This document shows positions 1 to 64,000 of a DNA stretch of 64,000 nt, piece after piece. A program made the translations under genes and the position numbers. The notes under the pieces are model-generated. The model had not been told where the DNA came from. It saw only the letters and a list, made by a program, of their open reading frames with translations, and made no database searches. The stretch spans positions 230,035 to 294,034 of IMG/VR virus record IMGVR_UViG_3300044568_003163, one strand, 5' to 3'. This DNA comes from a virus. Within the stretch, counting starts at the first letter, position 1, and the number at the start of each line of letters is the position of its first letter.

Positions 1-590
1 AGAGACAAAGAATCTACGATTCGGTTTGGTGATAATTTAGCTCGATATAAAATTTCGGCTTTGATGTAATTGCCTATACCACCTATCAATCCTTGATTCA
101 TTAGTACTTCTGGCAAAGTTTTATTTTTATATTTCATTAGACGAGTTTTAAATAAATCGTCTGAAATTTCATCGGCTAAATGATTAGGTCCTATCGAAGA
201 TTTTTTCTTTGTAGTTTCTACTTCGCTATCGACAAATTTCATTGTGCCAAAATTACGAGCATCAGTAAAGAAAACTGATCCATTAGCAGTTTTAAATTCG
301 ACATGTCCATGCTTTGAATGTTGGTATCGCCATCCACCTGACATTCCTAGAGTATTCCAAACCCACCATTTCTTGCCAGTCTTTCCGGTAAATTCAAATA
401 CTATGAGTTTACCGCAAAATTCAACTTTATCTACGTTTGCAGGTAAGTCTTCTTGGAATTGGTCTAAGCCAACAGGATTACCATGCTTAGCATATCGACC
501 AGAGTGAACTATTACTTCATTTAATTGTTTTCCTTGAATTGCGCTATTTAATGATAATGCAGTTCTTGCTACTTCTGGTAATTCTGGCAT
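1..590 (-). CDS. fpg: Formamidopyrimidine-DNA glycosylase (Fpg/MutM family), 3' end cut by window edge
   Basis: Base-excision repair glycosylase/AP lyase that removes oxidised purines from DNA. Translating the minus strand from the ATG at 588-590 gives MPELPEVARTALSL, the hallmark Fpg start in which Pro2 (after Met removal) is the Schiff-base nucleophile and Glu3 the catalytic acid. Further family landmarks are GKLIVFEF (the hairpin with the catalytic lysine), LGMSGGWR, FTDARNFGTM, and the helix-two-turn-helix DNA-binding segment GLIGGIGNYIKAEIL. About 196 residues are visible; the C-terminal zinc-finger region lies beyond base 1. It is the last gene visible in the leftward series and starts 4 bases after the stop of the next gene. 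The family call is secure. Substrate range (Fpg or Nei type) cannot be decided without the C-terminus. Confidence 0.9.
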   Translation of the reverse strand, partial: MPELPEVARTALSLNSAIQGKQLNEVIVHSGRYAKHGNPVGLDQFQEDLPANVDKVEFCGKLIVFEFTGKTGKKWWVWNTLGMSGGWRYQHSKHGHVEFKTANGSVFFTDARNFGTMKFVDSEVETTKKKSSIGPNHLADEISDDLFKTRLMKYKNKTLPEVLMNQGLIGGIGNYIKAEILYRAKLSPNRIVDSLS

Positions 591-594
591 ATTT

Positions 595-906
595 TTAAAG
601 TTTATCGTATTCTGTTAAATTTAATTCAGTTCCATCAGCGCATTTAGCTACAACAAATTCACCAATTCCGGTAACCATAAATTCTACTGAAAAATGACCA
701 CCTATAGCACCGATATATTTTAGTTTTTTAGTTCTTTGCCAAGCAACAAACTTAGCATTTTGTTCAGGCGACAAATAGAAATTTCTTTCAGTTTCGATTT
801 CATCAATTACTTCTGGCAAACATTTTTCACTACAAGTTTTACCATTGCATAAAGTGCAACTATTTGTTCGACCAGTTTTCTTGAAGAGATTCAGTATTTT
901 TAGCAT
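595..906 (-). CDS. Small cysteine-rich hypothetical protein (103 aa)
   Basis: I do not recognise the family. The N-terminal third has a tight cysteine cluster (CTLCNGKTCSEKC, about residues 17-29) that could bind zinc, followed by an acidic stretch and a C-terminal part rich in beta-type residues (GGHFSVEFMVTGIGEFVV). It overlaps the end of the upstream 72-aa gene by 47 bases and has no later ATG that would remove the overlap, so the start is a little uncertain. Its stop is 4 bases before the fpg start, consistent with one operon. Confidence 0.6.
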   Translation of the reverse strand: MLKILNLFKKTGRTNSCTLCNGKTCSEKCLPEVIDEIETERNFYLSPEQNAKFVAWQRTKKLKYIGAIGGHFSVEFMVTGIGEFVVAKCADGTELNLTEYDKL

Positions 907-1078
907 TTGAATTTCGTTTTTCGTTTAAGAATCTTTTTTGTTCTAATACTAATTTCTTTTCTTCGATTTTATTAGATTCAGTCATAGCTTCGGCTAGTCT
1001 TTCTAGCGCATCGGCTAATTTAGGAATGTCCATTTCTAAGAACTTTTTTCCTGCTCGGGTTTTTGCAAAGTCTTCCAT
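860..1078 (-). CDS. Small charged helical hypothetical protein (72 aa)
   Basis: No recognisable family. The sequence is almost entirely charged and helix-forming (ALERLAEAMTESNKIEEKK), probably a short coiled coil. The start ATG at 1076-1078 lies 1 base from the stop of the membrane-protein gene upstream, so translation is likely coupled. It overlaps the following cysteine-rich gene by 47 bases. Confidence 0.55.
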   Translation of the reverse strand: MEDFAKTRAGKKFLEMDIPKLADALERLAEAMTESNKIEEKKLVLEQKRFLNEKRNSNAKNTESLQENWSNK

Positions 1079-1079
1079 A

Positions 1080-1349
1080 TTAATTTGTGTATTTTTTTAT
1101 TTTATTTACGAGACTAGTATATGAGAAATAGATTATATGAAAAGGAATGTAAATAGGCCAAGCAAAAGACCACGAAATATAGGCTTCTGCATTGCTATCA
1201 TAATCATCGTAATCGGAATAGCCTCGAATTCTGTTAGAATCATATTTGTCAAATCCAAATTTCTTACCAAAGGTAATTAAAAATCCAAGCATCGAAACAT
1301 ATCCTAAAATATAGATGCCAACTATAATTGCTAAATTTACGTAATTCAT
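1080..1349 (-). CDS. Small membrane protein (89 aa)
   Basis: The ORF can begin at 1376, but the ATG at 1347-1349 is preferred because it overlaps the upstream stop in an ATGA arrangement (TGA at 1346-1348), typical of coupled phage genes. From this start the protein opens with a hydrophobic helix (residues about 4-25, LAIIVGIYILGYVSMLGFLI), has an acidic tyrosine-rich loop (YSDYDDYDSN) and a second hydrophobic segment (WPIYIPFHIIYFSY). Two membrane spans are likely. Function unknown; the family is not recognised. Confidence 0.55.
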   Translation of the reverse strand: MNYVNLAIIVGIYILGYVSMLGFLITFGKKFGFDKYDSNRIRGYSDYDDYDSNAEAYISWSFAWPIYIPFHIIYFSYTSLVNKIKKYTN

Positions 1350-1741
1350 TGTTCTATTTTTGTTAATTCCCAGCAAACATCGGTTAAGAACCTATGATTT
1401 TCCGGTAGTTTTAATAATTCGTTTTTATGTAGTATACAATGTTTTTTTGCTTCTTCGAGCAAATTAGAGTTAGTCCATCGATCAATTAAATCGTAATGAT
1501 TGAGATATGCCAATCTAACAAGCTCATTATAATCTTCGTTTCGTAAATAACCTTTGAGTGGCATAATTGGACCAACACAGGTATTCCATTTGAATTTTCT
1601 ACCGTCGTAAGTAATCCAATAGTAATCCATATCATCTTCACCAACTGCTACTAATCTTTGAATTTCCCAACAACCATTAATAACGAATTGACCTTTTAGT
1701 TCTTCAAACTTCCGAATGATGAGTGTTTTATTATCTTCCAT
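1346..1741 (-). CDS. Hypothetical protein (131 aa)
   Basis: Start set at the ATG at 1739-1741 (MEDNKTLIIRKF) rather than 1780, because the longer form would overlap the upstream gene by 38 bases. The protein opens with a short helical part and then a beta-rich core (GQFVINGCWEIQRLVAVGEDD, YYWITYDGRKF), ending in a charged helical tail. No family recognised. The stop codon is shared with the start of the downstream membrane-protein gene. Confidence 0.55.
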   Translation of the reverse strand: MEDNKTLIIRKFEELKGQFVINGCWEIQRLVAVGEDDMDYYWITYDGRKFKWNTCVGPIMPLKGYLRNEDYNELVRLAYLNHYDLIDRWTNSNLLEEAKKHCILHKNELLKLPENHRFLTDVCWELTKIEQ

Positions 1742-1742
1742 C

Positions 1743-1979
1743 TTATACTTTAAATAATTTATAAAAAACGCTTCTATCAATACGTTTACTTAGATAAGCT
1801 GCATTTATTGCAGGAAAACCTGTAATCCCTTCAGACTCGATGATGGCATAAACTTCTTTATCCCACTGTGAGATTTCTAAGTCTGTCATTTTGTTCATCC
1901 ATTCCTCATCAAAATCTTCTCGGATGATAGGACGTTTGATTAATTCTGGAATGGTTATTGAGTATGTAATGTTATTCAT
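1743..1979 (-). CDS. Hypothetical protein (78 aa)
   Basis: Start placed at ATG 1977-1979 (MNNITYSITIPEL), which cuts the overlap with the upstream gene from 77 to 8 bases. It contains an acidic helical region (DFDEEWMNKMTDLEISQWD) and a basic C-terminus. No family assignment. One of a run of tightly packed small genes of unknown role downstream of the RNase H gene. Confidence 0.5.
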   Translation of the reverse strand: MNNITYSITIPELIKRPIIREDFDEEWMNKMTDLEISQWDKEVYAIIESEGITGFPAINAAYLSKRIDRSVFYKLFKV

Positions 1980-2325
1980 ATCGATAGATTGCAGTTTTGT
2001 CTTTATATGTGAGCGTATAGAAGTTTTTTGGTGTAGTTTCTTTAGCAATCTCTTCTACAATATAAAGATTTTCTAATTCAACATCGGTATTTCTCATAAC
2101 CCATTGAACTTGCTCTTCCCATGTCATTGCTTGTTTTCCTAAAATAACATTGTGCTTCTTACCAAAATATTCCGGTTGTATTTTGCACATATAAGCGAAT
2201 TCACTCTCGGAAAGCATTCGCATTAGGTATGGTCCTCCAAAGGGTGGATTTTCTAAATTCCATTCAATCACATAATCTTTATATGCTTCTTCAAATAAAA
2301 TATCAAGTTCAGTTTTAGTATTCAT
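1972..2325 (-). CDS. Hypothetical protein (117 aa)
   Basis: Unrecognised acidic protein with tryptophans in WNLENPPFGGPYL and TWEEQVQWVM, and a beta-type C-terminus (FYTLTYKDKTAIYRYE). It overlaps the end of the upstream 124-aa gene by 11 bases and the next gene downstream by 8, the usual packing of this operon. No function can be proposed. Confidence 0.55.
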   Translation of the reverse strand: MNTKTELDILFEEAYKDYVIEWNLENPPFGGPYLMRMLSESEFAYMCKIQPEYFGKKHNVILGKQAMTWEEQVQWVMRNTDVELENLYIVEEIAKETTPKNFYTLTYKDKTAIYRYE

Positions 2326-2689
2326 TTACTTCTAAATTAAATTTTTCAAATATTTTTAAGGCTTCTTCAATGGTAACTTTTATCCAAATGAAAACTTCAC
2401 CATAGGCATTTTCACCTATATTACAGCCACCAAATTCCCAATAATCATCTTCTCTGCTCACATAAGAAGCATTTCGAAAGGAAACTACCCAATGAGGTTT
2501 GTTTGCTTCTATAATATTATATGCTTCTTCGTAGGTTAAGTCACTTGGTTGTCTTTGCCAAACCGAAGGATGCTTTGCAGTTCCTTTCTCATCAACCCAA
2601 AAGTCAAAAGATTTACTCAGTGCATAATCAAAAATCTCCTTAGGGTTGCTAGGGAGATTCTTTATATTTGCATGTTTATAGTGTGACAT
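2315..2689 (-). CDS. Hypothetical protein (124 aa)
   Basis: Aromatic-rich protein without a family I recognise. It has a central WVVSFRNASYVSREDDYWEF region followed by GEVFIWIKVTIEEALKIFEKF, suggesting a small alpha/beta fold. It starts 1 base after the RNase H stop and so is the first gene behind the 5'-exonuclease. A role in replication is possible from position only. Confidence 0.55.
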   Translation of the reverse strand: MSHYKHANIKNLPSNPKEIFDYALSKSFDFWVDEKGTAKHPSVWQRQPSDLTYEEAYNIIEANKPHWVVSFRNASYVSREDDYWEFGGCNIGENAYGEVFIWIKVTIEEALKIFEKFNLEVNEY

Positions 2690-2690
2690 A

Positions 2691-3959
2691 TTATTTCATT
2701 AGGTCTTCCCAAAATGATGGATTGAATCCATCACCTGCCGGAGTTGAAGTTATTACTACATCCTTATTTACCATTGGATCGGCTTTTGGCATTGCCGAAC
2801 GGAAAATTCCAGATTCATTAAATGATTCGGCTTTTTCTTTTGTGTATGTGGTACCTTCAAGAATTTTATCTTTGCTCATAAGCGAATGTAAAGCCATTGC
2901 AGAAAACGAACTTAATGGAATAGATTCGATGTGTTCGAACATATCGCTAATAACCTTTTCCGGAATGCAACGTTTATGTAGCATCATTAAATCTCGATTC
3001 AATAACCAACGTTCTTTGATTTCGGCTAATGGTTTGTCGATTTTAATTACTCGTTGAGCAATTGAAACGATTTGGTCGATATATTCTTCGTTAAAGAAAT
3101 GTGATTGATTGATGTAAATTTTATCATCTTTAAATTCGGACATAATTGCAGCAGCATGAGTATCAGTTACTTTGAATGTGCGTTCTTTACCAGATTTATC
3201 AGTTTTAATTGTAGTGTGTAATGGTGGAACGTTATCGCCTGAATCGCCTACTAAGATTTTTCTAAAGACAAATTCATTGACATTGACTTCGTCTAATTTC
3301 ATTTTATTTAAGCGTACAATATCCTTAAGGTGAGATTTTGCATTTGATACAATATCCTTAGGTAAGTTAAAGATATCGGTAGGCATTTCTTCGACTTCAA
3401 TCCATTGTTTAAATCCTGGAAAAACATGAAGGTCTTTGTCGAATTTATTGTAATAAACAGTATTTGCACCTGATGAATTGTCCTTATTTACTAATTGAAG
3501 TAAATCATTATCGCCTGAGATAATTAAAGCATTTTGACCATTTTGATTTAAGTAAGAAGACCAAGCAAATATTAAATCATCGGCTTCGGCACCTTTAACT
3601 CGAGAAATAATAACACCTAGTTTTTCAAGTGCTTTAGCAAATTCATCGTGAACTTCATAAATCATAGACCAATTGATTTCATTGGTTTTGATGCGATTTG
3701 CTTTGTATTCGGCAGCTGGATGATAAGATTTACGCCATGAGCTTGAATCGACGGTATATACGATTCGATGAGTAATTCCTTCGAAACGTTTTATTTCGGC
3801 AGCAAAATCGACAGCTAATTTCCATAGCAATAGATTTTTATCTTCTTCAGGTTCGTCAATAAAATTAAAAGGTTTTCCTTGTTTAATTTTTTGACCGATA
3901 TGAAAAGTTTTATGAAGCCAAAAATTGGCATCGAATTCCAAGGTATATTTACCTGTCAT
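2691..3959 (-). CDS. rnh: 5'-3' exonuclease / RNase H (T4 rnh-like FEN-1 family)
   Basis: Removes RNA primers and 5' flaps at the replication fork. Motifs of the FEN/5'-exonuclease fold are visible in order: an N-terminal acidic strand LEFDANFWL, the YTVDSSSWRK segment with YKANR behind it (helical-arch basic region), GAEADDLIFAW (paired metal-binding acids), ISGDNDLLQL, and ILVGDSGDNVPPL, the last metal site with the H3TH-type turn. The start used is the ATG at 3957-3959 (MTGKYTLEFD); a longer ORF to 3995 would run through the promoter-like leader. At 422 residues it is longer than T4 RNase H (about 305), with an extra low-complexity C-terminus ending GFNPSFWEDLMK. It begins a transcription unit: 74 bases separate it from the gene above. 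Confidence 0.88.
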   Translation of the reverse strand: MTGKYTLEFDANFWLHKTFHIGQKIKQGKPFNFIDEPEEDKNLLLWKLAVDFAAEIKRFEGITHRIVYTVDSSSWRKSYHPAAEYKANRIKTNEINWSMIYEVHDEFAKALEKLGVIISRVKGAEADDLIFAWSSYLNQNGQNALIISGDNDLLQLVNKDNSSGANTVYYNKFDKDLHVFPGFKQWIEVEEMPTDIFNLPKDIVSNAKSHLKDIVRLNKMKLDEVNVNEFVFRKILVGDSGDNVPPLHTTIKTDKSGKERTFKVTDTHAAAIMSEFKDDKIYINQSHFFNEEYIDQIVSIAQRVIKIDKPLAEIKERWLLNRDLMMLHKRCIPEKVISDMFEHIESIPLSSFSAMALHSLMSKDKILEGTTYTKEKAESFNESGIFRSAMPKADPMVNKDVVITSTPAGDGFNPSFWEDLMK

Positions 3960-4026
3960 AATGATTTTGTTTAATGTGTTATACAAATATAACAAAATTA
4001 AGTGTTATATAAAAATGTTTTAATGG
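3960..4026 (-). promoter_or_regulatory. Promoter-like leader of the RNase H gene
   Basis: The minus strand contains TATATAACACTTAATTTTG followed by TTATATTTGTATAAC before the ATG. TATATTTG fits the Bacteroidetes -7 consensus TAnnTTTG, and the block resembles the repeated TTATATTTACATA leader of the 6-7 kb genes. Assigned from sequence resemblance only. Confidence 0.4.
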
Positions 4027-4033
4027 AAAGTTA

Positions 4034-4519
4034 TTAACAAATAACAACTGCTCTAGTTCGTGTAGAGTTTACTAAACGATAGGTTAAGTCAATATAAATA
4101 GCTCCAGTATCTCCATTTATGTTTACAATATAATCAGTAGGTCTAATTAATTCCCAGAAGATCGAAGTATTTTCTTCGGTTTCAGGATCTATGAACGCGG
4201 AATTAACTCTCCATAATTGAATTTGAACATCCGCTAAGGAAGGAGCCATCCTTCTACCGATTAAAAATCCTGGAGTATATAGAGATATTTCTGCCGCTTC
4301 GATTATAAGTCTTTGATTTCCTGCAGAAATCCATTCCTTAATAAATTTTGATGTTGCTGCAGTGGATCCAGTAGGTCCAGTAATTCCAGGTAATCCATTT
4401 ATACCGGTTGCTCCTTGCGGACCAGTAGGTCCTTCTGATGATGGTAAGTATACCGGATTTCCAAAAAAATCTACTAGGATTCCATTTATTAAATATACTT
4501 GTTGACTACTTGTAGGCAT
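4034..4519 (-). CDS. Small collagen-like structural protein (161 aa)
   Basis: Residues about 30-53 are Gly-X-Y triplets (GPTGPQGATGINGLPG...) that should form a short collagen-like triple helix. They separate an N-terminal piece (SQQVYLINGILVDFFGN) from a beta-rich C-terminal domain of about 105 residues. Such trimeric rods occur in phage fibres and head decorations. It is placed between replication genes (gp44 upstream, RNase H downstream) rather than with tail genes, which is odd. No family recognised for the C-terminal domain. Its stop lies inside a TTGTTAATAACTTT element seen after several genes. Confidence 0.65.
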   Translation of the reverse strand: MPTSSQQVYLINGILVDFFGNPVYLPSSEGPTGPQGATGINGLPGITGPTGSTAATSKFIKEWISAGNQRLIIEAAEISLYTPGFLIGRRMAPSLADVQIQLWRVNSAFIDPETEENTSIFWELIRPTDYIVNINGDTGAIYIDLTYRLVNSTRTRAVVIC

Positions 4520-4542
4520 ATGTTTCTTTTCTTATATCTATC

Positions 4543-5496
4543 TTACGAACGAACTATATGCTGAATTTTATAAACTAATGAAAGCATACAAATTACCGGA
4601 TCGATAACAAATCGAAGTTCATATGAATGTCGATTAACTTCATAACATATTTCACCGGCTTTTCTCATTAATTGAGGACGTTCTAATTGAATGTATTCGA
4701 TGAAATCTGTACCTAAAGATTGAACCACATCATCGACTTTTGATGAGTAATTAGAAACTAAGTATTGATAGTTTTTAACTTCATCATTTGAAGGATTGAA
4801 GATGTGTTCGTAAAGGTCTTTGAAAACTCCGTGGAATTTTTTGACATCTTCGGCAGTAATTTTAGTTTTGCCTTCAGCATGATAACCTTGTAAGATATTG
4901 ATAATTGAACGCAAATCTGGAAACTTACGCTTAACTAATTCAACTAAAGCTTCTTTCTCAATATCCATACCTTCGGTTTTGATGATATCGTAAACTCGCT
5001 TATAGTATTTCTTTTCAATTTCAGCTTCTTCCTCTTCGGAGAAATCAAAATTAAAGCATTCAAAACGAGATTGAATGTTGTCTGGAATTTTATTGATGTA
5101 ATTGCAGGTAGCAATAAAACGAGCAGTTTTTTCAAATTGTTCAATTGTGCCACGTAAAGCTTTCATGTATGCATCAGAGACACCATCGAACTCATCTAAT
5201 ATAACCACTTTTAATTTTCTTTCGCCATCAATAACAGATAACGTAGAACAGAATTCAGATATTTTTGTACGAACAGTATCTACACCGGTTTCAACTGAAC
5301 AGTTGATGTACATAGTTGGATTATCTTTTGAAATAGCTTTTGCAGTCGATGTTTTACCTGTGCCTGGAGAACTATGAAATAAGAAATTCATATACAAACC
5401 ATTTCTAAGTTTGGTTGCAATTCTTTCAGGTAATATCAATTCATCTAATGTGGATGGACGATATCTTTCGGTCCATAGAGCTTTTTTAGGATTCAT
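4543..5496 (-). CDS. 44: Sliding-clamp loader ATPase subunit (gp44)
   Basis: AAA+ ATPase that opens the gp45 clamp and loads it on primer-template DNA. Seen in order: the N-terminal WTERYRPSTLDEL typical of clamp loaders, Walker A SSPGTGKTS (about residues 42-50), Walker B VVILDEFD, sensor 1 FIATCNY, and the SRF arginine-finger motif (QSRFECF). Length 317 matches T4 gp44 (319). I find no recognisable small subunit (gp62) next to it, although in T4 genes 44 and 62 are adjacent. Its leader carries CATATAATAACTC, similar to the leaders of other replication genes. Confidence 0.93.
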   Translation of the reverse strand: MNPKKALWTERYRPSTLDELILPERIATKLRNGLYMNFLFHSSPGTGKTSTAKAISKDNPTMYINCSVETGVDTVRTKISEFCSTLSVIDGERKLKVVILDEFDGVSDAYMKALRGTIEQFEKTARFIATCNYINKIPDNIQSRFECFNFDFSEEEEAEIEKKYYKRVYDIIKTEGMDIEKEALVELVKRKFPDLRSIINILQGYHAEGKTKITAEDVKKFHGVFKDLYEHIFNPSNDEVKNYQYLVSNYSSKVDDVVQSLGTDFIEYIQLERPQLMRKAGEICYEVNRHSYELRFVIDPVICMLSLVYKIQHIVRS

Positions 5497-5549
5497 ATAA
5501 ATAGTTTAGAGTTATTATATGATAGTAATCCTAAAAGGTATTAACAAAT

Positions 5550-5951
5550 TTATGAGTTCAGCTCTTGTAAAACTTCCTTAAGATTTCTAGCAGTTCGATC
5601 ATTGTATTTTTGTTGAGAGATTCTATCTCTTTTTTCAATTACTCTATTGAAAAGAGCTTTGACTTCGTCCACTTTTTTCTCTGGTAAATCTACATGATAG
5701 GAAAATTTACCATTTTGAAGAATAATGAATTTGTCGAAAATTTGAACATAGTATTTTGAAGTTTCTACCGTGTATTTTTTCTTGTCGAAGATATAACGTA
5801 AAGCAGTATTAGGTTCACAAATCAATTTATTGACGATCCGCAAACAATCAATTTGTTTATCTTCGGTTAATTCATTATTAGAAACCGTTAATAATTTTAC
5901 AATTTTTCTCTTTACTCTTCGTGCTCTTACTTGTAATCTTACCGGTCTCAT
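5550..5951 (-). CDS. Hypothetical basic protein (133 aa)
   Basis: Very basic N-terminus (RLQVRARRVKRKIVK) followed by an alpha/beta body and a charged helical C-terminus. Its place directly downstream of a membrane protein and just upstream of gp44 made me consider the clamp-loader small subunit gp62, but I see no gp62 similarity and it is shorter than T4 gp62 (187). Nucleic-acid binding is plausible from charge only. The start overlaps the upstream stop at 5951. Confidence 0.55.
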   Translation of the reverse strand: MRPVRLQVRARRVKRKIVKLLTVSNNELTEDKQIDCLRIVNKLICEPNTALRYIFDKKKYTVETSKYYVQIFDKFIILQNGKFSYHVDLPEKKVDEVKALFNRVIEKRDRISQQKYNDRTARNLKEVLQELNS

Positions 5952-6145
5952 TATTTGTTAATTTTTTCAAATGAGCAAAATAATAAGAAAGCACCTATCA
6001 AAGTAGTGCACATTGCAGTTGCAAGTTCATTAAGGGTACCAGCGAACGGTATGTATTTTTGAGCGGTTCCAGTTAATAAGGAATATGTAACCCAAAACGC
6101 GATTAATGAACCTAAGGCCGGAAAGATGTTGATGGTGATTTTCAT
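5951..6145 (-). CDS. Small two-span membrane protein (64 aa)
   Basis: Two hydrophobic helices (ALGSLIAFWVTYSLLTG and MCTTLIGAFLLFCSF) joined by a short loop, ending in a charged tail EKINK. Size and topology would fit a holin or antiholin, but nothing else supports that. The leader (6156-6180) is one of three near-identical copies upstream of neighbouring genes. Confidence 0.55.
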   Translation of the reverse strand: MKITINIFPALGSLIAFWVTYSLLTGTAQKYIPFAGTLNELATAMCTTLIGAFLLFCSFEKINK

Positions 6146-6155
6146 AGTTCTTTGT

Positions 6156-6180
6156 TTTAATTAGATATGTAAATATAATC
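6156..6180 (-). promoter_or_regulatory. Repeated early-type leader, copy 1
   Basis: Minus strand reads GATTATATTTACATATC then TAATTAAAAC, 11 bases before the start codon. The same block precedes the genes starting at 6706 and 7258, and a variant precedes the RNase H gene. TATATTTA is one base off the Bacteroidetes -7 box. Confidence 0.5.
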
Positions 6181-6195
6181 AATATTGCGGAAACT

Positions 6196-6229
6196 AAAAA
6201 ACTTTAAATGTTAAAAATCTGTTAAAGTT
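6196..6229 (-). terminator. Possible AT-only terminator after the 158-aa gene
   Basis: On the minus strand ACTTTAA (near 6222-6228) can pair with TTAAAGT (6201-6207), followed by TTTTTT. The stem is entirely A/T and so weak. Confidence 0.3.
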
Positions 6230-6706
6230 TTATGCAGCCTTTTCATATTGGAACAATGCTTTACCCCATATAGGAGCAATTTTCTGGGCAATTCTCTTAC
6301 CGTAAGCTGAGTACAAAATACCTTGATTCCAAAGAAAGTGCTCATAATCATAACCGTATTGTTCTACCGCTCCTTCAGCGATCCAACGTAAGGCAGTAAT
6401 CTCATCATTAGCACCCATTTGGATAGTATTAGTAATAAGGGTTTGGAAGGCTTTATCAGCTTCAAATTCAGCAGCCAATTCCTCTTCACGATTATCAGCA
6501 CAAACCTGTTCGAAACGATCAAAATCAGCCTCTAACTCCTCAGTGGTTAATGCATGTACATTAATAGTACGAGGACGGAAACCATAAGCATCTTTATGGA
6601 AATCCGAATATAAGAGAAGCATATTCTCTCGATGAGACAACTCATAGTTATGAGCTAATTTAGATTCAAGTTCTTTTTGTTCGTGGATTTGTGATTCTGT
6701 CATCAT
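6230..6706 (-). CDS. Conserved phage hypothetical protein with YSDFHKDAYGFRPR motif (158 aa)
   Basis: The segment YSDFHKDAYGFRPRTINV (about residues 33-50) matches a motif I associate with a widespread but uncharacterised phage protein. It is followed by an acidic helical region (TTEELEADFDRFEQV, NREEELAAEFEADKAF) and a C-terminal part with several tyrosines. No function known. The start is one of two adjacent ATGs (MMTES). It has its own copy of the repeated leader at 6707-6742, so it may be an independently transcribed early gene. Confidence 0.65.
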   Translation of the reverse strand: MMTESQIHEQKELESKLAHNYELSHRENMLLLYSDFHKDAYGFRPRTINVHALTTEELEADFDRFEQVCADNREEELAAEFEADKAFQTLITNTIQMGANDEITALRWIAEGAVEQYGYDYEHFLWNQGILYSAYGKRIAQKIAPIWGKALFQYEKAA

Positions 6707-6742
6707 AATGTGTAGTTTTAATTAGATATGTAAATTTAATCA
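6707..6742 (-). promoter_or_regulatory. Repeated early-type leader, copy 2
   Basis: Minus strand: TTAAATTTACATATC, TAATTAAAAC, then TACACATT immediately before the ATG. Identical to copy 3 over most of its length, including the bases just before the start codon, so it could act at transcription, translation or both. Confidence 0.5.
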
Positions 6743-6788
6743 AATAATTAGAAACAAGGAAATTTATTTCAATAAAGTTATTAACAAT

Positions 6789-6962
6789 TTATAGACACCA
6801 TTTTATGCTTTTAACTTCGGATTCATACGAAAGCCTATATTCAAGTTCTTTCCAAATCTTAGTAAGTGAAGGACATTTGCAATACTTAGTAGCAATAAGT
6901 GTTTCTACGTTGTTTATTGTAATGTAAAAATTCCAATTTTTAGGTTCGTTAAATCCTTTCAT
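6789..6962 (-). CDS. Small hypothetical protein (57 aa)
   Basis: Short gene filling the gap between two annotated neighbours. From the ATG at 6960-6962 it encodes MKGFNEPKNWNFYITINNV and continues to a TAA at 6789-6791, with several aromatic residues and a YCKC pair. It begins 5 bases after the stop of the wHTH-like gene, and its stop is followed by TTGTTAATAACTTT, the same element as after neighbouring genes, which supports it being real. No family recognised. Confidence 0.55.
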   Translation of the reverse strand: MKGFNEPKNWNFYITINNVETLIATKYCKCPSLTKIWKELEYRLSYESEVKSIKWCL

Positions 6963-6967
6963 AATAC

Positions 6968-7258
6968 TTAGTATATGTAGTTAAGAGCAATATTCATAGA
7001 AGTTGAATTGAAATCTGATGGTATTGGTTTGATTACTTCCCAAACTCCATATTTAACGTTTTTGATAAATTCTAATCTTCGTAAATTTGATAGATATTGA
7101 CGAGTACGATATCCAGGATTATTGTTCCATCTCTTCCAATTAGTAACATTTTCGATACCAGTGGTATGTTCGATTAAATCTGATACCTTAAATTGTTGAC
7201 CGTTACGTTCGTTTAAAAATGTTTTAACTGACGTGAATAATGAATTTTGATTTGACAT
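6968..7258 (-). CDS. Putative winged-helix-like DNA-binding protein (96 aa)
   Basis: The body reads as helix (FTSVKTFLNER), a possible helix-turn-helix (FKVSDLIEHTTG ... GYRTRQYLSNLRRLEFI) and a final beta hairpin (NVKYGVWEVIKPIP), the order expected of a small winged helix. Arg/Tyr-rich RTRQYLSNLRR would be the recognition helix. It may be an early phage regulator; this is inferred from fold impression and from its placement behind an early-type leader (7259-7293). Confidence 0.5.
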   Translation of the reverse strand: MSNQNSLFTSVKTFLNERNGQQFKVSDLIEHTTGIENVTNWKRWNNNPGYRTRQYLSNLRRLEFIKNVKYGVWEVIKPIPSDFNSTSMNIALNYIY

Positions 7259-7293
7259 AATGTGTAGTTTTAATTAGTTATGTAAATATAAGC
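7259..7293 (-). promoter_or_regulatory. Repeated early-type leader, copy 3
   Basis: Minus strand GCTTATATTTACATAAC, TAATTAAAAC, TACACATT, ATG. It follows directly on the terminator of the preceding gene, as expected for a new promoter. Confidence 0.55.
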
Positions 7294-7323
7294 AAAAAAT
7301 CCGACACTAGGAAATGTCGGATT
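7293..7323 (-). terminator. Rho-independent terminator after the 75-aa leader-peptide gene
   Basis: Minus strand AATCCGACA, 8-base loop, TGTCGGATT, then TTTTTTG. A 9-bp stem with a T tract, placed between the stop at 7351 and the next leader. Confidence 0.8.
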
Positions 7324-7350
7324 AATTATTTTCAAAAAGTTATTAACAAT

Positions 7351-7578
7351 TTATTGTTCGTTAGTAAAGAATTTTGTTACTTGGTCTAAGTTTTCGTTTG
7401 CTACTGAGATGTGGTCTTCTGCCCAATCATGTCCATTCTTTAAGATTTCGTCCATTTTAATAGGATCCATAGCTAAAAGAATTTCAACATTTCTTTTGAT
7501 GGTTTTAAGATTTCCAATTGTCATATAGTTTTCAGCCTTTTCGTTTACAAATTCACTGAATGTAGGTAAGTGTTCCAT
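7351..7578 (-). CDS. Predicted internal head (capsid-targeted) protein (75 aa)
   Basis: Begins MEHLPTFSEFVNEKAEN, one of about 19 genes here whose first 10-18 residues resemble the T4 capsid-targeting sequence (T4 internal proteins start MKTYQEFIAE, cut by gp21 after the Glu). Cleavage is expected after VNE (about residue 13). The remaining 62 residues are helical and acidic and match no family I know. It is the last gene of the leftward head block and is followed by a strong terminator. Packaging in the head is inference from the leader. Confidence 0.65.
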   Translation of the reverse strand: MEHLPTFSEFVNEKAENYMTIGNLKTIKRNVEILLAMDPIKMDEILKNGHDWAEDHISVANENLDQVTKFFTNEQ

Positions 7579-7986
7579 TTACTTCAATAATTTTCTAATA
7601 TTTTCAATAACTATTGATCGATGATTGATAACTGCCTGAGCTTCTTTAGGATGTCTTTGCATAAGTTTTATCGTTTCTCTTGCCCAATTTTCTATTTCCT
7701 TTGTTAGCTCAAGAGTTTTAGGCCAGGTTGAATCGTTAACGACATCAAAATCTGGATTACCTTCTAGTGATTCAATTCCAGTTTCTACGCTTTTATCGAT
7801 GTTCGACCAATATCCACCTCCTTTAGAACTTATGATAGTTCCAACTGATACTTTTACTTTTCTAGTTCCTCTGATATTTTTAACTTCAGTGTCTTTATTA
7901 GCAATATATACATTCCAATATTCTCCACCTTTATCTAAAAATGTAGATTCATTTAAGAATTCTTCGTATGTAGGTAGTTTACTCAT
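7579..7986 (-). CDS. Predicted internal head (capsid-targeted) protein (135 aa)
   Basis: The N-terminus MSKLPTYEEFLNES fits the shared capsid-targeting pattern, with a predicted gp21 cut after FLNE. The mature part starts with a beta-rich section (EYWNVYIANKDTEV, RKVKVSVGTIISSKGGGYW), perhaps a small SH3-like barrel, and ends in helices (IENWARETIKLMQRH). No known family. It starts at the final base of the ATP-grasp gene upstream and abuts the next cargo gene downstream, so the three are probably co-transcribed. Confidence 0.65.
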   Translation of the reverse strand: MSKLPTYEEFLNESTFLDKGGEYWNVYIANKDTEVKNIRGTRKVKVSVGTIISSKGGGYWSNIDKSVETGIESLEGNPDFDVVNDSTWPKTLELTKEIENWARETIKLMQRHPKEAQAVINHRSIVIENIRKLLK

Positions 7987-9482
7987 TATTTCTTTGTTTT
8001 CTTATTTTCAAATGTTATTCCAGCATGTGCACTTCCTTTAGCTTCACCTGGATGATATTCACCATCAAATGAAGTTACTACGAAAGTTTTATATGGCGAT
8101 ACTGAACAACCAATTCTTTCCATAAATTTACGATTAACTAAAAATTTAGTAGATTTATCTGTTCTATTAACTAATGAAACCTGAACCTCTTTGTAAGTTT
8201 TACCTGCAAATGCAATATCCATTTCAATTATAGGCCTTTCATCTATATCGTTACCAACTTCTGCGTTAGAAATTCCAATTATCTGATGTACGTATTTTTT
8301 GCCGTTCAATTCCCAATTACACTGTTTACCATCTTCGCTAATTTTCATTTTATCATAAGTCATAGAACATGAAAGTGAACCGTTTCCAGTATCAAATTTA
8401 GCAACAACATCACCAATTCCAGGAATTGTAATTACTTCTCTAAATCCAATAACTCTACGAGAACGAATCCAATTTTGTCTATCTGATAGAAAATCGATGA
8501 TGTCTTTAATAACATCTACACCAGTAGCTTTTTTTAATCCTTGTGTACCTGGAGATGAGTTAACTTCCAGTACATAGTTTTTACCTGTTTTCTCATCAAC
8601 GATAATATCAACTCCACACCAATTACAACCTACTGCCTTAGCCGATTCGATTGCAATTCTTTCTTGTTCTGGTGTTAATTTAGTTTTTTCAACAGAACCA
8701 CCTAATGAATAGTTAGTTCTAAAGTCTTTATCGACTTTGTTTCTTCTCATATAACCTAAAAGTACCGAGTCAGTATCTTCTGGTTTAGGCGAATTGAAAC
8801 GTTTAGTTAAAACGTGAATACGTAAGTCATATTCTGATTCGATTTTTTCTTGTATAAGAGTTTCTACAGTTGGATCTACTTTCCATAAAGTTTGTAATAC
8901 TGATTTAAGAGATGCCAATGAATCTATAATAGAAACTCCAATTCCTTGAGAACCAGAAAGCATTTTAAGAATTACAGGAAATTGTCCGCCGATTTGTTCA
9001 ACTGCCGGTTCGATAGAATCTTCTCCATCGACCATTGCCATTTTAGGAACTGGAAGACCAGCATCCATAAGCATTTTCGAAGTAACGTATTTGTTTTCGC
9101 ATGCTAAAACTGAACTTAGTGTGTTTACTACAAAAAAGTTATTGTCTTCTAATTGAGATACAATATCTCGAGTATAAGTATTTCTAACGATTCCTCTACG
9201 AGTTAAAATCGCAGTATCTTCGGAATCAATTTTAAAGGGTTTCTTGGTTTTATCAACGATAGTAAAATAATCTCCATCAGTACTTTTAGTTAACGAACAT
9301 GTGTTAACGTCAATGATACGGAATTCAATTCCACGTTTTTTACATTCTTTCTCAACTGCAGGAACGGTATATGATTCCTCACTGATATTTGAAAGGAGTA
9401 CAACCTTAACAGGATTTTTAGGTGTTGATTTTGTAGCCTCATTAATTACAAATTCGTTAAAGTATGCGAGACGGTTTTTCAT
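7986..9482 (-). CDS. RimK-type ATP-grasp ligase fused to retropepsin-like protease, with capsid-targeting leader
   Basis: The first 16 residues (MKNRLAYFNEFVINEA) match the capsid-targeting pattern, with a cut expected after INE. Residues about 25-330 are a RimK-type ATP-grasp ligase: FPVILKMLSGSQGIGV (ATP-binding loop), DLRIHVL, FRTNYSLGG, and CGVDIIVDEKTG...VLEVNSSPGTQG (metal-binding acids). RimK enzymes add glutamate or similar residues to protein C-termini. From about residue 342 a second domain has FDTGNGSLSCSM (DTG at about 364-366), the pattern of the retropepsin-like 'ATP-dependent zinc protease' family often found beside RimK. Both in one polypeptide, with a head leader, suggests an enzyme packed in the capsid that modifies or trims a protein tail. 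Substrate unknown. Confidence 0.85.
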   Translation of the reverse strand: MKNRLAYFNEFVINEATKSTPKNPVKVVLLSNISEESYTVPAVEKECKKRGIEFRIIDVNTCSLTKSTDGDYFTIVDKTKKPFKIDSEDTAILTRRGIVRNTYTRDIVSQLEDNNFFVVNTLSSVLACENKYVTSKMLMDAGLPVPKMAMVDGEDSIEPAVEQIGGQFPVILKMLSGSQGIGVSIIDSLASLKSVLQTLWKVDPTVETLIQEKIESEYDLRIHVLTKRFNSPKPEDTDSVLLGYMRRNKVDKDFRTNYSLGGSVEKTKLTPEQERIAIESAKAVGCNWCGVDIIVDEKTGKNYVLEVNSSPGTQGLKKATGVDVIKDIIDFLSDRQNWIRSRRVIGFREVITIPGIGDVVAKFDTGNGSLSCSMTYDKMKISEDGKQCNWELNGKKYVHQIIGISNAEVGNDIDERPIIEMDIAFAGKTYKEVQVSLVNRTDKSTKFLVNRKFMERIGCSVSPYKTFVVTSFDGEYHPGEAKGSAHAGITFENKKTKK

Positions 9483-9966
9483 TTTTGCGTATATATTTTA
9501 TGAATGATTTCTGATTATCTATCATCATTCTCTTACATTTTTCAGTAAAAGCTAATGAAGATTCAATAACTCGTTGGTCTATTTTTTCGTTACCTTTAAG
9601 GTAGTATTTAAAACATTTTTCACAAGTAAAATTACTTGGAATGTATGTATCTATTCGAGATTGAATCTCTTTATTGCAATAAGCACAGTTCCAATCAAAT
9701 ATCTTATACGAATCTTTTACTAATGAATAAGAAGATATGTCTTTTGACCCTGGTTGAACAAATGGCCTATTCAAATGAGATACTCTTATTCTTCCATCTT
9801 CGATCCTAAAGATGGCATTTATAAAAAGGTCATCATCAGCATATTTCTTAACTACTGGATTTTCCTTTAGTATTCGTTGATGCCTAGGTGGAAGTCCTTT
9901 AAGTACGATTCCATATTTAGTAGGAGTTTTACCTAAGTTCTGTCTTTTTATATGATAATTAGCCAT
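9457..9966 (-). CDS. Zinc-ribbon hypothetical protein (169 aa)
   Basis: Two CxxC pairs (CAYCNKEI at about 93-100, and CEKCFKYYL) about 20 residues apart suggest a zinc ribbon in the middle of the protein. The N-terminus is basic (YHIKRQNLGKTPTKYG, GLPPRHQRIL) and the C-terminal 40 residues are helical and basic. A nucleic-acid-binding or regulatory role would fit. It overlaps the start of the ATP-grasp gene by 26 bases and the stop of the 703-aa gene by 8 bases. No family recognised. Confidence 0.6.
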   Translation of the reverse strand: MANYHIKRQNLGKTPTKYGIVLKGLPPRHQRILKENPVVKKYADDDLFINAIFRIEDGRIRVSHLNRPFVQPGSKDISSYSLVKDSYKIFDWNCAYCNKEIQSRIDTYIPSNFTCEKCFKYYLKGNEKIDQRVIESSLAFTEKCKRMMIDNQKSFIKYIRKNEKPSRIL

Positions 9967-12070
9967 TTATAGGATATTCATTCCATAAATTATTTAATCG
10001 TTCCTCTGCTAATGAAAGTATTGCGGATATTGTCCATAAATCAGTAGAATTACCTTCTTCGGCAGTTTCTTTATATTTATCGATAGCTGCTTTAGCTATA
10101 TCTAAATTAGCTTGAATTTTATCTACTTCAGTTTGTAGGATTTCCTTTTTAGCTTCATCGGTTTCATTCTTAAGCTCTTCTTTCTTTGAATCTAATCCGG
10201 TTTTGATTGCATCGTACTTTTCAGTTGCAGTACGAAGTTTAAATTCTTCGATAGTTTCTGTTTGTTCTTCTTCAGGAGCTTCTTTAGGAGATTCACTAGT
10301 AGCTTTCTCTAATTTTTCTGGATCAGTCTTTTTTGCTGATGCTTCACCTTGCTTTTCTGCTTCGTCTGACTTTTTTTCTAAGTCCTTCATCATTTCTATA
10401 GCCTTGTCTAATTGACCTTTAAGAGCTTTTTTCTTTTTATCACTAGGAATTAAAGTAGCAAGTTGAGTAAGAAATTCAACACGATTTTTAGCACGTTGTT
10501 TCGATATGTACAACCACGAAAAGAAATTAGCTTTACCTAATAGACCTCCAACTAATTCGTTGGTAGCATCTTTTTGATTTTCTACTGCTGAATCAATATC
10601 TTTCAATTGAGAAACATATGAATCGGTAGCAATTTCTACTTGTTCTCTAAAAGCTTCAAGTTTTTCTTCGTCAGTCATATCCGTATCTTCGCTTTTGAAA
10701 TTATCTTTAACGTCATCAACTTCTACTTGTGCCTTTCTTTTAGCAGTAGCCGCATCAGATATTTCCTTTTCTAGAGCTCTAATTTCAGCAGCATCTTCTT
10801 TTGGATCTAAATTAGCCTTTTCTTTTCTAAGTCTATTAAGTTTTTTATCGGCATTAGATAAATTAGACTTAGCTTGCTCTAATTTTTCTTTTGTCTTTTC
10901 GTTAGACTTTTTAATGTTTTTAAGTTCTTCTTCGTCTGAATCTTCTTCCTCTTCGGCATTTATATCGTCAGCAGTATCATCAGTTGCAGTTGCACCAGTA
11001 GGTCCAGTAGTTCCTTCTGGTTCTTTTTCGGTCGATGTAGTTGATCCGGTAGGACCTGTAGTTCCATCAATTGCAGTAGTTCCTTCTGGTTCCCTTTCAG
11101 AAGATGAAGTTGCACCAGTAGGTCCAGTAGTTCCTTCTGGGTTTTTAACTTCTGGCTCTTCTGCTGGAGTTTCTTCTTGCTTTAATTTTTCTATTTCGGC
11201 TTTAAGATTATCATAAGCTTCTTTTGCAGATTGTTTACCTTCAACAGATGAATTATCTAATTCTAATTTAAGTCGATCTAAATCAGCTAATTTAGACGCA
11301 AGTAAAGCTTCTTTTGCTTTTTTCTCTAATTCGGCTTTATCTAATTGGTCTTCTCCATCTTCTTTAAGATTAGAAATTTCCTTTTTGATTTTAGCAAATT
11401 TTTCATAGTTAACATAAGATTCCTGTCTTGCTTTTGCTATTTTCTTAGCGTCATTAGCATCGTCAGCCTTCTTAATGTCTTTCTGTTCAGCAGATAATTT
11501 AGCATTTTCTGCTTGATATTTTTTATGAGTTACTTCTAATTCTCGTCTCTTTTCTGGATCGTCGACAACAGAAGTTATTTTTTTCTTAATTGATTGAATT
11601 TCGTCTTTAACCTTAGCCTTAATTTTACTAATCTTTTCTAATTTATCAGTATCTGAAGCACCTTTAGGTTGTGGAGTAGTTTTAGGTTCAGTTGGTTTAG
11701 GAGTTTCCTTTGCCTTAGGTTCTACCTTAGGCTTAGGTGCATCTTTTTTCTTTGGTTCAACTTTGGCTTTCTTTGCAGGAGTTTTATCCGGTGCTTTAGG
11801 TTTAACTTTTTTAGATACCTTCCTAGCTTGTTTTCTTGCTGCTCTTTTTTGTGCAGCAGTTTGAACTTCAACTAAAGCAATATATTGTGGTAGACTTGAA
11901 AAGTCATATTCTTTTAATGATTCAAATACATCTCCTAATGTGGCATCCTCATCGACAAAAATATCGAAATCTTCACATATCGTTTCAAAAAGAGATTCTA
12001 ACAGATCTAAGTATATTTGATCGTTTACTTCTTCTTCGTATTTTTCTAATAAATAGTTGTTTAATTTCAT
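9959..12070 (-). CDS. Large coiled-coil, Lys/Pro-rich and collagen-like head protein, possible scaffold (703 aa)
   Basis: Three kinds of low-complexity sequence are visible. Residues about 70-140 are Lys/Pro/Ala-rich (histone-tail-like KKVKPKAPDKTPAKKAK). Long stretches before and after are charged heptad-type coiled coil. The middle (about 310-370) has three collagen-like blocks (EGTTGPTGAT, DGTTGPTGST, EGTTGPTGAT). The start MKLNNYLLEKYEEE is a weak version of the capsid-targeting leader. The gene lies just downstream of the major capsid gene, where a scaffold or core protein could sit, although T4 gp22 lies before gp23. A role as prohead core or DNA-binding internal protein is inferred from composition and position. 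Confidence 0.6.
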   Translation of the reverse strand: MKLNNYLLEKYEEEVNDQIYLDLLESLFETICEDFDIFVDEDATLGDVFESLKEYDFSSLPQYIALVEVQTAAQKRAARKQARKVSKKVKPKAPDKTPAKKAKVEPKKKDAPKPKVEPKAKETPKPTEPKTTPQPKGASDTDKLEKISKIKAKVKDEIQSIKKKITSVVDDPEKRRELEVTHKKYQAENAKLSAEQKDIKKADDANDAKKIAKARQESYVNYEKFAKIKKEISNLKEDGEDQLDKAELEKKAKEALLASKLADLDRLKLELDNSSVEGKQSAKEAYDNLKAEIEKLKQEETPAEEPEVKNPEGTTGPTGATSSSEREPEGTTAIDGTTGPTGSTTSTEKEPEGTTGPTGATATDDTADDINAEEEEDSDEEELKNIKKSNEKTKEKLEQAKSNLSNADKKLNRLRKEKANLDPKEDAAEIRALEKEISDAATAKRKAQVEVDDVKDNFKSEDTDMTDEEKLEAFREQVEIATDSYVSQLKDIDSAVENQKDATNELVGGLLGKANFFSWLYISKQRAKNRVEFLTQLATLIPSDKKKKALKGQLDKAIEMMKDLEKKSDEAEKQGEASAKKTDPEKLEKATSESPKEAPEEEQTETIEEFKLRTATEKYDAIKTGLDSKKEELKNETDEAKKEILQTEVDKIQANLDIAKAAIDKYKETAEEGNSTDLWTISAILSLAEERLNNLWNEYPING
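10988..11140. repeat. Direct repeats coding for collagen-like blocks
   Basis: Bases 10988-11020 and 11108-11140 are identical over 33 bases, with a diverged third copy between them. They encode the EGTTGPTGAT blocks of the 703-aa protein and are probably prone to copy-number change. Confidence 0.85.
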
Positions 12071-12071
12071 T

Positions 12072-12641
12072 TTAGTTTTCTGAGTTTAATGATGGAGCTG
12101 ATGGTTTTTCTAATTCAGTCGAAGGAGGAGTCATTGAAGGTATAATACTTCCTAATTCAGGAATTTCTTTATTTTCTAATTCAGCTAATTTAACTTGCAA
12201 TTTAACCACTTTCTTAAAGCCTTTTAGTTTTTCTAGCTCTAATTTACGTTCTTGTTCTAAAGATGATTTAATTTTTCCTTTTTTAAATAAGAATGCAATG
12301 TAAATTCCAGTAAGTGCTGCACCGACGGCTAATCCTTTAACAATACCTTTAGCTGTACTAATTGCAGTTCCTGCAGCAGTATCAAATTCAGCTTCACCTC
12401 CGGCTTCAGCATAAGCTTCGTTTAAATCTTCTAAAAAAGATTCATATAGATAATCGTATGAGGATGAACTTTCGTTTATTACTGATTCACTAATTCCATC
12501 ACCAGAAAATAATAACAAAAATCTAACGATCTCTTCATATTCTTTTTGTGCCGGTGTATAATTATACTGAGTGCATAATTTTCGGTAATCTTTCATCTCG
12601 TTTTGAATTCCGAGAACGTTTGTAGGTAGGATAAAAGTCAT
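12072..12641 (-). CDS. Putative prohead core/minor head protein with one membrane-like helix (189 aa)
   Basis: Acidic N-terminal half with several [LI]-x-E sites of the kind cut by gp21 (for example VINES and LEDLNEA). It is followed by a Gly/Ala-rich hydrophobic helix (VKGLAVGAALTGIYIAFLF, about residues 101-119), a Lys-rich coiled coil (LEQERKLELEKLKGFKK) and a Pro/Ser-rich end. It lies between the capsid gene and the 703-aa gene and has a late-promoter-like element in its leader, so a head role is likely. No homologue recognised. Confidence 0.55.
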   Translation of the reverse strand: MTFILPTNVLGIQNEMKDYRKLCTQYNYTPAQKEYEEIVRFLLLFSGDGISESVINESSSSYDYLYESFLEDLNEAYAEAGGEAEFDTAAGTAISTAKGIVKGLAVGAALTGIYIAFLFKKGKIKSSLEQERKLELEKLKGFKKVVKLQVKLAELENKEIPELGSIIPSMTPPSTELEKPSAPSLNSEN

Positions 12642-12666
12642 AATATGATGTAGGGTTACTATTCAA

Positions 12667-12680
12667 TTTAATTATATATC
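12667..12680 (-). promoter_or_regulatory. Late-promoter-like element
   Basis: Minus strand GATATATAATTAAA, 26 bases before the ATG of the 189-aa head gene and downstream of the capsid gene terminator. Member of a recurrent GATATATA-x-x-TAAA motif. Confidence 0.55.
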
Positions 12681-12694
12681 TCTAAAATTTGTGA

Positions 12695-12727
12695 CAAAAA
12701 AAGAGCTCTTCGTAAGAAGAGCTCTTT
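12695..12727 (-). terminator. Strong terminator after the major capsid gene
   Basis: Perfect 12-bp inverted repeat (AAAGAGCTCTTC / GAAGAGCTCTTT, loop of 4) followed on the minus strand by TTTTTTTG. Starts 22 bases beyond the capsid gene stop. Confidence 0.92.
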
Positions 12728-12748
12728 GAAATATATGAAGTATAAAGA

Positions 12749-14371
12749 TTATACTAAAGAACCAAGAAGGTTAGACATAAATACACCTGAAGTGATATAC
12801 ATAGTTTCTGGTTTGAAACCTGCTTCAACTAAAGCGTATCTTGATTTAACAGCTACTTTAGGAGCCATAGTTCCTTCAGCAATTGTTTGTACTGATTCAG
12901 CCATTAAGTAAGGCATGAATACTAAACCTGGAGAGTTACCATCACCTTTACGTCCAACTAAGAAACGAGTATCGTTCCAAGCCATGTTAGGATCGTTGTA
13001 GATAGCAAGACCTGCAACAGTTCCAATTGGGTAAAGTGAACCACTCATTTGGTTAATAGTATTAGCCATAGGAGCAGGAACGAAACCAGCTATATCTTGT
13101 AGGGCAGAACATACTTGACCGTTTGTAACGATGAAAGTAGCTGGACCTCTACGACCTCTAATTGCAATAAGGTTAGCGATTGCAAGGATCTTAGACATAA
13201 TTTTTCTCTGACGAGTTGAAAGATTCTCAGAAGCTGAGTTTGTAACCTCAGAAGCAAGAATAGTTGCAGCTCTAAGAGTAGTATCTTGGATGTAAGCACC
13301 AAAGTTAGTTTGAGTGTTAGCAGATGTACCAGATACAACAATTGAAGTAGCACCAATGTTCAAGAAGAAGTTGATTCCTTGAGAGTTAACAACATTTTTG
13401 TGGTTAGTTTCTCCAAGAGCAAATAATCTAGAAAGGATGTTTTTGTTGATTGATTGAGTCAATTCATTGATAAGTACTGATTCTACTTGAGATACAGCAT
13501 CTACTCCGAATTGTTTCAAATCTTGAACTTGCTCTCTAGTAACAGCAGCTGCAACTTGGAAAGTTTTAGCTTCAACTGATTTGTTGAAAAGACTTAAGTT
13601 CATTACGTTGTCTGGAGTAGACTCACCTAAAGATCTAGAATATGGATCGTTAATATCATCTCCAGTATAATCGTTGTTAGTTAAAGCTTGACCTGAGAAT
13701 CCAGTGATGTGGTCTTCTAAAGCTTTTACTAATTCTACGTTTAATCCAGAAGTAGCACCAGTTACACCTGAGATACCTGAAGCACCTAAGATAGTAGTAA
13801 AAGTTGAAAGGATAGTAGCACCAGAAAGAGTACCTCTAACGTGGAAGATTGGATAACCATCTAAACGAGAAGATCCTACATAAGCAAGAGTAACTCCATT
13901 AGTTGAAGCAGAAGTTCCACCAACTACAAACGAAGGAACTGTAGCAGAACCATAGTTTACTTTGATTAATAATGGAGAATTTGTAGTAGAAGCAGTTTGA
14001 CCACCAGCATATACGAAGTCTAAGTAAGTTAATACTCCCATTGGACCAGGCATTGGTACAACAGGTACTAAGTCAAGACCAATAGTTTGAGCAGCAACTT
14101 GCATTGCTAATGGAAGAAGTGTGTGAGCTTTATCACCTGAACCAGCTTCTTGACCTGGGAAACCAGCTTGAGTACCTGGATCTCCAGGGAAACGAGTTGC
14201 ACCCATACCGTTTACAGAACCTAATTGAGCTAAGCTATTGTTTTCATACAATTCATGATAATGACAGTATTTAGACATCCACTCTACTCTATTACGCTCT
14301 TGAATTCCTGTAGTAGACTCAATGATTGGAGCCCATTTACCGAATATTTCTTGTTCGTTAATTAAATACAT
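12749..14371 (-). CDS. 23: Major capsid protein (gp23)
   Basis: HK97-fold shell protein of the T4 gp23 family; 540 residues against 521 in T4. Family features include the N-terminal FGKWAPIIE (T4: LLNKWKPLLE), the region around EAKTFQVAAAVTREQVQDLKQFGVDA (T4 has KAAYSIELAQDLRAVHGMDA), RKIMSKILAIANLIA, FIVTNGQV and YGSATVPSF-type beta stretches. A gp21 cut is predicted after L-Y-E at residue 43, giving a mature N-terminus NNSLAQLGSVNGMG. Part of this reappears after a matching site in the DUF3008-like protein at 41495-42208. The leader carries a late-promoter-like element at 14442-14455 and the gene ends in a strong terminator, so it can be transcribed on its own at high level. Confidence 0.92.
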   Translation of the reverse strand: MYLINEQEIFGKWAPIIESTTGIQERNRVEWMSKYCHYHELYENNSLAQLGSVNGMGATRFPGDPGTQAGFPGQEAGSGDKAHTLLPLAMQVAAQTIGLDLVPVVPMPGPMGVLTYLDFVYAGGQTASTTNSPLLIKVNYGSATVPSFVVGGTSASTNGVTLAYVGSSRLDGYPIFHVRGTLSGATILSTFTTILGASGISGVTGATSGLNVELVKALEDHITGFSGQALTNNDYTGDDINDPYSRSLGESTPDNVMNLSLFNKSVEAKTFQVAAAVTREQVQDLKQFGVDAVSQVESVLINELTQSINKNILSRLFALGETNHKNVVNSQGINFFLNIGATSIVVSGTSANTQTNFGAYIQDTTLRAATILASEVTNSASENLSTRQRKIMSKILAIANLIAIRGRRGPATFIVTNGQVCSALQDIAGFVPAPMANTINQMSGSLYPIGTVAGLAIYNDPNMAWNDTRFLVGRKGDGNSPGLVFMPYLMAESVQTIAEGTMAPKVAVKSRYALVEAGFKPETMYITSGVFMSNLLGSLV

Positions 14372-14441
14372 TTAAAATGTTTTATTTTGTTTTATGTTTT
14401 GATTTACGCTGATGCTTTTTGTGTTTTAGCAGTATTTAGCG

Positions 14442-14455
14442 TTTAAGTATATATC
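14442..14455 (-). promoter_or_regulatory. Late-promoter-like element upstream of the major capsid gene
   Basis: Minus strand GATATATACTTAAA, 71 bases upstream of the capsid ATG. The long A/T-rich leader between them has no ORF. Confidence 0.6.
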
Positions 14456-14481
14456 TAAGTCTCCTTAGATTTTTATCTATT

Positions 14482-15102
14482 TTATAATAAGTTAACCTTT
14501 TCTAAAGATTCTAAGTTAGATTCAATTCCGTCTATTAGATTCGATATTAAAGTTTCGTATTGTTTAACATATTCATCAGTTAATATAGAAGCTCTTTCTG
14601 GATTATTTGCAAACATACTCCAATCAATACCTGAAGGTTTTAATAAAGGAGAATTTTCATCTGCAGCCGGTTTAGAATTTACTGAACCTTTTCTCATTTC
14701 TAACCCAAAATCATTATACCAGAAAGTCATTGCATTTCTTACATCAGTTATGTCTAACCTTGGTTCTTTTGATCGGTTTAAATTAGGAGCAAGAGTTCCG
14801 TAATTTTGATGTTCTTTGACAATTACTTTACGAATTTTAATAAGTTTTGAATATCCCATCATTGGTGAATATTCGATACAAAAAAGAGCTTGACCCTTAG
14901 AATTGTAAAGTTGTACACTTTCATAAGAAGGAGCTGTTTGTATACCATATTTAGAAAATATTCTTTTCAAATCTTTTCCTAGAAAATCTTTTGTGATTTT
15001 CGAAACTTGTTTGGCTATATCTAATTGATTAGGTTCTAACGAAGCTTTTTCATTAAGAATGGATTCATTAATAAATTCAGCAAATGTTAATAAATTCTTC
15101 AT
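14482..15102 (-). CDS. Predicted internal head (capsid-targeted) protein (206 aa)
   Basis: Leader MKNLLTFAEFINESILNEKA contains two overlapping gp21-type sites (INE before Ser, LNE before Lys). The mature part is of mixed alpha/beta character with no family I recognise (LFCIEYSPMMGYSKLIKIRKV, LDITDVRNAMTFWYND). It lies between the protease-scaffold and capsid genes, the region where T4 keeps its core proteins, which strengthens the head assignment. The gene starts in an A-rich leader 26 bases below a terminator. Confidence 0.68.
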   Translation of the reverse strand: MKNLLTFAEFINESILNEKASLEPNQLDIAKQVSKITKDFLGKDLKRIFSKYGIQTAPSYESVQLYNSKGQALFCIEYSPMMGYSKLIKIRKVIVKEHQNYGTLAPNLNRSKEPRLDITDVRNAMTFWYNDFGLEMRKGSVNSKPAADENSPLLKPSGIDWSMFANNPERASILTDEYVKQYETLISNLIDGIESNLESLEKVNLL

Positions 15103-15128
15103 TTATGTTGTTTTTTTTTACTTAGCAC

Positions 15129-15156
15129 AAAAACTCACTCTTTCAAATGAGTTTTT
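15129..15156 (-). terminator. Terminator after the protease-scaffold gene
   Basis: Inverted repeat AAAAACTCA / TGAGTTTTT with a 10-base loop, the 3' arm ending in TTTTT on the minus strand. It begins 18 bases beyond the stop at 15174. Confidence 0.75.
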
Positions 15157-15173
15157 ATAAATTTTAATATTTA

Positions 15174-17087
15174 TTATCTGTTAAATCTTCTTCTTAATTC
15201 AGCTTCTACGGTTTCCATGTAATTAGCCGGAGTTTTATATTCTGCAGTTTCATTAACAATTGCTGGTGCAGCACCTTCATTTAATGGAGCATCAATTTTA
15301 ACTGATCTTAAATCTCTAGTAGCCCAGAAATCATCGATTTTATATTGATTATCTAAAACTTTTACTGAAGCTTGAGCCTTAATTGAATTTCTTTGAGATT
15401 CATTTAAGTTATTCCAAGAGTCTTTGTATTTAGCTGGCATATTAGTTAACCAATTTGTAACTGGTCTAAATGCAATAAATGCAGATTCATATAATCTTTC
15501 AGCATCAACTGAACCATAGAATTTGTTATTTTCAAAAACTGCAATAACTTCGTCTTTTTTCTCAGGAGTTAATGCATCAAATTGATTTCTCTTGTTTTCT
15601 GATAGGAAATTCAAGAAGTGTAATTTGTTAGCATCTACTGATTCATTAACAGTTTTTGCATTTTCTAAAATAGTATTTAATTTGTCGGTTAATGTCTTTT
15701 GGAAAGCATCTTCTTCATTACCTTCAATTTTATCTACGATAGTTCTTTTTGGATTTGAATGTAATACTAAGTTTTCGTCGATTGATTGAGTACCTTCTAA
15801 ACCAGTAACTTTACCTTCATTAATTTCTTTAACGATGTGATTAAGATAACCTGCAAGATTTTGTGTATTTTCTTTTAAGTACTCAGTATATTCAATGATT
15901 GATGATGTACCTTCAACAATATAATCGTTATGAGAAATTACATTATCTAATTGCTCATTCATATGTTGTTGATAAGCCCAACGTGAGTTAGATTCATTAG
16001 CAAGATATTTACTAAATTCAATATTTTGATCTGCCTTTTCTGCAACAACTTTAGTATATTCAATACCTCTATCGCTCATTTCAGCAACTAATTTAGTATA
16101 CTCAATTAAGTGGTCAACCGATTCAGAAAGTTTTTCTGAGTAGTTAATTCCTTGATTAGATTTTTCACCAACTAATTCTGCATAATTTTTAACTCTTTCA
16201 AGATTTTCAATGATATAATCATTATGAGAAATTAAGCCATCAACTGATTCTGCTAGTTTTTCAACATAAGAATTAATTTGATTAACTCTTTTTGCAGTTT
16301 CTTCGGTGTAACGTATCAATCCTTCATTAACAGATGAAGAATCTTTAGCTGATGATTCGGTTAAAGACTTTTTAAGATTTTCTACTTCGTTTTTAACATG
16401 TTTAGTATATTCGTTAAAATCTTCAACGGTAATGTATTTTTTAGGATCCATTTTGTCGTTTTTTGTTTCGTTTATTGGGTTTGGGGTTGGTTCTTCTTGT
16501 TGATAGATTAAAACAGGCATATCAGATTCGCTCAAATCAGACTCTATTTCATAGATCTGTGTTAATGAATCGTTGTCTAATCCAAAAGATTCGTTTACTC
16601 TTTTCAATTCGGCATTAGCAAATCCAGGATCTGCAACTAAATCGTAAGTAAACATTTTTTTAATTTTAACATGGCCATTAGATTCAACAACACCGGCAGC
16701 TCTAGAAGAAATATGAAGAGGTACACCAGCATCTACTAATGCCATTGCTTGTTTTCCAGCATCAGTATTAAGTAATCTGATTCTACCAGTAACTTTTTTG
16801 CTAGCTTTATCGTATTGAATGTCTTCAATAATATGTGAAGCATTCTTTAACGATATATCAAAAGATTTAGGGTGGTCAAGTTCTCCAAGAAGTTTATTAC
16901 CTTTAAGTTTTTCTTGTAAGTCTTGTATGTGTGGCATTAACTCAGCTTCATCGTAAATACGATTATTCTTGTTTCTAATGCCTATTTCGGTGAAAACACC
17001 TTCCAACACATATTTATCTCCATCCTTAGAAGATGTAAGATTTCCTTCCGATCTTTCTAATACAAGTAGATATTTATTATTGCTCAT
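15174..17087 (-). CDS. 21: Prohead protease (gp21) fused to a scaffold-like coiled-coil domain
   Basis: Residues 1-165 are a gp21-family (U9) serine protease that matures the prohead: GVFTEIGIRNKNNRIY, LLGELDHPKSFD (His at about 72), HISSRAAG (Ser at 127/128) and TYDLVADPGF. T4 gp21 is only about 212 residues; here some 470 more follow. That part is acidic, with many [LI]-x-E sites and a repeated heptad-like unit (IEYTKLVAEMSDRG, IEYTKVVAEKADQN, INYSEKLSESVDHL). This looks like a scaffold (gp22 role) fused to its protease. An in-frame ATG at 16449-16451 (MDPKKYITVEDF), just after a Pro-rich linker, could start a separate scaffold product, as Nu3 does inside lambda C. The C-terminal end has LNE and VNE sites. 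Confidence 0.88.
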   Translation of the reverse strand: MSNNKYLLVLERSEGNLTSSKDGDKYVLEGVFTEIGIRNKNNRIYDEAELMPHIQDLQEKLKGNKLLGELDHPKSFDISLKNASHIIEDIQYDKASKKVTGRIRLLNTDAGKQAMALVDAGVPLHISSRAAGVVESNGHVKIKKMFTYDLVADPGFANAELKRVNESFGLDNDSLTQIYEIESDLSESDMPVLIYQQEEPTPNPINETKNDKMDPKKYITVEDFNEYTKHVKNEVENLKKSLTESSAKDSSSVNEGLIRYTEETAKRVNQINSYVEKLAESVDGLISHNDYIIENLERVKNYAELVGEKSNQGINYSEKLSESVDHLIEYTKLVAEMSDRGIEYTKVVAEKADQNIEFSKYLANESNSRWAYQQHMNEQLDNVISHNDYIVEGTSSIIEYTEYLKENTQNLAGYLNHIVKEINEGKVTGLEGTQSIDENLVLHSNPKRTIVDKIEGNEEDAFQKTLTDKLNTILENAKTVNESVDANKLHFLNFLSENKRNQFDALTPEKKDEVIAVFENNKFYGSVDAERLYESAFIAFRPVTNWLTNMPAKYKDSWNNLNESQRNSIKAQASVKVLDNQYKIDDFWATRDLRSVKIDAPLNEGAAPAIVNETAEYKTPANYMETVEAELRRRFNR

Positions 17088-17100
17088 TATGGCTTCTATT

Positions 17101-17114
17101 TTTAGTTATATATC
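17101..17114 (-). promoter_or_regulatory. Late-promoter-like element upstream of the protease-scaffold gene
   Basis: Minus strand GATATATAACTAAA, 13 bases before the ATG, placed between the portal and protease genes. Confidence 0.58.
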
Positions 17115-17143
17115 AATGACGTTTGGAAACAATTGAAATTCAA

Positions 17144-18757
17144 TTACATTCCTGTTGCTTCGGCATCCTTTTTGGCTGCTTCTCTTCTTTCTACATCTTC
17201 GATGTCTTTTAGTTTCTTGTTAAGACGTAAATCGTCATTAGATAAACCTAAGAATCTTTGTATTAAGAATTCAGAAGCAAAGTATTTTACTTCGTTCATG
17301 TTTGCATCAGTATCAACAAGACCATCTTTCATCGAAGTTACGAAGTCTAATCTTTTCTGTAAGATTTCAATTTCTTTCATCTCTTCAAAGATGTTCATTG
17401 TGTTATATTTTACACCGATTTGGGCTTTAAACGCATCGTCTTCTTTTATTTCAGGAAAGTCTAAACACATTTGAATCCAAAGTGGTTTTGTAAGTATTTC
17501 TTGGAAAACTGAACGTAAACGAGTAACAAAACGTCCAAATTTAATCTCGTCTCTAGTCATACCCTCGGCATTCATTTCCCATGAAGGTGGGGATTCCATA
17601 TCAAAACGGGAAAGTGGAATTTTAGATACTTTAATTAATTTCTCTCTGAAGTATTTAAGAGCATCAGTATCTGAAAGGTCTGGACCATCGTTTCCAATAG
17701 TCTCTATTGTAGGTTCACCAGCATCACCTGATGGCAACCAATATTCTTTGTTAAATGGCATCATTGCTTTACCATTAACTTTTAATTCACCAGATTCAGT
17801 ATCAAAATCTATTTGCTCTCGGTAGTTTTGCATTAAAACTCCAAGAGATTGTTTTGCTCTAGTTTTTGATTTACCACCAACCGGAATTACAAATTTAGTT
17901 TTAAACGAAGCATTAACAGTAGCCCAAATAACTCTTGAGTGTTCCATAATTCTAAGTAAGTTAAAAGAACGAATAAGTCTTTCAACATAAGAAACTCGAT
18001 TTACAGTATTAACGTTAGCATAAGAGATGTAAATAACTTGAGAATCATAAACAACTCTTTCCTTATTTGGCATACCTTTAAATTGTTTCCAAATTTTCTT
18101 ACCTTCTTTATCGATTCCAGGTTCAAGATTTATTGGATCTAATTCTTTAAATCCTATAATTCTTGATTGTTCTTTGTCGTAAATTATCTCAAATGCAAGA
18201 TAACCATCAACTAACCATTTTCTAAAGTAAGACCAAGCGGCAATATCATTATTGAATCCAAAGTATTGATAGATTCTTTTAAAATTAGTATCTAAAGCGA
18301 TTTTAACTGCTTCTAATGTTGTAGGTTCTAATGTATCATCATCAAAAGATAATGGCATACAAAAGTAATTTTTATCATCATAAACTACACATTCATCACA
18401 AAGAGTATCAAGAATATCTTCTATCTCATCTTGGATAGCGAATTTTCTAAGGTCTTCTCTTTTCTTAGGATATGATTTATCAAAGATGGAAATTGATTTA
18501 CGAAGATTGATATCGGTCATCGATAGATTAGCGAAAAGTGCATAATCATCGTATTCTCCTCCAGCAACATTTCTCGGATCAAGTCTCCAACCATATTGGT
18601 CTTCGTTGATACCGATAGCTTTGGAATTCTTCAGCACCATATCATCATACATCATTCCAAAGGAAGATAATGATTTAAGTGCTTTGCTGACGATATTTCT
18701 CGAAGCCGGTGTTGGTTTACCGTTTGAGGTTTCGTCTCTATTTACAAATCCTGGCAT
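17144..18757 (-). CDS. 20: Portal protein (gp20)
   Basis: Dodecameric vertex ring through which DNA is packaged and which starts head assembly. Length 537 (T4 gp20: 524). Recognised from overall gp20-family character: YGWRLDPRNVAGGEYDDY near the N-terminus, CDECVVYDDKNYFCM, FRKWLVDGYLAFEIIYD (wing/clip region), FKTKFVIPVGGKSKTRAKQ, YREQIDFDTESGELKV, EYWLPSGDAGEPTIETIGNDGPDLSDTDAL, and FREKLIKVSKIPLSRF. Its position immediately before gp21 and gp23 is the T4 gene order. A late-promoter-like element lies at 18775-18789. Confidence 0.92.
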   Translation of the reverse strand: MPGFVNRDETSNGKPTPASRNIVSKALKSLSSFGMMYDDMVLKNSKAIGINEDQYGWRLDPRNVAGGEYDDYALFANLSMTDINLRKSISIFDKSYPKKREDLRKFAIQDEIEDILDTLCDECVVYDDKNYFCMPLSFDDDTLEPTTLEAVKIALDTNFKRIYQYFGFNNDIAAWSYFRKWLVDGYLAFEIIYDKEQSRIIGFKELDPINLEPGIDKEGKKIWKQFKGMPNKERVVYDSQVIYISYANVNTVNRVSYVERLIRSFNLLRIMEHSRVIWATVNASFKTKFVIPVGGKSKTRAKQSLGVLMQNYREQIDFDTESGELKVNGKAMMPFNKEYWLPSGDAGEPTIETIGNDGPDLSDTDALKYFREKLIKVSKIPLSRFDMESPPSWEMNAEGMTRDEIKFGRFVTRLRSVFQEILTKPLWIQMCLDFPEIKEDDAFKAQIGVKYNTMNIFEEMKEIEILQKRLDFVTSMKDGLVDTDANMNEVKYFASEFLIQRFLGLSNDDLRLNKKLKDIEDVERREAAKKDAEATGM

Positions 18758-18774
18758 AAGTTTATTATTATGGG

Positions 18775-18789
18775 TTTAAGTATATATTC
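18775..18789 (-). promoter_or_regulatory. Late-promoter-like element upstream of the portal gene
   Basis: Minus strand GAATATATACTTAAA, 17 bases before the portal ATG; one base different from the main consensus. Confidence 0.5.
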
Positions 18790-18801
18790 GTGTTGAAATG
18801 A

Positions 18802-19545
18802 TTACTTTATAAATTTGAATTTATTACTACTTTTTGATTTTTCTCTAGTAATTTTAACTTCGGATACGTTAGATTTTTGATATATGATATATTTCTTATA
18901 GTCTTCGTAAATACTATTTAAACTTGTCCCAGCAGCATTTATCCTAAGTTCTGGAAAAATTCTAGGCTGATCTAATTTTATTGCTTTATCCCAATCTTCG
19001 TAACAAACGCAAACTTTTGGTGAGAGTACTCTAGATGGTATATATTGTCTTAAGGCAAAAGATAACCCAAACTGATCTAAAGCTACTTTTAATTGATATA
19101 AATCTAACATAACTGGACCTTGTTCTTTAGCATTAAAAGATTTACCCTTTATGTTTTTTTCGTAACTAGATTTGTATAAATGCCTAATCTTTTCTACAAT
19201 ATATTTTCTAGCAGCTGGAGGATACCAACTAATGTTAAGGCCTACCATTAGTTTTCCTTTATTTGCTTGAACCATACCTAAACATAAAACAATAGGATGT
19301 TTATCCCAATAATCTAATGTAGTTTTTCCTTTAGCATCGTATTTAAAAATATAAATCTTACCAGGTTGAAAATTAGGGTCTCGGTCTACTTGTACTCGAG
19401 TACTCTTTTTATTATTAGATTCATCAAGAAACCATTGATATGCTGCCTTAGAATCTAAAACCGTCTTTGGTTCTTCTGAACCCATTTTAGATTGAAGGTT
19501 CAGTAACTTAATAATGTCTTGTAAAAAATCTAAAACTAAGCTCAT
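18802..19545 (-). CDS. Conserved phage structural-region protein with PGKIYIFKYDAKGKTTLDYWD motif (247 aa)
   Basis: The central part (about residues 60-125: GKIYIFKYDAKGKTTLDYWD, HPIVLCLGM, GLNISWYPPAARKYIVEKI) matches a conserved protein I associate with T4-like phages from marine and Bacteroidetes hosts, usually beside neck or head genes. Its role is not known to me. The C-terminus is basic (ITREKSKSSNKFKFIK). Translation is coupled to gp4: the gp4 stop overlaps this start in an ATGA arrangement at 19542-19545. It lies directly upstream of portal. Confidence 0.6.
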   Translation of the reverse strand: MSLVLDFLQDIIKLLNLQSKMGSEEPKTVLDSKAAYQWFLDESNNKKSTRVQVDRDPNFQPGKIYIFKYDAKGKTTLDYWDKHPIVLCLGMVQANKGKLMVGLNISWYPPAARKYIVEKIRHLYKSSYEKNIKGKSFNAKEQGPVMLDLYQLKVALDQFGLSFALRQYIPSRVLSPKVCVCYEDWDKAIKLDQPRIFPELRINAAGTSLNSIYEDYKKYIIYQKSNVSEVKITREKSKSSNKFKFIK

Positions 19546-20018
19546 GATTTACCGGCAAAAAAATCTTCCGTAACATACATAAATTTCCAACCTCTAGCTT
19601 TAGAATAGGCTTCAGCGGCATTCTTTTTACTTAGATTAGTAATCCAAGTTTCGTAACTCCATTTATAGGAATTTAATGCCTTAGCGGTTTTTCTAATAGG
19701 TAAAGTTGGCTTTAGTAATTGAGATTTTGGTTTAATTTCTACGATGATAATTTCACCACTAGAAAGCCTCAATATGTAGTCAGGGAAGTATTTATGATAT
19801 TTGTTGTCCAATGGAAGGAAATAAGGTATCGAAAAAGATTCCGAAGACCAACTAAGTATCTCCGGATTTCTTTCACAATATAGACAAAATTTCTTTTCCC
19901 AAGAAGATCGGTATATGATAGGACCACTTCCTGAATATTTCTTGCATTCATTAATAGGAAAATATCCTTGAATAAACCCTGATTTTTTAGAAGGTTTATT
20001 ACCTTTTATTGAATGCAT
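19542..20018 (-). CDS. 4: Head completion protein / TnsA-like nuclease (gp4)
   Basis: T4 gp4 (also called gp50/gp65 region head completion) is needed to finish heads after packaging and resembles TnsA-type endonucleases. Diagnostic sequence: YRSSWEKKFCLYCERNPEILSW (about residues 36-57), SIPYFLPLDNKYHKYFPDYIL, and IIIVEIKPKSQ. The E...D...E-x-K arrangement (SWEKKF, FPDY, VEIKP) is the nuclease site. Length 158 compares with 150 in T4. Followed by portal-region genes and preceded by three capsid-targeted genes. Confidence 0.85.
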   Translation of the reverse strand: MHSIKGNKPSKKSGFIQGYFPINECKKYSGSGPIIYRSSWEKKFCLYCERNPEILSWSSESFSIPYFLPLDNKYHKYFPDYILRLSSGEIIIVEIKPKSQLLKPTLPIRKTAKALNSYKWSYETWITNLSKKNAAEAYSKARGWKFMYVTEDFFAGKS

Positions 20019-20026
20019 ATTTTAAT

Positions 20027-20770
20027 TTAGAATTTAGATTTAGCAGTAAACCAATAGATTTCAAAGCCTCCGTATTTCTCTCCCATACATAATACATTCA
20101 TTGTCGAATCAAAAGTTATATAATCATCTGCTTCTGCCTTTGGGAAATCCTTGATTTCCGCACCTCTAAATTTAGATTTCAACGCTTTATATGTGTCATA
20201 TAAATCATCGTCAAAATTTTCATCGAGACCAAATACATCTTTTGGTTCGGCTCCTAAATGTTTACATATTTCTCTTACTAATTCCTGTAACGGTTTGTCA
20301 TCACCTTTCTCATCAATATAAGTTTGAGCATCGAATTCTCCACTTAATTCAGCGATGGCTTTAGCAACACTTAGTTTACCTTCGTTAATCGTAGAAGAAC
20401 TAGAAGTTCTTACTAATCTACGAGAGTTTTTTTTAGAGGTAGAAACACCTTCTAAAACTTGTACAAAACCACCTTTAGCAATAACATCAGCAATTTCAAC
20501 ATCGGTCATCTGAACGTCATTAGCTTTGTCTTCACCATTAAATAAGTGAACTCCATCGGTTACACCTGCATAGTACATGTCAGTGTTAACGTTTCCATCT
20601 ACTGTGATAACATATTCTTTACCAGGTAACAATTCAGAAACTGAAGTTAAAGCTGGACCAGTTGGATCTTGTCCTGTAGTATTTTGTGGGTTGAATCCAT
20701 CAGCATCAGTAGCCTCCTGAATCTTGTAATGTTCGTTTACGAACTCGTCAAATGATAATAATTTTTTCAT
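20027..20770 (-). CDS. Predicted internal head (capsid-targeted) protein, two modules (247 aa)
   Basis: Leader MKKLLSFDEFVNEHYKIQEA (sites VNE and IQE). Residues about 41-103 form a small module (LLPGKEYVITVDGN ... TDGVHLFNGEDKA ... MTDVEIADVIAKGGF) that recurs at the C-terminus of the protein at 22371-24035. The C-terminal third, ending GGFEIYWFTAKSKF, is similar to the end of the next gene upstream (20796-21203, ending YFFTAKSKFIK). A second gp21-type site, INE, precedes the C-terminal domain (SSTINEGKLS), so the modules may be released separately. Function unknown. Confidence 0.68.
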   Translation of the reverse strand: MKKLLSFDEFVNEHYKIQEATDADGFNPQNTTGQDPTGPALTSVSELLPGKEYVITVDGNVNTDMYYAGVTDGVHLFNGEDKANDVQMTDVEIADVIAKGGFVQVLEGVSTSKKNSRRLVRTSSSSTINEGKLSVAKAIAELSGEFDAQTYIDEKGDDKPLQELVREICKHLGAEPKDVFGLDENFDDDLYDTYKALKSKFRGAEIKDFPKAEADDYITFDSTMNVLCMGEKYGGFEIYWFTAKSKF

Positions 20771-20795
20771 TTTTAATTTATTGTTGTTTTTATTT

Positions 20796-21203
20796 TTATT
20801 TGATAAATTTAGATTTAGCAGTAAAGAAATAACTAATCATTCCATTATCTTCTGCTCTAACTACATTAGATTTTGTAAAATGATTTAAGTCTTCTCCCAT
20901 ACTGAAATCATTACTTGCAATAGATTTTGTTTCCGGAGTCATTCCGTTATATTCACTATCGATTTCATCAAAAAGCTGAACAAGATCGTCTTCCATTTCT
21001 TCTGAGCTTACCATAAAAATTTCAGTTGGTTTTGCTTTAAGAGCTTTAATTATTAAGTCGTATCCGTGATATTCACCTTCTATCTCTGTTATGTTCGGTA
21101 AATCTCTTGATTTTATAGCATCTTTGAAGAATGTTTCTTCATTTAGTGAGTTTAATTTGCTTGATTCATTTATAAATTCAGCAAAAGATAGTAAATTTTT
21201 CAT
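20796..21203 (-). CDS. Predicted internal head (capsid-targeted) protein, paralogue of the downstream gene (135 aa)
   Basis: Leader MKNLLSFAEFINES with possible cuts after INE and, further on, LNE (NSLNEETFF). The remainder is related to the C-terminal domain of the neighbouring 247-aa protein: both have the pattern A-x-P-x-[DE]-[VI]-F, a D-D-L segment and end in [WF]FTAKSKF. The pair therefore looks like a duplication in which one copy carries an extra module. No known family. Confidence 0.66.
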   Translation of the reverse strand: MKNLLSFAEFINESSKLNSLNEETFFKDAIKSRDLPNITEIEGEYHGYDLIIKALKAKPTEIFMVSSEEMEDDLVQLFDEIDSEYNGMTPETKSIASNDFSMGEDLNHFTKSNVVRAEDNGMISYFFTAKSKFIK

Positions 21204-21224
21204 TTGTTGTTTTTGTTTTTATAT

Positions 21225-21749
21225 TTATCCAATGTATGTTGGGTAACTTCCTCCAGATGCAGAATCCGTAGTGTTTCGATACCCTTTAACTTTTGGATTA
21301 GAATCTGCAGCAGATACAGGATTTAATGTACCAGTACCAACCATTTCCGCTTCTTCAACTTCTTCTCCTTCTTTTTTCTTAGGAGGATTTTCTTCTAATT
21401 CCTTTTTTAATTCCTTTTGAGCAACTACAGCTTCTGGATTTTGAATCTTTTCAGCTTTATCTCTGATTTTATTCATTTCTTCTTGACTTAATTCATCCTT
21501 AAGAATAAAAGTAGAAGGCTTTTCATTAGTAAATATTTTACTTCGGAAATAATCAAATACAAAAACTAATTTGTCTTGATCGTATACATTAAAAGTTTTA
21601 GAAAATGCGTCTTGTTCAAATCTATATTTTTCTAGATTTTCTATTTTCCATGCAGACCACCATTCTGGAGTCATAGCATATACTCGATTTAGATTAGATA
21701 GGCTAACGGATTCATTAACAAAATCTGCAAATTTTAAAAGACGATTCAT
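21225..21749 (-). CDS. Predicted internal head (capsid-targeted) protein (174 aa)
   Basis: The ORF is open to 21803, but the ATG at 21747-21749 is the real start because it yields the shared leader MNRLLKFADFVNES and avoids overlap with the sigma-factor gene. The first half is alpha/beta (YAMTPEWWSAWKIENL, LVFVFDYFRSKIF). The second half is a charged coiled coil with KAEKIQNPEAVVAQKEL, a stretch that recurs in the cargo gene at 42215-42784, followed by a Gly/Ser-rich end GGSYPTYIG. No known family. Confidence 0.66.
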   Translation of the reverse strand: MNRLLKFADFVNESVSLSNLNRVYAMTPEWWSAWKIENLEKYRFEQDAFSKTFNVYDQDKLVFVFDYFRSKIFTNEKPSTFILKDELSQEEMNKIRDKAEKIQNPEAVVAQKELKKELEENPPKKKEGEEVEEAEMVGTGTLNPVSAADSNPKVKGYRNTTDSASGGSYPTYIG

Positions 21750-21762
21750 TTTGTTTATTATT

Positions 21763-22122
21763 TTAAACGGAATAAATACCTTCAGAATCACCATTACCTC
21801 CACTTAGAGAAATAGTTCCTTTGTATTTTCCTGGATGTAATTTATTCCATCCTTTTGCATATCCATTTTTTGCTATTTGAGTAAAATATGAAAATGCGTT
21901 TTTTGTTTTTTCTGGCTTAAATGATTTCCAGTATTTAAACAAATCCAAAAGGGCAAAAGCTATACAATCTTCTCTGTCCATCGGATCTTCATACGTTAAT
22001 CGTGTATTAGCTCGATAGGCAATTAAGATCAGCATTTCTTCTGCCTTCTTGGTTAATTTTTCTTGTTTTAAGGAAATGCATATTTCCTCGTAGAGTTCTT
22101 TTGGTTTTACGTAAATTGACAT
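21763..22122 (-). CDS. 55: Late-transcription sigma factor, gp55-like (119 aa)
   Basis: T4 gp55 is a small sigma-like protein that directs host RNA polymerase to late promoters. Residues about 48-95 here look like sigma region 2: DPMDREDCIAFALLDLFKYW, SFKPEKTKNAFSYFTQIAKNGYAKGW. T4 gp55 has the equivalent ...[24 protein letters not shown]. Upstream is a helical segment (KAEEMLILIAYRANTRL) like the T4 N-terminus. It is shorter than T4 gp55 (185) and ends soon after region 2. The repeated GATATATA-type elements in this window would be its natural targets. It is embedded among head-cargo genes. Confidence 0.75.
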   Translation of the reverse strand: MSIYVKPKELYEEICISLKQEKLTKKAEEMLILIAYRANTRLTYEDPMDREDCIAFALLDLFKYWKSFKPEKTKNAFSYFTQIAKNGYAKGWNKLHPGKYKGTISLSGGNGDSEGIYSV

Positions 22123-22134
22123 TGATTTGAGGTT

Positions 22135-22356
22135 TTAAAATTTAACGTCTAAAAACTTTCTTTCAATTAACTCCTTTTTACCTGTCGGAAGAACGATTTC
22201 AACTTTATCAGAATTTCCACTTTTAGTGTATTGTAAAGCATTAACTTTAACCACATCTCCTTTTTTATAATTTTTAAAAGGAGATGTAATCGAAGCGTTT
22301 ACGTATTCATCTGATTTTGATTCATTCAACCATTCATCAAATGTAGATAGTTTCAT
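22135..22356 (-). CDS. Predicted internal head (capsid-targeted) small beta-barrel protein (73 aa)
   Basis: Start taken at ATG 22354-22356, which gives the shared leader MKLSTFDEWLNESKSDE (cut expected after LNE) and removes the overlap with the upstream gene. The mature 60 residues read like an SH3-type barrel (YKKGDVVKVNALQYT, DKVEIVLPTGKKELI, FLDVKF). Possible nucleic-acid or protein binding; no family named. Confidence 0.62.
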   Translation of the reverse strand: MKLSTFDEWLNESKSDEYVNASITSPFKNYKKGDVVKVNALQYTKSGNSDKVEIVLPTGKKELIERKFLDVKF

Positions 22357-22370
22357 ATTAGAATATGTTT

Positions 22371-24035
22371 TTAGCAGCAAGTGATTTGTCCGCTTTTAAT
22401 TAAGTCGGTCACCTCTATCTCAGTCATATGCAAAGGTTGTGCATTAGTTTCAAGATCTTTCTGATTGAATATATAAGCTCCACCAGTTTCACCTACAAAT
22501 ATGTAACCTGCAACACCTTTAACGGTATATTCTTTACCTGCGGTTAAATCAGTAATTGATTGTACTGGAATATTTCCAGGAACTGCAGTTTCTCCAGCTT
22601 TAGGTAAGAAAGGAGTTTCAACACCTTCAACAACTTCTCCTTTTAATTTAGCAAGAATTACGTTTTGTTCTTTGATTTGTGATTCTAATAAAGATTTTGC
22701 TTGATCGATAAACTCAGATTTCCCTAAAGTTCTTTCTGCAGCATCAATATCCGCAAGTTTTTCGATGATAAATTTGATTCTACCTTCAACTTTTCCAAGT
22801 TCAGCATTTTTTCTAGAGATTTCAGCCTTTTCGTTTTCAACTAAATGAGATAATGATTCAGTTATATCGTAGTTCATAAAATCTTTTACCATTTCAACTG
22901 CTTCATTAGCAGAAGAAGCTTCAACAAGAGAATTTTCTTTCATTCCTTTGTTTATCTTTTGTACAAATACTCTATCTTCAACATTGAAGATAGAAACTGA
23001 AAGACCTTCAAAAACTGAAGATGATACTTTATAACCAAAGTCAAGTTCTTTAACTTTAGCACCTTCATTTACTGCTCTTTGAATAAGAGCAAGTTTATCT
23101 TGCTCATTAAATCTAACAAATCCAGAAGTAACTAATTGAGTAGCAAGTGAAGTAGATTCAACAAGTTTACCATTAAGAGTAACTTTAGGTTGTTCACCAA
23201 ATGTAATATCTAATACTGAGTTAGGATTAGGGTACATTCTCATTTGATTATCTCCAAATTTAGCAGATTCAGTAATCTTAACTAAAGAATTAAAATCGTT
23301 ATTACCAGCAAAAGCAGATTCAGAAATTGTATTTCCTTTAATTTCTAAGAATTTACCAGAAGAGTAAAAAGCAAAAGTATTTTCATCAATAGTTTCGATT
23401 GGTGAATATATTTTTTGAACTTTAAAATTAGGGTTTTGTCCATTTACTGCACCTTTTTGTGCTGAACAATACTCATAAAGTCTTTTAACAATAGGAATCC
23501 AAACTTCAGTTTCTAAACCTTCAACTACAGCAAATGTAGGATTTTCAGCATTAGAAGCTTCTCTAAGAGAATTAATTGCTTTTGTGTAATAAGCTTTGTT
23601 TCTATCTAATTCTAAGTCTCTAATTATAGACTCAATAAGAATATAAGTTTGATTAGCTTTGATAAATTCTTGACCTTCAGTGATGAAAGTTTTGATTTGT
23701 GGCATCCAAGAATAAGCATTTAATTCTTTGATCGCTGACTCAAGAATAGCAATTCTACCTAAAAGGTAAGAATCTGCGATTTGAGTTTTAGCTTCCGATA
23801 AAGTTGAAGCAGTAGCAATATGTTTAGCTCTGTTTTGTTCAACACCTTTACCGATTAATTCAGCATAAGCATCTTTAGCAGAAACCGAACCTTCAGCAAT
23901 TTCTAATGAAGCTATGTTACCGTAGTGTCTTTCAACAATCAATTTCGATGTATTGTTTCTGTCGATACTTTCAAGTAATTCAGAGAATTTAGCTTTAAGA
24001 GATGCAGAATCAAAGGTAGTTTTTAATTTTGACAT
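22371..24035 (-). CDS. Large head-region protein with C-terminal shared module (554 aa)
   Basis: Start chosen at ATG 24033-24035 (MSKLKTTFDSASL), since the ORF to 24098 would overlap the upstream gene. Mostly helical and acidic with many [LI]-x-E sites, a glutamine-poor central beta section (KVTLNGKLVESTSLATQL) and a coiled coil (KAEISRKNAELGKVEGRIKF). The last 64 residues (GKEYTVKGVAGYIFVGETGG ... MTEIEVTDLIKSGQ) are homologous to a module in the 247-aa cargo protein. The N-terminus KAKFSELLES is only distantly leader-like. Likely a core or internal head protein; no family recognised. Confidence 0.6.
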   Translation of the reverse strand: MSKLKTTFDSASLKAKFSELLESIDRNNTSKLIVERHYGNIASLEIAEGSVSAKDAYAELIGKGVEQNRAKHIATASTLSEAKTQIADSYLLGRIAILESAIKELNAYSWMPQIKTFITEGQEFIKANQTYILIESIIRDLELDRNKAYYTKAINSLREASNAENPTFAVVEGLETEVWIPIVKRLYEYCSAQKGAVNGQNPNFKVQKIYSPIETIDENTFAFYSSGKFLEIKGNTISESAFAGNNDFNSLVKITESAKFGDNQMRMYPNPNSVLDITFGEQPKVTLNGKLVESTSLATQLVTSGFVRFNEQDKLALIQRAVNEGAKVKELDFGYKVSSSVFEGLSVSIFNVEDRVFVQKINKGMKENSLVEASSANEAVEMVKDFMNYDITESLSHLVENEKAEISRKNAELGKVEGRIKFIIEKLADIDAAERTLGKSEFIDQAKSLLESQIKEQNVILAKLKGEVVEGVETPFLPKAGETAVPGNIPVQSITDLTAGKEYTVKGVAGYIFVGETGGAYIFNQKDLETNAQPLHMTEIEVTDLIKSGQITCC

Positions 24036-24063
24036 GTTTTTATATTGGTTTTTTTGTATTTTA

Positions 24064-24741
24064 TTATTTATACACAGCACATGTAATAGATTTACCATAT
24101 AGTGGTATTAATGCTTCCATGTGTGCAGATTCAATGTAATCAACCATAGTACCAGTAAATAATGGTCTACCGGTTTGATCGTGACTGAAATGTCCTTGAG
24201 TTCCTATTTGCCATAATGGATTAGAACCTGAAGTAATTACTGCTCTGTATTTTTCGTCTCCATTAGTTTTCCAAATTTCAATAGTAGAAGCACCATTAGT
24301 TTTTACGTTGAAGTACTTATTTTCACCTGAAGTAAGATTTAAACTACCACAAGGTAAAATAGCACAACCACCACCTCGATAACCACTACTAAATTGTCTA
24401 GTAGTTTTGAATTGTTCAGAAGAAGGTCTTTTTGAGCCAGGTAAAACGTTGATGGAATTCATCGATTTATCAACATCCATTCCTAATGAACCAGCTCGAT
24501 CAAAGAATACCTTTGTTACTGGATGATCTGATCCGAGAATTTGATCTGCGGCAACACCTCTATCGAATGCTTTATTTTTGTCTGTAATTAACTTACACAT
24601 TGTGTTAGCTAACATTAACATTTTAGATTCATCTCCTTTAGATTTTGTAACAATATCATTAATTCGTTGTAGGTCTTTTTGAGTAGCTTCAAGAACTAAA
24701 GACTCTAAAATAAAATCTTCGTATGTTTGTAAATTTTTCAT
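24064..24741 (-). CDS. Predicted internal head (capsid-targeted) protein (225 aa)
   Basis: Leader MKNLQTYEDFILESLVLEAT has sites ILE (before Ser) and VLE (before Ala). The middle is helical (LQRINDIVTKSKGDESKML) and the last half Gly/Ser-rich and beta-type (FSSGYRGGGCAILPCGSL, NKYFNVKTNGASTIEIWKT). Unknown family. It ends 28 bases before the 554-aa gene and starts 1 base after the stop of the DUF6582-like protein. Confidence 0.65.
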   Translation of the reverse strand: MKNLQTYEDFILESLVLEATQKDLQRINDIVTKSKGDESKMLMLANTMCKLITDKNKAFDRGVAADQILGSDHPVTKVFFDRAGSLGMDVDKSMNSINVLPGSKRPSSEQFKTTRQFSSGYRGGGCAILPCGSLNLTSGENKYFNVKTNGASTIEIWKTNGDEKYRAVITSGSNPLWQIGTQGHFSHDQTGRPLFTGTMVDYIESAHMEALIPLYGKSITCAVYK

Positions 24742-24742
24742 G

Positions 24743-25732
24743 TTATTTAGCAGCTCCTACACCTTTAAGGTTAGGATATCTTTTTAAAACTGATGCAACT
24801 ACTTGTTTTTTCAAGTCTGCATATTGTGGCCATGTAGCCCAAACTAATGCAGTTTTTGCATGTTTCTCGTCGTGTATTGGCCATGCTTTACGATCAGGAA
24901 ATACAAAATCTGTAGGTTTCAATTTATCCTTTTCGGTTTGAGATAACTTCTCAAGAACTTTATGATAGTCTAAAACAGATTCTAAAACCTCATCTTCAAG
25001 ACCAGTCATATCAAATCCCATAGATTCAGAAAGAATCTTTTTGATTTTTTCCATTTTCTGAGCATCTTTTAGAGCATCTTTTAGAGCATCAATTTTTGCA
25101 GTATCTTCAGAACTTTCTCCTTCAGGTTTTTCTTCACCTTCTTTAGATTTTTCTTCATCATCTTTAAGTTTATCTAAAGCTTGTTTAACTCCGTCATCAG
25201 TTTTTGCTTTTGATGGGTCAATTCCTTTAGCTAAATCTTTTGTGTCAGCTTTAAGGATATCGTCCTCTTCTTCATAGAGACCACCTTTAGATTCTTGTAT
25301 GAAATCGATATCTTCAACATCAAATTCGTAATCTGAACCATCTTCGGTATATCCGGTAAATTGAGTTCCCTTTTCACCTTTTAATTCTTTTGGATCGACA
25401 CTATACCAATCGTTCTTAATGAAAACGGTTACTGGCTTTCCATTAGTTTGAGTATATAGGTCATGAGCAGTTTTTCCTTTGAATCTACTTCTAGATGCTT
25501 CACTTAATGCATCAGTGTCTATTGATTCGTTTAAGAATACCTTTTTAAGTACATTTATTTTTCTCTCTTCATCGACTCCAATTGTAGTCAAGAAAAGATA
25601 TATTTGTTCTGGATTTTTTCCTTCAGATGCTAGTTTCTGAACAATTGGAAATAAAGAACCAGCTCCGTAATACGAATATTGACCGAATAGATTCTCATTT
25701 ACGAATTCTTCGTATGATTTAATTTTTGACAT
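24743..25732 (-). CDS. Predicted capsid-targeted protein with DUF6582-like C-terminus (329 aa)
   Basis: Leader MSKIKSYEEFVNEN, further candidate sites at FLNES and ALSEAS, an acidic/lysine coiled-coil centre (DKLKDDEEKSKEGEEKPEG), and a C-terminal domain FVFPDRKAWPIHDEKHAKTAL ... VVASVLKRYPNL. This last pattern (F-[AV]-F-P-x-x-R-x-[FWY]-P-I-x-[DT]-E-x-H-[AV]) is common in phage and prophage head proteins, often near or inside protease/scaffold proteins. A late-promoter-like element lies at 25747-25760. The gene is probably part of the head core. Confidence 0.66.
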   Translation of the reverse strand: MSKIKSYEEFVNENLFGQYSYYGAGSLFPIVQKLASEGKNPEQIYLFLTTIGVDEERKINVLKKVFLNESIDTDALSEASRSRFKGKTAHDLYTQTNGKPVTVFIKNDWYSVDPKELKGEKGTQFTGYTEDGSDYEFDVEDIDFIQESKGGLYEEEDDILKADTKDLAKGIDPSKAKTDDGVKQALDKLKDDEEKSKEGEEKPEGESSEDTAKIDALKDALKDAQKMEKIKKILSESMGFDMTGLEDEVLESVLDYHKVLEKLSQTEKDKLKPTDFVFPDRKAWPIHDEKHAKTALVWATWPQYADLKKQVVASVLKRYPNLKGVGAAK

Positions 25733-25746
25733 TGATAGACTAAATT

Positions 25747-25760
25747 TTTATTTATATATC
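25747..25760 (-). promoter_or_regulatory. Late-promoter-like element
   Basis: Minus strand GATATATAAATAAA, 14 bases before the ATG of the 329-aa head gene. The core TATAAATA equals the T4 late promoter consensus. Confidence 0.6.
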
Positions 25761-25772
25761 TTAGTTAATATG

Positions 25773-26969
25773 TTAGTTAGGTGTTGTGGATGGATTATCT
25801 CCAGTTGGCCATGGATTATCTCCAGGGAAAGGTCGATTATATGGTGTTGCTGGTGCAACATAAAGACCCCAGTATGTAGGATTAAGTGATGGCGGTATAG
25901 CTGCAATTGTTGGATCTGTTACGTCGGCAATGCAATTATAAGAAACTCCATTATAAACTACTAAATCTCCTACAATCACAGAAGCATAAACTCCGGTTCC
26001 TCCAATTGTTCCAGGAGTAGGTAATCCACTCGGAGTAGGAGTTCCTATCGGTATACTTGTAGTAGAAGAATATGTAGCACCTGGAGACCAAGGTCCTTTC
26101 CAGTTATATCCGGATTGTCCAATATAGCTATTAGAAAGTGGATCAGAATTTATACCACTCATTTCACCTATAGTTGTACTATCACCAGCTACTGCATTGC
26201 CTCCTATTCTCGGTCCTGGATCGTTAGTAGTCATTGAAGTTGAACCTTGAATATCTCCTGAAAGTAAGATATTAGATTGAATATTACCCATATTGTTTCC
26301 GGCAAATAATGTAGTTCCATCTTTGAATACTGGTATATGAGATTTAATTTCTAAATCAAAAGTTAGTTTAAATTCTTTCTTTTCAGTAAAAGAAAATTCA
26401 ACAGATCTTTCTGATGTTATTTCATCCGGAAATAACATCAGACATGGAATTCGAGTATATCCAATATCTACATTATAGGCTTTTGCTTTAAAGAAAGTTC
26501 TAATAATAGCTTCTGAACATTTTAACTGATCTAAAATTGAGTCTAAATAAATTTCGACACTCAGATTCATTAATATAGGAACCATAAAGGCTTCAGAATT
26601 ATATTGGTTTAAAGTTCCATCGTCTTCTTGGACGATATGGTCCATTCTAACATATTTATTAGTTATAGATTGAGTTTCAATAGAAAACGAGCTAAAATCT
26701 ACAATACCTCTAGGAATTTGATTGTAAAATGTTTCTGCCTGTAAAAATTCAGGATCGAAATCAATATTATTAAGGAAATTATCATTTAAGTATCTTTCAG
26801 CACCAGTTGTACTAAAATAGAAAGGAACCTTAATAGGCATTTTTTGCTCTATTGAGGTCCCTATTTGGTTATTCCACCCTATATGATCTGATAAGGTAGC
26901 TAAACTTCCTACTAAAATGTTACGTAAAGCAACATTGTCTTTATTAAAATGTAAATCGTATGCTGACAC
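25773..26969 (-). CDS. 15: Tail completion / sheath stabiliser protein (gp15-like) with carbohydrate-binding-like module
   Basis: The first 225 residues follow T4 gp15: KVPFYFSTTGAERYL, IVDFSSFSIE, QYNSEAFMVPILMNLSVEIYLDS (T4: QYNPSPIKMIYELSIFTRYEDD), IPCLMLFPDEI, and SVEFSFTEKKEFKLTFDLEIKSHIPV (T4: RRIEWSLTFEVNGWMYPPV). gp15 caps the tail below the neck. Unlike T4 gp15 (272 aa) it has a low-complexity linker and then, at about residues 288-372, W-x(3)-W-SPGATY ... VIVGDLVVYNGVSYNCI ... PTYWGLY, the aromatic pattern of a CBM5/12-like module. Translation starts at a GTG (26967-26969). A late-promoter-like element precedes it. Confidence 0.7.
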   Translation of the reverse strand: MSAYDLHFNKDNVALRNILVGSLATLSDHIGWNNQIGTSIEQKMPIKVPFYFSTTGAERYLNDNFLNNIDFDPEFLQAETFYNQIPRGIVDFSSFSIETQSITNKYVRMDHIVQEDDGTLNQYNSEAFMVPILMNLSVEIYLDSILDQLKCSEAIIRTFFKAKAYNVDIGYTRIPCLMLFPDEITSERSVEFSFTEKKEFKLTFDLEIKSHIPVFKDGTTLFAGNNMGNIQSNILLSGDIQGSTSMTTNDPGPRIGGNAVAGDSTTIGEMSGINSDPLSNSYIGQSGYNWKGPWSPGATYSSTTSIPIGTPTPSGLPTPGTIGGTGVYASVIVGDLVVYNGVSYNCIADVTDPTIAAIPPSLNPTYWGLYVAPATPYNRPFPGDNPWPTGDNPSTTPN

Positions 26970-26982
26970 TAATTGTACTTAT

Positions 26983-26995
26983 TTTAGTATATATC
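26983..26995 (-). promoter_or_regulatory. Late-promoter-like element upstream of the gp15-like gene
   Basis: Minus strand GATATATACTAAA, 13 bases before the GTG start and directly after the gp46 end, marking a switch from replication to structural genes. Confidence 0.58.
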
Positions 26996-27003
26996 CACTT
27001 TTC

Positions 27004-28674
27004 TTATGTGATGTTTTCGATTATCAATTTAGAGAATCCACCTTCTTTGATTGCTTCTACTTTTTTATCAAAAAGTTCCATCGGTAATTCAGTGTGATTG
27101 ATTACCCATGTATTTAAGTTGTTTTCTTTTGATACTTCATTTAGGATTTTAACAATCTCGTAAACACCGGCAGAATCAACTGAAGAAAAAATCTCATCCA
27201 AGAAAAGAATATTTAATGAAGGATATCTAATCTTAAGAATTTTAAGTAAGGCAATAATGATAATAAAATCAGCTTTCTTTCTTTCACCAGTAGACATACT
27301 TCGAGGATTAATTTCTTCACCTAATGCATTTATTACACAATCAAATTTGTCGTTAAATTTAACCGAATACGGCAAGTGCATTTGTTTGCTCATATTAGAG
27401 ATGTTTTGATTTAATGAAGGTAGAATTGTTTTCATTGCTAAATTCTTAACACCATCTTCGCCAAGAACAGCTTCAACCGTTTCTAGGAAATTATCTTCCA
27501 TAGATTTAGCTGAGTGTGATTTTCTTTTGTCTTCTCTTTTCGTAACGTTTTCAACAACTAATTGTTGAAGATATTCTGAATCTAGCTCTTTACTTTCAGT
27601 TACCGCCTTTTCTACTTCTCGTTTATATTGATTAACGAGCATAGTTATTCTAGTCATACTCGCATCCATTTCTTTTACTTTCTCTTTTACCGAATCGATT
27701 TTAGTTTTACTTTCAGTAAGATCAGCTTTTAGGATATCAAATTCTGTTTTCTTAGTAGATTTACTTTCGGATAACAATTCTTGTGTATGGATATGATCGG
27801 CAGTATCAAAAGAAGATCCACAGGTAGGACATTGAGAGTTTTCATACAGGTTTATTTTTTCGTCAATCGATTTTAGCTCATATCCTAAAGCTCCAAATTC
27901 GGTTTTCTTTTCATCAAATACTTTCGATATGTTCTTTTCAGCTGCTTTTAATTTAGTAAGATTGTCTTCAATTTTCTTTTTAGATTCAATCAATTCAACG
28001 ATTTTATCTCTAAATTCTTGAGCTAATTTAGTTTTGTCTTCTTTCTTAGTTTCTTCTAGATTTTTTATTTTTTCGTTGATAGACTCGATTCCTTCTTCAA
28101 TAACACCTAATTCATCTTGTAGAGTTTTTACTTGTTCTCGGATTTCTTTACGTTCATTTCTTACAGAATCTTTCATTTGGTTAATTAAAGTGAAACCAAA
28201 AAGCCTATCTATAATGTTTCTCTTGTCCCCAGGAGACATCGTAAGGAACGATCTAAAATCGTTAATGGACAATACAATAATATTTTTAAAGACCTGATAT
28301 GGTATGTCAAACATTTCAAGTTCTAAATAATCTTGTACATTTGAATTACCTGCAGTTTCGTATGGTAGACCGTCGATAAGTACTTCAAATAAACCTGGAG
28401 AAACTCCTCTACTTATTTCTACTTTTTTATTTTTACAACGAAGAACTATTTTACACCAAAGGTTTTTGTTAATCCGATTCGGTAAATCGGATTTGTTTTT
28501 CTTTTCGATTCTACCGTAAAGAGCAAAAGTAATTACTTCAGCGATTGTTGATTTTCCATGGCCATTACCACCTAAAAGGAGATATAAATCTCCTCTAGTT
28601 TCGGCAAATTCAATATGTTGTAATTGATTACCGTATGAATTAAAATTCTTAAATGATATTGATTCGATTCTCAT
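27004..28674 (-). CDS. 46: Recombination endonuclease ATPase subunit (gp46, SbcC/Rad50-like)
   Basis: Partner of gp47 in the Mre11/Rad50-type nuclease that resects DNA ends for recombination-dependent replication. Visible: N-terminal ISFKNFNSYG, Walker A GGNGHGKS (about 35-42), a long coiled coil interrupted by the zinc hook CPTCGSSF, ABC signature MSTGERKKADF, and Walker B LNILFLDEIFSSVD. 556 residues against 560 in T4. The start overlaps the gp47 stop by one base (TAATG). Confidence 0.95.
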   Translation of the reverse strand: MRIESISFKNFNSYGNQLQHIEFAETRGDLYLLLGGNGHGKSTIAEVITFALYGRIEKKNKSDLPNRINKNLWCKIVLRCKNKKVEISRGVSPGLFEVLIDGLPYETAGNSNVQDYLELEMFDIPYQVFKNIIVLSINDFRSFLTMSPGDKRNIIDRLFGFTLINQMKDSVRNERKEIREQVKTLQDELGVIEEGIESINEKIKNLEETKKEDKTKLAQEFRDKIVELIESKKKIEDNLTKLKAAEKNISKVFDEKKTEFGALGYELKSIDEKINLYENSQCPTCGSSFDTADHIHTQELLSESKSTKKTEFDILKADLTESKTKIDSVKEKVKEMDASMTRITMLVNQYKREVEKAVTESKELDSEYLQQLVVENVTKREDKRKSHSAKSMEDNFLETVEAVLGEDGVKNLAMKTILPSLNQNISNMSKQMHLPYSVKFNDKFDCVINALGEEINPRSMSTGERKKADFIIIIALLKILKIRYPSLNILFLDEIFSSVDSAGVYEIVKILNEVSKENNLNTWVINHTELPMELFDKKVEAIKEGGFSKLIIENIT

Positions 28675-29765
28675 TAGTCTCGTGTTTCTTTTATTACGTT
28701 TGTATATAGGGAATTGATTTTTGCCAAAACTCGCTCTTTTGTAGTATCATCTAACGTAGATATATTTTTCACATATCTTTCACATAAACCATAGATATTA
28801 TATGATTGTTCAACGTCATCGGATAAATCTAAGTCTGATGTCAAATCATCCTCGAATGGTATTACTTCTAGTTTTTTAGTTATCAAACTTAAAATATCAA
28901 TGATAGGATTTATTTGATATTTGATTAAGAAACTCGAAGGAACATACAAATCTACTCTATTGTTTCTACATATATCTTCTAATTCTTTAGTAGTTTTATC
29001 TAAGAATTTATTCAAATATACTCTAACGAACTTAGGAGAGTATTCATTTTCATAAAAAGTTTCTTCTGCCTTTTCGAAATCTAAGATATAAAATCCCTTT
29101 TTGTTTCCAGCATCAGAGCGAGTCATTTGATATGGATTACCTACCATTGTGACGTTTCTTCTGGATTGACCCCAATGAATATGTCCTGAATATACTCGTT
29201 TAAAGTCGTTCAATTCAGAAATATTTAAGCCTTCTTCGACATCTCGATTATTATCAAATTTTAAATTTCGAATATTTGTATGACAGAATAAATATTGCAA
29301 TTCATGAACATTATGAGATTTGATACACTCTCGTTCTTCTTCGTCATTAGTTCTCCATGGCATAAAAAGTGCTTTAACTTCACCAATTTCTGCAATTACA
29401 GGTTCTTTGATAATGTTGATTCGTGGAATGTATTTTAGAGAATCTAATGAAGAAACATCATTTGTTGTTTTTCTCATCACATCATGATTACCAGCAATAA
29501 CATACACACCATCAGCAAATATTCTTGAAAATTCTTCAAATAATCTAATGCCTTCATGAAGTACTAACAAGTTAACTGATTGTCGATTATCAAAAACATC
29601 ACCACAATGAATAAGAATATCTCCTGGTCGATATTCCTTTTCTACTCTAGGTAAAAAATCAGAATAGAACCAATCTCGCATTACTTCTAACCACTCAACC
29701 GAATTCGAACGAGCTCCTAAATGAGTATCGGATATAATAAATGCTCTTTTAGCTTTAATCTCCAT
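28674..29765 (-). CDS. 47: Recombination endonuclease subunit (gp47, SbcD/Mre11-like)
   Basis: Metallophosphoesterase nuclease working with gp46. All five phosphoesterase motifs are present in order: ISDTHLGARS (about 11-20), HCGDVFDNR, IAGNHDVMRK, LFCHTNIR and YSGHIHWGQ. 363 residues compared with 339 in T4. Adjacent to gp46 with one-base overlap, as in T4. Confidence 0.95.
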   Translation of the reverse strand: MEIKAKRAFIISDTHLGARSNSVEWLEVMRDWFYSDFLPRVEKEYRPGDILIHCGDVFDNRQSVNLLVLHEGIRLFEEFSRIFADGVYVIAGNHDVMRKTTNDVSSLDSLKYIPRINIIKEPVIAEIGEVKALFMPWRTNDEEERECIKSHNVHELQYLFCHTNIRNLKFDNNRDVEEGLNISELNDFKRVYSGHIHWGQSRRNVTMVGNPYQMTRSDAGNKKGFYILDFEKAEETFYENEYSPKFVRVYLNKFLDKTTKELEDICRNNRVDLYVPSSFLIKYQINPIIDILSLITKKLEVIPFEDDLTSDLDLSDDVEQSYNIYGLCERYVKNISTLDDTTKERVLAKINSLYTNVIKETRD

Positions 29766-29768
29766 ATT

Positions 29769-30239
29769 CTAAAATAATGTGTTTCTATCTTTTAAATAAC
29801 CTCTACCTCTTAGTTCAGTTATTAATTCGGTTTTAAATGAATTTGATAATGAATCGTAAAATTTCTCAGAATTTATATCAAACATTGAAGATACAATCGA
29901 GAATATTTCAATTCGAGGTTCATTTGGTAATTTAGTAGTAACATAAAGATAAATTTCGTTTATGTCGCTTTTGTGCATTTTCCTGTAATTTCCTAATTCA
30001 TCAGGTATTTGAAACTTTGAAAACTTAGTTTCTTCTGATAAAACTTCTTCTACCTTTTCGAGAATCATTTTCTCGTCGATAGTGTATTCGTAAGTTTTAG
30101 GTTGATATGCTGGATCTACCGCAAAATTGATTTCTGAAGTATCAATCTCTATTTCATCGTATGAATTATCAAATATCTTGTCTTTTTTATGACCGTCATT
30201 TTCAAATTCATCCGGAATTACTTCTTCTGGATTTATCAT
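29769..30239 (-). CDS. Hypothetical acidic protein between helicase and gp47 (156 aa)
   Basis: The N-terminal half is acidic and probably disordered (VIPDEFENDGHKKDKIFDNSY). The C-terminal half is helical (NEPRIEIFSIVSSMFDINSEKF, FKTELITELRGRGYL). Embedded between gp41 and gp47 with 1- and 3-base gaps, so part of the replication operon. I considered the late coactivator gp33 because of the acidic-plus-helical make-up, but see no real similarity. Function unknown. Confidence 0.55.
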   Translation of the reverse strand: MINPEEVIPDEFENDGHKKDKIFDNSYDEIEIDTSEINFAVDPAYQPKTYEYTIDEKMILEKVEEVLSEETKFSKFQIPDELGNYRKMHKSDINEIYLYVTTKLPNEPRIEIFSIVSSMFDINSEKFYDSLSNSFKTELITELRGRGYLKDRNTLF

Positions 30240-30240
30240 A

Positions 30241-31539
30241 TTAAATTGATGTGTTTATGATGTCAGTAGTTTCTAGAAGTCTCATATATGAGTAATCTAT
30301 ATTGTACCTGCATCGACTGTTTTTACCTGATCCATTTCTCACTTTCAATAGCTTCAACCAATACTCATTACTAATGTGCATTGACGAATCTTGAATGATA
30401 CCATAAATGATATCGGCAGTATGAGAAAGGCCTGCTGATTCTGCAATATTTCCTAGAGAGATTTCAGTTGAATCGTAACCACCTCTATTGATTTGCGTTG
30501 CTGATATAACTATCCAATCATTTCTTACAGCCATTGCTCTTAAATCTTCAGCAATTTGTTTGATTTTCATGTAGGTATTTTCAGTATTTGGATTTCTGTA
30601 ATTTGCAAGAATATTGATGTAGTCAATAATAATTGCTTTTAATTTTATTCCATTGACTGTTTCTAATTCTTTTAAGTATGTTTCTATATCCGGCACTGTT
30701 GCTTGTGAAGTTGGATATTCTTTAACGAAAAGATTTCCAGGTGGAATTACACCATTCGTTAAATTTGATAATCGACCTTTAATGAAGTTAGGTTGTTTTG
30801 ATAGCTTTTCGTATTCGGAAACTTTAACACTCAGTAAATTTGAACCAATACGGTGAATAAAATCAATATCTGCCATTTCGGCAGTAATTACTGCAACATC
30901 ATAACCTGCTTTAACATAATTTACTGCATCATTAGCTAACCATATAGATTTACCGATGTTTTGTTCACCTGCATAAATTACAAGGGATTTTGTACGATAA
31001 CCACCGGTGTATTGGTCAATCCAATTATGACATGTAGTAATTTTCGAATTTGCTTCGGGTATGTGAGAAGCGGCTTCAAAGAAATTCTTACCTAAGTCTT
31101 GATTAAATGTGATGTTGTTTCTCTCATTAATCAGAGTTTTAACCTTTTGAATTATTTCCTTAACATTGTTTGGATTAACTTTAACTGTTTTTACATATTC
31201 TAAAGTATCAATCAATGATTTATCTAAAGACTTCCATAAAATCCAAGATTGACAAGTTTCTTCAACCCATTCTTGATCGTATGAAGCTATAGGTTCATCA
31301 AATATTAAATTGATAATAGATTCAGTAACGTTGTCTTTAAATTTATCTTGTTTTGCTACAATTTGCAATTGTTCTTGCGAAGGAACTTGATTAAATCTAT
31401 CATAAAATTGTTTAGTGATTGTATGTAATGTACCTATTTGGTCATTTTCATAAAATGCTTCACTAATGTTTCTTAGATATTTAGGGTTCTGTAGTGTGTA
31501 AAGATAAAAGACCTTTTCGAATTCGGTTGCACCAATCAT
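30241..31539 (-). CDS. 41: Replicative DNA helicase (gp41, DnaB-like)
   Basis: Hexameric 5'-3' helicase of the fork. C-terminal RecA-like core: Walker A AGEQNIGKSIWLAND (about residues 190-204), VAVITAEM (motif H1a-type), Walker B AIIIDYINILANYR, motif H3 IVISATQINRGGYD, and LLKVRNGSGKNSR with the arginine finger. N-terminal 160 residues are the DnaB-type helical domain. 432 residues against 475 in T4. It lies one small gene away from uvsX, as in T4. Confidence 0.92.
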   Translation of the reverse strand: MIGATEFEKVFYLYTLQNPKYLRNISEAFYENDQIGTLHTITKQFYDRFNQVPSQEQLQIVAKQDKFKDNVTESIINLIFDEPIASYDQEWVEETCQSWILWKSLDKSLIDTLEYVKTVKVNPNNVKEIIQKVKTLINERNNITFNQDLGKNFFEAASHIPEANSKITTCHNWIDQYTGGYRTKSLVIYAGEQNIGKSIWLANDAVNYVKAGYDVAVITAEMADIDFIHRIGSNLLSVKVSEYEKLSKQPNFIKGRLSNLTNGVIPPGNLFVKEYPTSQATVPDIETYLKELETVNGIKLKAIIIDYINILANYRNPNTENTYMKIKQIAEDLRAMAVRNDWIVISATQINRGGYDSTEISLGNIAESAGLSHTADIIYGIIQDSSMHISNEYWLKLLKVRNGSGKNSRCRYNIDYSYMRLLETTDIINTSI

Positions 31540-31557
31540 AGTTTTTATATAATATGC

Positions 31558-31887
31558 CTAAATAGGCATTTTGGTTTTAAGTATTTCATAATATGAAGTA
31601 AAACGAGTTTCTTTCAAAACTTGAATTACACCTTCAGTGATTAAAGTTTCTATAAGTTTTTTAGATAGAGCTTCATCACCATTAAGTTTTTCTGTAAGAA
31701 TTGAACCAGTGAAAACTGGATTTGTAGTTTGAGTTTCATCGATTCTACGATATTCCATAAAATCCTTACCACCTTCATTGAAATACCAATTAAGTATTAG
31801 GTATTCGAAATCTTCTTGAGATGGGTATTGAGGGTCATCGCGAAATGACCCCATCAAATACTTTATTTTTATCGAATCTTTATTCAT
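31558..31887 (-). CDS. Hypothetical protein between uvsX and gene 41 (109 aa)
   Basis: Position and length recall T4 gene 40 (also between uvsX and 41), but I see no sequence resemblance. Content: SFRDDPQYPSQEDFEYLILNWY, then a helical C-terminus (LSKKLIETLITEGVIQVL) that could be a winged-helix turn. The start is the second ATG (MNKDSIKIKYL), which overlaps the uvsX stop by 8 bases. Function unknown. Confidence 0.5.
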   Translation of the reverse strand: MNKDSIKIKYLMGSFRDDPQYPSQEDFEYLILNWYFNEGGKDFMEYRRIDETQTTNPVFTGSILTEKLNGDEALSKKLIETLITEGVIQVLKETRFTSYYEILKTKMPI

Positions 31888-33064
31888 CGTCACTTCCTAT
31901 AAGGAATTCTTCGAATTCTTCAATTTCATTAGCATCAATACCATAACTAAATTTAGGTTTGATTTTCTTTTCGTTGATTTCAGTAAGAACTTCTGTCGTA
32001 AATACGGTTTCAGTAAATAATTCGTAAGGACTTACACCTTTACCTAAGTGCTTAACAATAAAATTACGAGCAGTATCTCTAGCTACGAAATAATGAGTTA
32101 CACCTTCGATTTCGAAAGGTTTAGCGGATGGACGATCCTTTTCGGTAAGTTTATCATAATCTTTTTGAGTGATGATGTTACCTTTTTGAATTCCGCAAGT
32201 TTCCCATGAGATGTACTCTTCCATTCCAATGAATCGATTCATACCTTTATCCCAACGAATATGGAATTTGATTGGAATTGGTTTACCGAAACGATTCTTA
32301 AGAGTCTTAACCGATACGATGATTCCTGTCTGTACAGTACCTTCTTTGATTTGCGCTTTAGAAAGAGCTAAAATTACTGAAGCTGAATAAACTAATCCAC
32401 CACCTCCTGAAAGGTTAATCGTTGGAAACATACCAGTAGATGCATATGTGTGGTTTGTGAATAAGAAAGGTATTCCAAGACCAGTTAAATCCGATGTAAT
32501 GATACGGAATAATGAACGAACCATTTTAGCACGAGTCATATCCGCTGCACTATTTCCTGATTGTGCATCGTCAATTTCTTTTGTAGTTGCAAGCATACCT
32601 AATGAATCTAGGCAAATTGCGATTTTAGGAGTTTTGTGACCTTTCTCTTTAGCTTCCATCATCTTCTTACATAAAGTTGTAATTGATGTACGGAATCTAG
32701 CTAAATCAGACATTGGTTGATGATCGAATCTTTCTGGATCTACACCAAAATTCTTAATATTATCGATATCTACTGCACCTTCAGTATCGTAATAAATCAC
32801 GTAATAACCTTTCATTTGCATTTCTCTTACCATGTTAAGCATCAAGAAGGTTTTACCTGTTCCTGATTCACCTGCTAAACAGATAGTTCGATTGTTTGGG
32901 ATTCCACCGAAAAGATCGCCTGAAAATACCGCATTTAAGTGATAGTTTCCTGTGTCGATCCATTCATAAATTTTTGAGAAGTCATTTTTACTGATGACAT
33001 CTCCAAATGGATTAATTTTCTTTAATTCCTTTTGTAGTTCTAAGATTGAATACTCTTTACTCAT
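31880..33064 (-). CDS. uvsX: RecA-like recombinase UvsX
   Basis: Strand-exchange protein for recombination-dependent replication and repair. Walker A LAGESGTGKTFLML (about 61-74), YYDTEGAVD (motif with catalytic Glu), Walker B IAICLDSLGML, and the DNA-binding loop region IPFLFTNHTY...LSGGGGLVYSAS. 394 residues, T4 UvsX 391. The leader contains AAGTAAGTAAAAA just before the ATG, a sequence repeated in the SSB leader. Confidence 0.94.
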   Translation of the reverse strand: MSKEYSILELQKELKKINPFGDVISKNDFSKIYEWIDTGNYHLNAVFSGDLFGGIPNNRTICLAGESGTGKTFLMLNMVREMQMKGYYVIYYDTEGAVDIDNIKNFGVDPERFDHQPMSDLARFRTSITTLCKKMMEAKEKGHKTPKIAICLDSLGMLATTKEIDDAQSGNSAADMTRAKMVRSLFRIITSDLTGLGIPFLFTNHTYASTGMFPTINLSGGGGLVYSASVILALSKAQIKEGTVQTGIIVSVKTLKNRFGKPIPIKFHIRWDKGMNRFIGMEEYISWETCGIQKGNIITQKDYDKLTEKDRPSAKPFEIEGVTHYFVARDTARNFIVKHLGKGVSPYELFTETVFTTEVLTEINEKKIKPKFSYGIDANEIEEFEEFLIGSDDE

Positions 33065-33092
33065 GTTTTTACTTACTTTTTATTTTAGTTTT

Positions 33093-34286
33093 CTAGAATA
33101 ATCCACCAATCGTATATGCTAATGAAGGATGCAAAGGAGGCAATCCAGCAGGAACAATGATTCGATTAAGAGGATCTAGAATAGTTTTTTGGAATTGATG
33201 TTCGAGGTCCATCTTAGGTGCAAATTCAATAGGATAATTTCCAGAAGTATAGGCAAATACATCGCAGAATTGATCTGATGAATGATACCATTTTACTTTG
33301 TCACCAGCTTGTATTAGTTGATATTTACCTTTTAATTTAGCATCCTGATTAAGCAAATAGTTATGATAACCGCCTGCTCTGACGTGAATTGGACAACCTG
33401 ATTTCATTTCAAAGGACGTTTGGTCGTTGATAATGAATTTATTGTAATCAGAGATTCCTCGAGACATTGATATTTTTTCAATGTTTGAAAGTTTAAACTC
33501 TTTCTTAATTTCTTTGATAATTTTTACTAATTCAGCATTATCTTTTGGTGTGATTTTTTTCTTTGTGAAAATAAATCTTACGGCATCGGTGAGTTTTTGT
33601 CTACAAAATACCGGAGTTGATGATTGAATAATCTCTAGACCAGTAGTTTTCACATAGGATAGATTATCATAATCTTTACCATCTTTCCAGATGATGTTTT
33701 GGATGTATTTCTTTTTAGCAACCCATATTGCATTTTCTGCAATTGTTTCTAGTTCGAAATCTAAGTAATTTTCAGTATTACGTTGTTTTGCATAATCGTC
33801 TAATACCTTTTTGATATATGCAGCAAGTCGATTTGCGTTAATATTTAATACGAAATCCTTAACTGTACCTTGCCAATCGACGGAATCCATAACTTCTTCG
33901 AAAATAAGATAACCGGAATCGGTATCGGTGTATTTCCATACCTGACCTTTGATTGGTTTTACTTGAACGCCTTCGGGAACACCTAACTTTTCTAATAAAG
34001 CTCGGTCTTTATGAAAGAATTCTTTAAAGTACTTGTCAACCATTACTTCAGTAAAACGAATAGCATCTTGTCCTTGTAATGTTACAGTTTCAGCAATTGC
34101 AATATTATAGAAATGAAAGTACTCGTTAGCGAATGCACCATAAATTGAATTAATGATTAGCTTTATTGCCTGTTCAGAAGATGCACATCGTAAGGATTCA
34201 TTTTTAAATTCATTTAGTTCTTCAGGACTTAAAGTCGAGAAATCTAAATTTTGTATATCTTCTAAGGTAAGTTTTTCTATATTCAT
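33093..34286 (-). CDS. 43B: DNA polymerase, C-terminal half (gp43B: fingers/palm/thumb)
   Basis: Second part of a family B polymerase. Motif B K42-LIINSIYG-50 (KxxxNSxYG) lies near the N-terminus, motif C is KYTDTDSGY (catalytic Asp at about 121 and 123), and KKKY (AKKKYIQ) is the KxY motif. The first 35 residues (MNIEKLTLEDIQNLDFSTL...) are an acidic helical extension absent from intact polymerases, perhaps an association tag for the other half. Together with 39135-40520 it gives 858 residues (T4 gp43: 898). The two genes are 4.8 kb apart, separated by FkbM, clamp, two small genes, nrdA and nrdB. Confidence 0.9.
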   Translation of the reverse strand: MNIEKLTLEDIQNLDFSTLSPEELNEFKNESLRCASSEQAIKLIINSIYGAFANEYFHFYNIAIAETVTLQGQDAIRFTEVMVDKYFKEFFHKDRALLEKLGVPEGVQVKPIKGQVWKYTDTDSGYLIFEEVMDSVDWQGTVKDFVLNINANRLAAYIKKVLDDYAKQRNTENYLDFELETIAENAIWVAKKKYIQNIIWKDGKDYDNLSYVKTTGLEIIQSSTPVFCRQKLTDAVRFIFTKKKITPKDNAELVKIIKEIKKEFKLSNIEKISMSRGISDYNKFIINDQTSFEMKSGCPIHVRAGGYHNYLLNQDAKLKGKYQLIQAGDKVKWYHSSDQFCDVFAYTSGNYPIEFAPKMDLEHQFQKTILDPLNRIIVPAGLPPLHPSLAYTIGGLF

Positions 34287-34304
34287 ATTTAAGTTATATG
34301 CAAT

Positions 34305-35003
34305 TTATTGTCTTTGGAATTTCCAAATAGATGCAAGATGTTTATTGAAGACTCTTATTACACGCTCTTCACCGTGACCAAATAATTTAGTAAATCTATC
34401 TCCAATTCGCATATTCCATTCAATGCCATATTCTTTGTCTCGGTCTAAGTGCAATTCAACATAAAATATTCTAACGCCATCAAATACTGAATCTTCGACG
34501 TTATTAAGAATATCAATTTCAGCACCTTCAATATCCATTTTGATGATAGTAGGTTTTATTCTTTTAACTTCTTCGGTAAAAGAAATAGTAGGAACAGTTA
34601 CTTCAATTTGAGTTTTTACTCTTCGTTTATACATTGAAGCAGTAACATGGCAACATTTAGCCGCATCGTTCAAGTACATTGTCAATGTTCCGTTATTCGT
34701 AGATATAGCAGAATTAGAAATTTCACAATTAGCATAACCGTTTACTTCTACATTCATCTTTAAAATATCAAATGTATCTGGTATTGGTTCATAGCTATAA
34801 ATTTTACCTACCTTATTTGCAAATCTTAATGGTATATCACCCATATTAGCACCAACATCCATCATTACATCTTCCTGAGTTAAATTAGGAAGTTTGTATT
34901 GATTTTCTAAGTAAGCATATAAGTCAGATGAGTTTTCTCGATAATAAATTCGAGTACCATCTTTTACCTCTTTTAGCATTAAGTTTCTTTCGTACTTACT
35001 CAT
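34305..35003 (-). CDS. FkbM-family methyltransferase (232 aa)
   Basis: SAM-dependent methyltransferase. VMMDVGANMGDIPLRFA (about residues 46-62) is the SAM-binding motif I, YSYEPIPDTFDIL motif II, and TIIKMDIEGAEIDIL the typical FkbM motif. FkbM enzymes usually O-methylate sugars or small molecules. It sits 4 bases after the clamp gene and 18 before gp43B, inside the replication operon, an unexpected place. It may modify surface glycans or nucleotide precursors, or be a recent insertion. The family call is secure; the substrate is unknown. Confidence 0.85.
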   Translation of the reverse strand: MSKYERNLMLKEVKDGTRIYYRENSSDLYAYLENQYKLPNLTQEDVMMDVGANMGDIPLRFANKVGKIYSYEPIPDTFDILKMNVEVNGYANCEISNSAISTNNGTLTMYLNDAAKCCHVTASMYKRRVKTQIEVTVPTISFTEEVKRIKPTIIKMDIEGAEIDILNNVEDSVFDGVRIFYVELHLDRDKEYGIEWNMRIGDRFTKLFGHGEERVIRVFNKHLASIWKFQRQ

Positions 35004-35007
35004 GGCA

Positions 35008-35754
35008 TTAATCTAATATAGCTAAATTTAAAGCAATTTTAGAATTTGATTCAGTAGAAATAAGCAAGATTTTGTTTTCACATACAACTGCATCGTATGT
35101 TTCTTTGTCGACTCTTGCTAAGAAAGATTTGAAAATTGCTGAAGGTGCATTTACGGTTTTGACATGGTCGTCGATAATGATATCGAAAGATTCTGATTTT
35201 ACATGAACACCTTGTTCATCTGAATAAATTGTAAACAATTCGCTTTTATCTAAGGTTTGTAGTGATAAAAGTTTATTGAAATCTTCGGATGCAAGTTTGA
35301 ATTTGAATTTTTCTGAAGATGTATCAAAGGCTCTTTTGATTTGGTCTTCGGACATTGCAGTGAAACCTAAAGAAATATCTTGACAATATACTTCAATTTT
35401 AAGTTGGTTATCTCTAAAGATAATTTTTTCGGCATATACAATACCATCATCTTCATCTTTAAATGCGCTAATTTCGGCAGTTAAATTATGTGGATCGAAA
35501 TATCCAAGACAATTTAATAATTTTTGGCCAGAGTGAAACGACAATTTAATCGTTTCGGTTAGCGGTGTATCGAAGGTAAATACATCTTTTGCTGGTAGGT
35601 GAATTGATTTTACAACATCTTTAGTTGGTGTAAATACACTTGACCATACATGGTCTGGATCTACGTTTAAGTAAATCGACGTATCCATCAATAACATCTT
35701 CTTACATAGAGACATTAAATTAGGAACAGATACTTTAGTAATTTTTATTTTCAT
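35008..35754 (-). CDS. 45: Sliding clamp (gp45-like)
   Basis: Predicted trimeric processivity ring. Two repeated beta-alpha-beta halves are visible: LMSLCKKMLLMDTSIYLNV...SIHLPA...LLNCLGYFDP...LTAEISAFKDED, then ASEDFNKLLSLQTL...LFTIYSDEQGVHVKSESFDIII...AIFKSFLARVDKETYDAVVCENKILLIS. This is the gp45/PCNA arrangement. 248 residues against 228 in T4. Overall similarity is weak, so the assignment rests on pattern, length and its place among replication genes. The leader has GCATATAACAAATAACC. Confidence 0.75.
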   Translation of the reverse strand: MKIKITKVSVPNLMSLCKKMLLMDTSIYLNVDPDHVWSSVFTPTKDVVKSIHLPAKDVFTFDTPLTETIKLSFHSGQKLLNCLGYFDPHNLTAEISAFKDEDDGIVYAEKIIFRDNQLKIEVYCQDISLGFTAMSEDQIKRAFDTSSEKFKFKLASEDFNKLLSLQTLDKSELFTIYSDEQGVHVKSESFDIIIDDHVKTVNAPSAIFKSFLARVDKETYDAVVCENKILLISTESNSKIALNLAILD

Positions 35755-35803
35755 TCTTTAAATGTTAAGGTTATTTGTTATATGCCATTTTTAGATATTT
35801 GGT

Positions 35804-36049
35804 TTATTCTTCGTAATGCGCAAGAGATTTCATAAAACTTCCAGGAGCAAGTTGAGCAAATTTCATATACGAATCCCAATGCCCTTGAATTTGAAATGTG
35901 TAATAACCGTTAGGGTCATCAAATTCATTTAGAATTTCTACTTTGAATTTCCAATCACAATGAGCATCGTCGTTTAGATAATCAACATACTCTTCGAATT
36001 TTTCTCGATCTTCAGGCAGAATGCCTACGTAATACTCTACTTTTGCCAT
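35804..36049 (-). CDS. Hypothetical protein (81 aa)
   Basis: Start set at ATG 36047-36049 (MAKVEYYVGILPEDREKF), one base after the stop of the upstream gene; the longer reading to 36157 would run inside that gene. The sequence is acidic and aromatic with a beta-type C-terminus (GYYTFQIQGHWDSYMKFAQL). No family recognised. Confidence 0.55.
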   Translation of the reverse strand: MAKVEYYVGILPEDREKFEEYVDYLNDDAHCDWKFKVEILNEFDDPNGYYTFQIQGHWDSYMKFAQLAPGSFMKSLAHYEE

Positions 36050-36050
36050 A

Positions 36051-36416
36051 TTATTTAGTTTCTTCGTTTTCTTCATAATCATCATACCAAGCGAAATTAT
36101 CTTCTTCTTGATCGTAATCGTATTCAACACAAGGCCAAGGTCTGCCTTTCTCGTCAAGTTTTACCCAAACTTTATCTTCGAGTGTAATAGGACCTAAATA
36201 TGCATCTCCTTCTTGTACAACCCATTTCCAATCTACTCCTTCAATTCCTTCTGGATTTTCACCATATTCACCTTTTACATATTCCCAATTACATGAACAC
36301 CCCATACTATCTACTGAAGATATGCAATCATCACATAAAAACGGATTAGCACCGCTCGAATATCCAGGTGCATAACACCATTTAGCTGGTTTGCCGCAAT
36401 CACAATGTTTTGCCAT
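36051..36416 (-). CDS. Cys-rich zinc-binding conserved hypothetical protein (121 aa)
   Basis: The N-terminus has HCDCGKPAKWCYAPGYSSG, CDDCISS and MGCSCNWEY (residues about 4-44): seven cysteines in CxC/CxxC pairs, probably two zinc sites. This N-terminal pattern I associate with small conserved proteins of phages and bacteria without known function. The rest is very acidic (YDYDQEEDNFAWYDDYEENEE). Its leader contains TTCATATAACTTAAAAA, like those of other replication genes. Confidence 0.6.
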   Translation of the reverse strand: MAKHCDCGKPAKWCYAPGYSSGANPFLCDDCISSVDSMGCSCNWEYVKGEYGENPEGIEGVDWKWVVQEGDAYLGPITLEDKVWVKLDEKGRPWPCVEYDYDQEEDNFAWYDDYEENEETK

Positions 36417-36449
36417 ACTATTTTATTTTTAAGTTATATGAAGACAACA

Positions 36450-36481
36450 AAAGCGAAAATCAACTAAATGACTTTCGCTTT
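36450..36481 (-). terminator. Terminator after nrdA
   Basis: Near-perfect 13-bp inverted repeat (AAAGCGAAAATCA / TGACTTTCGCTTT, one mismatch, which is a G-U pair in one RNA) with a 6-base loop, between the nrdA stop and the next leader. The T run after the stem on the minus strand is short (TTTTG). Confidence 0.72.
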
Positions 36482-36506
36482 AAATTTGTTAACAATTTTA
36501 ATTTTA

Positions 36507-38132
36507 TTAGCTGTGACATGAAGCACAATCTAAAATATCTCTAGCAAAAGATTGAGCAGAACTTTGACTAAATTGATAGTATAAAGTTTTAACTCCTTCT
36601 TCGTGGGCATAAAGATACAATGCATTAATATCCTTAGCCGAAACTGATGGATGTATCATTAAATTTAATGATTGTGATTGGTCAATGAATTTCTGTCTTT
36701 GAGCCGCTTGTAGTACTATTTCTTTTGGAGAGATTTCAACAAAAGATTTAAAAACTTCTTTAGTAGGAAAGTCTAAATGTTGAACACTTCCGTCTCTTTT
36801 TAATATTCCTTCCCAAACATCTGGAGTATTTAAACTGTATTTGTCTAGCTCTTGAATTAAGAAAGGATTTTTATAAATTGTTTTTGATTTGGCTAAATCT
36901 TTAATAAAATAATTAGATTTGATTGGCTCAATTCCCATACTTACCTGTCCTAAAATAAATGAACTGCTTTTGGTTGGAGCAATTGCAACTAAAGTAGTGT
37001 TAGCATAACCCGGTCTAATTGAACGGTAACCTTTCTCATCATGTAACCATTTTGAAGCTGCTTCACTCTTTTCTTTTAGTGTTGAGAAGATTTCATGATT
37101 TAATTGTTTTGCTTGAAGAGAATCAAATGTAATTAATTTAGCCTGAAATAGTGAATGGTAACCCAATACTCCAAGACCCAATGCTCTGTGGTCATTTGCA
37201 AATCTCCATGCTCTTTTCATTCCAGGCATATTATAAGACTTATTAACGAATTCGTCCATAACTGCGTTTAAGAACATTGTATAAACTTCAATTGCATCAG
37301 TTTCTTTAATTTCTTCCCAATGTAATAAATTGATAGAACCTAAACAACAAACAAATGAATTAAAACTGTCGGTTGGTAATTGAATTTCACTACATAGATT
37401 ACTTGCAGTGATTTCTAAGCCTAACTCTTTATATGGTGAATTAGAGTTTGAGTTGTCTTTAAACATAATGTAAGGAAAACCAAATTCATTACGTCTTTGA
37501 ATTATTTTAGCCCAAATTTTACGTTTGTCTGCGTCTCCAGCTTTCATTTCAGCAATCCAAGCGTCAGTAACGGTAACTCCATATTGTAGGTTTTGAATTG
37601 GATTTCCTTCAGTTCCAATATCTAAAAATTCTAAAATGTCATTATGCTCGACCGGTAACCAAACTGCACATGCGCCTCTTCTAGCCTCTGATTGTTTACA
37701 TACATCAACTGTTGTATCGTATAATCTGGCATAATGTACAGGACCATCGGCAAATCCGCCCGTCGAAATTTTAGTACCTCGTGCTCGGATGTTTCCTAAA
37801 AATGCAGAAGTTCCTCCTCCGTATTTTGACATCATTCCAACTTCTCTACTTCCATTTAAAATACTATCTAAAGTATCAGATACGTTACTCCCATAACAAC
37901 TAACTGGAAGTCCTTTGTCTTTTCCAAAATTAATCCAAACTGGAGTTGATAAACTATAGAATCCTCTACTCATATAGTCCTCAAACTTTTTTGCAAAACC
38001 TTCGATTTTTAAGTATTTTTCTGCGGTGTTTGCTACATCTTTAATTCTCTGCTCTGGAGATTCCGTAATATAACCTCTAGATAAAAATGTTCTACTGTCT
38101 TCATTAAGCCAGTAATTCTTTTCATATTCCAT
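36507..38132 (-). CDS. nrdA: Ribonucleotide reductase class I, large subunit (NrdA)
   Basis: Makes deoxynucleotides together with NrdB. Seen: PVSCYGSNVSD (active-site Cys), NLCSEIQLP (NxCxE with the radical Cys and Glu), NTTLVAIAPTKSSS, TLYYQFSQS (the radical-transfer tyrosine pair) and the C-terminal redox pair in CASCHS. At 541 residues it is shorter than the usual enzyme (about 750) because the N-terminal ATP cone is missing, so dATP overall inhibition is probably lost. It follows nrdB by 23 bases and ends with a terminator. Confidence 0.95.
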   Translation of the reverse strand: MEYEKNYWLNEDSRTFLSRGYITESPEQRIKDVANTAEKYLKIEGFAKKFEDYMSRGFYSLSTPVWINFGKDKGLPVSCYGSNVSDTLDSILNGSREVGMMSKYGGGTSAFLGNIRARGTKISTGGFADGPVHYARLYDTTVDVCKQSEARRGACAVWLPVEHNDILEFLDIGTEGNPIQNLQYGVTVTDAWIAEMKAGDADKRKIWAKIIQRRNEFGFPYIMFKDNSNSNSPYKELGLEITASNLCSEIQLPTDSFNSFVCCLGSINLLHWEEIKETDAIEVYTMFLNAVMDEFVNKSYNMPGMKRAWRFANDHRALGLGVLGYHSLFQAKLITFDSLQAKQLNHEIFSTLKEKSEAASKWLHDEKGYRSIRPGYANTTLVAIAPTKSSSFILGQVSMGIEPIKSNYFIKDLAKSKTIYKNPFLIQELDKYSLNTPDVWEGILKRDGSVQHLDFPTKEVFKSFVEISPKEIVLQAAQRQKFIDQSQSLNLMIHPSVSAKDINALYLYAHEEGVKTLYYQFSQSSAQSFARDILDCASCHS

Positions 38133-38155
38133 TCTGTATTTGTTGTTTTTTAATT

Positions 38156-39133
38156 TTAAAATAAGTCGTCTTCAGTAATTGCCTTAGACTTTTTGTTGTA
38201 GTCAATTGATTTTTTGTAGAAGAAATCACCTTCTTTAGTTGAAAGAATCTCAACATCAAACCACAAAGTCTTTTCAATTTCTGTAAAATCAACCTCAAAT
38301 ACAGGTTTCATTCCTATTCGTTGTAAAGAGTTATTGAAACGATTTTGAATGAATTGCTTGATAGTTTCTTTCGATAGGAAATCGAGTTCACCCTTTTCGA
38401 AAATCCAATCAAGAATTTTAACCTCTGCTATGTATGCTTTTTTACAGGCAGAATCTATAAGATTTTCAAATTCTTCATCAAACCATTCTGGGTTTTCTGC
38501 CTTAATAATATTGATTAATTCCGATCCAAAGTTTCCGTGGATCTCCTCTTCTTTACTTGTTGCCTCTACCACATTTGAAATACCTTTAAATAGGTTTTTC
38601 TCCTTGTTAAAAGACATCATAATAAAGAATTGGCTAAATAGACTAACATGTTCTATAAACAATGAAAATAGTAATACGGATTTTGTATACATTTTATTGT
38701 CCTTACTTCTTGTACCGTCCAAATACTTACTTAAGTATGCAATTCTATCTTTAATTGCCGGAATCTCTATTACATGTTGGAATTCATCTTCTAATCCTAA
38801 GATTCTTAATAATTGTGCGTAAGCATCTTTATGTCTTACTTCACTTTCGGCAAAAGTCATACCGACATCTCCGATTTCGGTGATTGGCATTCTTTTATAA
38901 AGGTCCGCCCAAAAGGTTTTAACGTTAACCTCGATTTGTGCAATTGCAAGCATCGATCTTTTAATTACTTCACGTTCTGAATCGGTTACTTTAGTCATAA
39001 AGTCATCGATATCAGTTGTAAAGTTAAATTCTGTGTGAATCCAATATGAATGTCGGATTGCGTCTTTGTACGCTAATAATGAAGGGTATTCGTATGGTAA
39101 AATATTTACCCTTTTTTCAAAGATGTTGCTCAT
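38156..39133 (-). CDS. nrdB: Ribonucleotide reductase class I, small subunit (NrdB)
   Basis: Radical-generating di-iron subunit. Ligands visible: AIAQIEVNVKTFW (first acid), AESEVRHKDAY (Glu, His and the radical Tyr at the spacing E-x2-H-x3-Y), FIEHVSLF and EEEIHGNFG (second helix pair). The C-terminus ends KAITEDDLF, an acidic peptide of the type that docks on NrdA. 325 residues, normal for the compact class. Lies directly after gp43A with one base between the genes. Confidence 0.95.
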   Translation of the reverse strand: MSNIFEKRVNILPYEYPSLLAYKDAIRHSYWIHTEFNFTTDIDDFMTKVTDSEREVIKRSMLAIAQIEVNVKTFWADLYKRMPITEIGDVGMTFAESEVRHKDAYAQLLRILGLEDEFQHVIEIPAIKDRIAYLSKYLDGTRSKDNKMYTKSVLLFSLFIEHVSLFSQFFIMMSFNKEKNLFKGISNVVEATSKEEEIHGNFGSELINIIKAENPEWFDEEFENLIDSACKKAYIAEVKILDWIFEKGELDFLSKETIKQFIQNRFNNSLQRIGMKPVFEVDFTEIEKTLWFDVEILSTKEGDFFYKKSIDYNKKSKAITEDDLF

Positions 39134-39134
39134 T

Positions 39135-40520
39135 TTAATTTTTTAATTTTGACATTTTTCTTTCAATCTCTAAATGTATGTTCTTTTTTCTCTTTCTCTC
39201 TGAATATAACGTAGTAAGAATTTCCTTAAGTACGGAAACTTCTTGATTGTCATATATTGCGCCTGTAGTAGAAACTATAAAGTTCGGATCTGCTTTATGT
39301 TTTTCTAGTTTGTCTGTATCTTGGGTTTTTGTTATAAATGATTCCGGAGAAACATTAAATTGTCTCATAATTGAAGGGTATAGGGAAGCGTAATCAAAAC
39401 ATGTTACAGCTCTAAACATACCTGCTTCAGGTTCTTTAACATAAGCACCTTCATACGAACCTTTTGGTGTATCTACTTTCTTATCGGCAATTACCATGTT
39501 TCTTTTAAAATAACCTTTCCATAAAAGAGCTTCAGTTAAATTTACTGCAGAAGAAGCTTTATAAATAGACAAATCACATAAACAAGAGACAGACAATACT
39601 GAGTTAAGTGTCTTTAATTTTTTGTGAATTAAGCACACTAACGCAGCATCTATGGCATTGTAGAGAATATATTTATCATAATCGTTTTCATACAGCTCTT
39701 GTAAAGTTCCACTATAATGTAATTTAGTTACACCTAATACCGAATTAGCAACCCAATCAAGTTTATTGCTTTCTTTGATCGCTACGGTTCTATCCCATCT
39801 ACGATATACGTCTAGATAATCAATAATTCCGATGTGTAATGGTATTAGATCGTTTCCTTGTAGTTTTCCAGAGGGTGAAGCCTTGGATACGTCGATGTTT
39901 AATCTTTTGCATCGATTAGAAATATATTTCCAGTCAAATCCCATAAAGTTCCAACCGATAGCTAATGAGAAATTAGGTAAAAATTTGTTGATGAAAGTAT
40001 ACATCATATTGTACTCATCTTCAAAGTACATATATTTAAAATTCCAATCGCCGAATTCTTTAAGATATTCTCGATGCTTGTCGAAGATTTCTTTCTCTTG
40101 TTCTTTTGATATTTTTTTCCAACCTAGAACTAATGTGGAATTTGCTTCTGTTGCAATCGCAATAGTAGTTATTCTTTCTCTAGCTATTTCTGGTTTAGGG
40201 AATCCATCAATAACCTCGGTTTCGATATCTATTGATTGTACTTTAGGAAAGTTTAATGCGGAAAGTTCTTCTCTTTCATCTGGTGGTAGAGTATTAATGA
40301 ACTCGTAAACCGACCATTTATTAAGTCTTTTTTCGGCAATCTTTTTAACGGGTTTGCCATCCCAATTCTGAAAATCTGGATTTCTTCGAGGATCTGTTAT
40401 TGAACAAACAGTCCAATTCAATATATGAGGAATTTCGAATTTTTTAATTTTAACTCGACCTTCTTTGTCATAGTAGGAGATGACTAATTCGCTTTCGTTA
40501 TTTTCTACGTCTAATATCAT
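39135..40520 (-). CDS. 43A: DNA polymerase, N-terminal half (gp43A: proofreading exonuclease and palm motif A)
   Basis: First part of the split family B polymerase. Exo I QSIDIETEV (D98/E100), Exo II NFMGFDWKYI, Exo III YNAIDAAL (Y-x3-D), and polymerase motif A CFDYASLYPSIMRQFNV (catalytic Asp at about 376). The protein ends in the fingers, after LTTLYSERKRKKNIHLEIERK, before motif B, which is supplied by 33093-34286. The break therefore falls at the fingertip, a surface loop where two chains could still assemble. No intein-like or homing-endonuclease sequence lies at the break; nrdB starts 1 base later. Confidence 0.92.
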   Translation of the reverse strand: MILDVENNESELVISYYDKEGRVKIKKFEIPHILNWTVCSITDPRRNPDFQNWDGKPVKKIAEKRLNKWSVYEFINTLPPDEREELSALNFPKVQSIDIETEVIDGFPKPEIARERITTIAIATEANSTLVLGWKKISKEQEKEIFDKHREYLKEFGDWNFKYMYFEDEYNMMYTFINKFLPNFSLAIGWNFMGFDWKYISNRCKRLNIDVSKASPSGKLQGNDLIPLHIGIIDYLDVYRRWDRTVAIKESNKLDWVANSVLGVTKLHYSGTLQELYENDYDKYILYNAIDAALVCLIHKKLKTLNSVLSVSCLCDLSIYKASSAVNLTEALLWKGYFKRNMVIADKKVDTPKGSYEGAYVKEPEAGMFRAVTCFDYASLYPSIMRQFNVSPESFITKTQDTDKLEKHKADPNFIVSTTGAIYDNQEVSVLKEILTTLYSERKRKKNIHLEIERKMSKLKN

Positions 40521-40523
40521 TAA

Positions 40524-40745
40524 TTAAATTTTAGGAATGAATTCTTTATTTATATGACCGCATTTCGAACATTGGAATGTTGGAATTGGAACAAATGAAT
40601 CTTTTGGTGCTCCAGTAACTAACTTAGAAACTTTACGAATAAAAACTACTTCAGTAAAGGTTTCACTGGCACAATTTTCAACTTCACATATAACGGCAAT
40701 AGAATTTTTCTTAATGTCTATGCCTGGTGCTATTAAATTTTCCAT
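40524..40745 (-). CDS. Small zinc-ribbon protein (73 aa)
   Basis: C-terminal FQCSKCGHINKEFIPKI gives one CxxC pair, with CEVENCASET supplying two more cysteines earlier, so a small zinc knuckle is possible. Similar tiny proteins ending in P-x-[FY]-x-C-x-x-C-G-x-x-N occur in T4-like phages; role unknown. Lies between the dUTPase and gp43A genes with gaps of 2 and 3 bases. Confidence 0.6.
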   Translation of the reverse strand: MENLIAPGIDIKKNSIAVICEVENCASETFTEVVFIRKVSKLVTGAPKDSFVPIPTFQCSKCGHINKEFIPKI

Positions 40746-40747
40746 AA

Positions 40748-41191
40748 CTAATTAATTCCAGTTGAACCAAAACCACCTTCACCTCTTTCGGTAGCCTTAC
40801 CATTCCATAAAGTATTTTCGTCTTCTACAACTTCTACTGGTGCATATACAATAGGCATCAATAAACATTGTGCAATTTTTTCTCCAGGACTTAATGCAGT
40901 TGAATCATTACCGACATTCATTAAGTGGATATGAATTTCACCTTGGTAATCCTCGTCTATAACACAAGCACCTACGTCGAGATGCTTTTTAGTGGCTACA
41001 CCAGATTTGTTCATCATAAGAAATACATGATTTTCTGGTACATTAATTTTTAATCCTGCTGGAATTAAGATAGAATCACCTGGACGCAAAAATTGCGGAG
41101 TGAAATCGTTTGGTATAAATAGGTCGATGCCGGCAGATTGAGGAGTGCCTCTTGACGGATCTTTGACGTCTCTAACTTTTAAGAACTTCAT
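40748..41191 (-). CDS. dut: dUTP pyrophosphatase (Dut)
   Basis: Hydrolyses dUTP to dUMP and supplies the dTMP precursor. The five trimeric dUTPase motifs are present: SAGIDLFIPND (1), MNKSGVATK (2), GACVIDEDYQGEI (3), EKIAQCLLMPI (4) and the C-terminal RGEGGFGSTG (5). 147 residues is normal. First gene of the nucleotide/polymerase unit that continues into gp43A, nrdB and nrdA. Its leader has TTACATATAATGATAAAAC. Confidence 0.95.
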   Translation of the reverse strand: MKFLKVRDVKDPSRGTPQSAGIDLFIPNDFTPQFLRPGDSILIPAGLKINVPENHVFLMMNKSGVATKKHLDVGACVIDEDYQGEIHIHLMNVGNDSTALSPGEKIAQCLLMPIVYAPVEVVEDENTLWNGKATERGEGGFGSTGIN

Positions 41192-41235
41192 AATGACATT
41201 GTTTTATCATTATATGTAAGACGAATCACGAAGAT

Positions 41236-41457
41236 TCAGTCTTTGTTAGATCGAGACGTAAAGTAATATGCTCCAAAAAATAAGAGTGATAGGGCATAAA
41301 AGATAGCGTCCGTAAGCCAAAATGAGCCTGTCCACTTCATTATCAGAGCGAATAGGGCATCGAATCCAAGAGGGTTGAAGAAGGTTGCCAATATAAGAAA
41401 TATTGTCGCAACATGTTTTCTTGTTGGTTTTTTTGTTTTTTTGCTTGGGATAATCAC
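41236..41457 (-). CDS. Small two-span membrane protein (73 aa)
   Basis: The open frame extends to 41592, but an ATG start there would overlap the upstream gene by 98 bases, so the GTG at 41455-41457 (MIIPSKKTKKPTRK) is preferred. After a basic N-terminus come two hydrophobic helices (VATIFLILATFFNPLGFDALFA and WLTDAIFYALSLLFFGAYYF). Topology resembles small phage inner-membrane or holin-like proteins; no proof. An alternative frame (41246-41464) also opens here but gives no credible protein. Confidence 0.5.
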   Translation of the reverse strand: MIIPSKKTKKPTRKHVATIFLILATFFNPLGFDALFALIMKWTGSFWLTDAIFYALSLLFFGAYYFTSRSNKD

Positions 41458-41494
41458 TGTCCATTTTATGGTTTTGTTATTTGAGCCGCAAACC

Positions 41495-42208
41495 TTAAAA
41501 GGCAGCTCGTACGGTTGTTTGTCCTTTAATAAAATCTTTGAAATTCTTAAAGGCTTTTTTCTTTTTAGAAGAAGGATTTGGATTATCTCCACTTCCTATT
41601 TTATCTCCTTGAGGTAATGCAATAGGACCCATACCATTAACTGAACTTAATGTAGCTATAGGTGAATTTTCATCTAGCTCAACGTATTCTTTTAATATAG
41701 AATTTTTTGCTTTTTTTCTAAATTCTAAGCTTTTTTCGTTATCGGTTTCCAATTGTTTTTTATTAGTTTTATAAATTTTTAAATTTGAAAGTGCATCTTT
41801 TAATTGTTTATCTGTTGCAAATTCAATAAAAGGACTTTTTATTACGGTATTCCATTTAGCATTAGCCGCATTATCATAGGCAATCCTCAAGTAACAATGA
41901 TTCCTCCAAGTAGTTTCTTTTCGATATTGTACATCCAATTCATCAGCAAGCTTTTTAATCTTATCAGCTAACTCATTTTTTTCTTGATTTGTAGAATTTT
42001 CATTAATCTCATTTGATTCTTTCGTAACAGGTAAATCATCATGTTTAGTTTTAGCAAAGTCTCTTAAATCTTTAAGAGACATTCCATCTGCTAAATCTTG
42101 TATTTGTTTTCTGTACTCTGCATCAATGTCTTTAGCTTGAATATCTCCTTTTTTAAGAGCATAAGCCTGACCCATTAATCTTTGTTGTGATTGAGATAAT
42201 GCCGGCAT
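41495..42208 (-). CDS. DUF3008-like head protein with capsid-type cleavage motif (237 aa)
   Basis: Residues 1-60 (ALSQSQQRLMGQAYALKKG ... LRDFAKTKHDDLP) match the DUF3008-type phage domain. A coiled middle follows. At residue 180 a predicted gp21 site (VELDE, L-x-E) is followed by N-S-P-I-A-T-L-S-S-V-N-G-M-G and later GSGD, which matches the predicted mature N-terminus of the major capsid protein (after LYE). Cleavage would free a 57-residue basic peptide (contains KKKK, ends TTVRAAF). A second site, INE, is at about residue 70. Probably a head-assembly component; function unproven. Confidence 0.68.
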   Translation of the reverse strand: MPALSQSQQRLMGQAYALKKGDIQAKDIDAEYRKQIQDLADGMSLKDLRDFAKTKHDDLPVTKESNEINENSTNQEKNELADKIKKLADELDVQYRKETTWRNHCYLRIAYDNAANAKWNTVIKSPFIEFATDKQLKDALSNLKIYKTNKKQLETDNEKSLEFRKKAKNSILKEYVELDENSPIATLSSVNGMGPIALPQGDKIGSGDNPNPSSKKKKAFKNFKDFIKGQTTVRAAF

Positions 42209-42214
42209 AATTAA

Positions 42215-42784
42215 TTACGATTCTTGAGCTATCATTGCATCAATAACGTCTGAGCAAATATATCCTTTTGCTTTAGCGAATTGTTTTGCTAATGCTAAAA
42301 CTTTCTTTTCTCCGGCAGAAGTTACTTCATTTTCCTTACCCATTTCATTATTATCATTCCATTCTTCAACGGAAGCTTCTACTTCTTGTTGTATTTGGAT
42401 GGCAGTTGGATTTTGTATTTTTGCAGATTTTTCGTGATAATCTTCCCAATAGTTTGCATCGAAACCTTCATTAACTGGTTTGTTGATTGTAGTTTTTAAA
42501 GTATCTAATTGTACTTTCAATTTTGGATCTAATCCTCTTTCGATACCCCAATTAAATGAAGCTTTAATTAGCATATGTAAAGGAATATCAGCATTTTTCT
42601 TACCGTAAGGAGAAGTTTTTAGCCAATTTAAGTAATGTTCTGCTAAGTCTACTGACATTTTGATGCCTTCTGCTCTAGAAGTATTACCTGCTATTATTTC
42701 TTCAAGTAGTGTTGCAGCTTTAACTCTAGCTTCGTTTAGCATCGATTCATTTACGAATTCTTCGTAGGTTGGGATGTGTTTCAT
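42215..42784 (-). CDS. Predicted internal head (capsid-targeted) protein (189 aa)
   Basis: Leader MKHIPTYEEFVNESMLNEAR with tandem sites VNE and LNE. The middle is helical (LIKASFNWGIERGLDPKLKV). Later come EGFDANYWEDYHEKSAKIQNP and a coiled coil. The SAKIQNPTAIQIQQE stretch recurs in the cargo gene at 21225-21749 (AEKIQNPEAVVAQKE). No known family. Confidence 0.66.
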   Translation of the reverse strand: MKHIPTYEEFVNESMLNEARVKAATLLEEIIAGNTSRAEGIKMSVDLAEHYLNWLKTSPYGKKNADIPLHMLIKASFNWGIERGLDPKLKVQLDTLKTTINKPVNEGFDANYWEDYHEKSAKIQNPTAIQIQQEVEASVEEWNDNNEMGKENEVTSAGEKKVLALAKQFAKAKGYICSDVIDAMIAQES

Positions 42785-42785
42785 A

Positions 42786-43448
42786 TTATTTGCAGTTGTA
42801 TATTGTTTTTTTGTATTGTCTAGCCATTTGATTGAAATGAGATTCTCTACCGTTATAAAAAGTAAGAGAATAACTTCCTGGTTTTAATTTTTTCTTTAAT
42901 GTATCGTAACCTAAAGTAGCGTAACAAACTACAATATTAGCTTGAGTTGTTATAGCTGCAAAAATACCAAATGTAGTTGCAGAGATGCCAGCAATTTTAA
43001 GGTTTTTATCGTCTGGATTTAATCCAAATGCTCCTGAAGCTCTAGCAAATCCATCTACGGAAACTTCACCAGAAACAAATCCCTTTTCTTTATGTAATTT
43101 AGTAAGACGCTTGATTTCGTCAAAAATTTCTTCTGCTTCTGTATCACTTATTGTAATGTCTTTAAGGGCCTCATTTAAAAAATTTTCATTTTCTAGAATT
43201 CCTTCTACTACTTGTGGCATACCATTATAGAATGCAGCATAAGTATTTCCCTTTTCGAAATATTTAGATAATTTATAAGATCCGTTTTTAGCACCTACCA
43301 CATAAACAGTTTCACCTCTTTCACTTTTCTTTGAAGCCTCTCGTTTTATGTTATCTAGGTCATTTGCTCGAACATTACCTGAACCAGCTAAAGGACCGAA
43401 TTCATTTAAGTTCTCATTAAGATATTCATCGAATGTCGTTAATTTCAT
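42786..43448 (-). CDS. Predicted internal head (capsid-targeted) protein (220 aa)
   Basis: Leader MKLTTFDEYLNENLNEFG with two LNE sites. A further LNE (ENFLNEALKD, about residue 92) separates an N-terminal beta-type domain (GETVYVVGAKNGSYKLSKYF) from a C-terminal part with a hydrophobic stretch (IAGISATTFGIFAAITTQANIVV). No family recognised. Starts 10 bases after the 83-aa cargo gene and ends 1 base before the next. Confidence 0.66.
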   Translation of the reverse strand: MKLTTFDEYLNENLNEFGPLAGSGNVRANDLDNIKREASKKSERGETVYVVGAKNGSYKLSKYFEKGNTYAAFYNGMPQVVEGILENENFLNEALKDITISDTEAEEIFDEIKRLTKLHKEKGFVSGEVSVDGFARASGAFGLNPDDKNLKIAGISATTFGIFAAITTQANIVVCYATLGYDTLKKKLKPGSYSLTFYNGRESHFNQMARQYKKTIYNCK

Positions 43449-43458
43449 TGTTATATTT

Positions 43459-43710
43459 TTATTTTGCGTAAGCTTTTTGGGTTTTACGTAATTTAGTTTG
43501 AATGTTGATAACGTTAATTTTAGCGTTTATTAATTCAAGTTGAACCTTAAACAGACCAATCTTTTCAGGATGTTCCTTTATAGATTTTTGTATCTTTGCG
43601 GCTGACATTTTTAATGCAGCAATAGAATCCGAAGTTTTTTGTTCAGGTGTTCTTCGATCTTCAGAAGCTTCGTTAAGATATTCATCGAATGATGGTATGT
43701 AATTAAGCAT
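43459..43710 (-). CDS. Predicted internal head (capsid-targeted) small helical protein (83 aa)
   Basis: Leader MLNYIPSFDEYLNEASED, cut expected after LNE. The remaining 69 residues are a basic helical hairpin or coiled coil (IAALKMSAAKIQKSIKEH, LINAKINVINIQTKLRK). Positive charge would suit DNA contact inside the head, as for T4 internal proteins. No family. Confidence 0.65.
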   Translation of the reverse strand: MLNYIPSFDEYLNEASEDRRTPEQKTSDSIAALKMSAAKIQKSIKEHPEKIGLFKVQLELINAKINVINIQTKLRKTQKAYAK

Positions 43711-43714
43711 TGTA

Positions 43715-44047
43715 TTAAATTGTTTTTCCTATTATTATTTTGCAATCTTGATCGAAATTTCGTTTCTCATCGTCAGGATATGAATTTGAAATAATTATCT
43801 TTCCATTTTCTCTTACTATGATATTATACGAGATTCCTTCTCCATAAGATATAAAACGATAAGTTTCTTCTCGATCTTCGTCTTTAGTCATGAATGCATT
43901 GATGTTCTTAGCATCTTTATTCTTTTTAGCAAATTTTTCTTTTGCCTCATCATCAGGACTCCAAGTCTTTTTGGCTAATTGAAGTCTTTCGATAGAATAC
44001 CTAACCTCGGCTTCATTAACAAAGTCACTGAATTTTTTAAGTTTCAT
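43715..44047 (-). CDS. Predicted internal head (capsid-targeted) protein (110 aa)
   Basis: Leader MKLKKFSDFVNEAEVRY, cut expected after VNE. The body is Lys/Asp-rich with a C-terminal beta section (ISYNIIVRENGKIIISNSYP). Start shares its last base with the stop of the upstream 351-aa gene. Unknown family. Confidence 0.63.
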   Translation of the reverse strand: MKLKKFSDFVNEAEVRYSIERLQLAKKTWSPDDEAKEKFAKKNKDAKNINAFMTKDEDREETYRFISYGEGISYNIIVRENGKIIISNSYPDDEKRNFDQDCKIIIGKTI

Positions 44048-45102
44048 TATAGCCCTAAGTCTCTTTTGGCCATCATGATAGCAACTTTATAATATTGAGC
44101 AGTTCCTTCGTCGGATGTAGAAGTAAGAGCTTTTGTAAGTTCTTTAATATTATCATTTCCATCAAATTTGAATTTAGTTAATGCATTTGCAGGAACTCTA
44201 AAGAAATCTGAAAGTCTAGAAATACATTCTTTTTTAATTTGTTCTTCCGGATATACAATTCTTGATTCAGAAATAACATCTTCATTTTCAGATTTATTCT
44301 GTAAAGCAATAAGATCGTTTATTTGTTTTCTTTTACCGTTAGTCAATTCAACTACTTTATGAGAGATTCCGTAATATTTCTTGTCTCCTGGAGAAAGTGA
44401 TTTATTCATACGAGATTTCATTGCAACTAATGCATCTTTGTCATCGCCAGTTTCTATAACGTTACCCATATCTCTACCTACAAAAATAGGAAATGAATTT
44501 CGAGTTCCAATAGATCCACCGGTTCTAACTAATGCAAATTGTTTAGATAAATCAACAGCACCTTCAAAAATAGGCTCAGTTTTTGATTCATTAATTGTAT
44601 TGAACTTAAAAAGTCCGATTGATTCTTTAACCATTTCGTTGGTAGTTTTTTTATTTTGTAAAATGTGTTGTAATACTCGTTTTCCGTAAATTGAAAGGGT
44701 TAATAAAGGCTTTCCTGCATTTTTAAATGATTGGAAATATTTTTCATTTCGATCAAACCATTGCTTTTGGTTGATAGTCTTTCCTCTATTCTTCGACAAA
44801 TCTAAAAAGAAATGGTCTAAGTCTTCTTTAGTTACGAACTGTGCACCTACAAATTCAATTACTTTGTCTCGTATAGGTGCTGAACTGTTTGCAAGTTTAG
44901 ATGCATATTGCCCGTATTTTCTTTTAATTTGTACTCTTTCTCCTATGTAATCTCCATAGTTTTCACTTATTGCAACAATGTCATTTATTCGAGTAAATTC
45001 ATCACCAGAATTAATAGTCACAACCGTACCTTCTTCTAAAAGTACTTTGATAGATTCTCTACAAATAAGAATTTCATTTAGAAAGTCTCTGGTAAAATTC
45101 AT
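44047..45102 (-). CDS. Hypothetical protein with weak capsid-targeting-like start (351 aa)
   Basis: The start MNFTRDFLNEILI is a shortened variant of the cargo leader (FLNE). A later INE site (FNTINESKTE, about residue 169) divides the protein. The first part has LSIYGKRVLQHILQNKK; the second ALVRTGGSIGTRNSFPIFVGRDMGN and a helical end. No family recognised. Placed in the 41-46 kb cargo block. Confidence 0.55.
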   Translation of the reverse strand: MNFTRDFLNEILICRESIKVLLEEGTVVTINSGDEFTRINDIVAISENYGDYIGERVQIKRKYGQYASKLANSSAPIRDKVIEFVGAQFVTKEDLDHFFLDLSKNRGKTINQKQWFDRNEKYFQSFKNAGKPLLTLSIYGKRVLQHILQNKKTTNEMVKESIGLFKFNTINESKTEPIFEGAVDLSKQFALVRTGGSIGTRNSFPIFVGRDMGNVIETGDDKDALVAMKSRMNKSLSPGDKKYYGISHKVVELTNGKRKQINDLIALQNKSENEDVISESRIVYPEEQIKKECISRLSDFFRVPANALTKFKFDGNDNIKELTKALTSTSDEGTAQYYKVAIMMAKRDLGL

Positions 45103-45125
45103 AAGGTTGTTGTTTTTTTATATAT

Positions 45126-46358
45126 TTAATCTTTGATCGTTCTCATCTTCTCTTCTTTCAAAGCTAAATAATCTTCAAATGTCATCATACCTTCGTTAGT
45201 AGTAGACTTTGGCATATCTATTTTCGTTTTGATTCTATCACTTAACGTTTTCAAATCATCGACCAACAATTGAGTCATTGTTCCAGTAGGTTTTCTTTTA
45301 GGTTTTGAAAACGATGAAACAATTATCTTAAATAGATTTTTATTAATAGTAGTTTTTGCTATAGATTCTCGAGTTTCTAAATTAGGAATGAAACCGGAGT
45401 TTAAATCAAATTTAGGTATTGTAGTAAATGAAAGTGCATCTAATTCAACGCCTTCAAATTTATACTCATTCTTTTTGATATAATCATTGTAAATTAGACA
45501 CATTAGCTTAACGAATTTTTCGTCAGGCATACCATCTTCTAATTTATATTTATTGATTCCGTTTATTTTAACAAATTCAACTATATCAGATAGGATTATT
45601 CCGTACATATCCTGAGGTTCTCTTTCCTCGTCGTTAGTACGAATTATTTGTTGAATTACAGGGTCAACGGCCTTTGCATACATTATATCTGAAGTAGAAT
45701 TTCCGATGAATTTAAAGATTATAGAATCTACCGGTTTCTCAATATCATCGTTTAAAGCAGTTTTCTTCAATGAAGGATTAACAATCGAAATAAAGTATTT
45801 AGTAAAAGATGTAGTTTGAAATTTAGCAAGTAAATTTTCTTCAGATGTTCTTAGGTAATCCGTTAATAGAGTTTTCTGTACATCGTCTAATTTACCATAC
45901 CAAAGCACTGGAGGTTTATCAACCATCAACAAATCAGCAATTCCATTTTGTACTACGATATCATCAATAACTTTAGTTTTATTTCCATCCATCTTAATAA
46001 TGTCAGTAAGTACTAAACCGTTAAGAGGTATTTTATCATATTTGATGTTAATAGGTTCAGTCGAATGAAAATATCTAAAGCCGTATCGATATCCTACTGG
46101 TATCTTTGAGAGTATTTCTGGAGAAAGATTTTGGATGTAATTTATAGGCTCTTCAAATATTTGATTAAGAGTTCTCTCGATAGCAGTTATCTTTCCATCT
46201 TTACGATAGAAGTCGATAGTACCATCGATATTTTTTTCGAAAGCGAACCTAGTTGCATTAAGCTTTTCGCTCACTATTACAAAGTTATCGAAAAGTTTAT
46301 GTACAAACTGAAGTCCTTCTTTACGAAATACCTCTCTTAATGTTTGAATCTCTGCCAT
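45126..46358 (-). CDS. Putative nucleotidyltransferase/ligase-like protein with C-terminal leader-like motif (410 aa)
   Basis: The N-terminal segment FVIVSEKLNATRFAFEKN (K-L-N-A-T-R at about 32-37) and following RKDGK resemble motif I of nucleotidyltransferases such as ATP-dependent ligases, and YGFRYFHS / LNGLVLTDI could be motif III/IIIa. The match is tentative, and the later ligase motifs IV and V are not clear to me. The C-terminus, EGMMTFEDYLALKEE, looks like the cargo leader used at the other end of the protein. It lies at the head of the 41-46 kb structural block, next to a 77-aa coiled-coil protein. Confidence 0.4.
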   Translation of the reverse strand: MAEIQTLREVFRKEGLQFVHKLFDNFVIVSEKLNATRFAFEKNIDGTIDFYRKDGKITAIERTLNQIFEEPINYIQNLSPEILSKIPVGYRYGFRYFHSTEPINIKYDKIPLNGLVLTDIIKMDGNKTKVIDDIVVQNGIADLLMVDKPPVLWYGKLDDVQKTLLTDYLRTSEENLLAKFQTTSFTKYFISIVNPSLKKTALNDDIEKPVDSIIFKFIGNSTSDIMYAKAVDPVIQQIIRTNDEEREPQDMYGIILSDIVEFVKINGINKYKLEDGMPDEKFVKLMCLIYNDYIKKNEYKFEGVELDALSFTTIPKFDLNSGFIPNLETRESIAKTTINKNLFKIIVSSFSKPKRKPTGTMTQLLVDDLKTLSDRIKTKIDMPKSTTNEGMMTFEDYLALKEEKMRTIKD

Positions 46359-46592
46359 TTATAGTATTTCTGAAGGTTCGGATTTAGTTTTAGGTTTTTG
46401 TCTATACGTCTTCATATCTTCTAAGAATTCTTCTAACTGCATATCATCAAGATGTGCAGCATCAGTAACTCCGTAAGATTGAAGTTTTTCTAAATAGACT
46501 TTTTTATATTCTGAAGCTTTTTTCTCTAAGTCTTTTTGGATTTTTTCTTCCTTTAGTGATTTAGAAAAGGCTTTAAATTTAAGTAATGCCAT
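46359..46592 (-). CDS. Small charged coiled-coil protein, possible prohead core component (77 aa)
   Basis: Lys/Glu-rich helix throughout (KSLKEEKIQKDLEKKASEYKK), starting MALLKFKAFSKSLKEE, a distant form of the head leader. Immediately downstream of a late-promoter-like element that overlaps the end of uvsW. Size and charge recall the small core proteins of T4 heads; no sequence match seen. Confidence 0.5.
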   Translation of the reverse strand: MALLKFKAFSKSLKEEKIQKDLEKKASEYKKVYLEKLQSYGVTDAAHLDDMQLEEFLEDMKTYRQKPKTKSEPSEIL

Positions 46593-46607
46593 TAGAGTTA
46601 GATACTT

Positions 46608-46621
46608 TTTAGTTATATATC
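46608..46621 (-). promoter_or_regulatory. Late-promoter-like element overlapping the 3' end of uvsW
   Basis: Minus strand GATATATAACTAAA. The bases also encode the last UvsW residues (K-I-Y-N-stop). It heads the leftward structural block 46592 to 41236. Confidence 0.6.
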
Positions 46622-48126
46622 TTTCCTACATCTACGGTCTTCACTTGAAAAGGGAACTTCTGATCGTCATAGATTTCTTGTCTAGCTAAACCGTGTTTGT
46701 ATAGGTAGTTGTTGTATCGACCAACTCTAAAATCATCAATAAAATCAATGATAAGAAGTTTCTTTTTGTCTTCGTGTTTTCTAAGTCCTCTACCAATAGA
46801 TTGACGAATGATAACTTCTGACTTGAAAGATTCCGTAAGATATATGGTATGGATATTTGTAACGTTAATACCAGTTGAGAATGTACCATAAGATGCAATC
46901 ATAATTTTACCTTCACCTTCTTCAAGACCTTCTTTGTGACTTGAACGAATGTCTTTATCGGTTCCACCATCAATATAGAATACTCGTCTTACGGTTTTTT
47001 GTCTTAGCATATCGTAGATTTTATTACCGTATTCAATTCTAAAGAAAAGCACAAGTGAATTTTTATGATTCTTTAAAATCATATCAGTGATAAATTGCAG
47101 TCTAGCATTTGATTGAATCGCATAATCTTGTTCAAGTTTAAGCAATTTCTTTCTATCTTCTTCGGATCTAGCATGTAAAATTTTAAAGCCTTCTTTTACT
47201 TCTTGAGGTGCATAATCCATTTCAATTGCATATACTTCACATGGAGTAATATGTCCCTTTTCAATTAAGAAATCTGCGCTAATAGAAGAAATAATAGGTC
47301 CGGTGTAAGCCATAATAGTCAATCTATCTAAAGTTCCTTCTTTAGGGATTGTACCAGAAAGACCAAATCTTCTATCTGCATTTTCACATTTTTCTAAAAT
47401 AGTTTTGATTGATTGTGATTTCGCCTTATGAGTTTCATCAACAATAACCGTATCAAATGAATCAAAATATTCTTTGTCTTTTTTAACTAAGGATTGGTAA
47501 GTACCTACAACGATATTAGCACCATCTCTAATAACAGAGCCTGCAAATATTTGTTGTATTTGTAGTTTCATGTTAACTGAATCTGTATTGTACTCATAAA
47601 AGTCTTCAGACGATTGAACCACTAAATCTACCGTAGGTACAATCATTAACACTTTATGGCTTTTTCTAGTTTCTAAAAGAAAAGAAATTACCATAAAAAT
47701 AATCAATGTCTTACCTGCTGATGTTGCTAATTCGGCTAAACAACTTTTATATTTAATGATTTGAAATGCAGTTTCTATTTGATAATCTCTAGGCTTTCTA
47801 GCAGAATTAGCAAATTTAAGATTTACCCATTCGGTAAAGTCCTGTTTGTTTATATCTGCATCAAATTTACGTTCAATTCCGTTGATACCTACTTCAAAAT
47901 TGTATTGCTTACCAACATTCACAACTTCGTTCCAAAGGCCTGAAGGCAAATATCTACCACCTTTGAAGTAGCTTATTTTACCATCCCACCATCCTTTTTT
48001 AACACGAGGATCCCATTTGGCATTAGCCGCTTCTCTAGTAAATGAAAGCTTTATTTGCTCCATTTCTATTTCTGAGGCTGACGTCAGAGTAAGTAGTTTG
48101 TCGTTATGTGTTAAATCCCATTGCAT
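46609..48126 (-). CDS. uvsW: Recombination/repair helicase UvsW (SF2)
   Basis: Branch-migration and R-loop-unwinding helicase that in T4 switches origin use to recombination-dependent replication. Motifs: ARKPRDYQIETAF (Q-type), ATSAGKTLI (I), VPTVDLVVQ (Ia), VIVDETHKAKS (II, DETH), GLSGTIPKEG (III), LVLFFRIEYG (IV), SYGTFSTGINV (V) and RQSIGRGLRK (VI). 505 residues, as in T4 (about 500). Followed upstream by uvsY, the T4 order. Confidence 0.93.
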   Translation of the reverse strand: MQWDLTHNDKLLTLTSASEIEMEQIKLSFTREAANAKWDPRVKKGWWDGKISYFKGGRYLPSGLWNEVVNVGKQYNFEVGINGIERKFDADINKQDFTEWVNLKFANSARKPRDYQIETAFQIIKYKSCLAELATSAGKTLIIFMVISFLLETRKSHKVLMIVPTVDLVVQSSEDFYEYNTDSVNMKLQIQQIFAGSVIRDGANIVVGTYQSLVKKDKEYFDSFDTVIVDETHKAKSQSIKTILEKCENADRRFGLSGTIPKEGTLDRLTIMAYTGPIISSISADFLIEKGHITPCEVYAIEMDYAPQEVKEGFKILHARSEEDRKKLLKLEQDYAIQSNARLQFITDMILKNHKNSLVLFFRIEYGNKIYDMLRQKTVRRVFYIDGGTDKDIRSSHKEGLEEGEGKIMIASYGTFSTGINVTNIHTIYLTESFKSEVIIRQSIGRGLRKHEDKKKLLIIDFIDDFRVGRYNNYLYKHGLARQEIYDDQKFPFQVKTVDVGKIYN

Positions 48127-48143
48127 AGGTTAAATTTTATTTT

Positions 48144-48590
48144 CTATGAGTTTCTATGATTCATTTCAGCTATTGAAACTACATTTTTTATAGAATATCC
48201 CATTCGATCTAACGTTTCAATACATTGTGTATAGAAAGTTAATTGATTCTCTAAAAGGTTAGTTTGTCTAATCCTTAAAGACATATCAGAATTTATAAAG
48301 TCGTTTATTTCTTTATAGTCTAATTTTATATTATGTGCTGTCTTATAGTACTCGTATCGGAGCTTCCTAAAGTTTGCATCATTTGATTTCTTGTTATATA
48401 TCGCAGATCGATATTTGGCTAATTTCTCAACCATCATATGCCTAAACGACAACATTAAGACCTGAGCTTCTGCAACTCGGTCTATTTTGTATATCATCTT
48501 AATGATTTCACTAATCTTTCTAGCGTATTCTCCTCTTTCAGTTTCTAATGCCGTTTCGAGATCAGATACCTTTTGTTCTTCGTCTGTCAT
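48144..48590 (-). CDS. uvsY: Recombination mediator UvsY
   Basis: Helps UvsX displace SSB from single-stranded DNA. Weak but consistent similarity to T4 UvsY (137 aa): all-helical, 148 aa, with a C-terminal TLDRMGYSIKNVVSIAEMNHR that lines up with T4 AIKSRGFAIKHIQDMRAFEAG. Preceded by QLTFYTQCIE for T4 LLDFCSGALD. Synteny supports it: it lies directly before uvsW, as in T4. Start shares a base with the upstream stop. Confidence 0.75.
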   Translation of the reverse strand: MTDEEQKVSDLETALETERGEYARKISEIIKMIYKIDRVAEAQVLMLSFRHMMVEKLAKYRSAIYNKKSNDANFRKLRYEYYKTAHNIKLDYKEINDFINSDMSLRIRQTNLLENQLTFYTQCIETLDRMGYSIKNVVSIAEMNHRNS

Positions 48591-48802
48591 TAGAATAAGT
48601 CGTTAGAATTTTTTGATTTCTTTTTACGAAAGTTTATTACCTCCTTAGTCTTAGGTTTTTCTTTCTTTTTATATTTTATGCTGCCAATGTCAATTTGTTT
48701 TCCCTTGAATTCTACTTCTAGTTGATTAAAATCAACTATTAGTTTAAAGTTACCTTTACTGTCGGCAACTCGTTTATCGAATTTATCAAGTTCTTCTTCC
48801 AC
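48590..48802 (-). CDS. Small basic hypothetical protein (70 aa)
   Basis: An ATG at 48865 would overlap primase by 62 bases; the GTG at 48800-48802, one base after the primase stop, is the more likely start. The protein has a short beta region (NFKLIVDFNQLEVEFKGK) and a Lys-rich tail (KYKKKEKPKTKEVINFRKKK). It may bind nucleic acid. Lies between primase and UvsY; no family recognised. Confidence 0.5.
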   Translation of the reverse strand: MEEELDKFDKRVADSKGNFKLIVDFNQLEVEFKGKQIDIGSIKYKKKEKPKTKEVINFRKKKSKNSNDLF

Positions 48803-48803
48803 T

Positions 48804-49886
48804 TTACACTGATCTAATATCCAACGGGTTTGCCGTAAAATATTCGTTGTATTTTCTTGCTGCATCGTTTTTCTGTAACCAGCTGTACTTTATTAAGTCG
48901 TTAAAATCTTTAACTTCTTTCATGTCGGCTAATCTAGGTTGAACTTTGAAGTCTCTTACTAGCTTATTCCACATAAAAACAGTTTTTCTTCTTTTTAGTT
49001 TTTCTTCCATTTTGCGACGACCTACATAGTCGTTGTCAAATAAATATCTAACTGTTGGAATTTCGTCGAACATATCGGTTGGTTTATCTAATCCGGAGAT
49101 AGACACAGAATTAGGACATAAAAGTGAATCGATAGGTCCTTCAAAAATCGTAACAGGTTTCATAAAATCTACAAGGGCAATATTGAAATAAATGCTAAGC
49201 GTATTCATTCGAATTGCTTCGTCATTTGGCATTTTTAATTCTCGGTCTAAAATCAATAAGTTGATTTTCTCTATATTGTAACTGACGTATTTCTCACGCT
49301 TTGGTTTGAAATTACGAATCTGCCAACCGAAAGTATGTTGTTTATCTGGTGTAAGATTGAAAATATAAAGTTGTTCTTCTTTTGGATCGTATAAAAAATA
49401 CTCTAGCTTATTATGCAGAAATCTACCTTTTAGATACCTTTCGATTTTGAAATTTTCTTTAGGCGATACTAAATTAAGTTTTTTCTTAATCACATCTAAC
49501 GGTATGGAATATTCCTTAAGATTTTCAAAAACACTAAGTTCCATGTAATCTTTTGTAGGTGTGATTACTTGGTTTTCTCGAATATAATCGAGATAGAACA
49601 TTAAGTCGTCTTTATTGGTAACTGATTGGTCAAAGTCTCTAAGAAATTCTACGACATTAGCATGTCGCTTTTGACAGCCACCATTATAACAATGAAATGA
49701 TAGAGACTTCCAATAGATATTTCCACGCTTTTTGTGTATATCTGAACCATCACCACAATAAGGACATGCAAAATTAATTCGATCTCTATTTATTTTAATA
49801 GAAGATTTAGGACCCGAGAAATTACTAAGAAGTATTTTCTGAACTTTTGCCGTTATTTCGTCTTGTTTTTGTTTTGTTAATTCCAT
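48804..49886 (-). CDS. 61: DNA primase (gp61)
   Basis: Synthesises RNA primers with gp41 helicase. N-terminal zinc-binding module: FACPYCGDGSDIHKKRG and SFHCYNGGCQKRH (about 34-70). TOPRIM-type catalytic region VTIFEGPIDSLLCPNS and VRYLFDNDYVGRRKME, carrying the acidic metal ligands. 360 residues against 342 in T4. Its 3' side is packed against the small basic gene; upstream lies the SSB terminator. Confidence 0.92.
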   Translation of the reverse strand: MELTKQKQDEITAKVQKILLSNFSGPKSSIKINRDRINFACPYCGDGSDIHKKRGNIYWKSLSFHCYNGGCQKRHANVVEFLRDFDQSVTNKDDLMFYLDYIRENQVITPTKDYMELSVFENLKEYSIPLDVIKKKLNLVSPKENFKIERYLKGRFLHNKLEYFLYDPKEEQLYIFNLTPDKQHTFGWQIRNFKPKREKYVSYNIEKINLLILDRELKMPNDEAIRMNTLSIYFNIALVDFMKPVTIFEGPIDSLLCPNSVSISGLDKPTDMFDEIPTVRYLFDNDYVGRRKMEEKLKRRKTVFMWNKLVRDFKVQPRLADMKEVKDFNDLIKYSWLQKNDAARKYNEYFTANPLDIRSV

Positions 49887-49894
49887 GAGTAGAG

Positions 49895-49928
49895 AGTAAA
49901 AAAGGCACTCATCGAAATGAATGCCTTT
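49895..49928 (-). terminator. Terminator after the SSB gene
   Basis: Minus strand AAAGGCATTCAT - TTCG - ATGAGTGCCTTT, a 12-bp stem with one G-U pair and a stable UUCG loop, then TTTTTTAC. It separates gp32 from primase. Confidence 0.9.
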
Positions 49929-49948
49929 GAGTTATTAAAAAAGAAATC

Positions 49949-50881
49949 TTAGTTAATATCAAACTCTTTTAACCAATCTTCGATGTCGCCATCATTACCA
50001 GATACCGCATCAGAAGATACTTCAGCAAGGTTTTGAGTTTTAACAGGTGCAGATTGTGCAGGTGCAGATTGTTGTGAAGGAGCTGATGGTGAACTTACTG
50101 CAGCATATGCAGCACCTGGATTACCAGTTAATTCGCCTAAGAATTTATTAACTCTGTCTCTTTGTTCGTCTGACCATGGTTTAAAGTCAAATTCTTCAAG
50201 TGGTTGTAATCCTTCATAAAGAGAAAGAATTAAGTTACGAGATTCAGCATTATTTTCCATTTTAACTCCTTTAACAGAGATTGGAGAATTAGCTGTTGCG
50301 AATTTACATTCGTCATAATTCCAATAACCACCTTTAAGTGTAACTTTGATTGAGAAATCTTTACCATCGAAGAAATCGAAGATATTTGTTGGTGTTGTAC
50401 CCATTTCGATCTCAGTAGCATCCGGTTGGATTTGAGCGTCGATTAGCTTTTTAACAGCTTTTGGATATCTGAAAATTTGAATTGTTCCTTCTAATTCAGG
50501 ACGTTGTGGGTCTTTCACGATCTCAACATAAGAATAGTAGTACTCTTTACGCTTGATGTGTTCTGCTTGTTTTTTGTCAAATGCTGATTCAGATTTGAAC
50601 AATTTCCAGAATGTGTCTTGAATTACTGATTTTTCATTAACTGAAGAAGGACAGTCAACGTAGAATCCTTCACCTTCGTGCAATTCTAACCAATAGGAGA
50701 ATTTCTTAACGATAGATTTTTTAGGGTTCTTGATGTTTGGTACGAATCGTACGATTGCTCTGTAGATAGAGTCTTTAGATAGCTTAGGGTCAGTTTTAAA
50801 CTCTGAGCTCTTTGATGCGGTTTTTGCTTCTTCTTGGTATGCGTCGATGCCAATGTTGAAGATGTCGAAATTGTTTTCCAT
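49949..50881 (-). CDS. 32: Single-stranded DNA-binding protein (gp32)
   Basis: Coats single-stranded DNA in replication and recombination. Overall gp32 pattern: short N-terminal helix, OB-fold core with IYRAIVRFVPNIKNPKKSIVKKFSYWL, FYVDCPSSV, YYYSYVEIVKDPQRPELEGTIQIFRYPKAVKKLI, TNIFDFFDGKDFSIKVTLKGGYWNYDECKF, then a Pro/Ala/Ser/Gln-rich linker and an acidic tail (GNDGDIEDWLKEFDIN) for partner binding. 310 residues, T4 301. The zinc Cys/His set of T4 is not obvious. It has a 170-base leader with repeated GTAAGTAAA and its own terminator. Confidence 0.9.
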   Translation of the reverse strand: MENNFDIFNIGIDAYQEEAKTASKSSEFKTDPKLSKDSIYRAIVRFVPNIKNPKKSIVKKFSYWLELHEGEGFYVDCPSSVNEKSVIQDTFWKLFKSESAFDKKQAEHIKRKEYYYSYVEIVKDPQRPELEGTIQIFRYPKAVKKLIDAQIQPDATEIEMGTTPTNIFDFFDGKDFSIKVTLKGGYWNYDECKFATANSPISVKGVKMENNAESRNLILSLYEGLQPLEEFDFKPWSDEQRDRVNKFLGELTGNPGAAYAAVSSPSAPSQQSAPAQSAPVKTQNLAEVSSDAVSGNDGDIEDWLKEFDIN

Positions 50882-51051
50882 TTTACTTACGTTTTATTTA
50901 CTTTGTTTATTTAATATGACCTACTTATTAGATAGATTCAATCTACTTTCTTAACTTACTTCCGGACTAAAATTAATCAGTCGATTTTTACTTACTAGTT
51001 GTTAGGGTCTTTACTTACTTGTTATATGAGTTATATATCCTCTTGGATTCA
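50882..51051 (-). promoter_or_regulatory. Leader of the SSB gene with GTAAGTAAA repeats and two promoter-like boxes
   Basis: This is the longest untranslated leader here. The minus strand has GGATATATAACTCATATAAC near 51022-51041, combining the late-type and the CATATAAC boxes, followed by at least three AGTAAGTAA-like repeats and a final CGTAAGTAAAATG at the start codon. A/T-rich and little structured. T4 gp32 represses its own mRNA by binding such a leader; the repeats could be the equivalent binding site. Confidence 0.5.
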
Positions 51052-51402
51052 TTAAACATCACCAAAATGTGATATTTTTTCATTCAGCTCTTCTGTTGTA
51101 TGACCGCATCTAGCATTTTTCTTTTTGTTTTCTCGCGCTTTTAGCATTTGTAAATTGCATGGATGTGCTAAGAAAAAAGGATCCATTTTATCTTTGAATC
51201 CTTGTGATATTGAATAGATGTGGTCTAAATGATTAGCTTTCCAGCTTCTCTTTAAATTTTTAGGATTAATGATATTTTTAAAAAGATCGTAATTTCTTTC
51301 CGTTAAAGCTCGGACAAATATAAAATAATCTTCTTTGTTGTCTAATAGCTCTTGATAATTATTTCGATATGTTTCAAAATTTATTAAATTAGGATTTAGC
51401 AT
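51052..51402 (-). CDS. HNH-type nuclease-like protein (116 aa)
   Basis: NHLDHIYSISQGFKD (about 57-71) followed by HPCNLQMLKARENKKKNARC is the betabetaalpha-metal HNH pattern (D-H-I...N-L...N-x-x-K). Small free-standing HNH proteins in phages are often homing endonucleases or packaging-associated nucleases. It overlaps the KTSC gene by 14 bases and lies upstream of the SSB leader; it may be a mobile gene inserted there. Confidence 0.7.
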   Translation of the reverse strand: MLNPNLINFETYRNNYQELLDNKEDYFIFVRALTERNYDLFKNIINPKNLKRSWKANHLDHIYSISQGFKDKMDPFFLAHPCNLQMLKARENKKKNARCGHTTEELNEKISHFGDV

Positions 51403-51715
51403 CTTTTATTTTTTCATATTTATAATCTTCTCGTCTAATCATTTTCCAAAATCGAGTACCATAAGTTTTCATCTTTTCTCTGGAAAATAAATTTTGAACT
51501 CCACTAGTTAATGAATCAAGCTTAGTCTTTTCATCACCAAAAATTCTAAATACTCTAGGTGGTACATCAAAATAACGATAGACTGAACCATCCCAAAATT
51601 CAATTTCTAACTTTCTAGTTTCAGAATCATATTTGATGTTTTCTAAATGCGAAGAATCAACCGGCTTATTATACGCCGCTTCATTCAAGAAATCTTCGTA
51701 TTTCAAAAAGTTCAT
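51389..51715 (-). CDS. KTSC-domain protein with capsid-targeting leader (108 aa)
   Basis: Leader MNFLKYEDFLNEAAYNK (cut after LNE), then a KTSC domain: VDSSHLENIKYD, LEIEFWDGSVYRYFDVPPRVF. KTSC is a small beta domain found at the C-terminus of some lysyl-tRNA synthetases and in many phage and stress-gene contexts; its activity is unknown. The C-terminal 40 residues are basic. Joined to a head leader it is a good candidate injected protein. Confidence 0.75.
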   Translation of the reverse strand: MNFLKYEDFLNEAAYNKPVDSSHLENIKYDSETRKLEIEFWDGSVYRYFDVPPRVFRIFGDEKTKLDSLTSGVQNLFSREKMKTYGTRFWKMIRREDYKYEKIKDAKS

Positions 51716-52042
51716 TTATGTAGTTCTATTTTTCTCGATCCAAGCTTTATAAACTTTGATTGCATCTCGCATACCTTCAGTTTGGTGTTCATGTTTAGCT
51801 GCTCTATTCATCATTGTAGTAGCTATCGACATAGCCCATTGGTGTTCGCCTTTCTTTTCTAATCCATCTAATTGCTTACAACTAGATTCGGCCTTTTCTT
51901 TATCGGCATATCCAGTTCCCTTTAAGGCTCTTCTACCACCTTTGCTATATAAACCAATATCCGGTGGATTTTTGTTTTCTTCGTCTAATTCAAAAGTTTC
52001 GAATATTTCAACGAATTCTGCGTAATTTAAGAATGTTTTCAT
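51716..52042 (-). CDS. Predicted internal head protein with GTGYADKEKA domain (108 aa)
   Basis: Start taken at ATG 52040-52042 (MKTFLNYAEFVEIFE), a variant of the head leader, rather than 52087. The body has YSKGGRRALKGTGYADKEKA, QWAMSIATTMMNRAAKHEHQT and MRDAIKVYKAWIEKN, a pattern I recognise from uncharacterised conserved phage proteins. A late-type GATATATACTATATG sequence ends at its start codon. Confidence 0.6.
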   Translation of the reverse strand: MKTFLNYAEFVEIFETFELDEENKNPPDIGLYSKGGRRALKGTGYADKEKAESSCKQLDGLEKKGEHQWAMSIATTMMNRAAKHEHQTEGMRDAIKVYKAWIEKNRTT

Positions 52043-52057
52043 ATAGTATATATCTTG
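52042..52057 (-). promoter_or_regulatory. Late-promoter-like element at the 51716-52042 gene
   Basis: Minus strand AAGATATATACTATATG runs into the start codon, so the message would be almost leaderless unless the start point lies further up. A relative, GATACATATACTATATG, precedes the gene at 53146-53445. Confidence 0.42.
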
Positions 52058-52175
52058 AAAATAAGTTGATTTTATGAAACAGCACAAGACCTCGAGTCAT
52101 ATAATGATTACTTGTATTCAAGGAAATTGAAGAAGTTTATTCCGAGGTGGCCAAGGGAAACCCAAGGTTTGCTTA
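52058..52175. other. Intergenic stretch without a gene
   Basis: Some 118 bases between the RuvC-like gene stop and the late-type element. I see no ORF, tRNA or convincing hairpin; CCAAGGGAAACCCAAGG is only an imperfect inverted repeat. Confidence 0.5.
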
Positions 52176-52781
52176 CTACAATGAAACCCAAGACAGAGCA
52201 ATAGCATCAGTAATATCATCAATAGGTTTTGGTAGAGTAAATTCCTCTGCTCGATCAAGTCCTAATTCTACAAGTCTTAATTTGAAAGGAGTGTCTTTTA
52301 CTTCCAAGAACTTACGTAACATATCACATTTTGAAGCGTTTCCATTTCCAGTGTATATTTTCTTTAGAGACTTTGGTGGCACTACATCAATACAATGTCC
52401 ATAAATTTGAATCAATTTAACTTTTAGGAAAGTATTGAATGATACTAAATCAATAAAGGAATTTCCCTTAGAACCAAAAGAAAAACCTTCAATTCTAATT
52501 TGTGGAGTTTCTGAGATATAAGGATTTATTGCTTCTATTATTTGATCTGATAGATTATCGGCATTTTGAAGTTTTATTCGTTGATCAGCTAACGCATCTT
52601 TAGTGTTACCTCCTTTTTCATAAGAAATAACACTAATCATATCAGATAAAGCTTTATGCATTTTAGATCCAGCAAGCTCAGAACGATAATTAGGAACAAA
52701 AGAAAAGATAGTAAGTTCACCATCTTTGTTTATTGCTACGGCAGTGGAGTTTATAGAGAAGTCAATTCCTATTGTAGTCAT
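52176..52781 (-). CDS. RuvC-like Holliday junction resolvase (RNase H fold)
   Basis: The four acidic positions of the RuvC/RNase H fold are recognisable: TIGIDFSINSTAVAI (first Asp), IRIEGFSFGSKGNSF (Glu), PPKSLKKIYTGNGNASKCDM, and PIDDITDAIALSW (last Asp pair). Crossover-junction cleavage is therefore likely, a job T4 gives to the unrelated endonuclease VII (gp49). 201 residues. It is surrounded by head-cargo genes, but itself lacks a leader and could act in packaging-linked debranching. Confidence 0.8.
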   Translation of the reverse strand: MTTIGIDFSINSTAVAINKDGELTIFSFVPNYRSELAGSKMHKALSDMISVISYEKGGNTKDALADQRIKLQNADNLSDQIIEAINPYISETPQIRIEGFSFGSKGNSFIDLVSFNTFLKVKLIQIYGHCIDVVPPKSLKKIYTGNGNASKCDMLRKFLEVKDTPFKLRLVELGLDRAEEFTLPKPIDDITDAIALSWVSL

Positions 52782-52782
52782 A

Positions 52783-53145
52783 TTATATTTTTTTGCCTAA
52801 AGCAGCACCTAAAGCAGCACCTACTAAACGACTAGTTAACATATCAAAAACTACACCTTTCTCTATTCCTAGAACATTAGCAATAATTTTTCCGATCGAT
52901 GAACCTAAAGCAAATCCTGTAAGTCCTCCTAGGATAGATCCTAAAAATCCTTCATTTGTAAGTTCTTCATTAAGGTCTTTAATAGTTTTAGTGTCCATAT
53001 ATTCTTCGCAAAAAGCTTTGATTGCGGCATCTACCTTAGCTTCTTCTTCTGTCGTAAGTTCGGATTTTAAATTTTCATTAAGTTCTAATAATTCAGCTTC
53101 GGTAAATCTACCTTCCGATAAAAGATGTTCTTTAAATGTTTTCAT
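52783..53145 (-). CDS. Capsid-targeted glycine-zipper membrane protein (120 aa)
   Basis: The start MKTFKEHLLSEGRF is leader-like (LSE site at residue 11); further L-x-E sites (LNE at 24 and 60) lead up to a C-terminal half that is a glycine zipper: GFLGSILGGLTGFALGSS and LVGAALGAALGKKI. Such repeats insert in membranes and can form pores. If cut at residue 60, a compact hydrophobic peptide of about 60 residues is released. A role in DNA or protein passage through the host inner membrane is inference. Confidence 0.65.
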   Translation of the reverse strand: MKTFKEHLLSEGRFTEAELLELNENLKSELTTEEEAKVDAAIKAFCEEYMDTKTIKDLNEELTNEGFLGSILGGLTGFALGSSIGKIIANVLGIEKGVVFDMLTSRLVGAALGAALGKKI

Positions 53146-53445
53146 TTAGTTTTTAAATTCTTTTAAAAGTGAATCTGCTAAATATCTAGCGTTTATTCTA
53201 AAAATTAATCCAGCTGCTACGTGATTTTTTTCCCATTCCATGCAATCTCTAAAAAAATCCATGTTATTAAAGTACTTTTCAATAAAAGATGCCATTTCTT
53301 CTTTAGGATAATTATCAACAGTTTTTCCATCTGGGATGAATTGAATATAAGATCCGGCATGGTCTTGATTACCTATCATAGTAAAGGTAAATCCACTAGA
53401 AGAAAATCTATTAGCTTCTAGTATAAGTTCGTTAAATGTTTTCAT
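53146..53445 (-). CDS. Predicted internal head (capsid-targeted) protein (99 aa)
   Basis: The leader MKTFNELILEANRF is the closest match here to the T4 form MKTYQEFIAEARV, with the cut expected after ILE and before Ala. The rest is alpha/beta (FTFTMIGNQDHAGSYIQFIP) with a helical end. No known family. It starts 15 bases after the tube-like gene and is followed directly by the glycine-zipper gene. Confidence 0.68.
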   Translation of the reverse strand: MKTFNELILEANRFSSSGFTFTMIGNQDHAGSYIQFIPDGKTVDNYPKEEMASFIEKYFNNMDFFRDCMEWEKNHVAAGLIFRINARYLADSLLKEFKN

Positions 53446-53462
53446 ATAGTATATGTATCTTT
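53446..53462 (-). promoter_or_regulatory. Late-promoter-like variant before the 53146-53445 gene
   Basis: Minus strand GATACATATACTATATG, matching the element at 52042-52057 except for two extra bases. It overlaps the end of the tube-like gene. Confidence 0.35.
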
Positions 53463-54027
53463 ATTGTAATTGGAAGTCTATTCTCATATCGTTGAAAGCA
53501 AACGTAGCTTCAAAAGTTCTAAATTCTGGAGTTACTTCAGAATACGACATTGTAAATTCGTTCAATCCGGTAAATAAACAATCCGTAAATATTGAAGAGT
53601 ACATTGCATTACCTTCCGCATCAAATATTCTAATAGGAACATCAACAGTATATGGTTTTGAAGTAGAGAACGAATAGTAATAAAAGAAAGTTTCTAACAT
53701 AATCCAATAATTGACATTTCCGTCAAATAATTGAAAAGTGATGGTAAAATTACGATCGATTAAAGTCTCTTGTGATAATGCCTGTCTAAATTTACGAGTA
53801 GTACCTTTTGCTGCATCTTGATATCCGGGTTTAACTTGCTCGATAGGAGAATAATTAAAATTAGGTATCGTAATTGATTGTATCGAGTAATTTACTAAGT
53901 CGGAAACATTCCTAACCGGAGTTGGCATTCGATGTATATATGGCAAATACCTTTGCTTAATTTCTTCCGGTATAAAAGTCTTTGGTAGTTCGACTTTAAA
54001 TAAGTCGTTTCTATTTTGTAAAATCAT
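53461..54027 (-). CDS. Tail tube-like protein (gp19/gp54 fold)
   Basis: Probably a tail tube or tube-initiator protein. The C-terminal two thirds read as the tube fold: RNFTITFQLFDGNVNYWIMLETFFYYY, DVPIRIFDAEGNAMYSSIFTDCLFTGLNEFTMSYSE, and FRTFEATFAFNDMRIDF. This is a strand-rich pattern I associate with T4-like tube proteins, with NYW/FFYYY in the inter-subunit helix. 188 residues against 163 in T4 gp19. Whether it is the main tube protein or a baseplate-end relative cannot be told, since sheath and baseplate genes are outside the window. Confidence 0.55.
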   Translation of the reverse strand: MILQNRNDLFKVELPKTFIPEEIKQRYLPYIHRMPTPVRNVSDLVNYSIQSITIPNFNYSPIEQVKPGYQDAAKGTTRKFRQALSQETLIDRNFTITFQLFDGNVNYWIMLETFFYYYSFSTSKPYTVDVPIRIFDAEGNAMYSSIFTDCLFTGLNEFTMSYSEVTPEFRTFEATFAFNDMRIDFQLQ

Positions 54028-54033
54028 ATGTTA

Positions 54034-57000
54034 TTAAAATCTATCGTTATTATCATCTCCGAGTAAATCTCCAGGTACATCATCGAAATTTAGTGATAGA
54101 GCTACTTTGTTGTGTACTAAAATACCATTTGCATAGTATGTGTGATTGTCTTCTATTTCTAAGTTGTATACTTTAGTAGGTTTCTTAGAGACTATTTCCG
54201 TAATTCCTTCAATTGTTATATGTTCATCGAATTCATTTAACGCGATATCGCCTTCGATTAATTGAGCCACTTCTAAATCATGTAATTCCATAGATGAAGT
54301 AGGGTCGAATGAACACCAACCTTTATCAATAATCCAGAATGGATGCTCAGGTGTACATTGTATTGAAGTTCCATCAGCAAAATCTAATAAGATAAATTTA
54401 GAAGCAGATGGTTGTATAAGAGATTTTACAATTCCTATTTCAGTTTCTTCGTAATCTTCGTTATATGTTAAAATTTCCATTCCAACTTTAACTTCTTCGA
54501 TTAACATTTTAATTCCATCCGGTAAAGTAATGTAAGTTCCTTCAACGAAACATCCACCTCCACCTCCACCTGAACCACTAGCCTGTCCAGTATTTTGCAC
54601 TGGAGCGGTAGGAATTGGAGCTGGATTAATTGGCGCTGGTTGAGGATTAACTACTGGTCTAACTGGCGGAGCCGTTACGTTAGGTGCATTTTGAGAGACA
54701 CCACCTCCACCACCTTGTTGTGTATATGTTGTTGCCGGAGTAACATTTATATTAGCAAGATTTGCATTTAATTCTAATTCAACAAAAGAAGGAGTTGGTA
54801 CAGGAGTAGGAGCTTGTACTACTACCGGTTCACTACTAACAGGAGCAACATAAGTAGTAGCTGCTTGACTAGTAACCGGAGTTGGTAATGGAGCTGGTGC
54901 TGATATCGTTATTTGTTGAGTGTTAATTATTTGACTTTGTGTTGCTAATTGACTTTGTAATGTAGATAATAAACCTTGTTCCATTAACATTTTAGATTGA
55001 CATAAAGATAAAGCTGCATTCAATTCCTTTACTTGATTGTTTAAAGACGATATCGTTGATTGAGATGAATCTAATTGTTGGTTTAAATTTGATATTTGTT
55101 GATTTAAAATCGATATGGTTGCTAATTCTGCTGCATTAGTTGATGTTAATTTAGTTATTTGAGCTGCATCTGATGCATCATTAGCCGAAAGCTGAGCATT
55201 AAGCTTTGAATAATCATTTATTTGCTGAGTTAATAGTTGATTTTGTTCTAATGATTTAGTTAAATTATCTGCTTGAATTTTTATTTGATTGTTCAAACTA
55301 GTATTTTGCGAAACGAATAGATTGATAGATGATTCTAACGAAGCAATTTTATTAGCTTCATTCATATTCAACCACTCATCATTATTATAGAATCTACCGT
55401 TATATAAAAAGGTCTTATCTCCTTTGATATTCAATAAGAATATTCTAAATTGACGATTAGAAAATCCAAGTATAGTATTTGCTTGTGTTTCTGTTAATCT
55501 AAATACAATTTCACCTTTACTTTTCGAAGTAAACGTGCTAGGATATTCTTTTATTTCGACATTCTCACCGGTATTAGACGTAAAAGTAAGTATCAATTCA
55601 CCTATACCGGATAGATTAAGAGCCGTATTTTGTCCTTTTCGTGAGTCTTTTTGAAATATTACAAACTTTAAGAAAGTTACTGAATTTGTAATTAAAATTC
55701 TAGCTAATCCATTACTATAAATAGTAGAATTGTTATTACTAACTAATGCTTGTCGAGAAACCTTAATTAAATTACTTCTTTCTGAGAGTGTATCAACATC
55801 CGGATTTATTGAACTATAAGATACAGAAATTTGAGTATTATCTAAAAACGATGTGATGTACTTAAAGTTATCTAAAACTGGCTCAACAATTCTATTAAGT
55901 TGAATGTCTTTAATAACGTTCTTATTGTAAATTACAGATTGAATTGGATTTTCTCCTAGATTAAGTTGTAGTAATTTTCTGCCGTACTTAGCAACTGAAT
56001 ATGATGTTAACGAAGAAGCTTTCCATACTTGAGAATTATCGTTACGGTTATACATACGAACTACGTAATCAATTTTAAAGGCTATTGCCGATGAATTCTT
56101 AATTATCGGTCTAAAAGTATTAACTAAATCATAATTAGTTGTCTGTGACATTTGGATATCATCGGTTTTAACCCAATAATACGATTGACTAGATGAATCA
56201 TATATGTATTCAGATATTACTAAATCATGAAGTAGCATATAATTATATCCATTAGAATTTAAGTCATTAATGAATTGCTCGATAATAGCTCCATTGTATG
56301 TACCATAAAACTCGATATAATCTCCGTTACTTGATTCCTGAATAGTAGCTGCAACCGTACTAAATTGGTCTTGTGTTGCTAAATCAAATTGAGTAGTTTC
56401 TTGTAGATAAATGTAATCTTGTCCGTCAATTTCTCTTCGTTCATTAATCCAAGCAAAAGTTGCTTGAATAGTTTGGTCACGCTTTATTCCTATGATAGTT
56501 CCATTATTAGGCTCTTGAGTAATTCTCTCTACCACAGTGTCGCCGGTTAGATTGCCTATCCAGTAATCAATAATAAGGTTATGTAATGAAAGTACTCTAA
56601 ATTCTAAATAAGAATCATAAATACGTCCTCCGAAAAAGAATGAATTTGGATTTAATGTTTCGTATGTATCGTTTCGATTAAATACGAAATTTGCAAGATT
56701 AAAAAGTTTTCCGTTTTTCTTTGCAGCTTTAAGATTAAATATAAGTCCTTGATATTGCTCATAATTAAATCCTTGAACTAAGTGAAGTCTAACTGTATCA
56801 TATACAGGAGCTTGTGGTGTAGTAAATACAATAGGTAAATTCGCAGTAGATGTTAAATTATCATCGTAGTCGTTGTAAAAAATAGCTTTATCAATATCTA
56901 ATAAAGCTGATCTGTACGGATCAACATACGCATAAGATCGGTTTCTGACGTTACCAGTACCTAAAGGCAATCCGAGCTGTATTAATTCATTTGCGTCTGA

Positions 57001-57171
57001 ATTAAGTATTATATCTTGTCCATCATGAGCATTTCTCATCTTCCAAATAGGATTGGTAGTTGTGCTTAGACGATAAGGATTTCCTAACGTGTTAATTTCT
57101 GATTGGTCAGCATAAATGTACTCTAAAAGGACAGATGATGATATACCGATAAATTTTGAAGATGTTGCCAT
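54034..57171 (-). CDS. Large tail/baseplate structural protein with C-terminal Hint (intein-like) domain (1045 aa)
   Basis: Residues 1-600 are beta-rich, with no family I recognise (YADQSEINTLGNPYRL at the start). About 610-735 is a coiled coil (SLNNQIKIQADNLTKSLEQ..., SNLNQQLDSSQSTISSLNNQ). Then come a Pro/Thr/Val linker and a Gly run ending at Cys874. Residues 874-1021 are a Hint domain: CFVEGTYITLPDG (block A, Cys1), CTPEHPFWI (block B, T-x-x-H), VYNLEIEDNHTYYANGILVHN (blocks F/G, terminal His-Asn). The next residue is Lys, not Cys/Ser/Thr, as in bacterial intein-like domains. Self-cleavage or splicing with a 24-residue acidic tail is expected. Upstream of the tube-like gene. Confidence 0.8.
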   Translation of the reverse strand: MATSSKFIGISSSVLLEYIYADQSEINTLGNPYRLSTTTNPIWKMRNAHDGQDIILNSDANELIQLGLPLGTGNVRNRSYAYVDPYRSALLDIDKAIFYNDYDDNLTSTANLPIVFTTPQAPVYDTVRLHLVQGFNYEQYQGLIFNLKAAKKNGKLFNLANFVFNRNDTYETLNPNSFFFGGRIYDSYLEFRVLSLHNLIIDYWIGNLTGDTVVERITQEPNNGTIIGIKRDQTIQATFAWINERREIDGQDYIYLQETTQFDLATQDQFSTVAATIQESSNGDYIEFYGTYNGAIIEQFINDLNSNGYNYMLLHDLVISEYIYDSSSQSYYWVKTDDIQMSQTTNYDLVNTFRPIIKNSSAIAFKIDYVVRMYNRNDNSQVWKASSLTSYSVAKYGRKLLQLNLGENPIQSVIYNKNVIKDIQLNRIVEPVLDNFKYITSFLDNTQISVSYSSINPDVDTLSERSNLIKVSRQALVSNNNSTIYSNGLARILITNSVTFLKFVIFQKDSRKGQNTALNLSGIGELILTFTSNTGENVEIKEYPSTFTSKSKGEIVFRLTETQANTILGFSNRQFRIFLLNIKGDKTFLYNGRFYNNDEWLNMNEANKIASLESSINLFVSQNTSLNNQIKIQADNLTKSLEQNQLLTQQINDYSKLNAQLSANDASDAAQITKLTSTNAAELATISILNQQISNLNQQLDSSQSTISSLNNQVKELNAALSLCQSKMLMEQGLLSTLQSQLATQSQIINTQQITISAPAPLPTPVTSQAATTYVAPVSSEPVVVQAPTPVPTPSFVELELNANLANINVTPATTYTQQGGGGGVSQNAPNVTAPPVRPVVNPQPAPINPAPIPTAPVQNTGQASGSGGGGGGCFVEGTYITLPDGIKMLIEEVKVGMEILTYNEDYEETEIGIVKSLIQPSASKFILLDFADGTSIQCTPEHPFWIIDKGWCSFDPTSSMELHDLEVAQLIEGDIALNEFDEHITIEGITEIVSKKPTKVYNLEIEDNHTYYANGILVHNKVALSLNFDDVPGDLLGDDNNDRF
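54109..54552 (-). other. Hint / bacterial intein-like (BIL) domain within the 1045-aa protein
   Basis: Codons for Cys874 (TGT at 54550-54552) through Asn1021. It has block A Cys, block B T-P-E-H and C-terminal V-H-N, with no endonuclease insert (148 residues). Preceded by six glycines and followed by Lys. Confidence 0.85.
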
Positions 57172-57957
57172 TTAAAATATTTTGAATATGCTCTTTATGA
57201 TTTTACTAACGTTGAGGGTAGCTCCAACGCCAATAGTTATTTGAGGTCCTTGTGTTTGATTGATTGGATTAATACCCCAACCAGCATTGATGGTAGGACC
57301 CCATATGATTGTAGGTTCTGACTTTTTAAGGAATCGATCTTTGTCTAAGATAGCTCCATCTATTTTATCAAATTTTACTCCAGGATAATCAGTAGTTACG
57401 TATATTTGATATGATTTATCTAACTCAGTTAATCCAGTAGTTAGTTTAATTTTCATTTCATCTTTAGTTATCGTAGTTCCTTTATCGTTGATTGTAAATG
57501 TATTATTTATAGTATCTATCGTGAACTTGGAATTACCTTCTAAAGTTTTTGAATTATCTTTGTCAAAATCTTTATGATATGCCCAATTTAGTTCTTTAGT
57601 TCCGTCAGGATATTCTTTAATTGTATTGCTTACAACTATAGGCTCTTGACTTTTTATCGATGCAACAGTAGAAGCAATATAAAGTACATTGCCTTCTAAT
57701 TTTTTTAGGTCTTTCGCTAATCCGGCATTGAGGTCTTTTAGATTACGTCGATCGGCGATAAGTACATTTTTTAAACTTACTTCATTGCCATATTTAGTTT
57801 TAATCGTTCTTACTGAATCGGTTAAAGCTAATTGGTTTTGACGATCTACTATTGCTTGCTGTTTTAGATTTGCATTATCAGAACATTGCTTAGCCATAAG
57901 CAATGCAAAAATAATTAATGCTCCTATTAAAATTTGATTTAAGCTAGGTAATTTCAT
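57172..57957 (-). CDS. Membrane-anchored protein of the Bacteroidetes-phage type (261 aa)
   Basis: An N-terminal membrane anchor (ILIGALIIFALLMAKQC, about 10-26) is followed by a coiled coil (SVRTIKTKYGNEVSLKNVL, KDLNAGLAKDLKKLEG), a beta-type region and a C-terminal WGPTINAGWGINPINQTQGPQITIGVGATL. This outline is familiar from Bacteroidetes phage proteins of unknown function; an inner-membrane spanin-like or superinfection role is possible but unproven. It sits between the fibre and the Hint-bearing protein with no gap on either side. Confidence 0.6.
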   Translation of the reverse strand: MKLPSLNQILIGALIIFALLMAKQCSDNANLKQQAIVDRQNQLALTDSVRTIKTKYGNEVSLKNVLIADRRNLKDLNAGLAKDLKKLEGNVLYIASTVASIKSQEPIVVSNTIKEYPDGTKELNWAYHKDFDKDNSKTLEGNSKFTIDTINNTFTINDKGTTITKDEMKIKLTTGLTELDKSYQIYVTTDYPGVKFDKIDGAILDKDRFLKKSEPTIIWGPTINAGWGINPINQTQGPQITIGVGATLNVSKIIKSIFKIF

Positions 57958-60900
57958 TATATTGAATTTCTTTTTATTATCGCTGAACCTTCGATCGAAT
58001 ACGTTAATTTATTTGCGTAAAGGACGCCAGGAGTAGTAGATAAGCTTATTGCAGTTCCACCAGTAGTTATTACTACATCTTTTAATATAGTAGAAGTATT
58101 TGCAGTCATAACATCGGTAGATATAACTTTACATCTAGCTTCTAAAGAATTATCAGTTCCACCAACTGCGTTCATAGTTATAGTAACCACAAAATTATTT
58201 GCATATGATATAAATCCACTTTCAGTTTGGGTGATTGTTTTTACTAGAGAACCTGCAGAAAGTATTTGCATTGTTCCTTCTCCAGTAGGATTGTAAAATG
58301 AATATGCGATTCTTTGACTAGAATTTTCTAAGTTAGTACCCATAGTGAAATCTGGAGTTAAATTCTGACCGTCATTATCATCGCTATATATATCTCCTAA
58401 TTCGCCAGAACCTGAATATGCTCTAAGTTTTCGAGAAACTAAATTTTCTCTAGCAATTTCGTACCAACAACCTCTACCGTAATCGTTTGCTCCAGAACCG
58501 TCATCTCCGTGCCATTGGAGGGTTATTGACCTCCAAGGAGTAATTTTAAATGCACCAATTCCTTGCATATCACCAGCTTCAGCTTGACTATTTTGTACGA
58601 AACTACTAGCTATAACTCCATGTGCACCATTACTATTAGTAATATCCGGATCATAGCCTCCATATGAAATAGAAGTCCACGATTGGTTTTGTATAATATT
58701 GTATTGATTGATTGCATTATTTATTGCCGCATCTATTGCGGGAGTTGTCGTTGACAATGTTGCTGGAGTGATTCCGAGAGGTGCTTGTTTAGCATTACCT
58801 GGCATAGGCCAAGGTCTTTGGTTTGTGAATCCATTTTCTGTTCCATTTACTCCAGCTCCTGGTAAAGGCCATGATACACCACCGCCAGCTGCTAATCCAT
58901 TAAATTTCTCGGCAGCCATAGCAATATTATCTTTACTAATTATACTACTTTGAACTTGTGGTGACGGTGTTGTATTATATGCAGTATATCTTTTAATAGC
59001 GTTAGGTACTAAAACTGAATAATTTCTAGGATCTACGTCAAGAATCATAATTCTAAGTATTTGGCCTTCGTAATATCCATCTTCGATCGTAAATTGTTGA
59101 GAATTCGTAAGTGGATTTATTGGTACAGATCCACCAGGAACTTGTCCACTTAAAAAAGTAGGAGTCGAAGATAATTGTAGACCGGTAATGAAACTAGATG
59201 AGAATATTGGGCAATTAGTTTTAGGCTTCGTTAAGTCTAAAAATACAGTAGAACTTGTAGCAGGTATTTCGTGATATACTATTCGATGATAAGCATTAGC
59301 AACATTGGTAGATTGACCATTATAAGTTGCGATGATATTTACTGCATACCAAGGAAGTGTATTAATATCATAATATTTTGGTAATAAGGCAAAAGTATTA
59401 TTAATAGTAAATCCTCCTACATTAGATCTACCTCCTGGTAAATTTTTACTAGGACCATCTCCCATAGAACTCCATTTAGCAACAACTATAGGGCTTACAG
59501 TATTACTTATAGTAGTTGCACCAATAGGAACGGATCTATCTGCAAATAATGCACCTACTGAGGTTTCTCCAGGCATTCTACCCATACCAGTCTTGGCATC
59601 TGGTAATGCAAAATCCGGATACATTGAACTTGCCATTCCTTTAGCTAAAAATTGTTTAGCCATTATAGTTTTTTCTGTAACAAATCCTATTTGCAATCTA
59701 TAACTATAATCATCTGGGGTGTACGAAAAATTCCTAAAAGTAGAGTTAATTGATGGTCCATCCCAACGAATTGTATCTAAACCTTGAGTTTTGGTTTCGC
59801 CTTGAACGATAAGTCCACCAATTAACATTCCATTAATTGGAACGTTATTAAAAAATTTATGATATCCGGAATTAGTAGATCCTATAGTAATCGATCCATT
59901 AATTGCAAGTTTAGATTTAGCATACGAAATTTGATTTATATTGATCGATCCTAATACATTATAAGCGGTTGAACCTGGAACAAATCCAATACCAACATTA
60001 CCGGTCGTATCTTCTTTTCCTGGCTGAATGTATATATGAGGATTTTCATATCCTTGAACTTGAGCATACGATAGCGTTATATTAAAATCCGGTAATGCTT
60101 TCCCACCACCATCATCTAACCCTCCACTCACTGATCCGTAGAAAGAAGTAGTAGCCGAAGAATCTCTTCTAACGTAAGTTTTTAATACTGGATTAGTTAA
60201 TGAAATAGGTGCAGGATTATATACTGGAATCTGGATTCCTCCTTTCCCACCACCAGGCGTAGTATAAGTTGTAAATTGTTGATCGTCTTTCCATGTAGTA
60301 TTACCAAATGCAATACCTCCATTACGTGAAGATGCAGTTTCTCGAGAATCAAAACCGGCATACCAATTAGTAATATAATCACCTGGTTTAGCAGAATCTC
60401 CGTCCCACATAAATTTTCGAGTAGCAACATCAGGAATCGCTGATATATGTATAGGAAATTGAGGTTTATTTATTGTACGAGTATTATTAGATAGACCTAA
60501 TCTACCACCATTATATGCAGTAACTCCAGTAGTAGAAACAGTTGAGTTATTAATATCGTAGCTACCAGCATTAATCATTAATGAATCTAGCACTACTCCA
60601 ACATTTCCACTAACATTAACTGAGTTTTCTGTAGTTCTAACCGGAGTAATAGATCCAGCTAAAGTAAGAAACTTAGCATTTTTTAAATTTTGATTACCTA
60701 TTTGTACAGAATCTTGAAAGAATTTAATAGCTGAATCAACTGTATTAAATCTTGTTATTTTTCTAACAATACCTAAACCTTGAAAATTATTTGTTGCTAT
60801 AGGTATTCCTTGAGAAGCGTTATAAGTAGGTCCTATAATAACTGAACCTGAACGATGTTCTGGATATCCATCAGTATAACTAGTTCCTGCTCCTTGTTGA

Positions 60901-61991
60901 TTTTGTAATGCTATATATCCATATGTATTAGCAGCTCCAGAGCTACCTGGTAATGTTTCTATCGATGGAATAGAATTTATTATAATTTCTTTTAAATTAT
61001 CAGACGAGCCTTCAGTTCCGTTATTAAAGGAAAAATCTCTTTCAATATTAACAAATTTCGTTCTATCATAATTACTAATCTTAACGTCAGCTGCCATAAT
61101 TTCAATCGTAGCAGGTTTAACTATATAAGGAGCAGTTCCAGATGTAGCACCACCAGCTTGAATTTTTATATTTGATTGATACGAATGAACTTTCCATTTA
61201 GTTGTAAAAGTTCCACCTGACTGATCCTGTTCAGTAGCAAACGCTGCATGAACAAAATTATACGCACTATTTGTTCCTCCAGCCGAAGTACTCCCAGAAT
61301 TACCGTAAATATCAGAAGAAGTTCCGCCTTCAGGTAAAGGTCCACCAAAAGAAACCCCGTTTTGACCGTTTGGATTAACATTATTTTGAATTATTGTAAA
61401 TTTCGGTACACTTGCAGTATCTCGTGTACCAGAAATATTAGTACCAAAATTCTTAAGATTAAAATAAGCCCAATTAGCATCTCCTAAGAAAATCGAATTT
61501 TTGAAGGTTTCGTTAGGAATTAAGAAATCTATTTCATTATTTGTAAAACCTACATTAGGAGTAGGTGAATATCCTTGACCATCTATTGGATTACCACCAG
61601 TAGCTGGTAAATAATATTTCCATTCGAGTGAACCACCAGCAGTTCCTGGTATACCTTGAGGACCTGTAAGATTTATACCTGAAGCAGTCCATCCAGTTGC
61701 TCCTCCTATGTTATAAAACTCATATACATTACCGCTACTATCAAGAAAATGGTCTTGTATTCTTAACGAAGTGCCATCATGGTCAGCAGTTTGGCCGAAT
61801 GCGGAAGGACCAACAAACCAATGGTCTCCTCTAAATCCTTGAGGACCTACTGGTCCAATTTCACCTTGAATTCCTTGAATTCCAGGAGGTCCACCACCAG
61901 CTAATATTAGCTGATCGAAGTTAAAATTTACTTTTTCTATTACACCAGACATTGAGTCTGATGATATAATTTCTTTAATTGTAATTGGCAT
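57957..61991 (-). CDS. Large tail fibre-like protein with collagen-like repeats (1344 aa)
   Basis: The N-terminus MPITIKEIISSDSMSGVIEKVNFNFDQLILAGGG, followed by collagen triplets (GPPGIQGIQGEIGPVGPQG, about 34-55), is a start I associate with Bacteroidetes phage fibre or baseplate proteins. A second short Gly-X-Y piece (GPQGIPGTAGG) follows at about 110. The remaining 1200 residues are Gly/Asn/Ser/Thr-rich beta structure with many tandem-like turns, as in trimeric fibres. Likely the host-contact fibre or its baseplate anchor. No chaperone or peptidase domain recognised at the C-terminus. Confidence 0.68.
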   Translation of the reverse strand: MPITIKEIISSDSMSGVIEKVNFNFDQLILAGGGPPGIQGIQGEIGPVGPQGFRGDHWFVGPSAFGQTADHDGTSLRIQDHFLDSSGNVYEFYNIGGATGWTASGINLTGPQGIPGTAGGSLEWKYYLPATGGNPIDGQGYSPTPNVGFTNNEIDFLIPNETFKNSIFLGDANWAYFNLKNFGTNISGTRDTASVPKFTIIQNNVNPNGQNGVSFGGPLPEGGTSSDIYGNSGSTSAGGTNSAYNFVHAAFATEQDQSGGTFTTKWKVHSYQSNIKIQAGGATSGTAPYIVKPATIEIMAADVKISNYDRTKFVNIERDFSFNNGTEGSSDNLKEIIINSIPSIETLPGSSGAANTYGYIALQNQQGAGTSYTDGYPEHRSGSVIIGPTYNASQGIPIATNNFQGLGIVRKITRFNTVDSAIKFFQDSVQIGNQNLKNAKFLTLAGSITPVRTTENSVNVSGNVGVVLDSLMINAGSYDINNSTVSTTGVTAYNGGRLGLSNNTRTINKPQFPIHISAIPDVATRKFMWDGDSAKPGDYITNWYAGFDSRETASSRNGGIAFGNTTWKDDQQFTTYTTPGGGKGGIQIPVYNPAPISLTNPVLKTYVRRDSSATTSFYGSVSGGLDDGGGKALPDFNITLSYAQVQGYENPHIYIQPGKEDTTGNVGIGFVPGSTAYNVLGSININQISYAKSKLAINGSITIGSTNSGYHKFFNNVPINGMLIGGLIVQGETKTQGLDTIRWDGPSINSTFRNFSYTPDDYSYRLQIGFVTEKTIMAKQFLAKGMASSMYPDFALPDAKTGMGRMPGETSVGALFADRSVPIGATTISNTVSPIVVAKWSSMGDGPSKNLPGGRSNVGGFTINNTFALLPKYYDINTLPWYAVNIIATYNGQSTNVANAYHRIVYHEIPATSSTVFLDLTKPKTNCPIFSSSFITGLQLSSTPTFLSGQVPGGSVPINPLTNSQQFTIEDGYYEGQILRIMILDVDPRNYSVLVPNAIKRYTAYNTTPSPQVQSSIISKDNIAMAAEKFNGLAAGGGVSWPLPGAGVNGTENGFTNQRPWPMPGNAKQAPLGITPATLSTTTPAIDAAINNAINQYNIIQNQSWTSISYGGYDPDITNSNGAHGVIASSFVQNSQAEAGDMQGIGAFKITPWRSITLQWHGDDGSGANDYGRGCWYEIARENLVSRKLRAYSGSGELGDIYSDDNDGQNLTPDFTMGTNLENSSQRIAYSFYNPTGEGTMQILSAGSLVKTITQTESGFISYANNFVVTITMNAVGGTDNSLEARCKVISTDVMTANTSTILKDVVITTGGTAISLSTTPGVLYANKLTYSIEGSAIIKRNSI

Positions 61992-62003
61992 TCGGAGAAT
62001 GTT

Positions 62004-64000
62004 TTATTTTTTCTCAAGCACTATAGAAAATGCTATAGAATAGTTCTTGTCTGTTGGTATATTATATATCAACTGGAAATCCAAGTCTTCAGGAGATTGG
62101 AATATTGTTTGGAAGTTTTTAGTCTTTTGATATCCGTTAGCAATTTTTTGTTCGTCGGTTAATAGATATGCGATATTAGGTAGAGAACTACCTTTCTTCC
62201 AGAATTTCTCCCATAAAATTATTTCTTTGATTACATAACGTTCTAGTATGTTTTCTGATATGTAAGTTTTTATGTCATCATCTTGATTAGGATTACCGAA
62301 AGAATATGCAGGATTCATATATGCATAGAAATCTTGACCAAAACCGTCTATGATTAATTGGTCTTGTAAAGCTAACGAAGTAAATATTTTCACATTTAAA
62401 GTTTTACTTCTTTCAAATGTTGTTTCTTCTTCAACAATATTTTGAGGAATTCTAGTAATTTTAGACAACTGACCTATAACAGATCGTTTAATTACTCCGC
62501 TAGGAAAAGTTTCTAAATTTATAGTATTTGGTATTGCAATAACTTTAGATCCAAAGAAAGATTTAATTTCTTTAGGTTCTCTAGTACCTATTACTCCAGA
62601 TTGAATATTAGACTTTATAAATTTATTGTAAAAATTAGTATCCCAATTGCTTTTAAACAAAAACATATCTTTATTATAAATAGCGGTTTCGTCTATTAAA
62701 GGATATACTGAAGAATTTTTCGTCAATGTAGAACGCAAAATAACATTCGGACTTTCCGTATTTACTTTATTGAAATGTAAGTTTTTAAGCATAAATAGAT
62801 TATCATCGGCAAATGTAGGTTGAGACGTCATCAACTGTATATTATTATACGTTAAAGAATTTCCATTCAACGCAGTCATTCCTTTGATGTCATCAGTATC
62901 AATAAATGAAACTACGTCTTTCCACTTAGGATTATAAGGACCACGATATCTAGATAATTGTTGTAATTCAACTCTAGGTTTCGCAGTAAGTTCATAACCT
63001 ATTATTTTAGAAGAACTTACTAAGTCAGTTGGTTTTTGTTTTATTACATCATATTTTAAATACGTAGACTTAACCGGATAATCAGGTCTAGTAAGTTCCA
63101 CCAAATATTCGTTTTCTGAAATTTCTCCAATTTCGCTCACATTTAAGTACCTAACATTAGGATTTCCACTATTTATTTGATCTGATATCGACGCAAAAGA
63201 AATAGATTCCATAATAGGAATGTATGCATTATATCCACCTCCTTTATATTTAGGAACTTGTGTTATTATTGCAGGATACGAATTATAAGGTATTGTAGTA
63301 GTAAACCAAGCCGAAGGGCATTTACCTAAGACGTAATTATAATATCCAGCAGGATTCAAAGGAAGGAGTTCTAGATCGTTTAAATTAGGATTTCCTTGAG
63401 CTATCGGGGCAAGTATTGATGGACCTATTATGCCCACGTCATATAACAATATATCTTTACATCTAAATGTGTTAGCCGTAGGTCGAGTAATATCGTTGAA
63501 TGTGATTACTCTATTTCCTAATGTTAAGGTAATATTATTATAGCCACCATTTTCATTGAGATTTAATTCTGATGAGTAATTTGGACTGGTTCCATTTTGA
63601 TCGGTTCTACCATATACCGTCCATTGAAAACTGCTATCACCAGGAATATTACCTATCGTATCCCATTTGTATATTTGACCTGATAGATTTATATCTTTGT
63701 AGTCTAAATATCCAGCAGTAGCACCATCTGGAGCTGTATACTCTAATTTATGATTTAATGTATATAAAGAAGATCGATCAATAAAATTATAAGCAGTTCC
63801 TCCTTGCATATATTCTAATAAGACTGGATCTTTAAGATCTGATCTTACTACTAAAGTAAGAGCTTTAAATTTGTCATTTTTAATAAATGTCAATTCTGTA
63901 CCATAATCACTATACGTTAATACACATGAAAATTTATATCCATTGTATAGAGGATTAGGTAAGAATTTTAAAGATTCTGTATTATAATTGATATTAGAAT
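62004..64000 (-). CDS. Structural protein, 5' end beyond the window (partial)
   Basis: The reading frame is open to the window edge: upstream of the TTG at 63891-63893 the minus strand continues without a stop (ESLKFLPNPLYNGYKFSCVL and onward), so the TTG is probably not the start and the N-terminus lies beyond base 64000. About 665 residues are visible, rich in Asn, Tyr, Ile and Ser with beta character throughout and no family I recognise. It ends 12 bases before the collagen-containing fibre gene, so a tail or baseplate role is likely. Confidence 0.65.
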   Translation of the reverse strand, partial: SNINYNTESLKFLPNPLYNGYKFSCVLTYSDYGTELTFIKNDKFKALTLVVRSDLKDPVLLEYMQGGTAYNFIDRSSLYTLNHKLEYTAPDGATAGYLDYKDINLSGQIYKWDTIGNIPGDSSFQWTVYGRTDQNGTSPNYSSELNLNENGGYNNITLTLGNRVITFNDITRPTANTFRCKDILLYDVGIIGPSILAPIAQGNPNLNDLELLPLNPAGYYNYVLGKCPSAWFTTTIPYNSYPAIITQVPKYKGGGYNAYIPIMESISFASISDQINSGNPNVRYLNVSEIGEISENEYLVELTRPDYPVKSTYLKYDVIKQKPTDLVSSSKIIGYELTAKPRVELQQLSRYRGPYNPKWKDVVSFIDTDDIKGMTALNGNSLTYNNIQLMTSQPTFADDNLFMLKNLHFNKVNTESPNVILRSTLTKNSSVYPLIDETAIYNKDMFLFKSNWDTNFYNKFIKSNIQSGVIGTREPKEIKSFFGSKVIAIPNTINLETFPSGVIKRSVIGQLSKITRIPQNIVEEETTFERSKTLNVKIFTSLALQDQLIIDGFGQDFYAYMNPAYSFGNPNQDDDIKTYISENILERYVIKEIILWEKFWKKGSSLPNIAYLLTDEQKIANGYQKTKNFQTIFQSPEDLDFQLIYNIPTDKNYSIAFSIVLEKK

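Follow-up and report, generated by a model that had tools for sequence, protein, structure and literature searches.

Injected head proteins are usually hidden among phage genes of unknown function. The internal proteins of phage T4 begin with the leader MKTYQEFIAE/A (the slash marks the cut, here and below). T4 IPI, IPII, IPIII and Alt feature a short amino-terminal leader with aromatic residues at the targeting positions, followed by unrelated bodies, and are cut after [IL]-x-E by the protease gp21. Mutants of this capsid-targeting sequence (CTS) revealed that residues 4 and 7 matter for targeting and residues 8 and 10 for cutting, while the T4 core proteins undergo cleavage at multiple L/I-x-E sites before leaving the head (PMC9026906). 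Ip1-3 are packaged and injected, and they block restriction enzymes of type IV; T4 itself carries three Ips, and reports across related phages count at least 10 (PMC12373910).

The inner-body and ejection proteins of phiKZ and SPN3US, which leave the head with the DNA, likewise comprise many head proteins, several of them cut by the prohead protease (PMC5694885, PMC7411985), as is predicted for the phage described here. In SPN3US several propeptides exceed 100 residues, only eight of ~50 head proteins were found processed and no short leader is shared by a large set. According to the part of the published account used here, polyvalent proteins of phages and plasmids, such as P1 DdrB and DarA, combine several unlike domains in one large polypeptide that is thought to be injected and is sometimes cut before packaging, and a CTS-type tag is not described for them (PMC5512222).

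The window, the whole 64,000-nucleotide stretch presented here, belongs to a 294-kb virus record from metagenomic DNA, which was analysed in overlapping 20-kb stretches. About 19 of its genes had been predicted to share a T4-type leader, and all 19 carry it in full, shifted or decayed form. The 16 rated as strong are all present at the predicted starts on the - strand and 15 of them match the strict motif; the sixteenth (7986-9482) has an extra residue inserted in the leader (MKNRLAYFNEFVINEA). The three weak leaders, in genes starting at 45102, 52042 and 53145, are backed by orthologues in related phages: both orthologues of the first have the loose form, most of those of the second have a proper leader and all four of the third have a leader. 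The candidate cargo genes and the genes that accompany them are the following.

7351..7578, - strand: candidate cargo, 75 aa, strict leader MEHLPTFSEFVNE/K, kept in orthologues (e.g. 96% identical in G001)
7579..7986, - strand: candidate cargo, 135 aa, strict leader MSKLPTYEEFLNE/S
7986..9482, - strand: candidate cargo, 498 aa, RimK-type ATP-grasp ligase (phrog_2599, E=5e-18), leader MKNRLAYFNEFVINE/A with a one-residue insertion
12072..12596, - strand: small head-region protein adjoining the capsid gene, VINE/S and LNE/A sites, behind the promoter-like motif GATATATAA (from sequence and upstream region)
12749..14371, - strand: major capsid protein, gp23 type (phrog_138, E=1e-33), family-conserved N-terminal INE and LYE/N sites
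14482..15102, - strand: candidate cargo, 206 aa, strict leader MKNLLTFAEFINE/S, second site ILNE/K
15174..17087, - strand: gp21-type prohead protease fused to a scaffold-like C-terminal part (phrog_207, E=2e-40), GATATATAA upstream
17144..18757, - strand: portal protein (phrog_213, E=5e-73)
20027..20770, - strand: candidate cargo, 247 aa, strict leader MKKLLSFDEFVNE/H, kept in orthologues of 6 relatives
20796..21203, - strand: candidate cargo, 135 aa, strict leader MKNLLSFAEFINE/S
21225..21749, - strand: candidate cargo, 174 aa, strict leader MNRLLKFADFVNE/S, retained in orthologues
21763..22122, - strand: gp55-type late sigma factor within a cargo operon (phrog_234, E=9e-12)
22135..22356, - strand: candidate cargo, 73 aa, strict leader MKLSTFDEWLNE/S
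24064..24741, - strand: candidate cargo, 225 aa, strict leader MKNLQTYEDFILE/S
24743..25732, - strand: candidate cargo, 329 aa, strict leader MSKIKSYEEFVNE/N, first gene of an operon, behind the promoter-like motif GATATATAA
42215..42784, - strand: candidate cargo, 189 aa, strict leader MKHIPTYEEFVNE/S, second site MLNE/A, internal site PVNE/G
42786..43448, - strand: candidate cargo, 220 aa, strict leader MKLTTFDEYLNE/N
43459..43710, - strand: candidate cargo, 83 aa, strict leader MLNYIPSFDEYLNE/A
43715..44047, - strand: candidate cargo, 110 aa, strict leader MKLKKFSDFVNE/A
44047..45102, - strand: probable tagged cargo, shifted leader MNFTRDFLNE/I, loose form kept in the G001 and G008 orthologues
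51389..51715, - strand: candidate cargo, 108 aa, probable KTSC domain, strict leader MNFLKYEDFLNE/A
51716..52042, - strand: candidate cargo with decayed tag MKTFLNYAEFVEIFE, GATATATA upstream; full leader in the G004, G006, G008 and G009 orthologues
52783..53145, - strand: candidate cargo, variant leader MKTFKEHLLSE/G, kept in 4/4 orthologues
53146..53445, - strand: candidate cargo, 99 aa, strict leader MKTFNELILE/A, retained in orthologues

Across the 423 called genes of the record, the motif [FYL]..[FYWL][LIV].E occurs within the first 20 residues of 57 products, whereas its internal rate predicts 2.5 and shuffled N-termini predict 3.6. Four were discarded as chance-like, leaving 53 clear tagged genes; with another dozen or so shifted or decayed forms the total is perhaps ~65 tagged proteins. 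The original figure of about 19 was thus an undercount, amounting to about a third of the set: beyond the window, further large clusters occupy genome positions 33-35 kb, 41-42 kb, 108.6-117 kb and 165-181 kb. The leader, with consensus MKNxxTFxEFxNE, has ~10-16 residues and ends in [LIV]-N-E. As predicted, the bodies behind it are mostly unrelated (mean column identity of 7% in a 60-protein alignment). The motif is not equally common on early cytoplasmic enzymes: it was not found in the window's replication and nucleotide enzymes recognised by eye from sequence (gp46/47, gp41, UvsX, NrdA/B, UvsW, primase, gp32 and dUTPase).

Extending the search to related phages gave 16-37 tagged genes in each of the seven relatives examined, against 0.5-2.5 expected. 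Of 106 orthologues, 96 retain the leader (6 of 7 for 7986..9482) and 10 lack it; its conservation over unrelated bodies supports the proposed modular tag. Tenacibaculum phage PTm1, Chryseobacterium phage MA9V-2 and Prevotella phage Lak have a related capsid protein (32-36% identity), and the proteases of PTm1 and MA9V-2 are [LIV]NE-rich like that of this phage; the three are cargo-poor, a search at DNA level with the leader pattern detecting zero to two plausible leaders in each. In MA9V-2 one leader, MKTFTYFINE of MA9V2_208, lies beside the protease gene. A DNA-level search found no near match among annotated phages, and single-protein searches for further relatives of two cargo gave close copies only. 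Ribosomal protein bS21, the marker of one published Bacteroidetes jumbo phage group, was not found and the phage is therefore not placed in that group.

The leader agrees with the T4 CTS exactly at the residues defined for targeting (4 and 7) and processing (8 and 10), the nearest to T4 in the window being that of 53146..53445. Run on T4, the same DNA pattern retrieves ipII, ipIII and gene 61.1, the last (MKTFKEFIKE) being to our knowledge a candidate overlooked so far. Compared to T4, the leader usually has three extra residues at its front and N is preferred before the final E, while ~53-65 cargo in one genome, instead of three Ips, bear out the expectation of a far larger set. The leaders do not resemble the long propeptides of the phiKZ/SPN3US type, cut at S-x-E or A-x-E.

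The window also encodes its own gp21, as predicted, which unlike in T4 is fused to the scaffold part; the fusion protein has 8 [LIV]NE sites in 637 aa. Across its family (40+ relatives), proteins have 2-16 [LIV]NE each, at densities mostly of 7-16 per 1000 residues, compared to 1.2 per 1000 residues in the untagged proteins of this phage, and the [LIV]ND and [LIV]NQ controls are near zero. Members of the capsid protein family open with a conserved [IL]NE, and most of them have LYE or LNE ahead of the mature region. The motif favoured for cutting, [LIV]-N-E, is common to the leaders, the protease-scaffold protein and the capsid protein start, which together with the match at experimentally defined T4 residues supports the T4-type reading.

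The motif, its enrichment and conservation, the coincidence of sites with domain junctions, and a protease with matching scaffold and capsid sites are read directly from the sequence. It is highly likely that the leader is a T4-type CTS serving as a modular tag on cargo that includes polyproteins, from which we infer packaging, cutting, injection and a host-directed function. The amino-terminal M-K-x(2-4)-[FY]-x-x-F segment would draw ~53-65 proteins into the prohead core, the phage's gp21-type protease would cut them after [LIV]-N-E, and the mature proteins would stay alongside the DNA inside the head until infection delivers them. The originally proposed arsenal of injected effectors is plausible by analogy, several cargo being enzymes and T4 internal proteins being injected.

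In a good number of cargo, one tag may bring in several small domains, separated at internal [LIV]NE sites and shuffled between free-standing and fused forms among phages. Tagged bodies are enriched 11.6-fold in the internal pattern E[SG]x(0-3)[LIV]NE (p=2e-7), and pooling the relatives gives an 8-fold enrichment (p=8e-11); the effect is driven by this phage, G006 and G013, several relatives alone not being significant. An [LIVM]NE lies within 15 residues of 18 of 28 domain junctions (4.6 at random), and 47 of 135 homology boundaries have a site (19 expected), with flat controls. Internal sites mark places at which a domain that is fused here occurs alone, with its own tag, in a related phage. 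The body of 7579..7986 recurs at 92% identity as an internal module in a relative's putative polyprotein, joined at ESAMNE/S, and the PVNE/G site of 42215..42784 falls at a domain junction. The protein at genome 169016-170428 is a further putative polyprotein. Many cargo thus look like polyproteins with one tag and several domains, a trait newly seen here; for most modules of the multi-module cargo a known activity is lacking. The internal sites set these cargo apart from the T4 internal proteins, and, unlike polyvalent proteins, each protein here starts with a CTS-type tag and its domains appear separated by general prohead protease sites. The model of one polyprotein has low overall confidence and its poorest segments include the sites, too weak for domain limits.

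For the polyprotein part only, a minority possibility is that the capsid tag is real while the internal sites, left over from gene fusion, are not cut, the cargo staying multidomain. An almost complete leader lies inside the protein at genome 171723-172910, as a recent fusion would produce. However, aromatics occupy the targeting positions in only 9% of internal sites; most internal sites have dropped them yet retain [LIV]NE[GA], which suggests selection on the cutting residues, and control tripeptides show no enrichment. The original prediction had missed these internal sites.

It is improbable that the tagged proteins act chiefly in the prohead core, in the manner of T4 gp22, gp67 and gp68, which assist head assembly and are then chopped and lost. 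T4 core proteins are multiply cut and lost (PMC9026906) and many tagged proteins here have internal sites, but these lie between whole domains rather than throughout, several such domains are also single-site cargo elsewhere, several bodies belong to enzyme families (RimK ligase, nucleotidyltransferases), and the scaffold role is presumably already taken by the carboxyl-terminal part of the protease.

Still less probable is that the leader directs proteins elsewhere in the infected cell, for instance to a replication compartment or a membrane. Some tagged proteins are enzymes that could act in the cytoplasm, and early-type promoter motifs accompany some tagged genes; two such motifs within the largest cargo cluster suggest that some cargo may also be made early. 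Yet the leader matches the functional T4 CTS residues, ends in the processing motif of the protease-scaffold and capsid proteins, and is associated with a late-type promoter motif, which looks like GATATATAA and is more frequent above tagged than other genes (odds ratio 3.9, p=4e-11). The T4-type late promoter TATAAATA was rejected, showing no enrichment before tagged genes. Spread of the shared 5' ends by recombination or duplication without functional need is hardly credible: tagged genes are strongly clustered, as at a hotspot (32 adjacent pairs vs 6.5 expected), but 39 of 39 leader cores differ in DNA with the protein motif kept, so that selection acts on the protein, and orthologues keep the leader at 30-60% body identity.

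A capsid-targeting tag thus being the preferred reading, we consider it probable that a giant phage lineage, likely infecting Bacteroidota, made the T4 tag a general loader for more than 50 products, many of them polyproteins that the prohead protease cuts into small delivered domains, with free exchange of domains among phages. This would be the largest tagged cargo set known to us, and it would show polyprotein cargo occurring naturally in a phage head. The readable tag would mark head proteins by dozens and, with the cutting sites, their domain ends, giving a testable list of phage proteins meant for the first minutes of infection.

Two cargo families gave no match from sequence profiles against solved structures, and PADLOC returned one weak match only among 60 cargo. 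Two cargo match weakly the PHROG family 'internal head protein' (phrog_2667, E=6e-4 and 9e-3). Basicity is only moderately raised in the mature cargo (pI >8 in 42% vs 24% of other proteins; median 6.7), unlike in the clearly basic T4 internal proteins. Recognisable enzymes among the cargo are the RimK-type ligase (RimK-family matches: Pfam, E=2e-34; NCBIfam TIGR00768, E=3e-47), an adenylyltransferase and a polymerase-beta-like transferase. The single KTSC match among the 60 cargo (Pfam, E=8e-14) was assigned to 51389..51715 by its sequence, residues 7-84 of which have PHROG matches of unknown function. One cargo weakly resembles ART-PolyVal.

A search with the pattern [FYL]..[FYWL][LIV].E in the first 20 residues of all 423 called genes of the virus record gives 57 matches, where the internal rate predicts 2.5 and shuffled N-termini 3.6. 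Four of the matches look like chance. Genes were called with a simple caller, which puts some error on exact counts; a surplus of about 15-fold stands regardless. Every gene of the window that the original prediction named as leader-bearing is present. Tagged genes cluster (32 adjacent pairs versus 6.5 at random). The prediction stood against the leader being equally frequent on early enzymes, and none of the replication and nucleotide enzymes in the window carries it.

The T4 protease gp21 cuts after L/I-x-E. Among 54 leaders the conserved order is [FY] (51/54), [FYW] (53/54), [LIV] and E. In the T4 capsid-targeting sequence residues 4 and 7 serve targeting while 8 and 10 serve cutting, the first ten residues of IPIII being enough for packaging (PMC9026906). 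The positions conserved here are exactly this targeting and cutting set. Most of these residues are demanded by the search pattern itself, so that independent support comes only from the alignment consensus MKNxxTFxEFxNE, from N as the next-to-last leader residue (45/54) and from S or A right after the cut (33/54). The same kind of pattern run on T4 retrieves ipII, ipIII and gene 61.1. Gp61.1 (NC_000866 18966-19130), annotated as hypothetical, starts with MKTFKEFIKE, a near-perfect capsid-targeting leader. Few or no matches are found in Prevotella, Tenacibaculum and cyanophage records, showing that the leader is not general to AT-rich phage genomes. Its identification as a capsid-targeting tag is well supported.

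The leader extends to related phages: each of seven partial relatives has 16 to 37 tagged genes, where 0.5-2.5 are expected, and 96 of 106 aligned orthologues carry a strict or loose leader. The 39 strict leader cores all differ in DNA sequence. Selection acts, to judge from sequence comparison, on the protein sequence of the leader.

The preferred cut motif, [LIV]NE, recurs in the presumed processing enzyme:

Window 15174-17087: prohead protease and long scaffold-like part in one protein; eight [LIV]NE sites in 637 residues

Counts in its relatives run from 2 to 16 per protein. The density there is mostly 7-16 per 1000 residues, whereas the phage's untagged proteins have 1.2 per 1000. Within this family the controls [LIV]ND and [LIV]NQ are near absent; a third control, EN[LIV], is commoner. 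Protease and scaffold form a single protein across the group, the version of Chryseobacterium phage MA9V-2 having 1207 residues and 16 [LIV]NE. A conserved [IL]NE opens the capsid proteins of the same family, in most of which LYE or LNE stands directly ahead of the predicted mature part. Tags of a 462-kb relative, and of a record nearly identical to it, often have no N ahead of the final E; NE sites are scarce in the protease-scaffold there as well, which agrees with joint change of tag and protease-scaffold sites, in one lineage only. A small protein (window 41495-42208) has a carboxyl-terminal part (SSVNGMGPIALP) like the amino-terminal arm (GSVNGMGATRFP) of the capsid protein (12749-14371).

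Candidate cut sites also lie inside the cargo, many of which would then be polyproteins; this goes beyond the original prediction. The motif E[SG]x(0-3)[LIV]NE occurs in tagged bodies at 1.32 versus 0.11 per 1000 residues (p=2e-7); there the controls [LIV]DE, [LIV]KE, [LIV]SE, [LIV]ND and the reversed motif are not enriched, and [LIV]NQ leans towards depletion. The enrichment is found in pooled relatives (p=8e-11) and is not significant in several taken singly. Some domains are free-standing and tagged in one phage but part of a larger protein of another phage; [LIVM]NE is within 15 residues of such a junction in 18 of 28 cases (4.6 at random); for homology boundaries generally the figure is 47/135 (19 expected). 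The best example is window 7579-7986: a relative's protein carries the body of this gene product, at 92% identity, as its second half, with TESAMNE/S (slash, presumed cut) at the join. The protein at genome coordinates 169016-170428 (counted on the whole record) has four modules with different partners, alignments breaking at ESVINE, ESSVNE and ESYVNE. Its structure model is poor overall (mean pLDDT 59), the worst segments including 158-166, 233-246 and 325-342, which hold these sites. An aromatic occupies the two targeting positions in 9% of internal sites versus 83% of leaders, the latter figure being partly set by the search; internal sites thus preserve the part of the tag that serves cutting and lack the part that serves targeting. 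Cleavage at the internal sites is likely.

Most cargo have no known family in family searches. The assigned and candidate members include:

In the window: RimK-type ligase, tagged
Cargo: cytidylyltransferase/adenylyltransferase domain, both free and fused
Cargo: KTSC domain
Genome 32385-32978: polynucleotide-kinase-like phosphatase (weaker candidate), decayed leader
Genome 180224-181513: possible nucleotide ligase, full or decayed leader
Genome 166687-167601: polymerase-beta-like transferase, full or decayed leader

The last three could form a nucleic-acid repair set. The polymerase-beta-like transferase has 304 residues and a model (pLDDT 83) in which the leader stands apart as a poorly placed helix. 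Its likeness to DNA polymerase beta/mu and terminal uridylyltransferase holds at superfamily level only, given a Foldseek E of about 5e-4 and low TM-scores. Weaker candidates are an ADP-ribosyltransferase (Pfam ART-PolyVal, E=1e-3, below cut-off), an RNA 2'-phosphotransferase-like protein (E=3e-4) and the polynucleotide-kinase-like phosphatase, whose leader is decayed. Ligase-like KTDG, metallopeptidase-like HELTH and ParB-like DGHHR motifs, seen by eye in cargo, are leads only.

Two promoter-like motifs, both consensus matches to putative promoters, split the genome: GATATATAA precedes structural and cargo operons and TATATTTGT[AC]TAT other genes. The genes for the capsid protein, the protease and the small head protein, and one large tail-region gene, are preceded by GATATATA(A), which also heads several cargo operons. 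When each gene is assigned by walking upstream to the first promoter-like motif, tagged genes fall under the late type more often than the remaining genes do (odds ratio 3.9, p=4e-11, an optimistic value because genes that share an operon do not count independently). The largest cargo cluster contains two early-type motifs, so some cargo may be made both early and late.

The injected proteins Ip1-3 of T4 block type IV restriction enzymes (PMC12373910); by analogy, the cargo might be injected and act in the host. No report of a tagged set this large, or of polyprotein head cargo, was found in the searchable literature, which leaves out most subscription journals.

The virus record has 294,034 bases, of which the window takes up 230035-294034, a GC content of 33% and nearly all genes on one strand. 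T4-type genes in the window code for capsid protein, portal, head closure, prohead protease and a gp55-type late sigma. The capsid protein is 56% identical to that of the 462-kb virus record and 32-36% to those of the closest named phages, which infect Tenacibaculum, Chryseobacterium and Prevotella; a Bacteroidota host is therefore likely on this sequence kinship. Two large proteins have near-identical starts (QDYRLNKTRPLTWKE) in opposite orientation, at genome 27895-30855 (-) and 52373-55354 (+). Since the latter is the only large + strand gene, they are possibly an invertible pair of tail-type proteins.

What the first reader, a model, noticed from the sequence alone, without database searches (positions are those of the whole stretch)
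7986..9482. Predicted head-packaged RimK ligase fused to a retropepsin-like protease
One polypeptide holds a head leader, a complete RimK-type ATP-grasp ligase and a DTG-containing retropepsin-like domain. RimK and this protease family are often neighbours in bacteria. A fused form carrying a capsid leader suggests an enzyme delivered with the DNA, or working in the prohead, to add or trim amino acids on a target protein tail.
Basis: partly seen in the sequence, partly recalled or inferred. Interest (0 to 1): 0.85.

Follow-up and report, generated by a model that had tools for sequence, protein, structure and literature searches.

The report
Phage head-targeted RimK–retropepsin fusion enzyme
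A large uncultivated bacterial virus, and dozens of relatives, carry one protein that joins an enzyme for adding amino acids to proteins to a retrovirus-type protease that probably trims them, behind a signal for packing into the virus head; such a protein may rewrite protein tails inside the particle or at the start of infection.

Summary
The minus-strand ORF at 7986-9482 (498 aa) has a T4-type capsid-targeting leader (cut predicted after Glu15), a complete RimK ATP-grasp ligase and a retropepsin domain. PF05618 alone is sub-threshold, but a 52-sequence profile matches solved RloA peptidases (E 1.5e-10), and the AlphaFold model matches RloA, then HIV protease. Ligase Lys/Mg residues and the catalytic Asp are conserved in 68/68 homologues; the poly-glutamate-contacting residues of RloA (K46, R114, R137) are kept in 66, 66 and 68 of 68.

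It is one phage family: 544 viral stretches encode relatives. The RimK domains form one clade, apart from bacterial RimK. Bacterial RimB-RimK hybrids, already published, have the opposite domain order, confirmed here in six Bacteroidota-side genomes. The leader motif is kept in most homologues, and 46 minus-strand ORFs of this contig carry it. The homologue of cultured phage YerA41 is annotated as a particle protein. In many distant relatives a strongly acidic protein is encoded next door; not in the window's clade.

Most likely it is a head-packaged enzyme that adds and trims acidic residues on a protein tail. Substrate, and host versus prohead site of action, remain open. New variant of a known kind.

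The parts
7986..9482 (-). CDS, 498 aa: capsid-type leader + RimK-type ATP-grasp ligase + retropepsin domain
   Evidence: ORF; Pfam/NCBIfam; AlphaFold models; Foldseek
9435..9482 (-). Residues 1-16, capsid-targeting-type leader, predicted cleavage Glu15|Ala16
   Evidence: T4 CTS spacing; leader enrichment in contig; F8 F/Y in 57/68, F11 F/Y in 61/68, E15 in 62/68, residue 16 A/S/G in 66/68 homologues; followed by a variable linker
8475..9410 (-). Residues 25-336, RimK-type ATP-grasp ligase
   Evidence: PF08443 1.9e-34, TIGR00768 over cut-off; Foldseek 7qys E 9e-23; K131, K173, D292, E306, N308 in 68/68
8073..8453 (-). Residues 344-470, retropepsin (RimB/RloA-type aspartic peptidase) domain
   Evidence: A3 profile against 9g59 E 1.5e-10; Foldseek RloA2 E 7e-9, HIV-1 PR 3e-4
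8385..8393 (-). Catalytic D364-T365-G366 (FDTGN)
   Evidence: D and G in 68/68, T in 67/68 (Ser in one), N367 in 68/68
7989..8072 (-). Residues 471-498, C-terminal tail beyond the retropepsin fold, conserved in IMG/VR relatives, short or absent in YerA41 and Mosig
   Evidence: A1/A2 alignments
9457..9966 (-). Upstream gene (169 aa, two CxxC pairs), overlapping the fusion gene by 26 bases; conserved partner in the window clade and in 47-48%-identical relatives L076, L095
   Evidence: weak DUF4379 treble-clef match E 0.007
9959..12070 (-). 703-aa Lys/Glu-rich protein with collagen-like GTTGPTG repeats; between head genes and the fusion, rapidly diverging in relatives
12749..14371 (-). Major head protein (context)
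   Evidence: PHROG 138 E 1e-33
15174..17087 (-). Head maturation protease (context; candidate enzyme for leader removal)
   Evidence: PHROG 207 E 2e-40
7579..7986 (-). 135-aa downstream gene with the same leader (MSKLPTYEEFLNE|S)

Best explanation
A bifunctional tail-editing enzyme packed into the phage head. Shown by sequence and model: leader, intact ligase site, intact retropepsin site with poly-glutamate-contacting residues. Inferred: the leader recruits the protein into the prohead core, and the head maturation protease removes it after Glu15. The RimK half then ligates acidic amino acids (most likely glutamate) to a carboxyl terminus using ATP. The retropepsin half, acting as a dimer, cuts acidic stretches, so one polypeptide both lengthens and trims a tail. 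Being in the particle, it is most likely released with the DNA and acts on a host protein early in infection, as T4 Alt does with another chemistry. The substrate is unknown.
For: Catalytic residues of both halves invariant in 68/68 homologues down to 32% identity. RloA contacts for poly-Glu K46/R114/R137 (PMC12239564) map to K362, R416, R440, kept in 66, 66 and 68 of 68. Leader as in T4 IpII/IpIII; the first 10 residues of IpIII suffice for packaging (PMC9026906). The tetrapeptide [LIVMYF]xE[ASG] lies in the first 45 aa of 59/67 homologues against 11% of internal stretches; a stricter F..FLNE[AS] form occurs in 44 N-termini and 0 of 635 internal stretches. Leaders also occur on the Mosig fusion (YLEEA) and on the Melnitz single RimK (FSQFITEE). 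YerA41 homologue annotated as structural protein in a phage with 63 particle proteins found by MS. Gene four places downstream of the major head gene in the window clade and three in L076/L095.
Against: No activity, substrate or virion data for this protein. The YerA41 homologue lacks a recognisable leader, and that particle list includes replication enzymes, so carry-over is possible; its supplementary table was not readable here. The glycine of the bacterial LLGR motif is Asn in 66/68 phage proteins, so specificity may differ. A few relatives (L106, L114, L115, L117, L118) have F[VI]F[QK]G in place of LNEA. In other clades the gene sits among replication or baseplate genes.
Confidence: 0.5

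Rival explanations
1. It works inside the prohead, not in the next host: it tailors or clears acidic core proteins (the T4 gp67 kind) during head maturation.
For: In 24 of 45 distant loci (<55% identity) an ORF of at least 80 aa with at least 30% Asp+Glu lies within two genes of the fusion, against 1 of 475 ORFs further away. Two arrangements: directly upstream on the same strand (L106, L114, L115, L118) or convergent downstream (L026, L028, many of L068-L104). The L114/L118 proteins hold glutamate runs of 7-9 and start with ILSFEEF. RimB needs about six consecutive Glu and also cuts internal poly-Glu (PMC11957791). T4 gp67, a prohead core protein, is similarly acidic.
Against: 0 of 19 loci of the window's own clade have such a neighbour, and the window's contig has no comparable acidic leader protein. 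Loci are related, so the count is not 24 independent events. Prohead clearance already has its own protease. Many acidic proteins have Glu runs of only 2-5.
Confidence: 0.25
2. A phage enzyme expressed in the cell that modifies ribosomal protein S6 or another translation factor (a RimK/RimB auxiliary gene), not packaged; the leader is incidental.
For: RimK and RimB act on S6 in Pseudomonas (PMC7343187); cyanophage RimK genes without leader or protease exist.
Against: The S6-ligase equivalog is far from met (90 against 331 bits); the leader is conserved beside a variable linker in most homologues; a homologue is annotated as a particle protein.
Confidence: 0.12
3. A ligase for a small molecule or carrier protein (MptN/CofF/LysX-like); the retropepsin domain serves only for dimerisation or regulation.
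For: The best equivalog-level score is MptN (132 bits against a 350 cut-off), then LysX and CofF; Foldseek also gives ArgX/LysX. In bacteria RimB stimulates RimK besides cutting (PMC11957791).
Against: The retropepsin DTGN and the Glu-contacting residues are kept in nearly all 68 homologues, unexpected for a purely structural domain.
Confidence: 0.1

Closest known systems
RimBK hybrid (Desulfotalea psychrophila DP2392; Bacteroidota-side hybrids examined here)
   Same: One polypeptide with a RimK ligase and a RimB-type retropepsin; protease activity on poly-Glu S6 shown for DP2392 (PMC11957791).
   Different: Protease is N-terminal there (six of six hybrids read), C-terminal here; RimK domains fall in a separate clade; no leader; cellular.
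Separate RimK and RimB of Pseudomonas (RimABK)
   Same: Same two enzyme families, adjacent genes; folds match.
   Different: Two proteins; RimB glycine in LLGR replaced by Asn in the phage family; S6 equivalog not met.
RloA/RloA2 periplasmic retropepsins
   Same: Fold and DTG; poly-Glu-contacting K46, R114, R137 kept.
   Different: Secreted, not fused, no ATP-grasp partner.
T4 Alt and internal proteins IpII/IpIII
   Same: Leader spacing and cleavage after Glu as in IpII/IpIII; Alt is a protein-modifying enzyme injected with the DNA.
   Different: Alt is an ADP-ribosyltransferase; IPs are not ligases or proteases.
Pelagibacter phage Mosig QOI68969, Yersinia phages YerA41 gp066 and GN1
   Same: Full-length fused homologues, 33-35% identical.
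   Different: Annotated only as 'glutathione synthetase' or 'structural protein'; the fusion was not recognised there.

Membership tests
RimK family (TIGR00768/PF08443) | Profile match above curated cut-off | tested here: met
   161.2 against 143.4 bits; PF08443 119 against 21 bits
RimK family (TIGR00768/PF08443) | ATP and Mg2+ residues (two Lys, Asp, Glu, Asn) | tested here: met
   K131, K173, D292, E306, N308 in 68/68; roles of these residues from own knowledge of E. coli RimK
S6--glutamate ligase equivalog (PRK10446) | Equivalog cut-off | tested here: not met
   90 against 331 bits
RimK family (TIGR00768/PF08443) | Glutamate ligase activity | not testable with these tools
   No assay
RimB/RloA retropepsins (PF05618) | Profile match above cut-off for this sequence alone | tested here: not met
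   14.9 (18.9 for the domain alone) against 27 bits
RimB/RloA retropepsins (PF05618) | Homology with the family through relatives | tested here: met
   A3 against 9g59 E 1.5e-10; 44/52 members match PF05618; L121 and L122 exceed the cut-off
RimB/RloA retropepsins (PF05618) | Retropepsin fold with DTG | tested here: met
   Model pLDDT 87, Foldseek RloA2 and HIV-1 PR; D364 68/68
RimB/RloA retropepsins (PF05618) | Residues contacting poly-Glu (K46, R114, R137 of RloA) | tested here: met
   K362 66/68, R416 66/68, R440 68/68
RimB/RloA retropepsins (PF05618) | LLGR second motif | tested here: not met
   Gly replaced by Asn in 66/68
Bacterial RimBK hybrid | Order protease-ligase | tested here: not met
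   Order ligase-protease; six hybrids read are protease-ligase
T4-type head-targeted internal protein | N-terminal CTS with cleavage after Glu | tested here: met
   Sequence pattern in this protein (one extra residue) and most homologues; cleavage itself not testable
T4-type head-targeted internal protein | Presence in the virion | tested here: inconclusive
   Only indirect: YerA41 homologue annotated structural

The most novel reading that the evidence does not exclude
Large phages carry in the particle a self-contained writer and eraser of acidic (poly-glutamate) protein tails, which either reprograms a host protein in the first minutes of infection or sets the length of acidic tails on the head's own core proteins. 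This would be a type of virion-borne protein modification not described in the papers searched here.
Probability: 0.35. Interest if true: 0.82.

Novelty: new variant of a known kind. Interest (0 to 1): 0.62.

Why it matters
RimK and RimB have been studied as cellular regulators of ribosome modification, and their hybrid as a bacterial curiosity with unknown ligase target. A phage-specific family with the opposite domain order, intact active sites and a conserved packaging leader suggests that phages use amino-acid ligation and trimming as a packaged function, next to the ADP-ribosylation known from T4 Alt. It gives a concrete, cheap test (virion proteomics and two enzyme assays) and a possible substrate class (acidic, Glu-rich proteins encoded next door in many relatives). 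It also corrects annotations such as 'glutathione synthetase' and 'structural protein' in isolated phages.

Tried and rejected
The small gene after the fusion in many relatives (RDLGKTTED ending) was considered as a LysW-like carrier substrate: it looks like a ribbon-helix-helix regulator by eye, so rejected. C-termini of the window's neighbours were inspected for Glu ends as ligase acceptors: none stands out. Bacterial origin of the fusion was considered: four hits in 84,980 species genomes; L121 and L122 are on contigs of 5.4 and 3.6 kb and nest inside the phage clade, so probably phage DNA in MAGs; L123 resembles Mosig; L124 is an ordinary rimB-rimK pair (L125). That scan used exact peptide patterns and can miss distant forms. 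A Vibrio plasmid hit covering 90% of the query proved to be two adjacent genes, not a fusion. Acidic neighbour as universal substrate: rejected for the window clade (0/19). Search of PF05618 in the phylum of G003 gave little. Papers on phage RimK gave only an auxiliary-gene mention, a PaBG annotation and the R2K ATP-grasp clade, none with a retropepsin fusion.

Full report
WHAT IS THERE. The ORF at 7986-9482 is on the minus strand and encodes 498 aa. The window is the last 64 kb of a 294,034-base IMG/VR virus record. From the N-terminus the protein has a leader (MKNRLAYFNEFVINE|A), a RimK-type ATP-grasp ligase (residues about 25-336), a retropepsin domain (about 344-470) and a short conserved tail.

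LIGASE. PF08443 E 1.9e-34; TIGR00768 rimK_fam above its cut-off, but no equivalog reached, the S6-ligase model at 90 of 331 bits. The AlphaFold model of the full protein (15 sequences, mean pLDDT 78) matches RimK of Pseudomonas syringae at E 9e-23. The two ATP-binding lysines and the Mg-binding Asp, Glu and Asn are invariant in 68 of 68 aligned proteins. It is a RimK-family ligase whose substrate cannot be read from the family.

PROTEASE. It is not. A profile of 52 phage domains hits the solved RloA2, RloA and Lpg0085 structures at E 1.5e-10, 5e-9 and 2e-8; 44 of 52 members match PF05618 singly; two relatives exceed its cut-off. The domain model (pLDDT 87) matches RloA2 at E 7e-9 and, after the other RloA-type chains, HIV-1 protease. 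D364 and G366 are invariant, T365 is Ser in one protein, and the following Asn is invariant. RloA residues K46, R114 and R137 contact poly-glutamate; alanine at R114 or R137 hurts catalysis most (PMC12239564). With D48 as the catalytic Asp, K46 lies two before it; the profile alignment places these at phage K362, R416 and R440, kept in 66, 66 and 68 of 68. The Gly of the bacterial LLGR motif is Asn in 66 of 68, so specificity may have shifted.

LEADER. T4 IpII and IpIII begin MKTYQEFIAE|A; the first ten residues of IpIII suffice for packaging, with residues 4 and 7 for targeting and 8 and 10 for processing (PMC9026906). The spacing [FYL]xx[FY][LIV]xE occurs within 22 aa of the start in 47 of 609 ORFs of this contig (46 on the minus strand), against 10 of 3881 internal stretches. 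The ORF list is mechanical, so 609 includes spurious ORFs, which makes the comparison conservative. In the fusion family, [LIVMYF]xE[ASG] lies within the first 45 aa of 59 of 67 proteins, against 11% of internal stretches; the stricter form is in 44 N-termini and no internal stretch. The leader is followed by a variable linker. Mosig has FKNYLEE|A at 34% identity, and the Melnitz RimK, which lacks the protease, has FSQFITEE. YerA41 has no clear leader. Five relatives carry F[VI]F[QK]G instead.

PARTICLE EVIDENCE. YerA41_066, a full-length homologue, is annotated 'structural protein'; that group reported 63 particle-associated proteins by LC-MS/MS (PMC7354516). The list includes replication enzymes, and its supplementary table could not be read here, so this is supportive, not proof.

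FAMILY AND ORIGIN. 544 viral stretches encode relatives; the best 80 loci were kept. A scan of 84,980 species genomes gave four hits, none a clear chromosomal fusion. In a tree of RimK domains, all phage fusions, with Melnitz nested inside, form one clade (98/100) apart from bacterial RimK. The published bacterial hybrid has RimB at the N-terminus of RimK (PMC11957791); PF05618 matches in 84 of 297 genomes of the phylum of G002 (a Saprospiraceae MAG), about twenty of them in frames of 450 aa or more, and all six hybrids read here are RimB-RimK. The phage order is the reverse, so it is most simply a separate fusion.

CONTEXT. In the window the order on the minus strand is head maturation protease, leader protein, major head protein, 189 aa, 703 aa, 169 aa, fusion, leader proteins. 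This block is kept in the window clade and, from the head gene on, in L076 and L095 at 47-48% identity. In L021 the gene lies among baseplate genes; in the L068 group among other, replication-type genes (assigned by eye). In 24 of 45 distant loci a strongly acidic ORF lies within two genes, against 1 of 475 ORFs further off; several have long glutamate runs and LSF[EK][ED]F-type motifs. The window clade has none (0 of 19). T4 gp67 is a similarly acidic core protein.

HOW IT MOST LIKELY WORKS. Shown: domain architecture, residues, leader conservation. Inferred: packaging, removal of the leader after Glu15, addition of acidic residues by the ligase, trimming by the retropepsin dimer, and release with the DNA. 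I favour action on a host protein after injection (0.5 for the packaged tail-editing enzyme as stated) over action on core proteins in the prohead (0.25), because enzyme and leader persist while the gene's place varies. The acidic-neighbour link keeps the prohead reading alive.

NOVELTY. Both domain families and a bacterial hybrid are known. New here are the phage family with reversed order, its packaging leader and its wide distribution. I found no paper in the held library that describes it; subscription journals and preprints were not searchable.

Noticed in passing
G000 contig, clusters near 33-42 kb, 108-117 kb, 167-180 kb, 225-226 kb, 237-239 kb, 244-255 kb, 272-275 kb: About 45 ORFs carry the same T4-CTS-like leader (e.g. 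MKNLPTYEEFLNE|S), most of unknown function: a large predicted set of head-packaged proteins.
   Followed up: partly
L106, L114, L115, L117, L118 around 4.4-5.9 kb: Extremely Glu/Asp-rich proteins (43-62% acidic, Glu runs up to 9) beside or near the fusion, starting with ILSFEEF-type motifs.
   Followed up: partly
L026, L028, many of L068-L104, about 0.2 kb downstream of the fusion, opposite strand: Small acidic proteins ending in a conserved RVLSFKDFF-like motif, i.e. a leader-like motif at the C-terminus.
   Followed up: partly
L024:9434-10408, L089:7403-8392, L093:7373-8341: A second, divergent RimK-like ligase without protease directly follows the fusion; the L089 one has a leader-like start.
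   Followed up: partly
L118:7485-8918 and the same place in L106, L114, L115, L117: Asparagine-synthase/glutamine amidotransferase gene (PF00733 E 4e-39 in L118) convergent with the fusion.
   Followed up: no
window 9959-12070 and 4034-4519: Collagen-like GPTG/GTTGPTG repeats in two proteins.
   Followed up: no
L106, L114, L115, L117, L118 fusion N-termini: F[VI]F[QK]G replaces the LNEA leader, perhaps a different prohead-protease specificity.
   Followed up: no

Follow-up and report, generated by a model that had tools for sequence, protein, structure and literature searches.

Phage intein-like domains are usually described as selfish elements inserted into enzymes of replication or packaging. 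The described systems closest to the domain analyzed here are the A-type bacterial intein-like (BIL) domains and BIL2, a domain of the BUBL1 locus of Tetrahymena thermophila. For A-type BILs without a +1 nucleophile, the proposed mechanism comprises thioester formation, Asn cyclization and ligation by the freed alpha-amine, with cleavage dominating (PMC4031507), and these domains are known to cleave at their own C-terminus (PMC7765530). BIL2 is reported to attach a C-terminal Gly to the side chain of a Lys, giving an isopeptide bond, with the acceptor Lys located in the downstream domain (PMC8616854).

We examined the window, a stretch of 64,000 nt that is one portion of the 294 kb virus record IMGVR_UViG_3300044568_003163, which has T4-like genes for a major head protein, head maturation protease, portal and single-strand DNA-binding protein. 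Near the head genes, the window also encodes a RimK-like ATP-grasp protein (phrog_2599, ribosomal protein S6 glutaminyl transferase; 7986-9482). The Hint-bearing gene and its surroundings are composed as follows:

54034..57171, minus strand: 1045-aa Hint-bearing protein, stop codon included (intact ORF; has homologues; adjoins the tail-tube-like gene)
55357..57171, minus strand: residues 1-605, conserved N-terminal beta-rich domain, family unassigned (homologues; low-confidence AlphaFold2 model)
54862..55356, minus strand: residues 606-770, Gln/Asn-rich coiled-coil-like stretch (sequence; weak SMC/coiled-coil HMM matches)
54553..54861, minus strand: residues 771-873, Pro/Gly-rich linker ending in GGGGGG at 54553-54570 (sequence)
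54109..54552, minus strand: Hint domain, residues 874-1021 (motifs, Pfam and NCBIfam profiles, alignment, AlphaFold2 model, fold search)
54106..54108, minus strand: Lys1022, the +1 residue (sequence; +1 Lys statistics)
54037..54108, minus strand: C-terminal tail, residues 1022-1045, KVALSLNFDDVPGDLLGDDNNDRF (24 aa; not kept in relatives)
57957..61991, minus strand: collagen-like (GXY) protein near the Hint-bearing gene, here without a Hint (the same relative place carries a Hint in contigs L101/L006 and L094)
53461..54027, minus strand: tail-tube-like protein (phrog_45; PHROG match, context for the tail assignment)

Since residues 1-605 had no Pfam or PHROG family match, the assignment of the 1045-aa protein to the tail is based on gene position, from which it is probably a tail fibre or another tail-associated virion protein. 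The AlphaFold2 model of these residues was poor (pLDDT 61), too low for a structure search. In Flavobacterium phage MaF61, the fibre homologue sits between genes annotated as baseplate proteins.

The initial annotation described a complete 148-residue Hint domain at 54109-54552 with Cys1, a TPEH motif and a terminal His-Asn, and this description was confirmed by motifs, profiles and the AlphaFold2 fold. The domain extends from Cys874 to Asn1021 without an insertion or endonuclease. On the minus strand, the (Gly)6 at 54570-54553 directly precedes Cys874 (Cys1, 54552-54550), and the block B motif T940-P-E-H943 (54354-54343), the block F His1010 (54142-54144), His1020-Asn1021 (54114-54109) and Lys1022 (54108-54106) follow. 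For the 1045-aa protein, matches to Pfam Intein_splicing (6.9e-10), Pfam PT-HINT (1.2e-07) and NCBIfam intein_Cterm were past their cut-offs; NCBIfam intein_Nterm was slightly below its cut-off with the full protein and above it with the C-terminal piece. The AlphaFold2 model of the Hint with its flanks (pLDDT 89.6, pTM 0.82) was closest to BIL2 (PDB 6y75; Foldseek E 2e-14, Z 25.6, rmsd 1.5 A over 149 residues), with the Clostridium thermocellum BIL (PDB 2lwy) as the next best predicted fold match (Z 21.1). In an alignment of 104 phage Hint sequences, Cys1, His and Asn were invariant, though for His-Asn this was partly forced by the patterns used to find the loci; the block B Thr and His were kept in >90%, and mean column identity was 24%. 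Judged from its sequence, the window Hint is an A-type-BIL-like domain, predicted from its intact catalytic residues to be catalytically competent. The earlier view that it is BIL-like, with no endonuclease and no canonical +1 nucleophile, is supported by the 148 aa without insertion and by Lys at +1.

A separate observation concerns the AXH domain, the ataxin-1/HBP1 module, whose Pfam profile matches the window Hint at 1.4e-11 (residues 875-978, window 54238-54549) as well as 72 of the 104 phage Hints. Reciprocally, the phage-Hint profile recovered ataxin-1 AXH structures at 3.6e-13 (PDB chains 1oa8, 4j2j and 1v06). AXH may be distantly related to the N-terminal two thirds of Hint, a kinship of which no mention was found in the literature searched.

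Five further IMG/VR contigs, besides fragments of near-identical phages, carry a window-type Hint at 80-90% identity. Here the sequence after His-Asn is variable, KVALSLNFDDVPGDLLGDDNNDRF in the window, KIAASLTFEDGYNNNAFE in L003, KIASSLASE in L005, KILYIAEP in L006 and KIA in L004, corresponding to tails of 24, 18, 9, 8 and 3 aa. Thus, the acidic tail noted in the initial annotation is present in the window phage but not in these relatives, which keep Lys at +1 followed by a hydrophobic residue. The Hint itself is under strong purifying selection, with a dN/dS of 0.06-0.10 over 148 codons for pairs at dS 0.6-1.1, even when the Hints compared are borne by two different proteins. The N-terminal domain had an equally low dN/dS of 0.066 (window versus L003); higher values were obtained, 0.27 for the coil plus linker and 0.23 for the tail, the latter from 18 codons only. 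A search of the 294-kb record with Pfam Intein_splicing found no second Hint. A second, ordinary intein-like element, with its N and C halves in separate open frames, is present in two phages that are close kin of the window phage (L004, 7572-8839, and the contig of L005).

Comparison with related phages revealed that the module can be carried by either of two structural proteins encoded near each other. L006/L101 have the Hint at the end of a collagen-like protein, two genes ahead of the fibre, and their fibre homologue (784 aa) is Hint-less; the window shows the reverse arrangement, with the Hint on the fibre and none on the collagen-like protein at 57957-61991. The fibres of L176 (with Hint) and L101 (without Hint) are 55% identical, and L094 carries its Hint on a collagen-like protein 60% identical to that of L101. 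Orthology of the collagen-like proteins of the window and L101 is only partly supported, by a short N-terminal similarity. More distant fibre homologues without a Hint were found in L009, L011, L014, Flavobacterium phage MaF61 and huge-phage records; those of L009, L011 and L014 simply stop earlier, such that removal of the Hint restores no host sequence. Similarly, Hint-less homologues of tail protein L end in ..WGRKSS, ..WGRT or ..WGGS, where L378 continues ..WGRSSSNTGGGGGGG-Hint. Because these homologues end before the Gly linker, we regard linker, Hint and tail as an add-on module. For the tail protein L family, the same observation led us to reject insertion of the Hint upstream of a conserved C-terminal peptide, an idea prompted by the L035 tail KGGRGGGGGGRNEQQR.

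The same architecture, as read from sequence, recurs on many unrelated phage proteins, mostly tail proteins, a breadth that the initial annotation had not noticed. N-terminal parts of the carriers include tail protein phrog_2048 (annotated as minor tail protein L in phage records), a tail assembly protein (phrog_32), DUF4815 proteins (phrog_358), collagen-like fibres, the window-type fibre and another family beginning MKGT..LLEINTDT. Members of this last family that end in HN-K contain tandem Hints only 0-10 residues apart (..VHN-RY-C.., ..THN-KA-C..; L139, L219, L221, L130, L189, L218, L160, L169 and others), sometimes preceded by the end of a possible third, diverged Hint. Among cultured phages, jumbo phages of Erwinia, Dickeya and Yersinia encode a collagen-like tail protein that ends in a Hint plus a TDIVAKAEKK-like tail; the Erwinia phage Y3 gene Y3_110 is annotated as a putative tail protein that 'contains intein domain'. 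Tblastn with the window Hint against phage isolate records recovered mostly inteins in helicases and terminases; the cultured tail proteins were reached with other C-terminal Hints as query, although two such queries gave only inteins and one gave no match. We also noted N-terminal Hints after about 15-45 aa (L371, L383, L433, L454, L458, L072), followed by sequence that looks, by eye, like the Gly-rich beginning of a lambda-type host specificity protein J. In addition, inteins lie between ..GIGGG and SIC/SVC of an IMP dehydrogenase-like gene in L398 and L421 (IMG/VR; family assigned by eye), and probably in the same position in L374, L422, L425 and L428.

The wider class comprises minimal Hints without a +1 Cys/Ser/Thr and no more than 60 aa from the stop codon. 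IMG/VR was scanned with degenerate DNA patterns that left the +1 residue free. Of the Hints recovered, 53 had a stop codon at most 60 aa away and 174 lay deeper inside proteins, with Lys at +1 in 32/53 C-terminal versus 9/174 internal Hints (p 4e-17). In a non-redundant, unbiased subset, +1 Lys was found in 11/30 C-terminal versus 3/36 internal Hints (p 0.007), and +1 Cys/Ser/Thr in 2/30 versus 23/36 (p 2e-6). A second scan, for His-Asn followed by any one residue and then TAA or TAG, detected Lys in 36 of 37 real Hints, which form about nine clusters at 50% identity. For tails of up to 15 aa that do not start with Lys, there was a Lys among the last three residues in 23/27, compared to 20% for 1,334 control ORFs on the same contigs (p 6e-13). 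Since raw Lys counts are inflated by sequence kinship, cluster counts are safer, and by 50%-identity cluster the terminal Lys was present in 12/17 (p 9e-6). Considered for a single origin, the C-terminal Lys class required about 17 label changes on a quick tree, of which only 3 were forced by well-supported branches. C-terminal Hints without a Lys in the tail exist but are few (for example, L350 and L122), and the spacing between Lys and Asn ranges from 1 to about 12 residues.

Among 87 non-redundant C-terminal Hints, Cys1 was present in 87, TxxH in 83 and His-Asn in 86, the last partly selected by the search patterns; in a Gly-Gly-Gly-Cys scan without selection for His-Asn, His-Asn still ended most complete Hints. 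Poly-Gly before Cys1 was rejected as a hallmark of the class, given that Gly was at -1 in only 37/87. Internal Hints with +1 Lys right before a recurrent (D)P(L/I)AQ(T/S)F motif occur in large phage proteins (L155, L141, L197, L222, L039), so that some Lys+1 Hints are followed by a long stretch of protein. A scan of 257 billion bases from cellular genomes with the Lys-stop pattern gave 11 matches, about seven or eight of them Hint-like and mostly from Bacteroidota. The few bacterial proteins ending in a Hint plus a single Lys (L469, L471, L474, L475, L476, L479) come from Bacteroidota and Oligoflexia MAGs.

We propose that the window Hint is a self-processing module at the C-terminus of a phage tail (fibre) protein, in which a Cys1 thioester would be passed to an amine or water acceptor, an explanation to which we give about an even chance. 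Based on Cys1, the block B Thr and His and the block F His, an N-to-S acyl shift at Gly873-Cys874 would generate a poly-Gly thioester. This thioester would be passed to water or an amine, the likeliest amine coming from the Lys-bearing tail, as a side chain or as an alpha-amine set free, on the same chain or an adjacent subunit, and the Hint would be cut from the fibre or the Gly end of the fibre relinked. Cyclization of Asn1021 would part the Hint from the tail. We infer the discharge of the thioester by an amine or water from the residues kept, the reports on A-type BILs and the BIL2 precedent. The near-universal retention of Cys1, TxxH and His-Asn suggests that the full set of steps, from the Cys1 acyl shift to Asn cyclization, is under selection. 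A timed assembly switch, also put forward in the initial annotation, is possible.

The recurrent tail Lys is a natural candidate for the acceptor, either within its own chain or across to the next subunit of an oligomeric fibre. The proposal of crosslinking to an amine appears strengthened by the recurrence of this Lys and by the BIL2 precedent (PMC8616854), and the variable spacing between Lys and Asn fits a flexible acceptor, not a fixed catalytic geometry. Still, the Lys need not be the nucleophile, since A-type BILs mainly cleave and can splice by alpha-amine attack (PMC4031507). Also counting against the proposal, BIL2 itself has Met-Gln, not Lys, past its catalytic Asn position, and a few C-terminal Hints have no tail Lys. 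We consider it rather doubtful that transfer to the Lys side chain is the biological purpose. Equally tentative is the broader suggestion that tail proteins of many phage lineages might pass the Gly thioester of a C-terminal Hint on to a Lys amine, which could belong to the Hint's own tail, to an adjacent subunit or to some other protein of the virion or the host surface.

Several other explanations were weighed. In ordinary A-type BIL splicing, the thioester would be attacked by the alpha-amine that Lys1022 gains on release; excision of the Hint would leave the fibre with the end ..GGGGGG-KVALS.., and the Lys side chain would stay idle. This route requires only residues that are all present in the window Hint and follows the mechanism proposed for A-type BILs without a +1 nucleophile (PMC4031507). 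Yet fibres with HN-K-stop tails would gain just one Lys by such splicing, which would not explain why Lys is favoured at +1 or at the tail end; we regard this route as possible but rather unlikely. Release of the acidic tail or another bioactive peptide by C-terminal cleavage would be compatible with the intact His-Asn and with the C-terminal cleavage of A-type BILs (PMC7765530). However, the tail is kept neither in sequence nor in length, with lengths of 24, 18, 9, 8 or 3 residues among close kin, and in many related Hints HN-K, with its lone Lys, is the very end. As the tail shrinks to Lys-Ile-Ala in relatives, where only the Lys is constant, the acidic-tail release suggested in the initial annotation is not supported, and peptide release is highly improbable.

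It is also conceivable that the Hint stays unprocessed and serves the fibre end as a folded cap or for binding, with Lys tails that stabilize the Hint or shield the C-terminus from proteases. Phages commonly swap domains at the ends of their fibres, a charged C-terminus can protect a protein, and processing is so far only predicted. Against such a cap, Cys1, block B and His-Asn are almost always kept, just as they are in inteins that are active, whereas the surface is variable (mean column identity 24%, as above), and we judge it unlikely. Lastly, the patchy alternation of Hint-bearing and Hint-less homologues and the presence of true inteins in the same phage group would be expected of a degenerate selfish mini-intein stranded at a permissive chain end, which nonetheless is very unlikely in view of the strong purifying selection (dN/dS 0.06-0.10), the lack of an endonuclease, the non-nucleophilic +1 residue and a C-terminal position kept across many families.

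Here, a Hint with all catalytic residues has been recruited, under strong purifying selection, as a C-terminal module of virion proteins in many phage groups, and the conserved Lys beside it is not explained by known mechanisms, suggesting that virus particles contain a device for self-processing or self-linking that had not been described before. If active, the class would provide a new route by which viruses mature or covalently link their tails, and would supply small ligase-like domains in which Gly is the donor and Lys the acceptor. Were the Gly-to-Lys transfer true, it would constitute an ATP-free, enzyme-free, ubiquitin-like system of covalent linkage in virus particles. The class can be tested directly in cultured phages that share the architecture (Erwinia Y3, Alexandra, Yersinia fHe-Yen9-02) and with minimal HN-K Hints.

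In fold, Cys1 and the block B Thr-x-x-His, the window Hint has the features of the Hint superfamily, and its sequence sets it apart from several described branches. The Hedgehog Hog domain (PDB 1at0) is likewise a Hint at a protein end (fold Z 17.4 to the window Hint model), but it has a sterol-recognition region after the Hint, passes its thioester to cholesterol and lacks a His-Asn end, whereas only 24 aa follow the window Hint, which is not a Hog domain. Canonical mini-inteins (gp41-1, Ssp DnaB and others) have the fold and catalytic blocks in common with it. These inteins occupy conserved enzyme sites, carry a +1 Cys/Ser/Thr and restore the host protein upon excision, whereas the window Hint is a C-terminal add-on with +1 Lys; without a +1 nucleophile and not being an insertion, it does not classify as a canonical class 1 intein. 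B-type BILs lack the intein-like C-terminal motif; by its His-Asn and intein_Cterm match, the window Hint is not one of them.

BIL2 (PDB 6y75, 6tmm) is the best match to the window Hint by sequence (phmmer 2e-14, profile 1.5e-29) and also, for the model, by fold, and Gly-Gly before Cys1, Cys1 itself and the C-terminal Asn are common to both. Of the residues relevant to BUBL domains, the window Hint has Gly at -1 and Lys at +1; a Lys at +1 in BIL2 was considered and rejected, as Met-Gln follows its catalytic Asn position. BIL2 sits between two ubiquitin-like domains, in contrast to the window Hint with a fibre upstream and only 24 aa downstream. A Pfam scan of the 1045-aa protein found no ubiquitin-like family, and without flanking ubiquitin-like domains the window Hint is not classed as a BUBL BIL.

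In its features, the window Hint agrees with A-type BILs such as that of Clostridium thermocellum (2lwy), which have the Hint fold, Cys1, His-Asn end, absence of a +1 Cys/Ser/Thr and absence of an endonuclease. With its C-terminal His-Asn, a +1 residue other than Cys/Ser/Thr (Lys1022) and no homing endonuclease, the window Hint fits the A-type BIL definition by features, its cleavage or splicing activity being only predicted. A-type BILs are described from variable regions of bacterial proteins (PMC7765530), whereas the window Hint is at the C-terminus of a probable phage tail protein and has a short Lys-bearing tail. In Erwinia Y3 (Y3_110), Alexandra, Yoloswag, Dickeya AD1 and Yersinia fHe-Yen9-02, as in the class described here, the Hint ends a GXY-repeat protein, annotated as a tail or virion structural protein, with a short tail that has Lys near its end (TDIVAKAEKK); the +1 residue in these jumbo phages is Thr or Val, not Lys. 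Public data already include individual proteins with the annotation 'Hint domain containing'. The open-access literature searched gave no virion proteomics for phages with such Hints and no description of C-terminal Hints of phage tail proteins or of a Lys after them, though as evidence of novelty this is weak because subscription journals were mostly outside the search. Collectively, the sequence comparisons point to a C-terminal, phage-tail-borne, Lys-tailed variant of the A-type-BIL-like Hint as what is new here.
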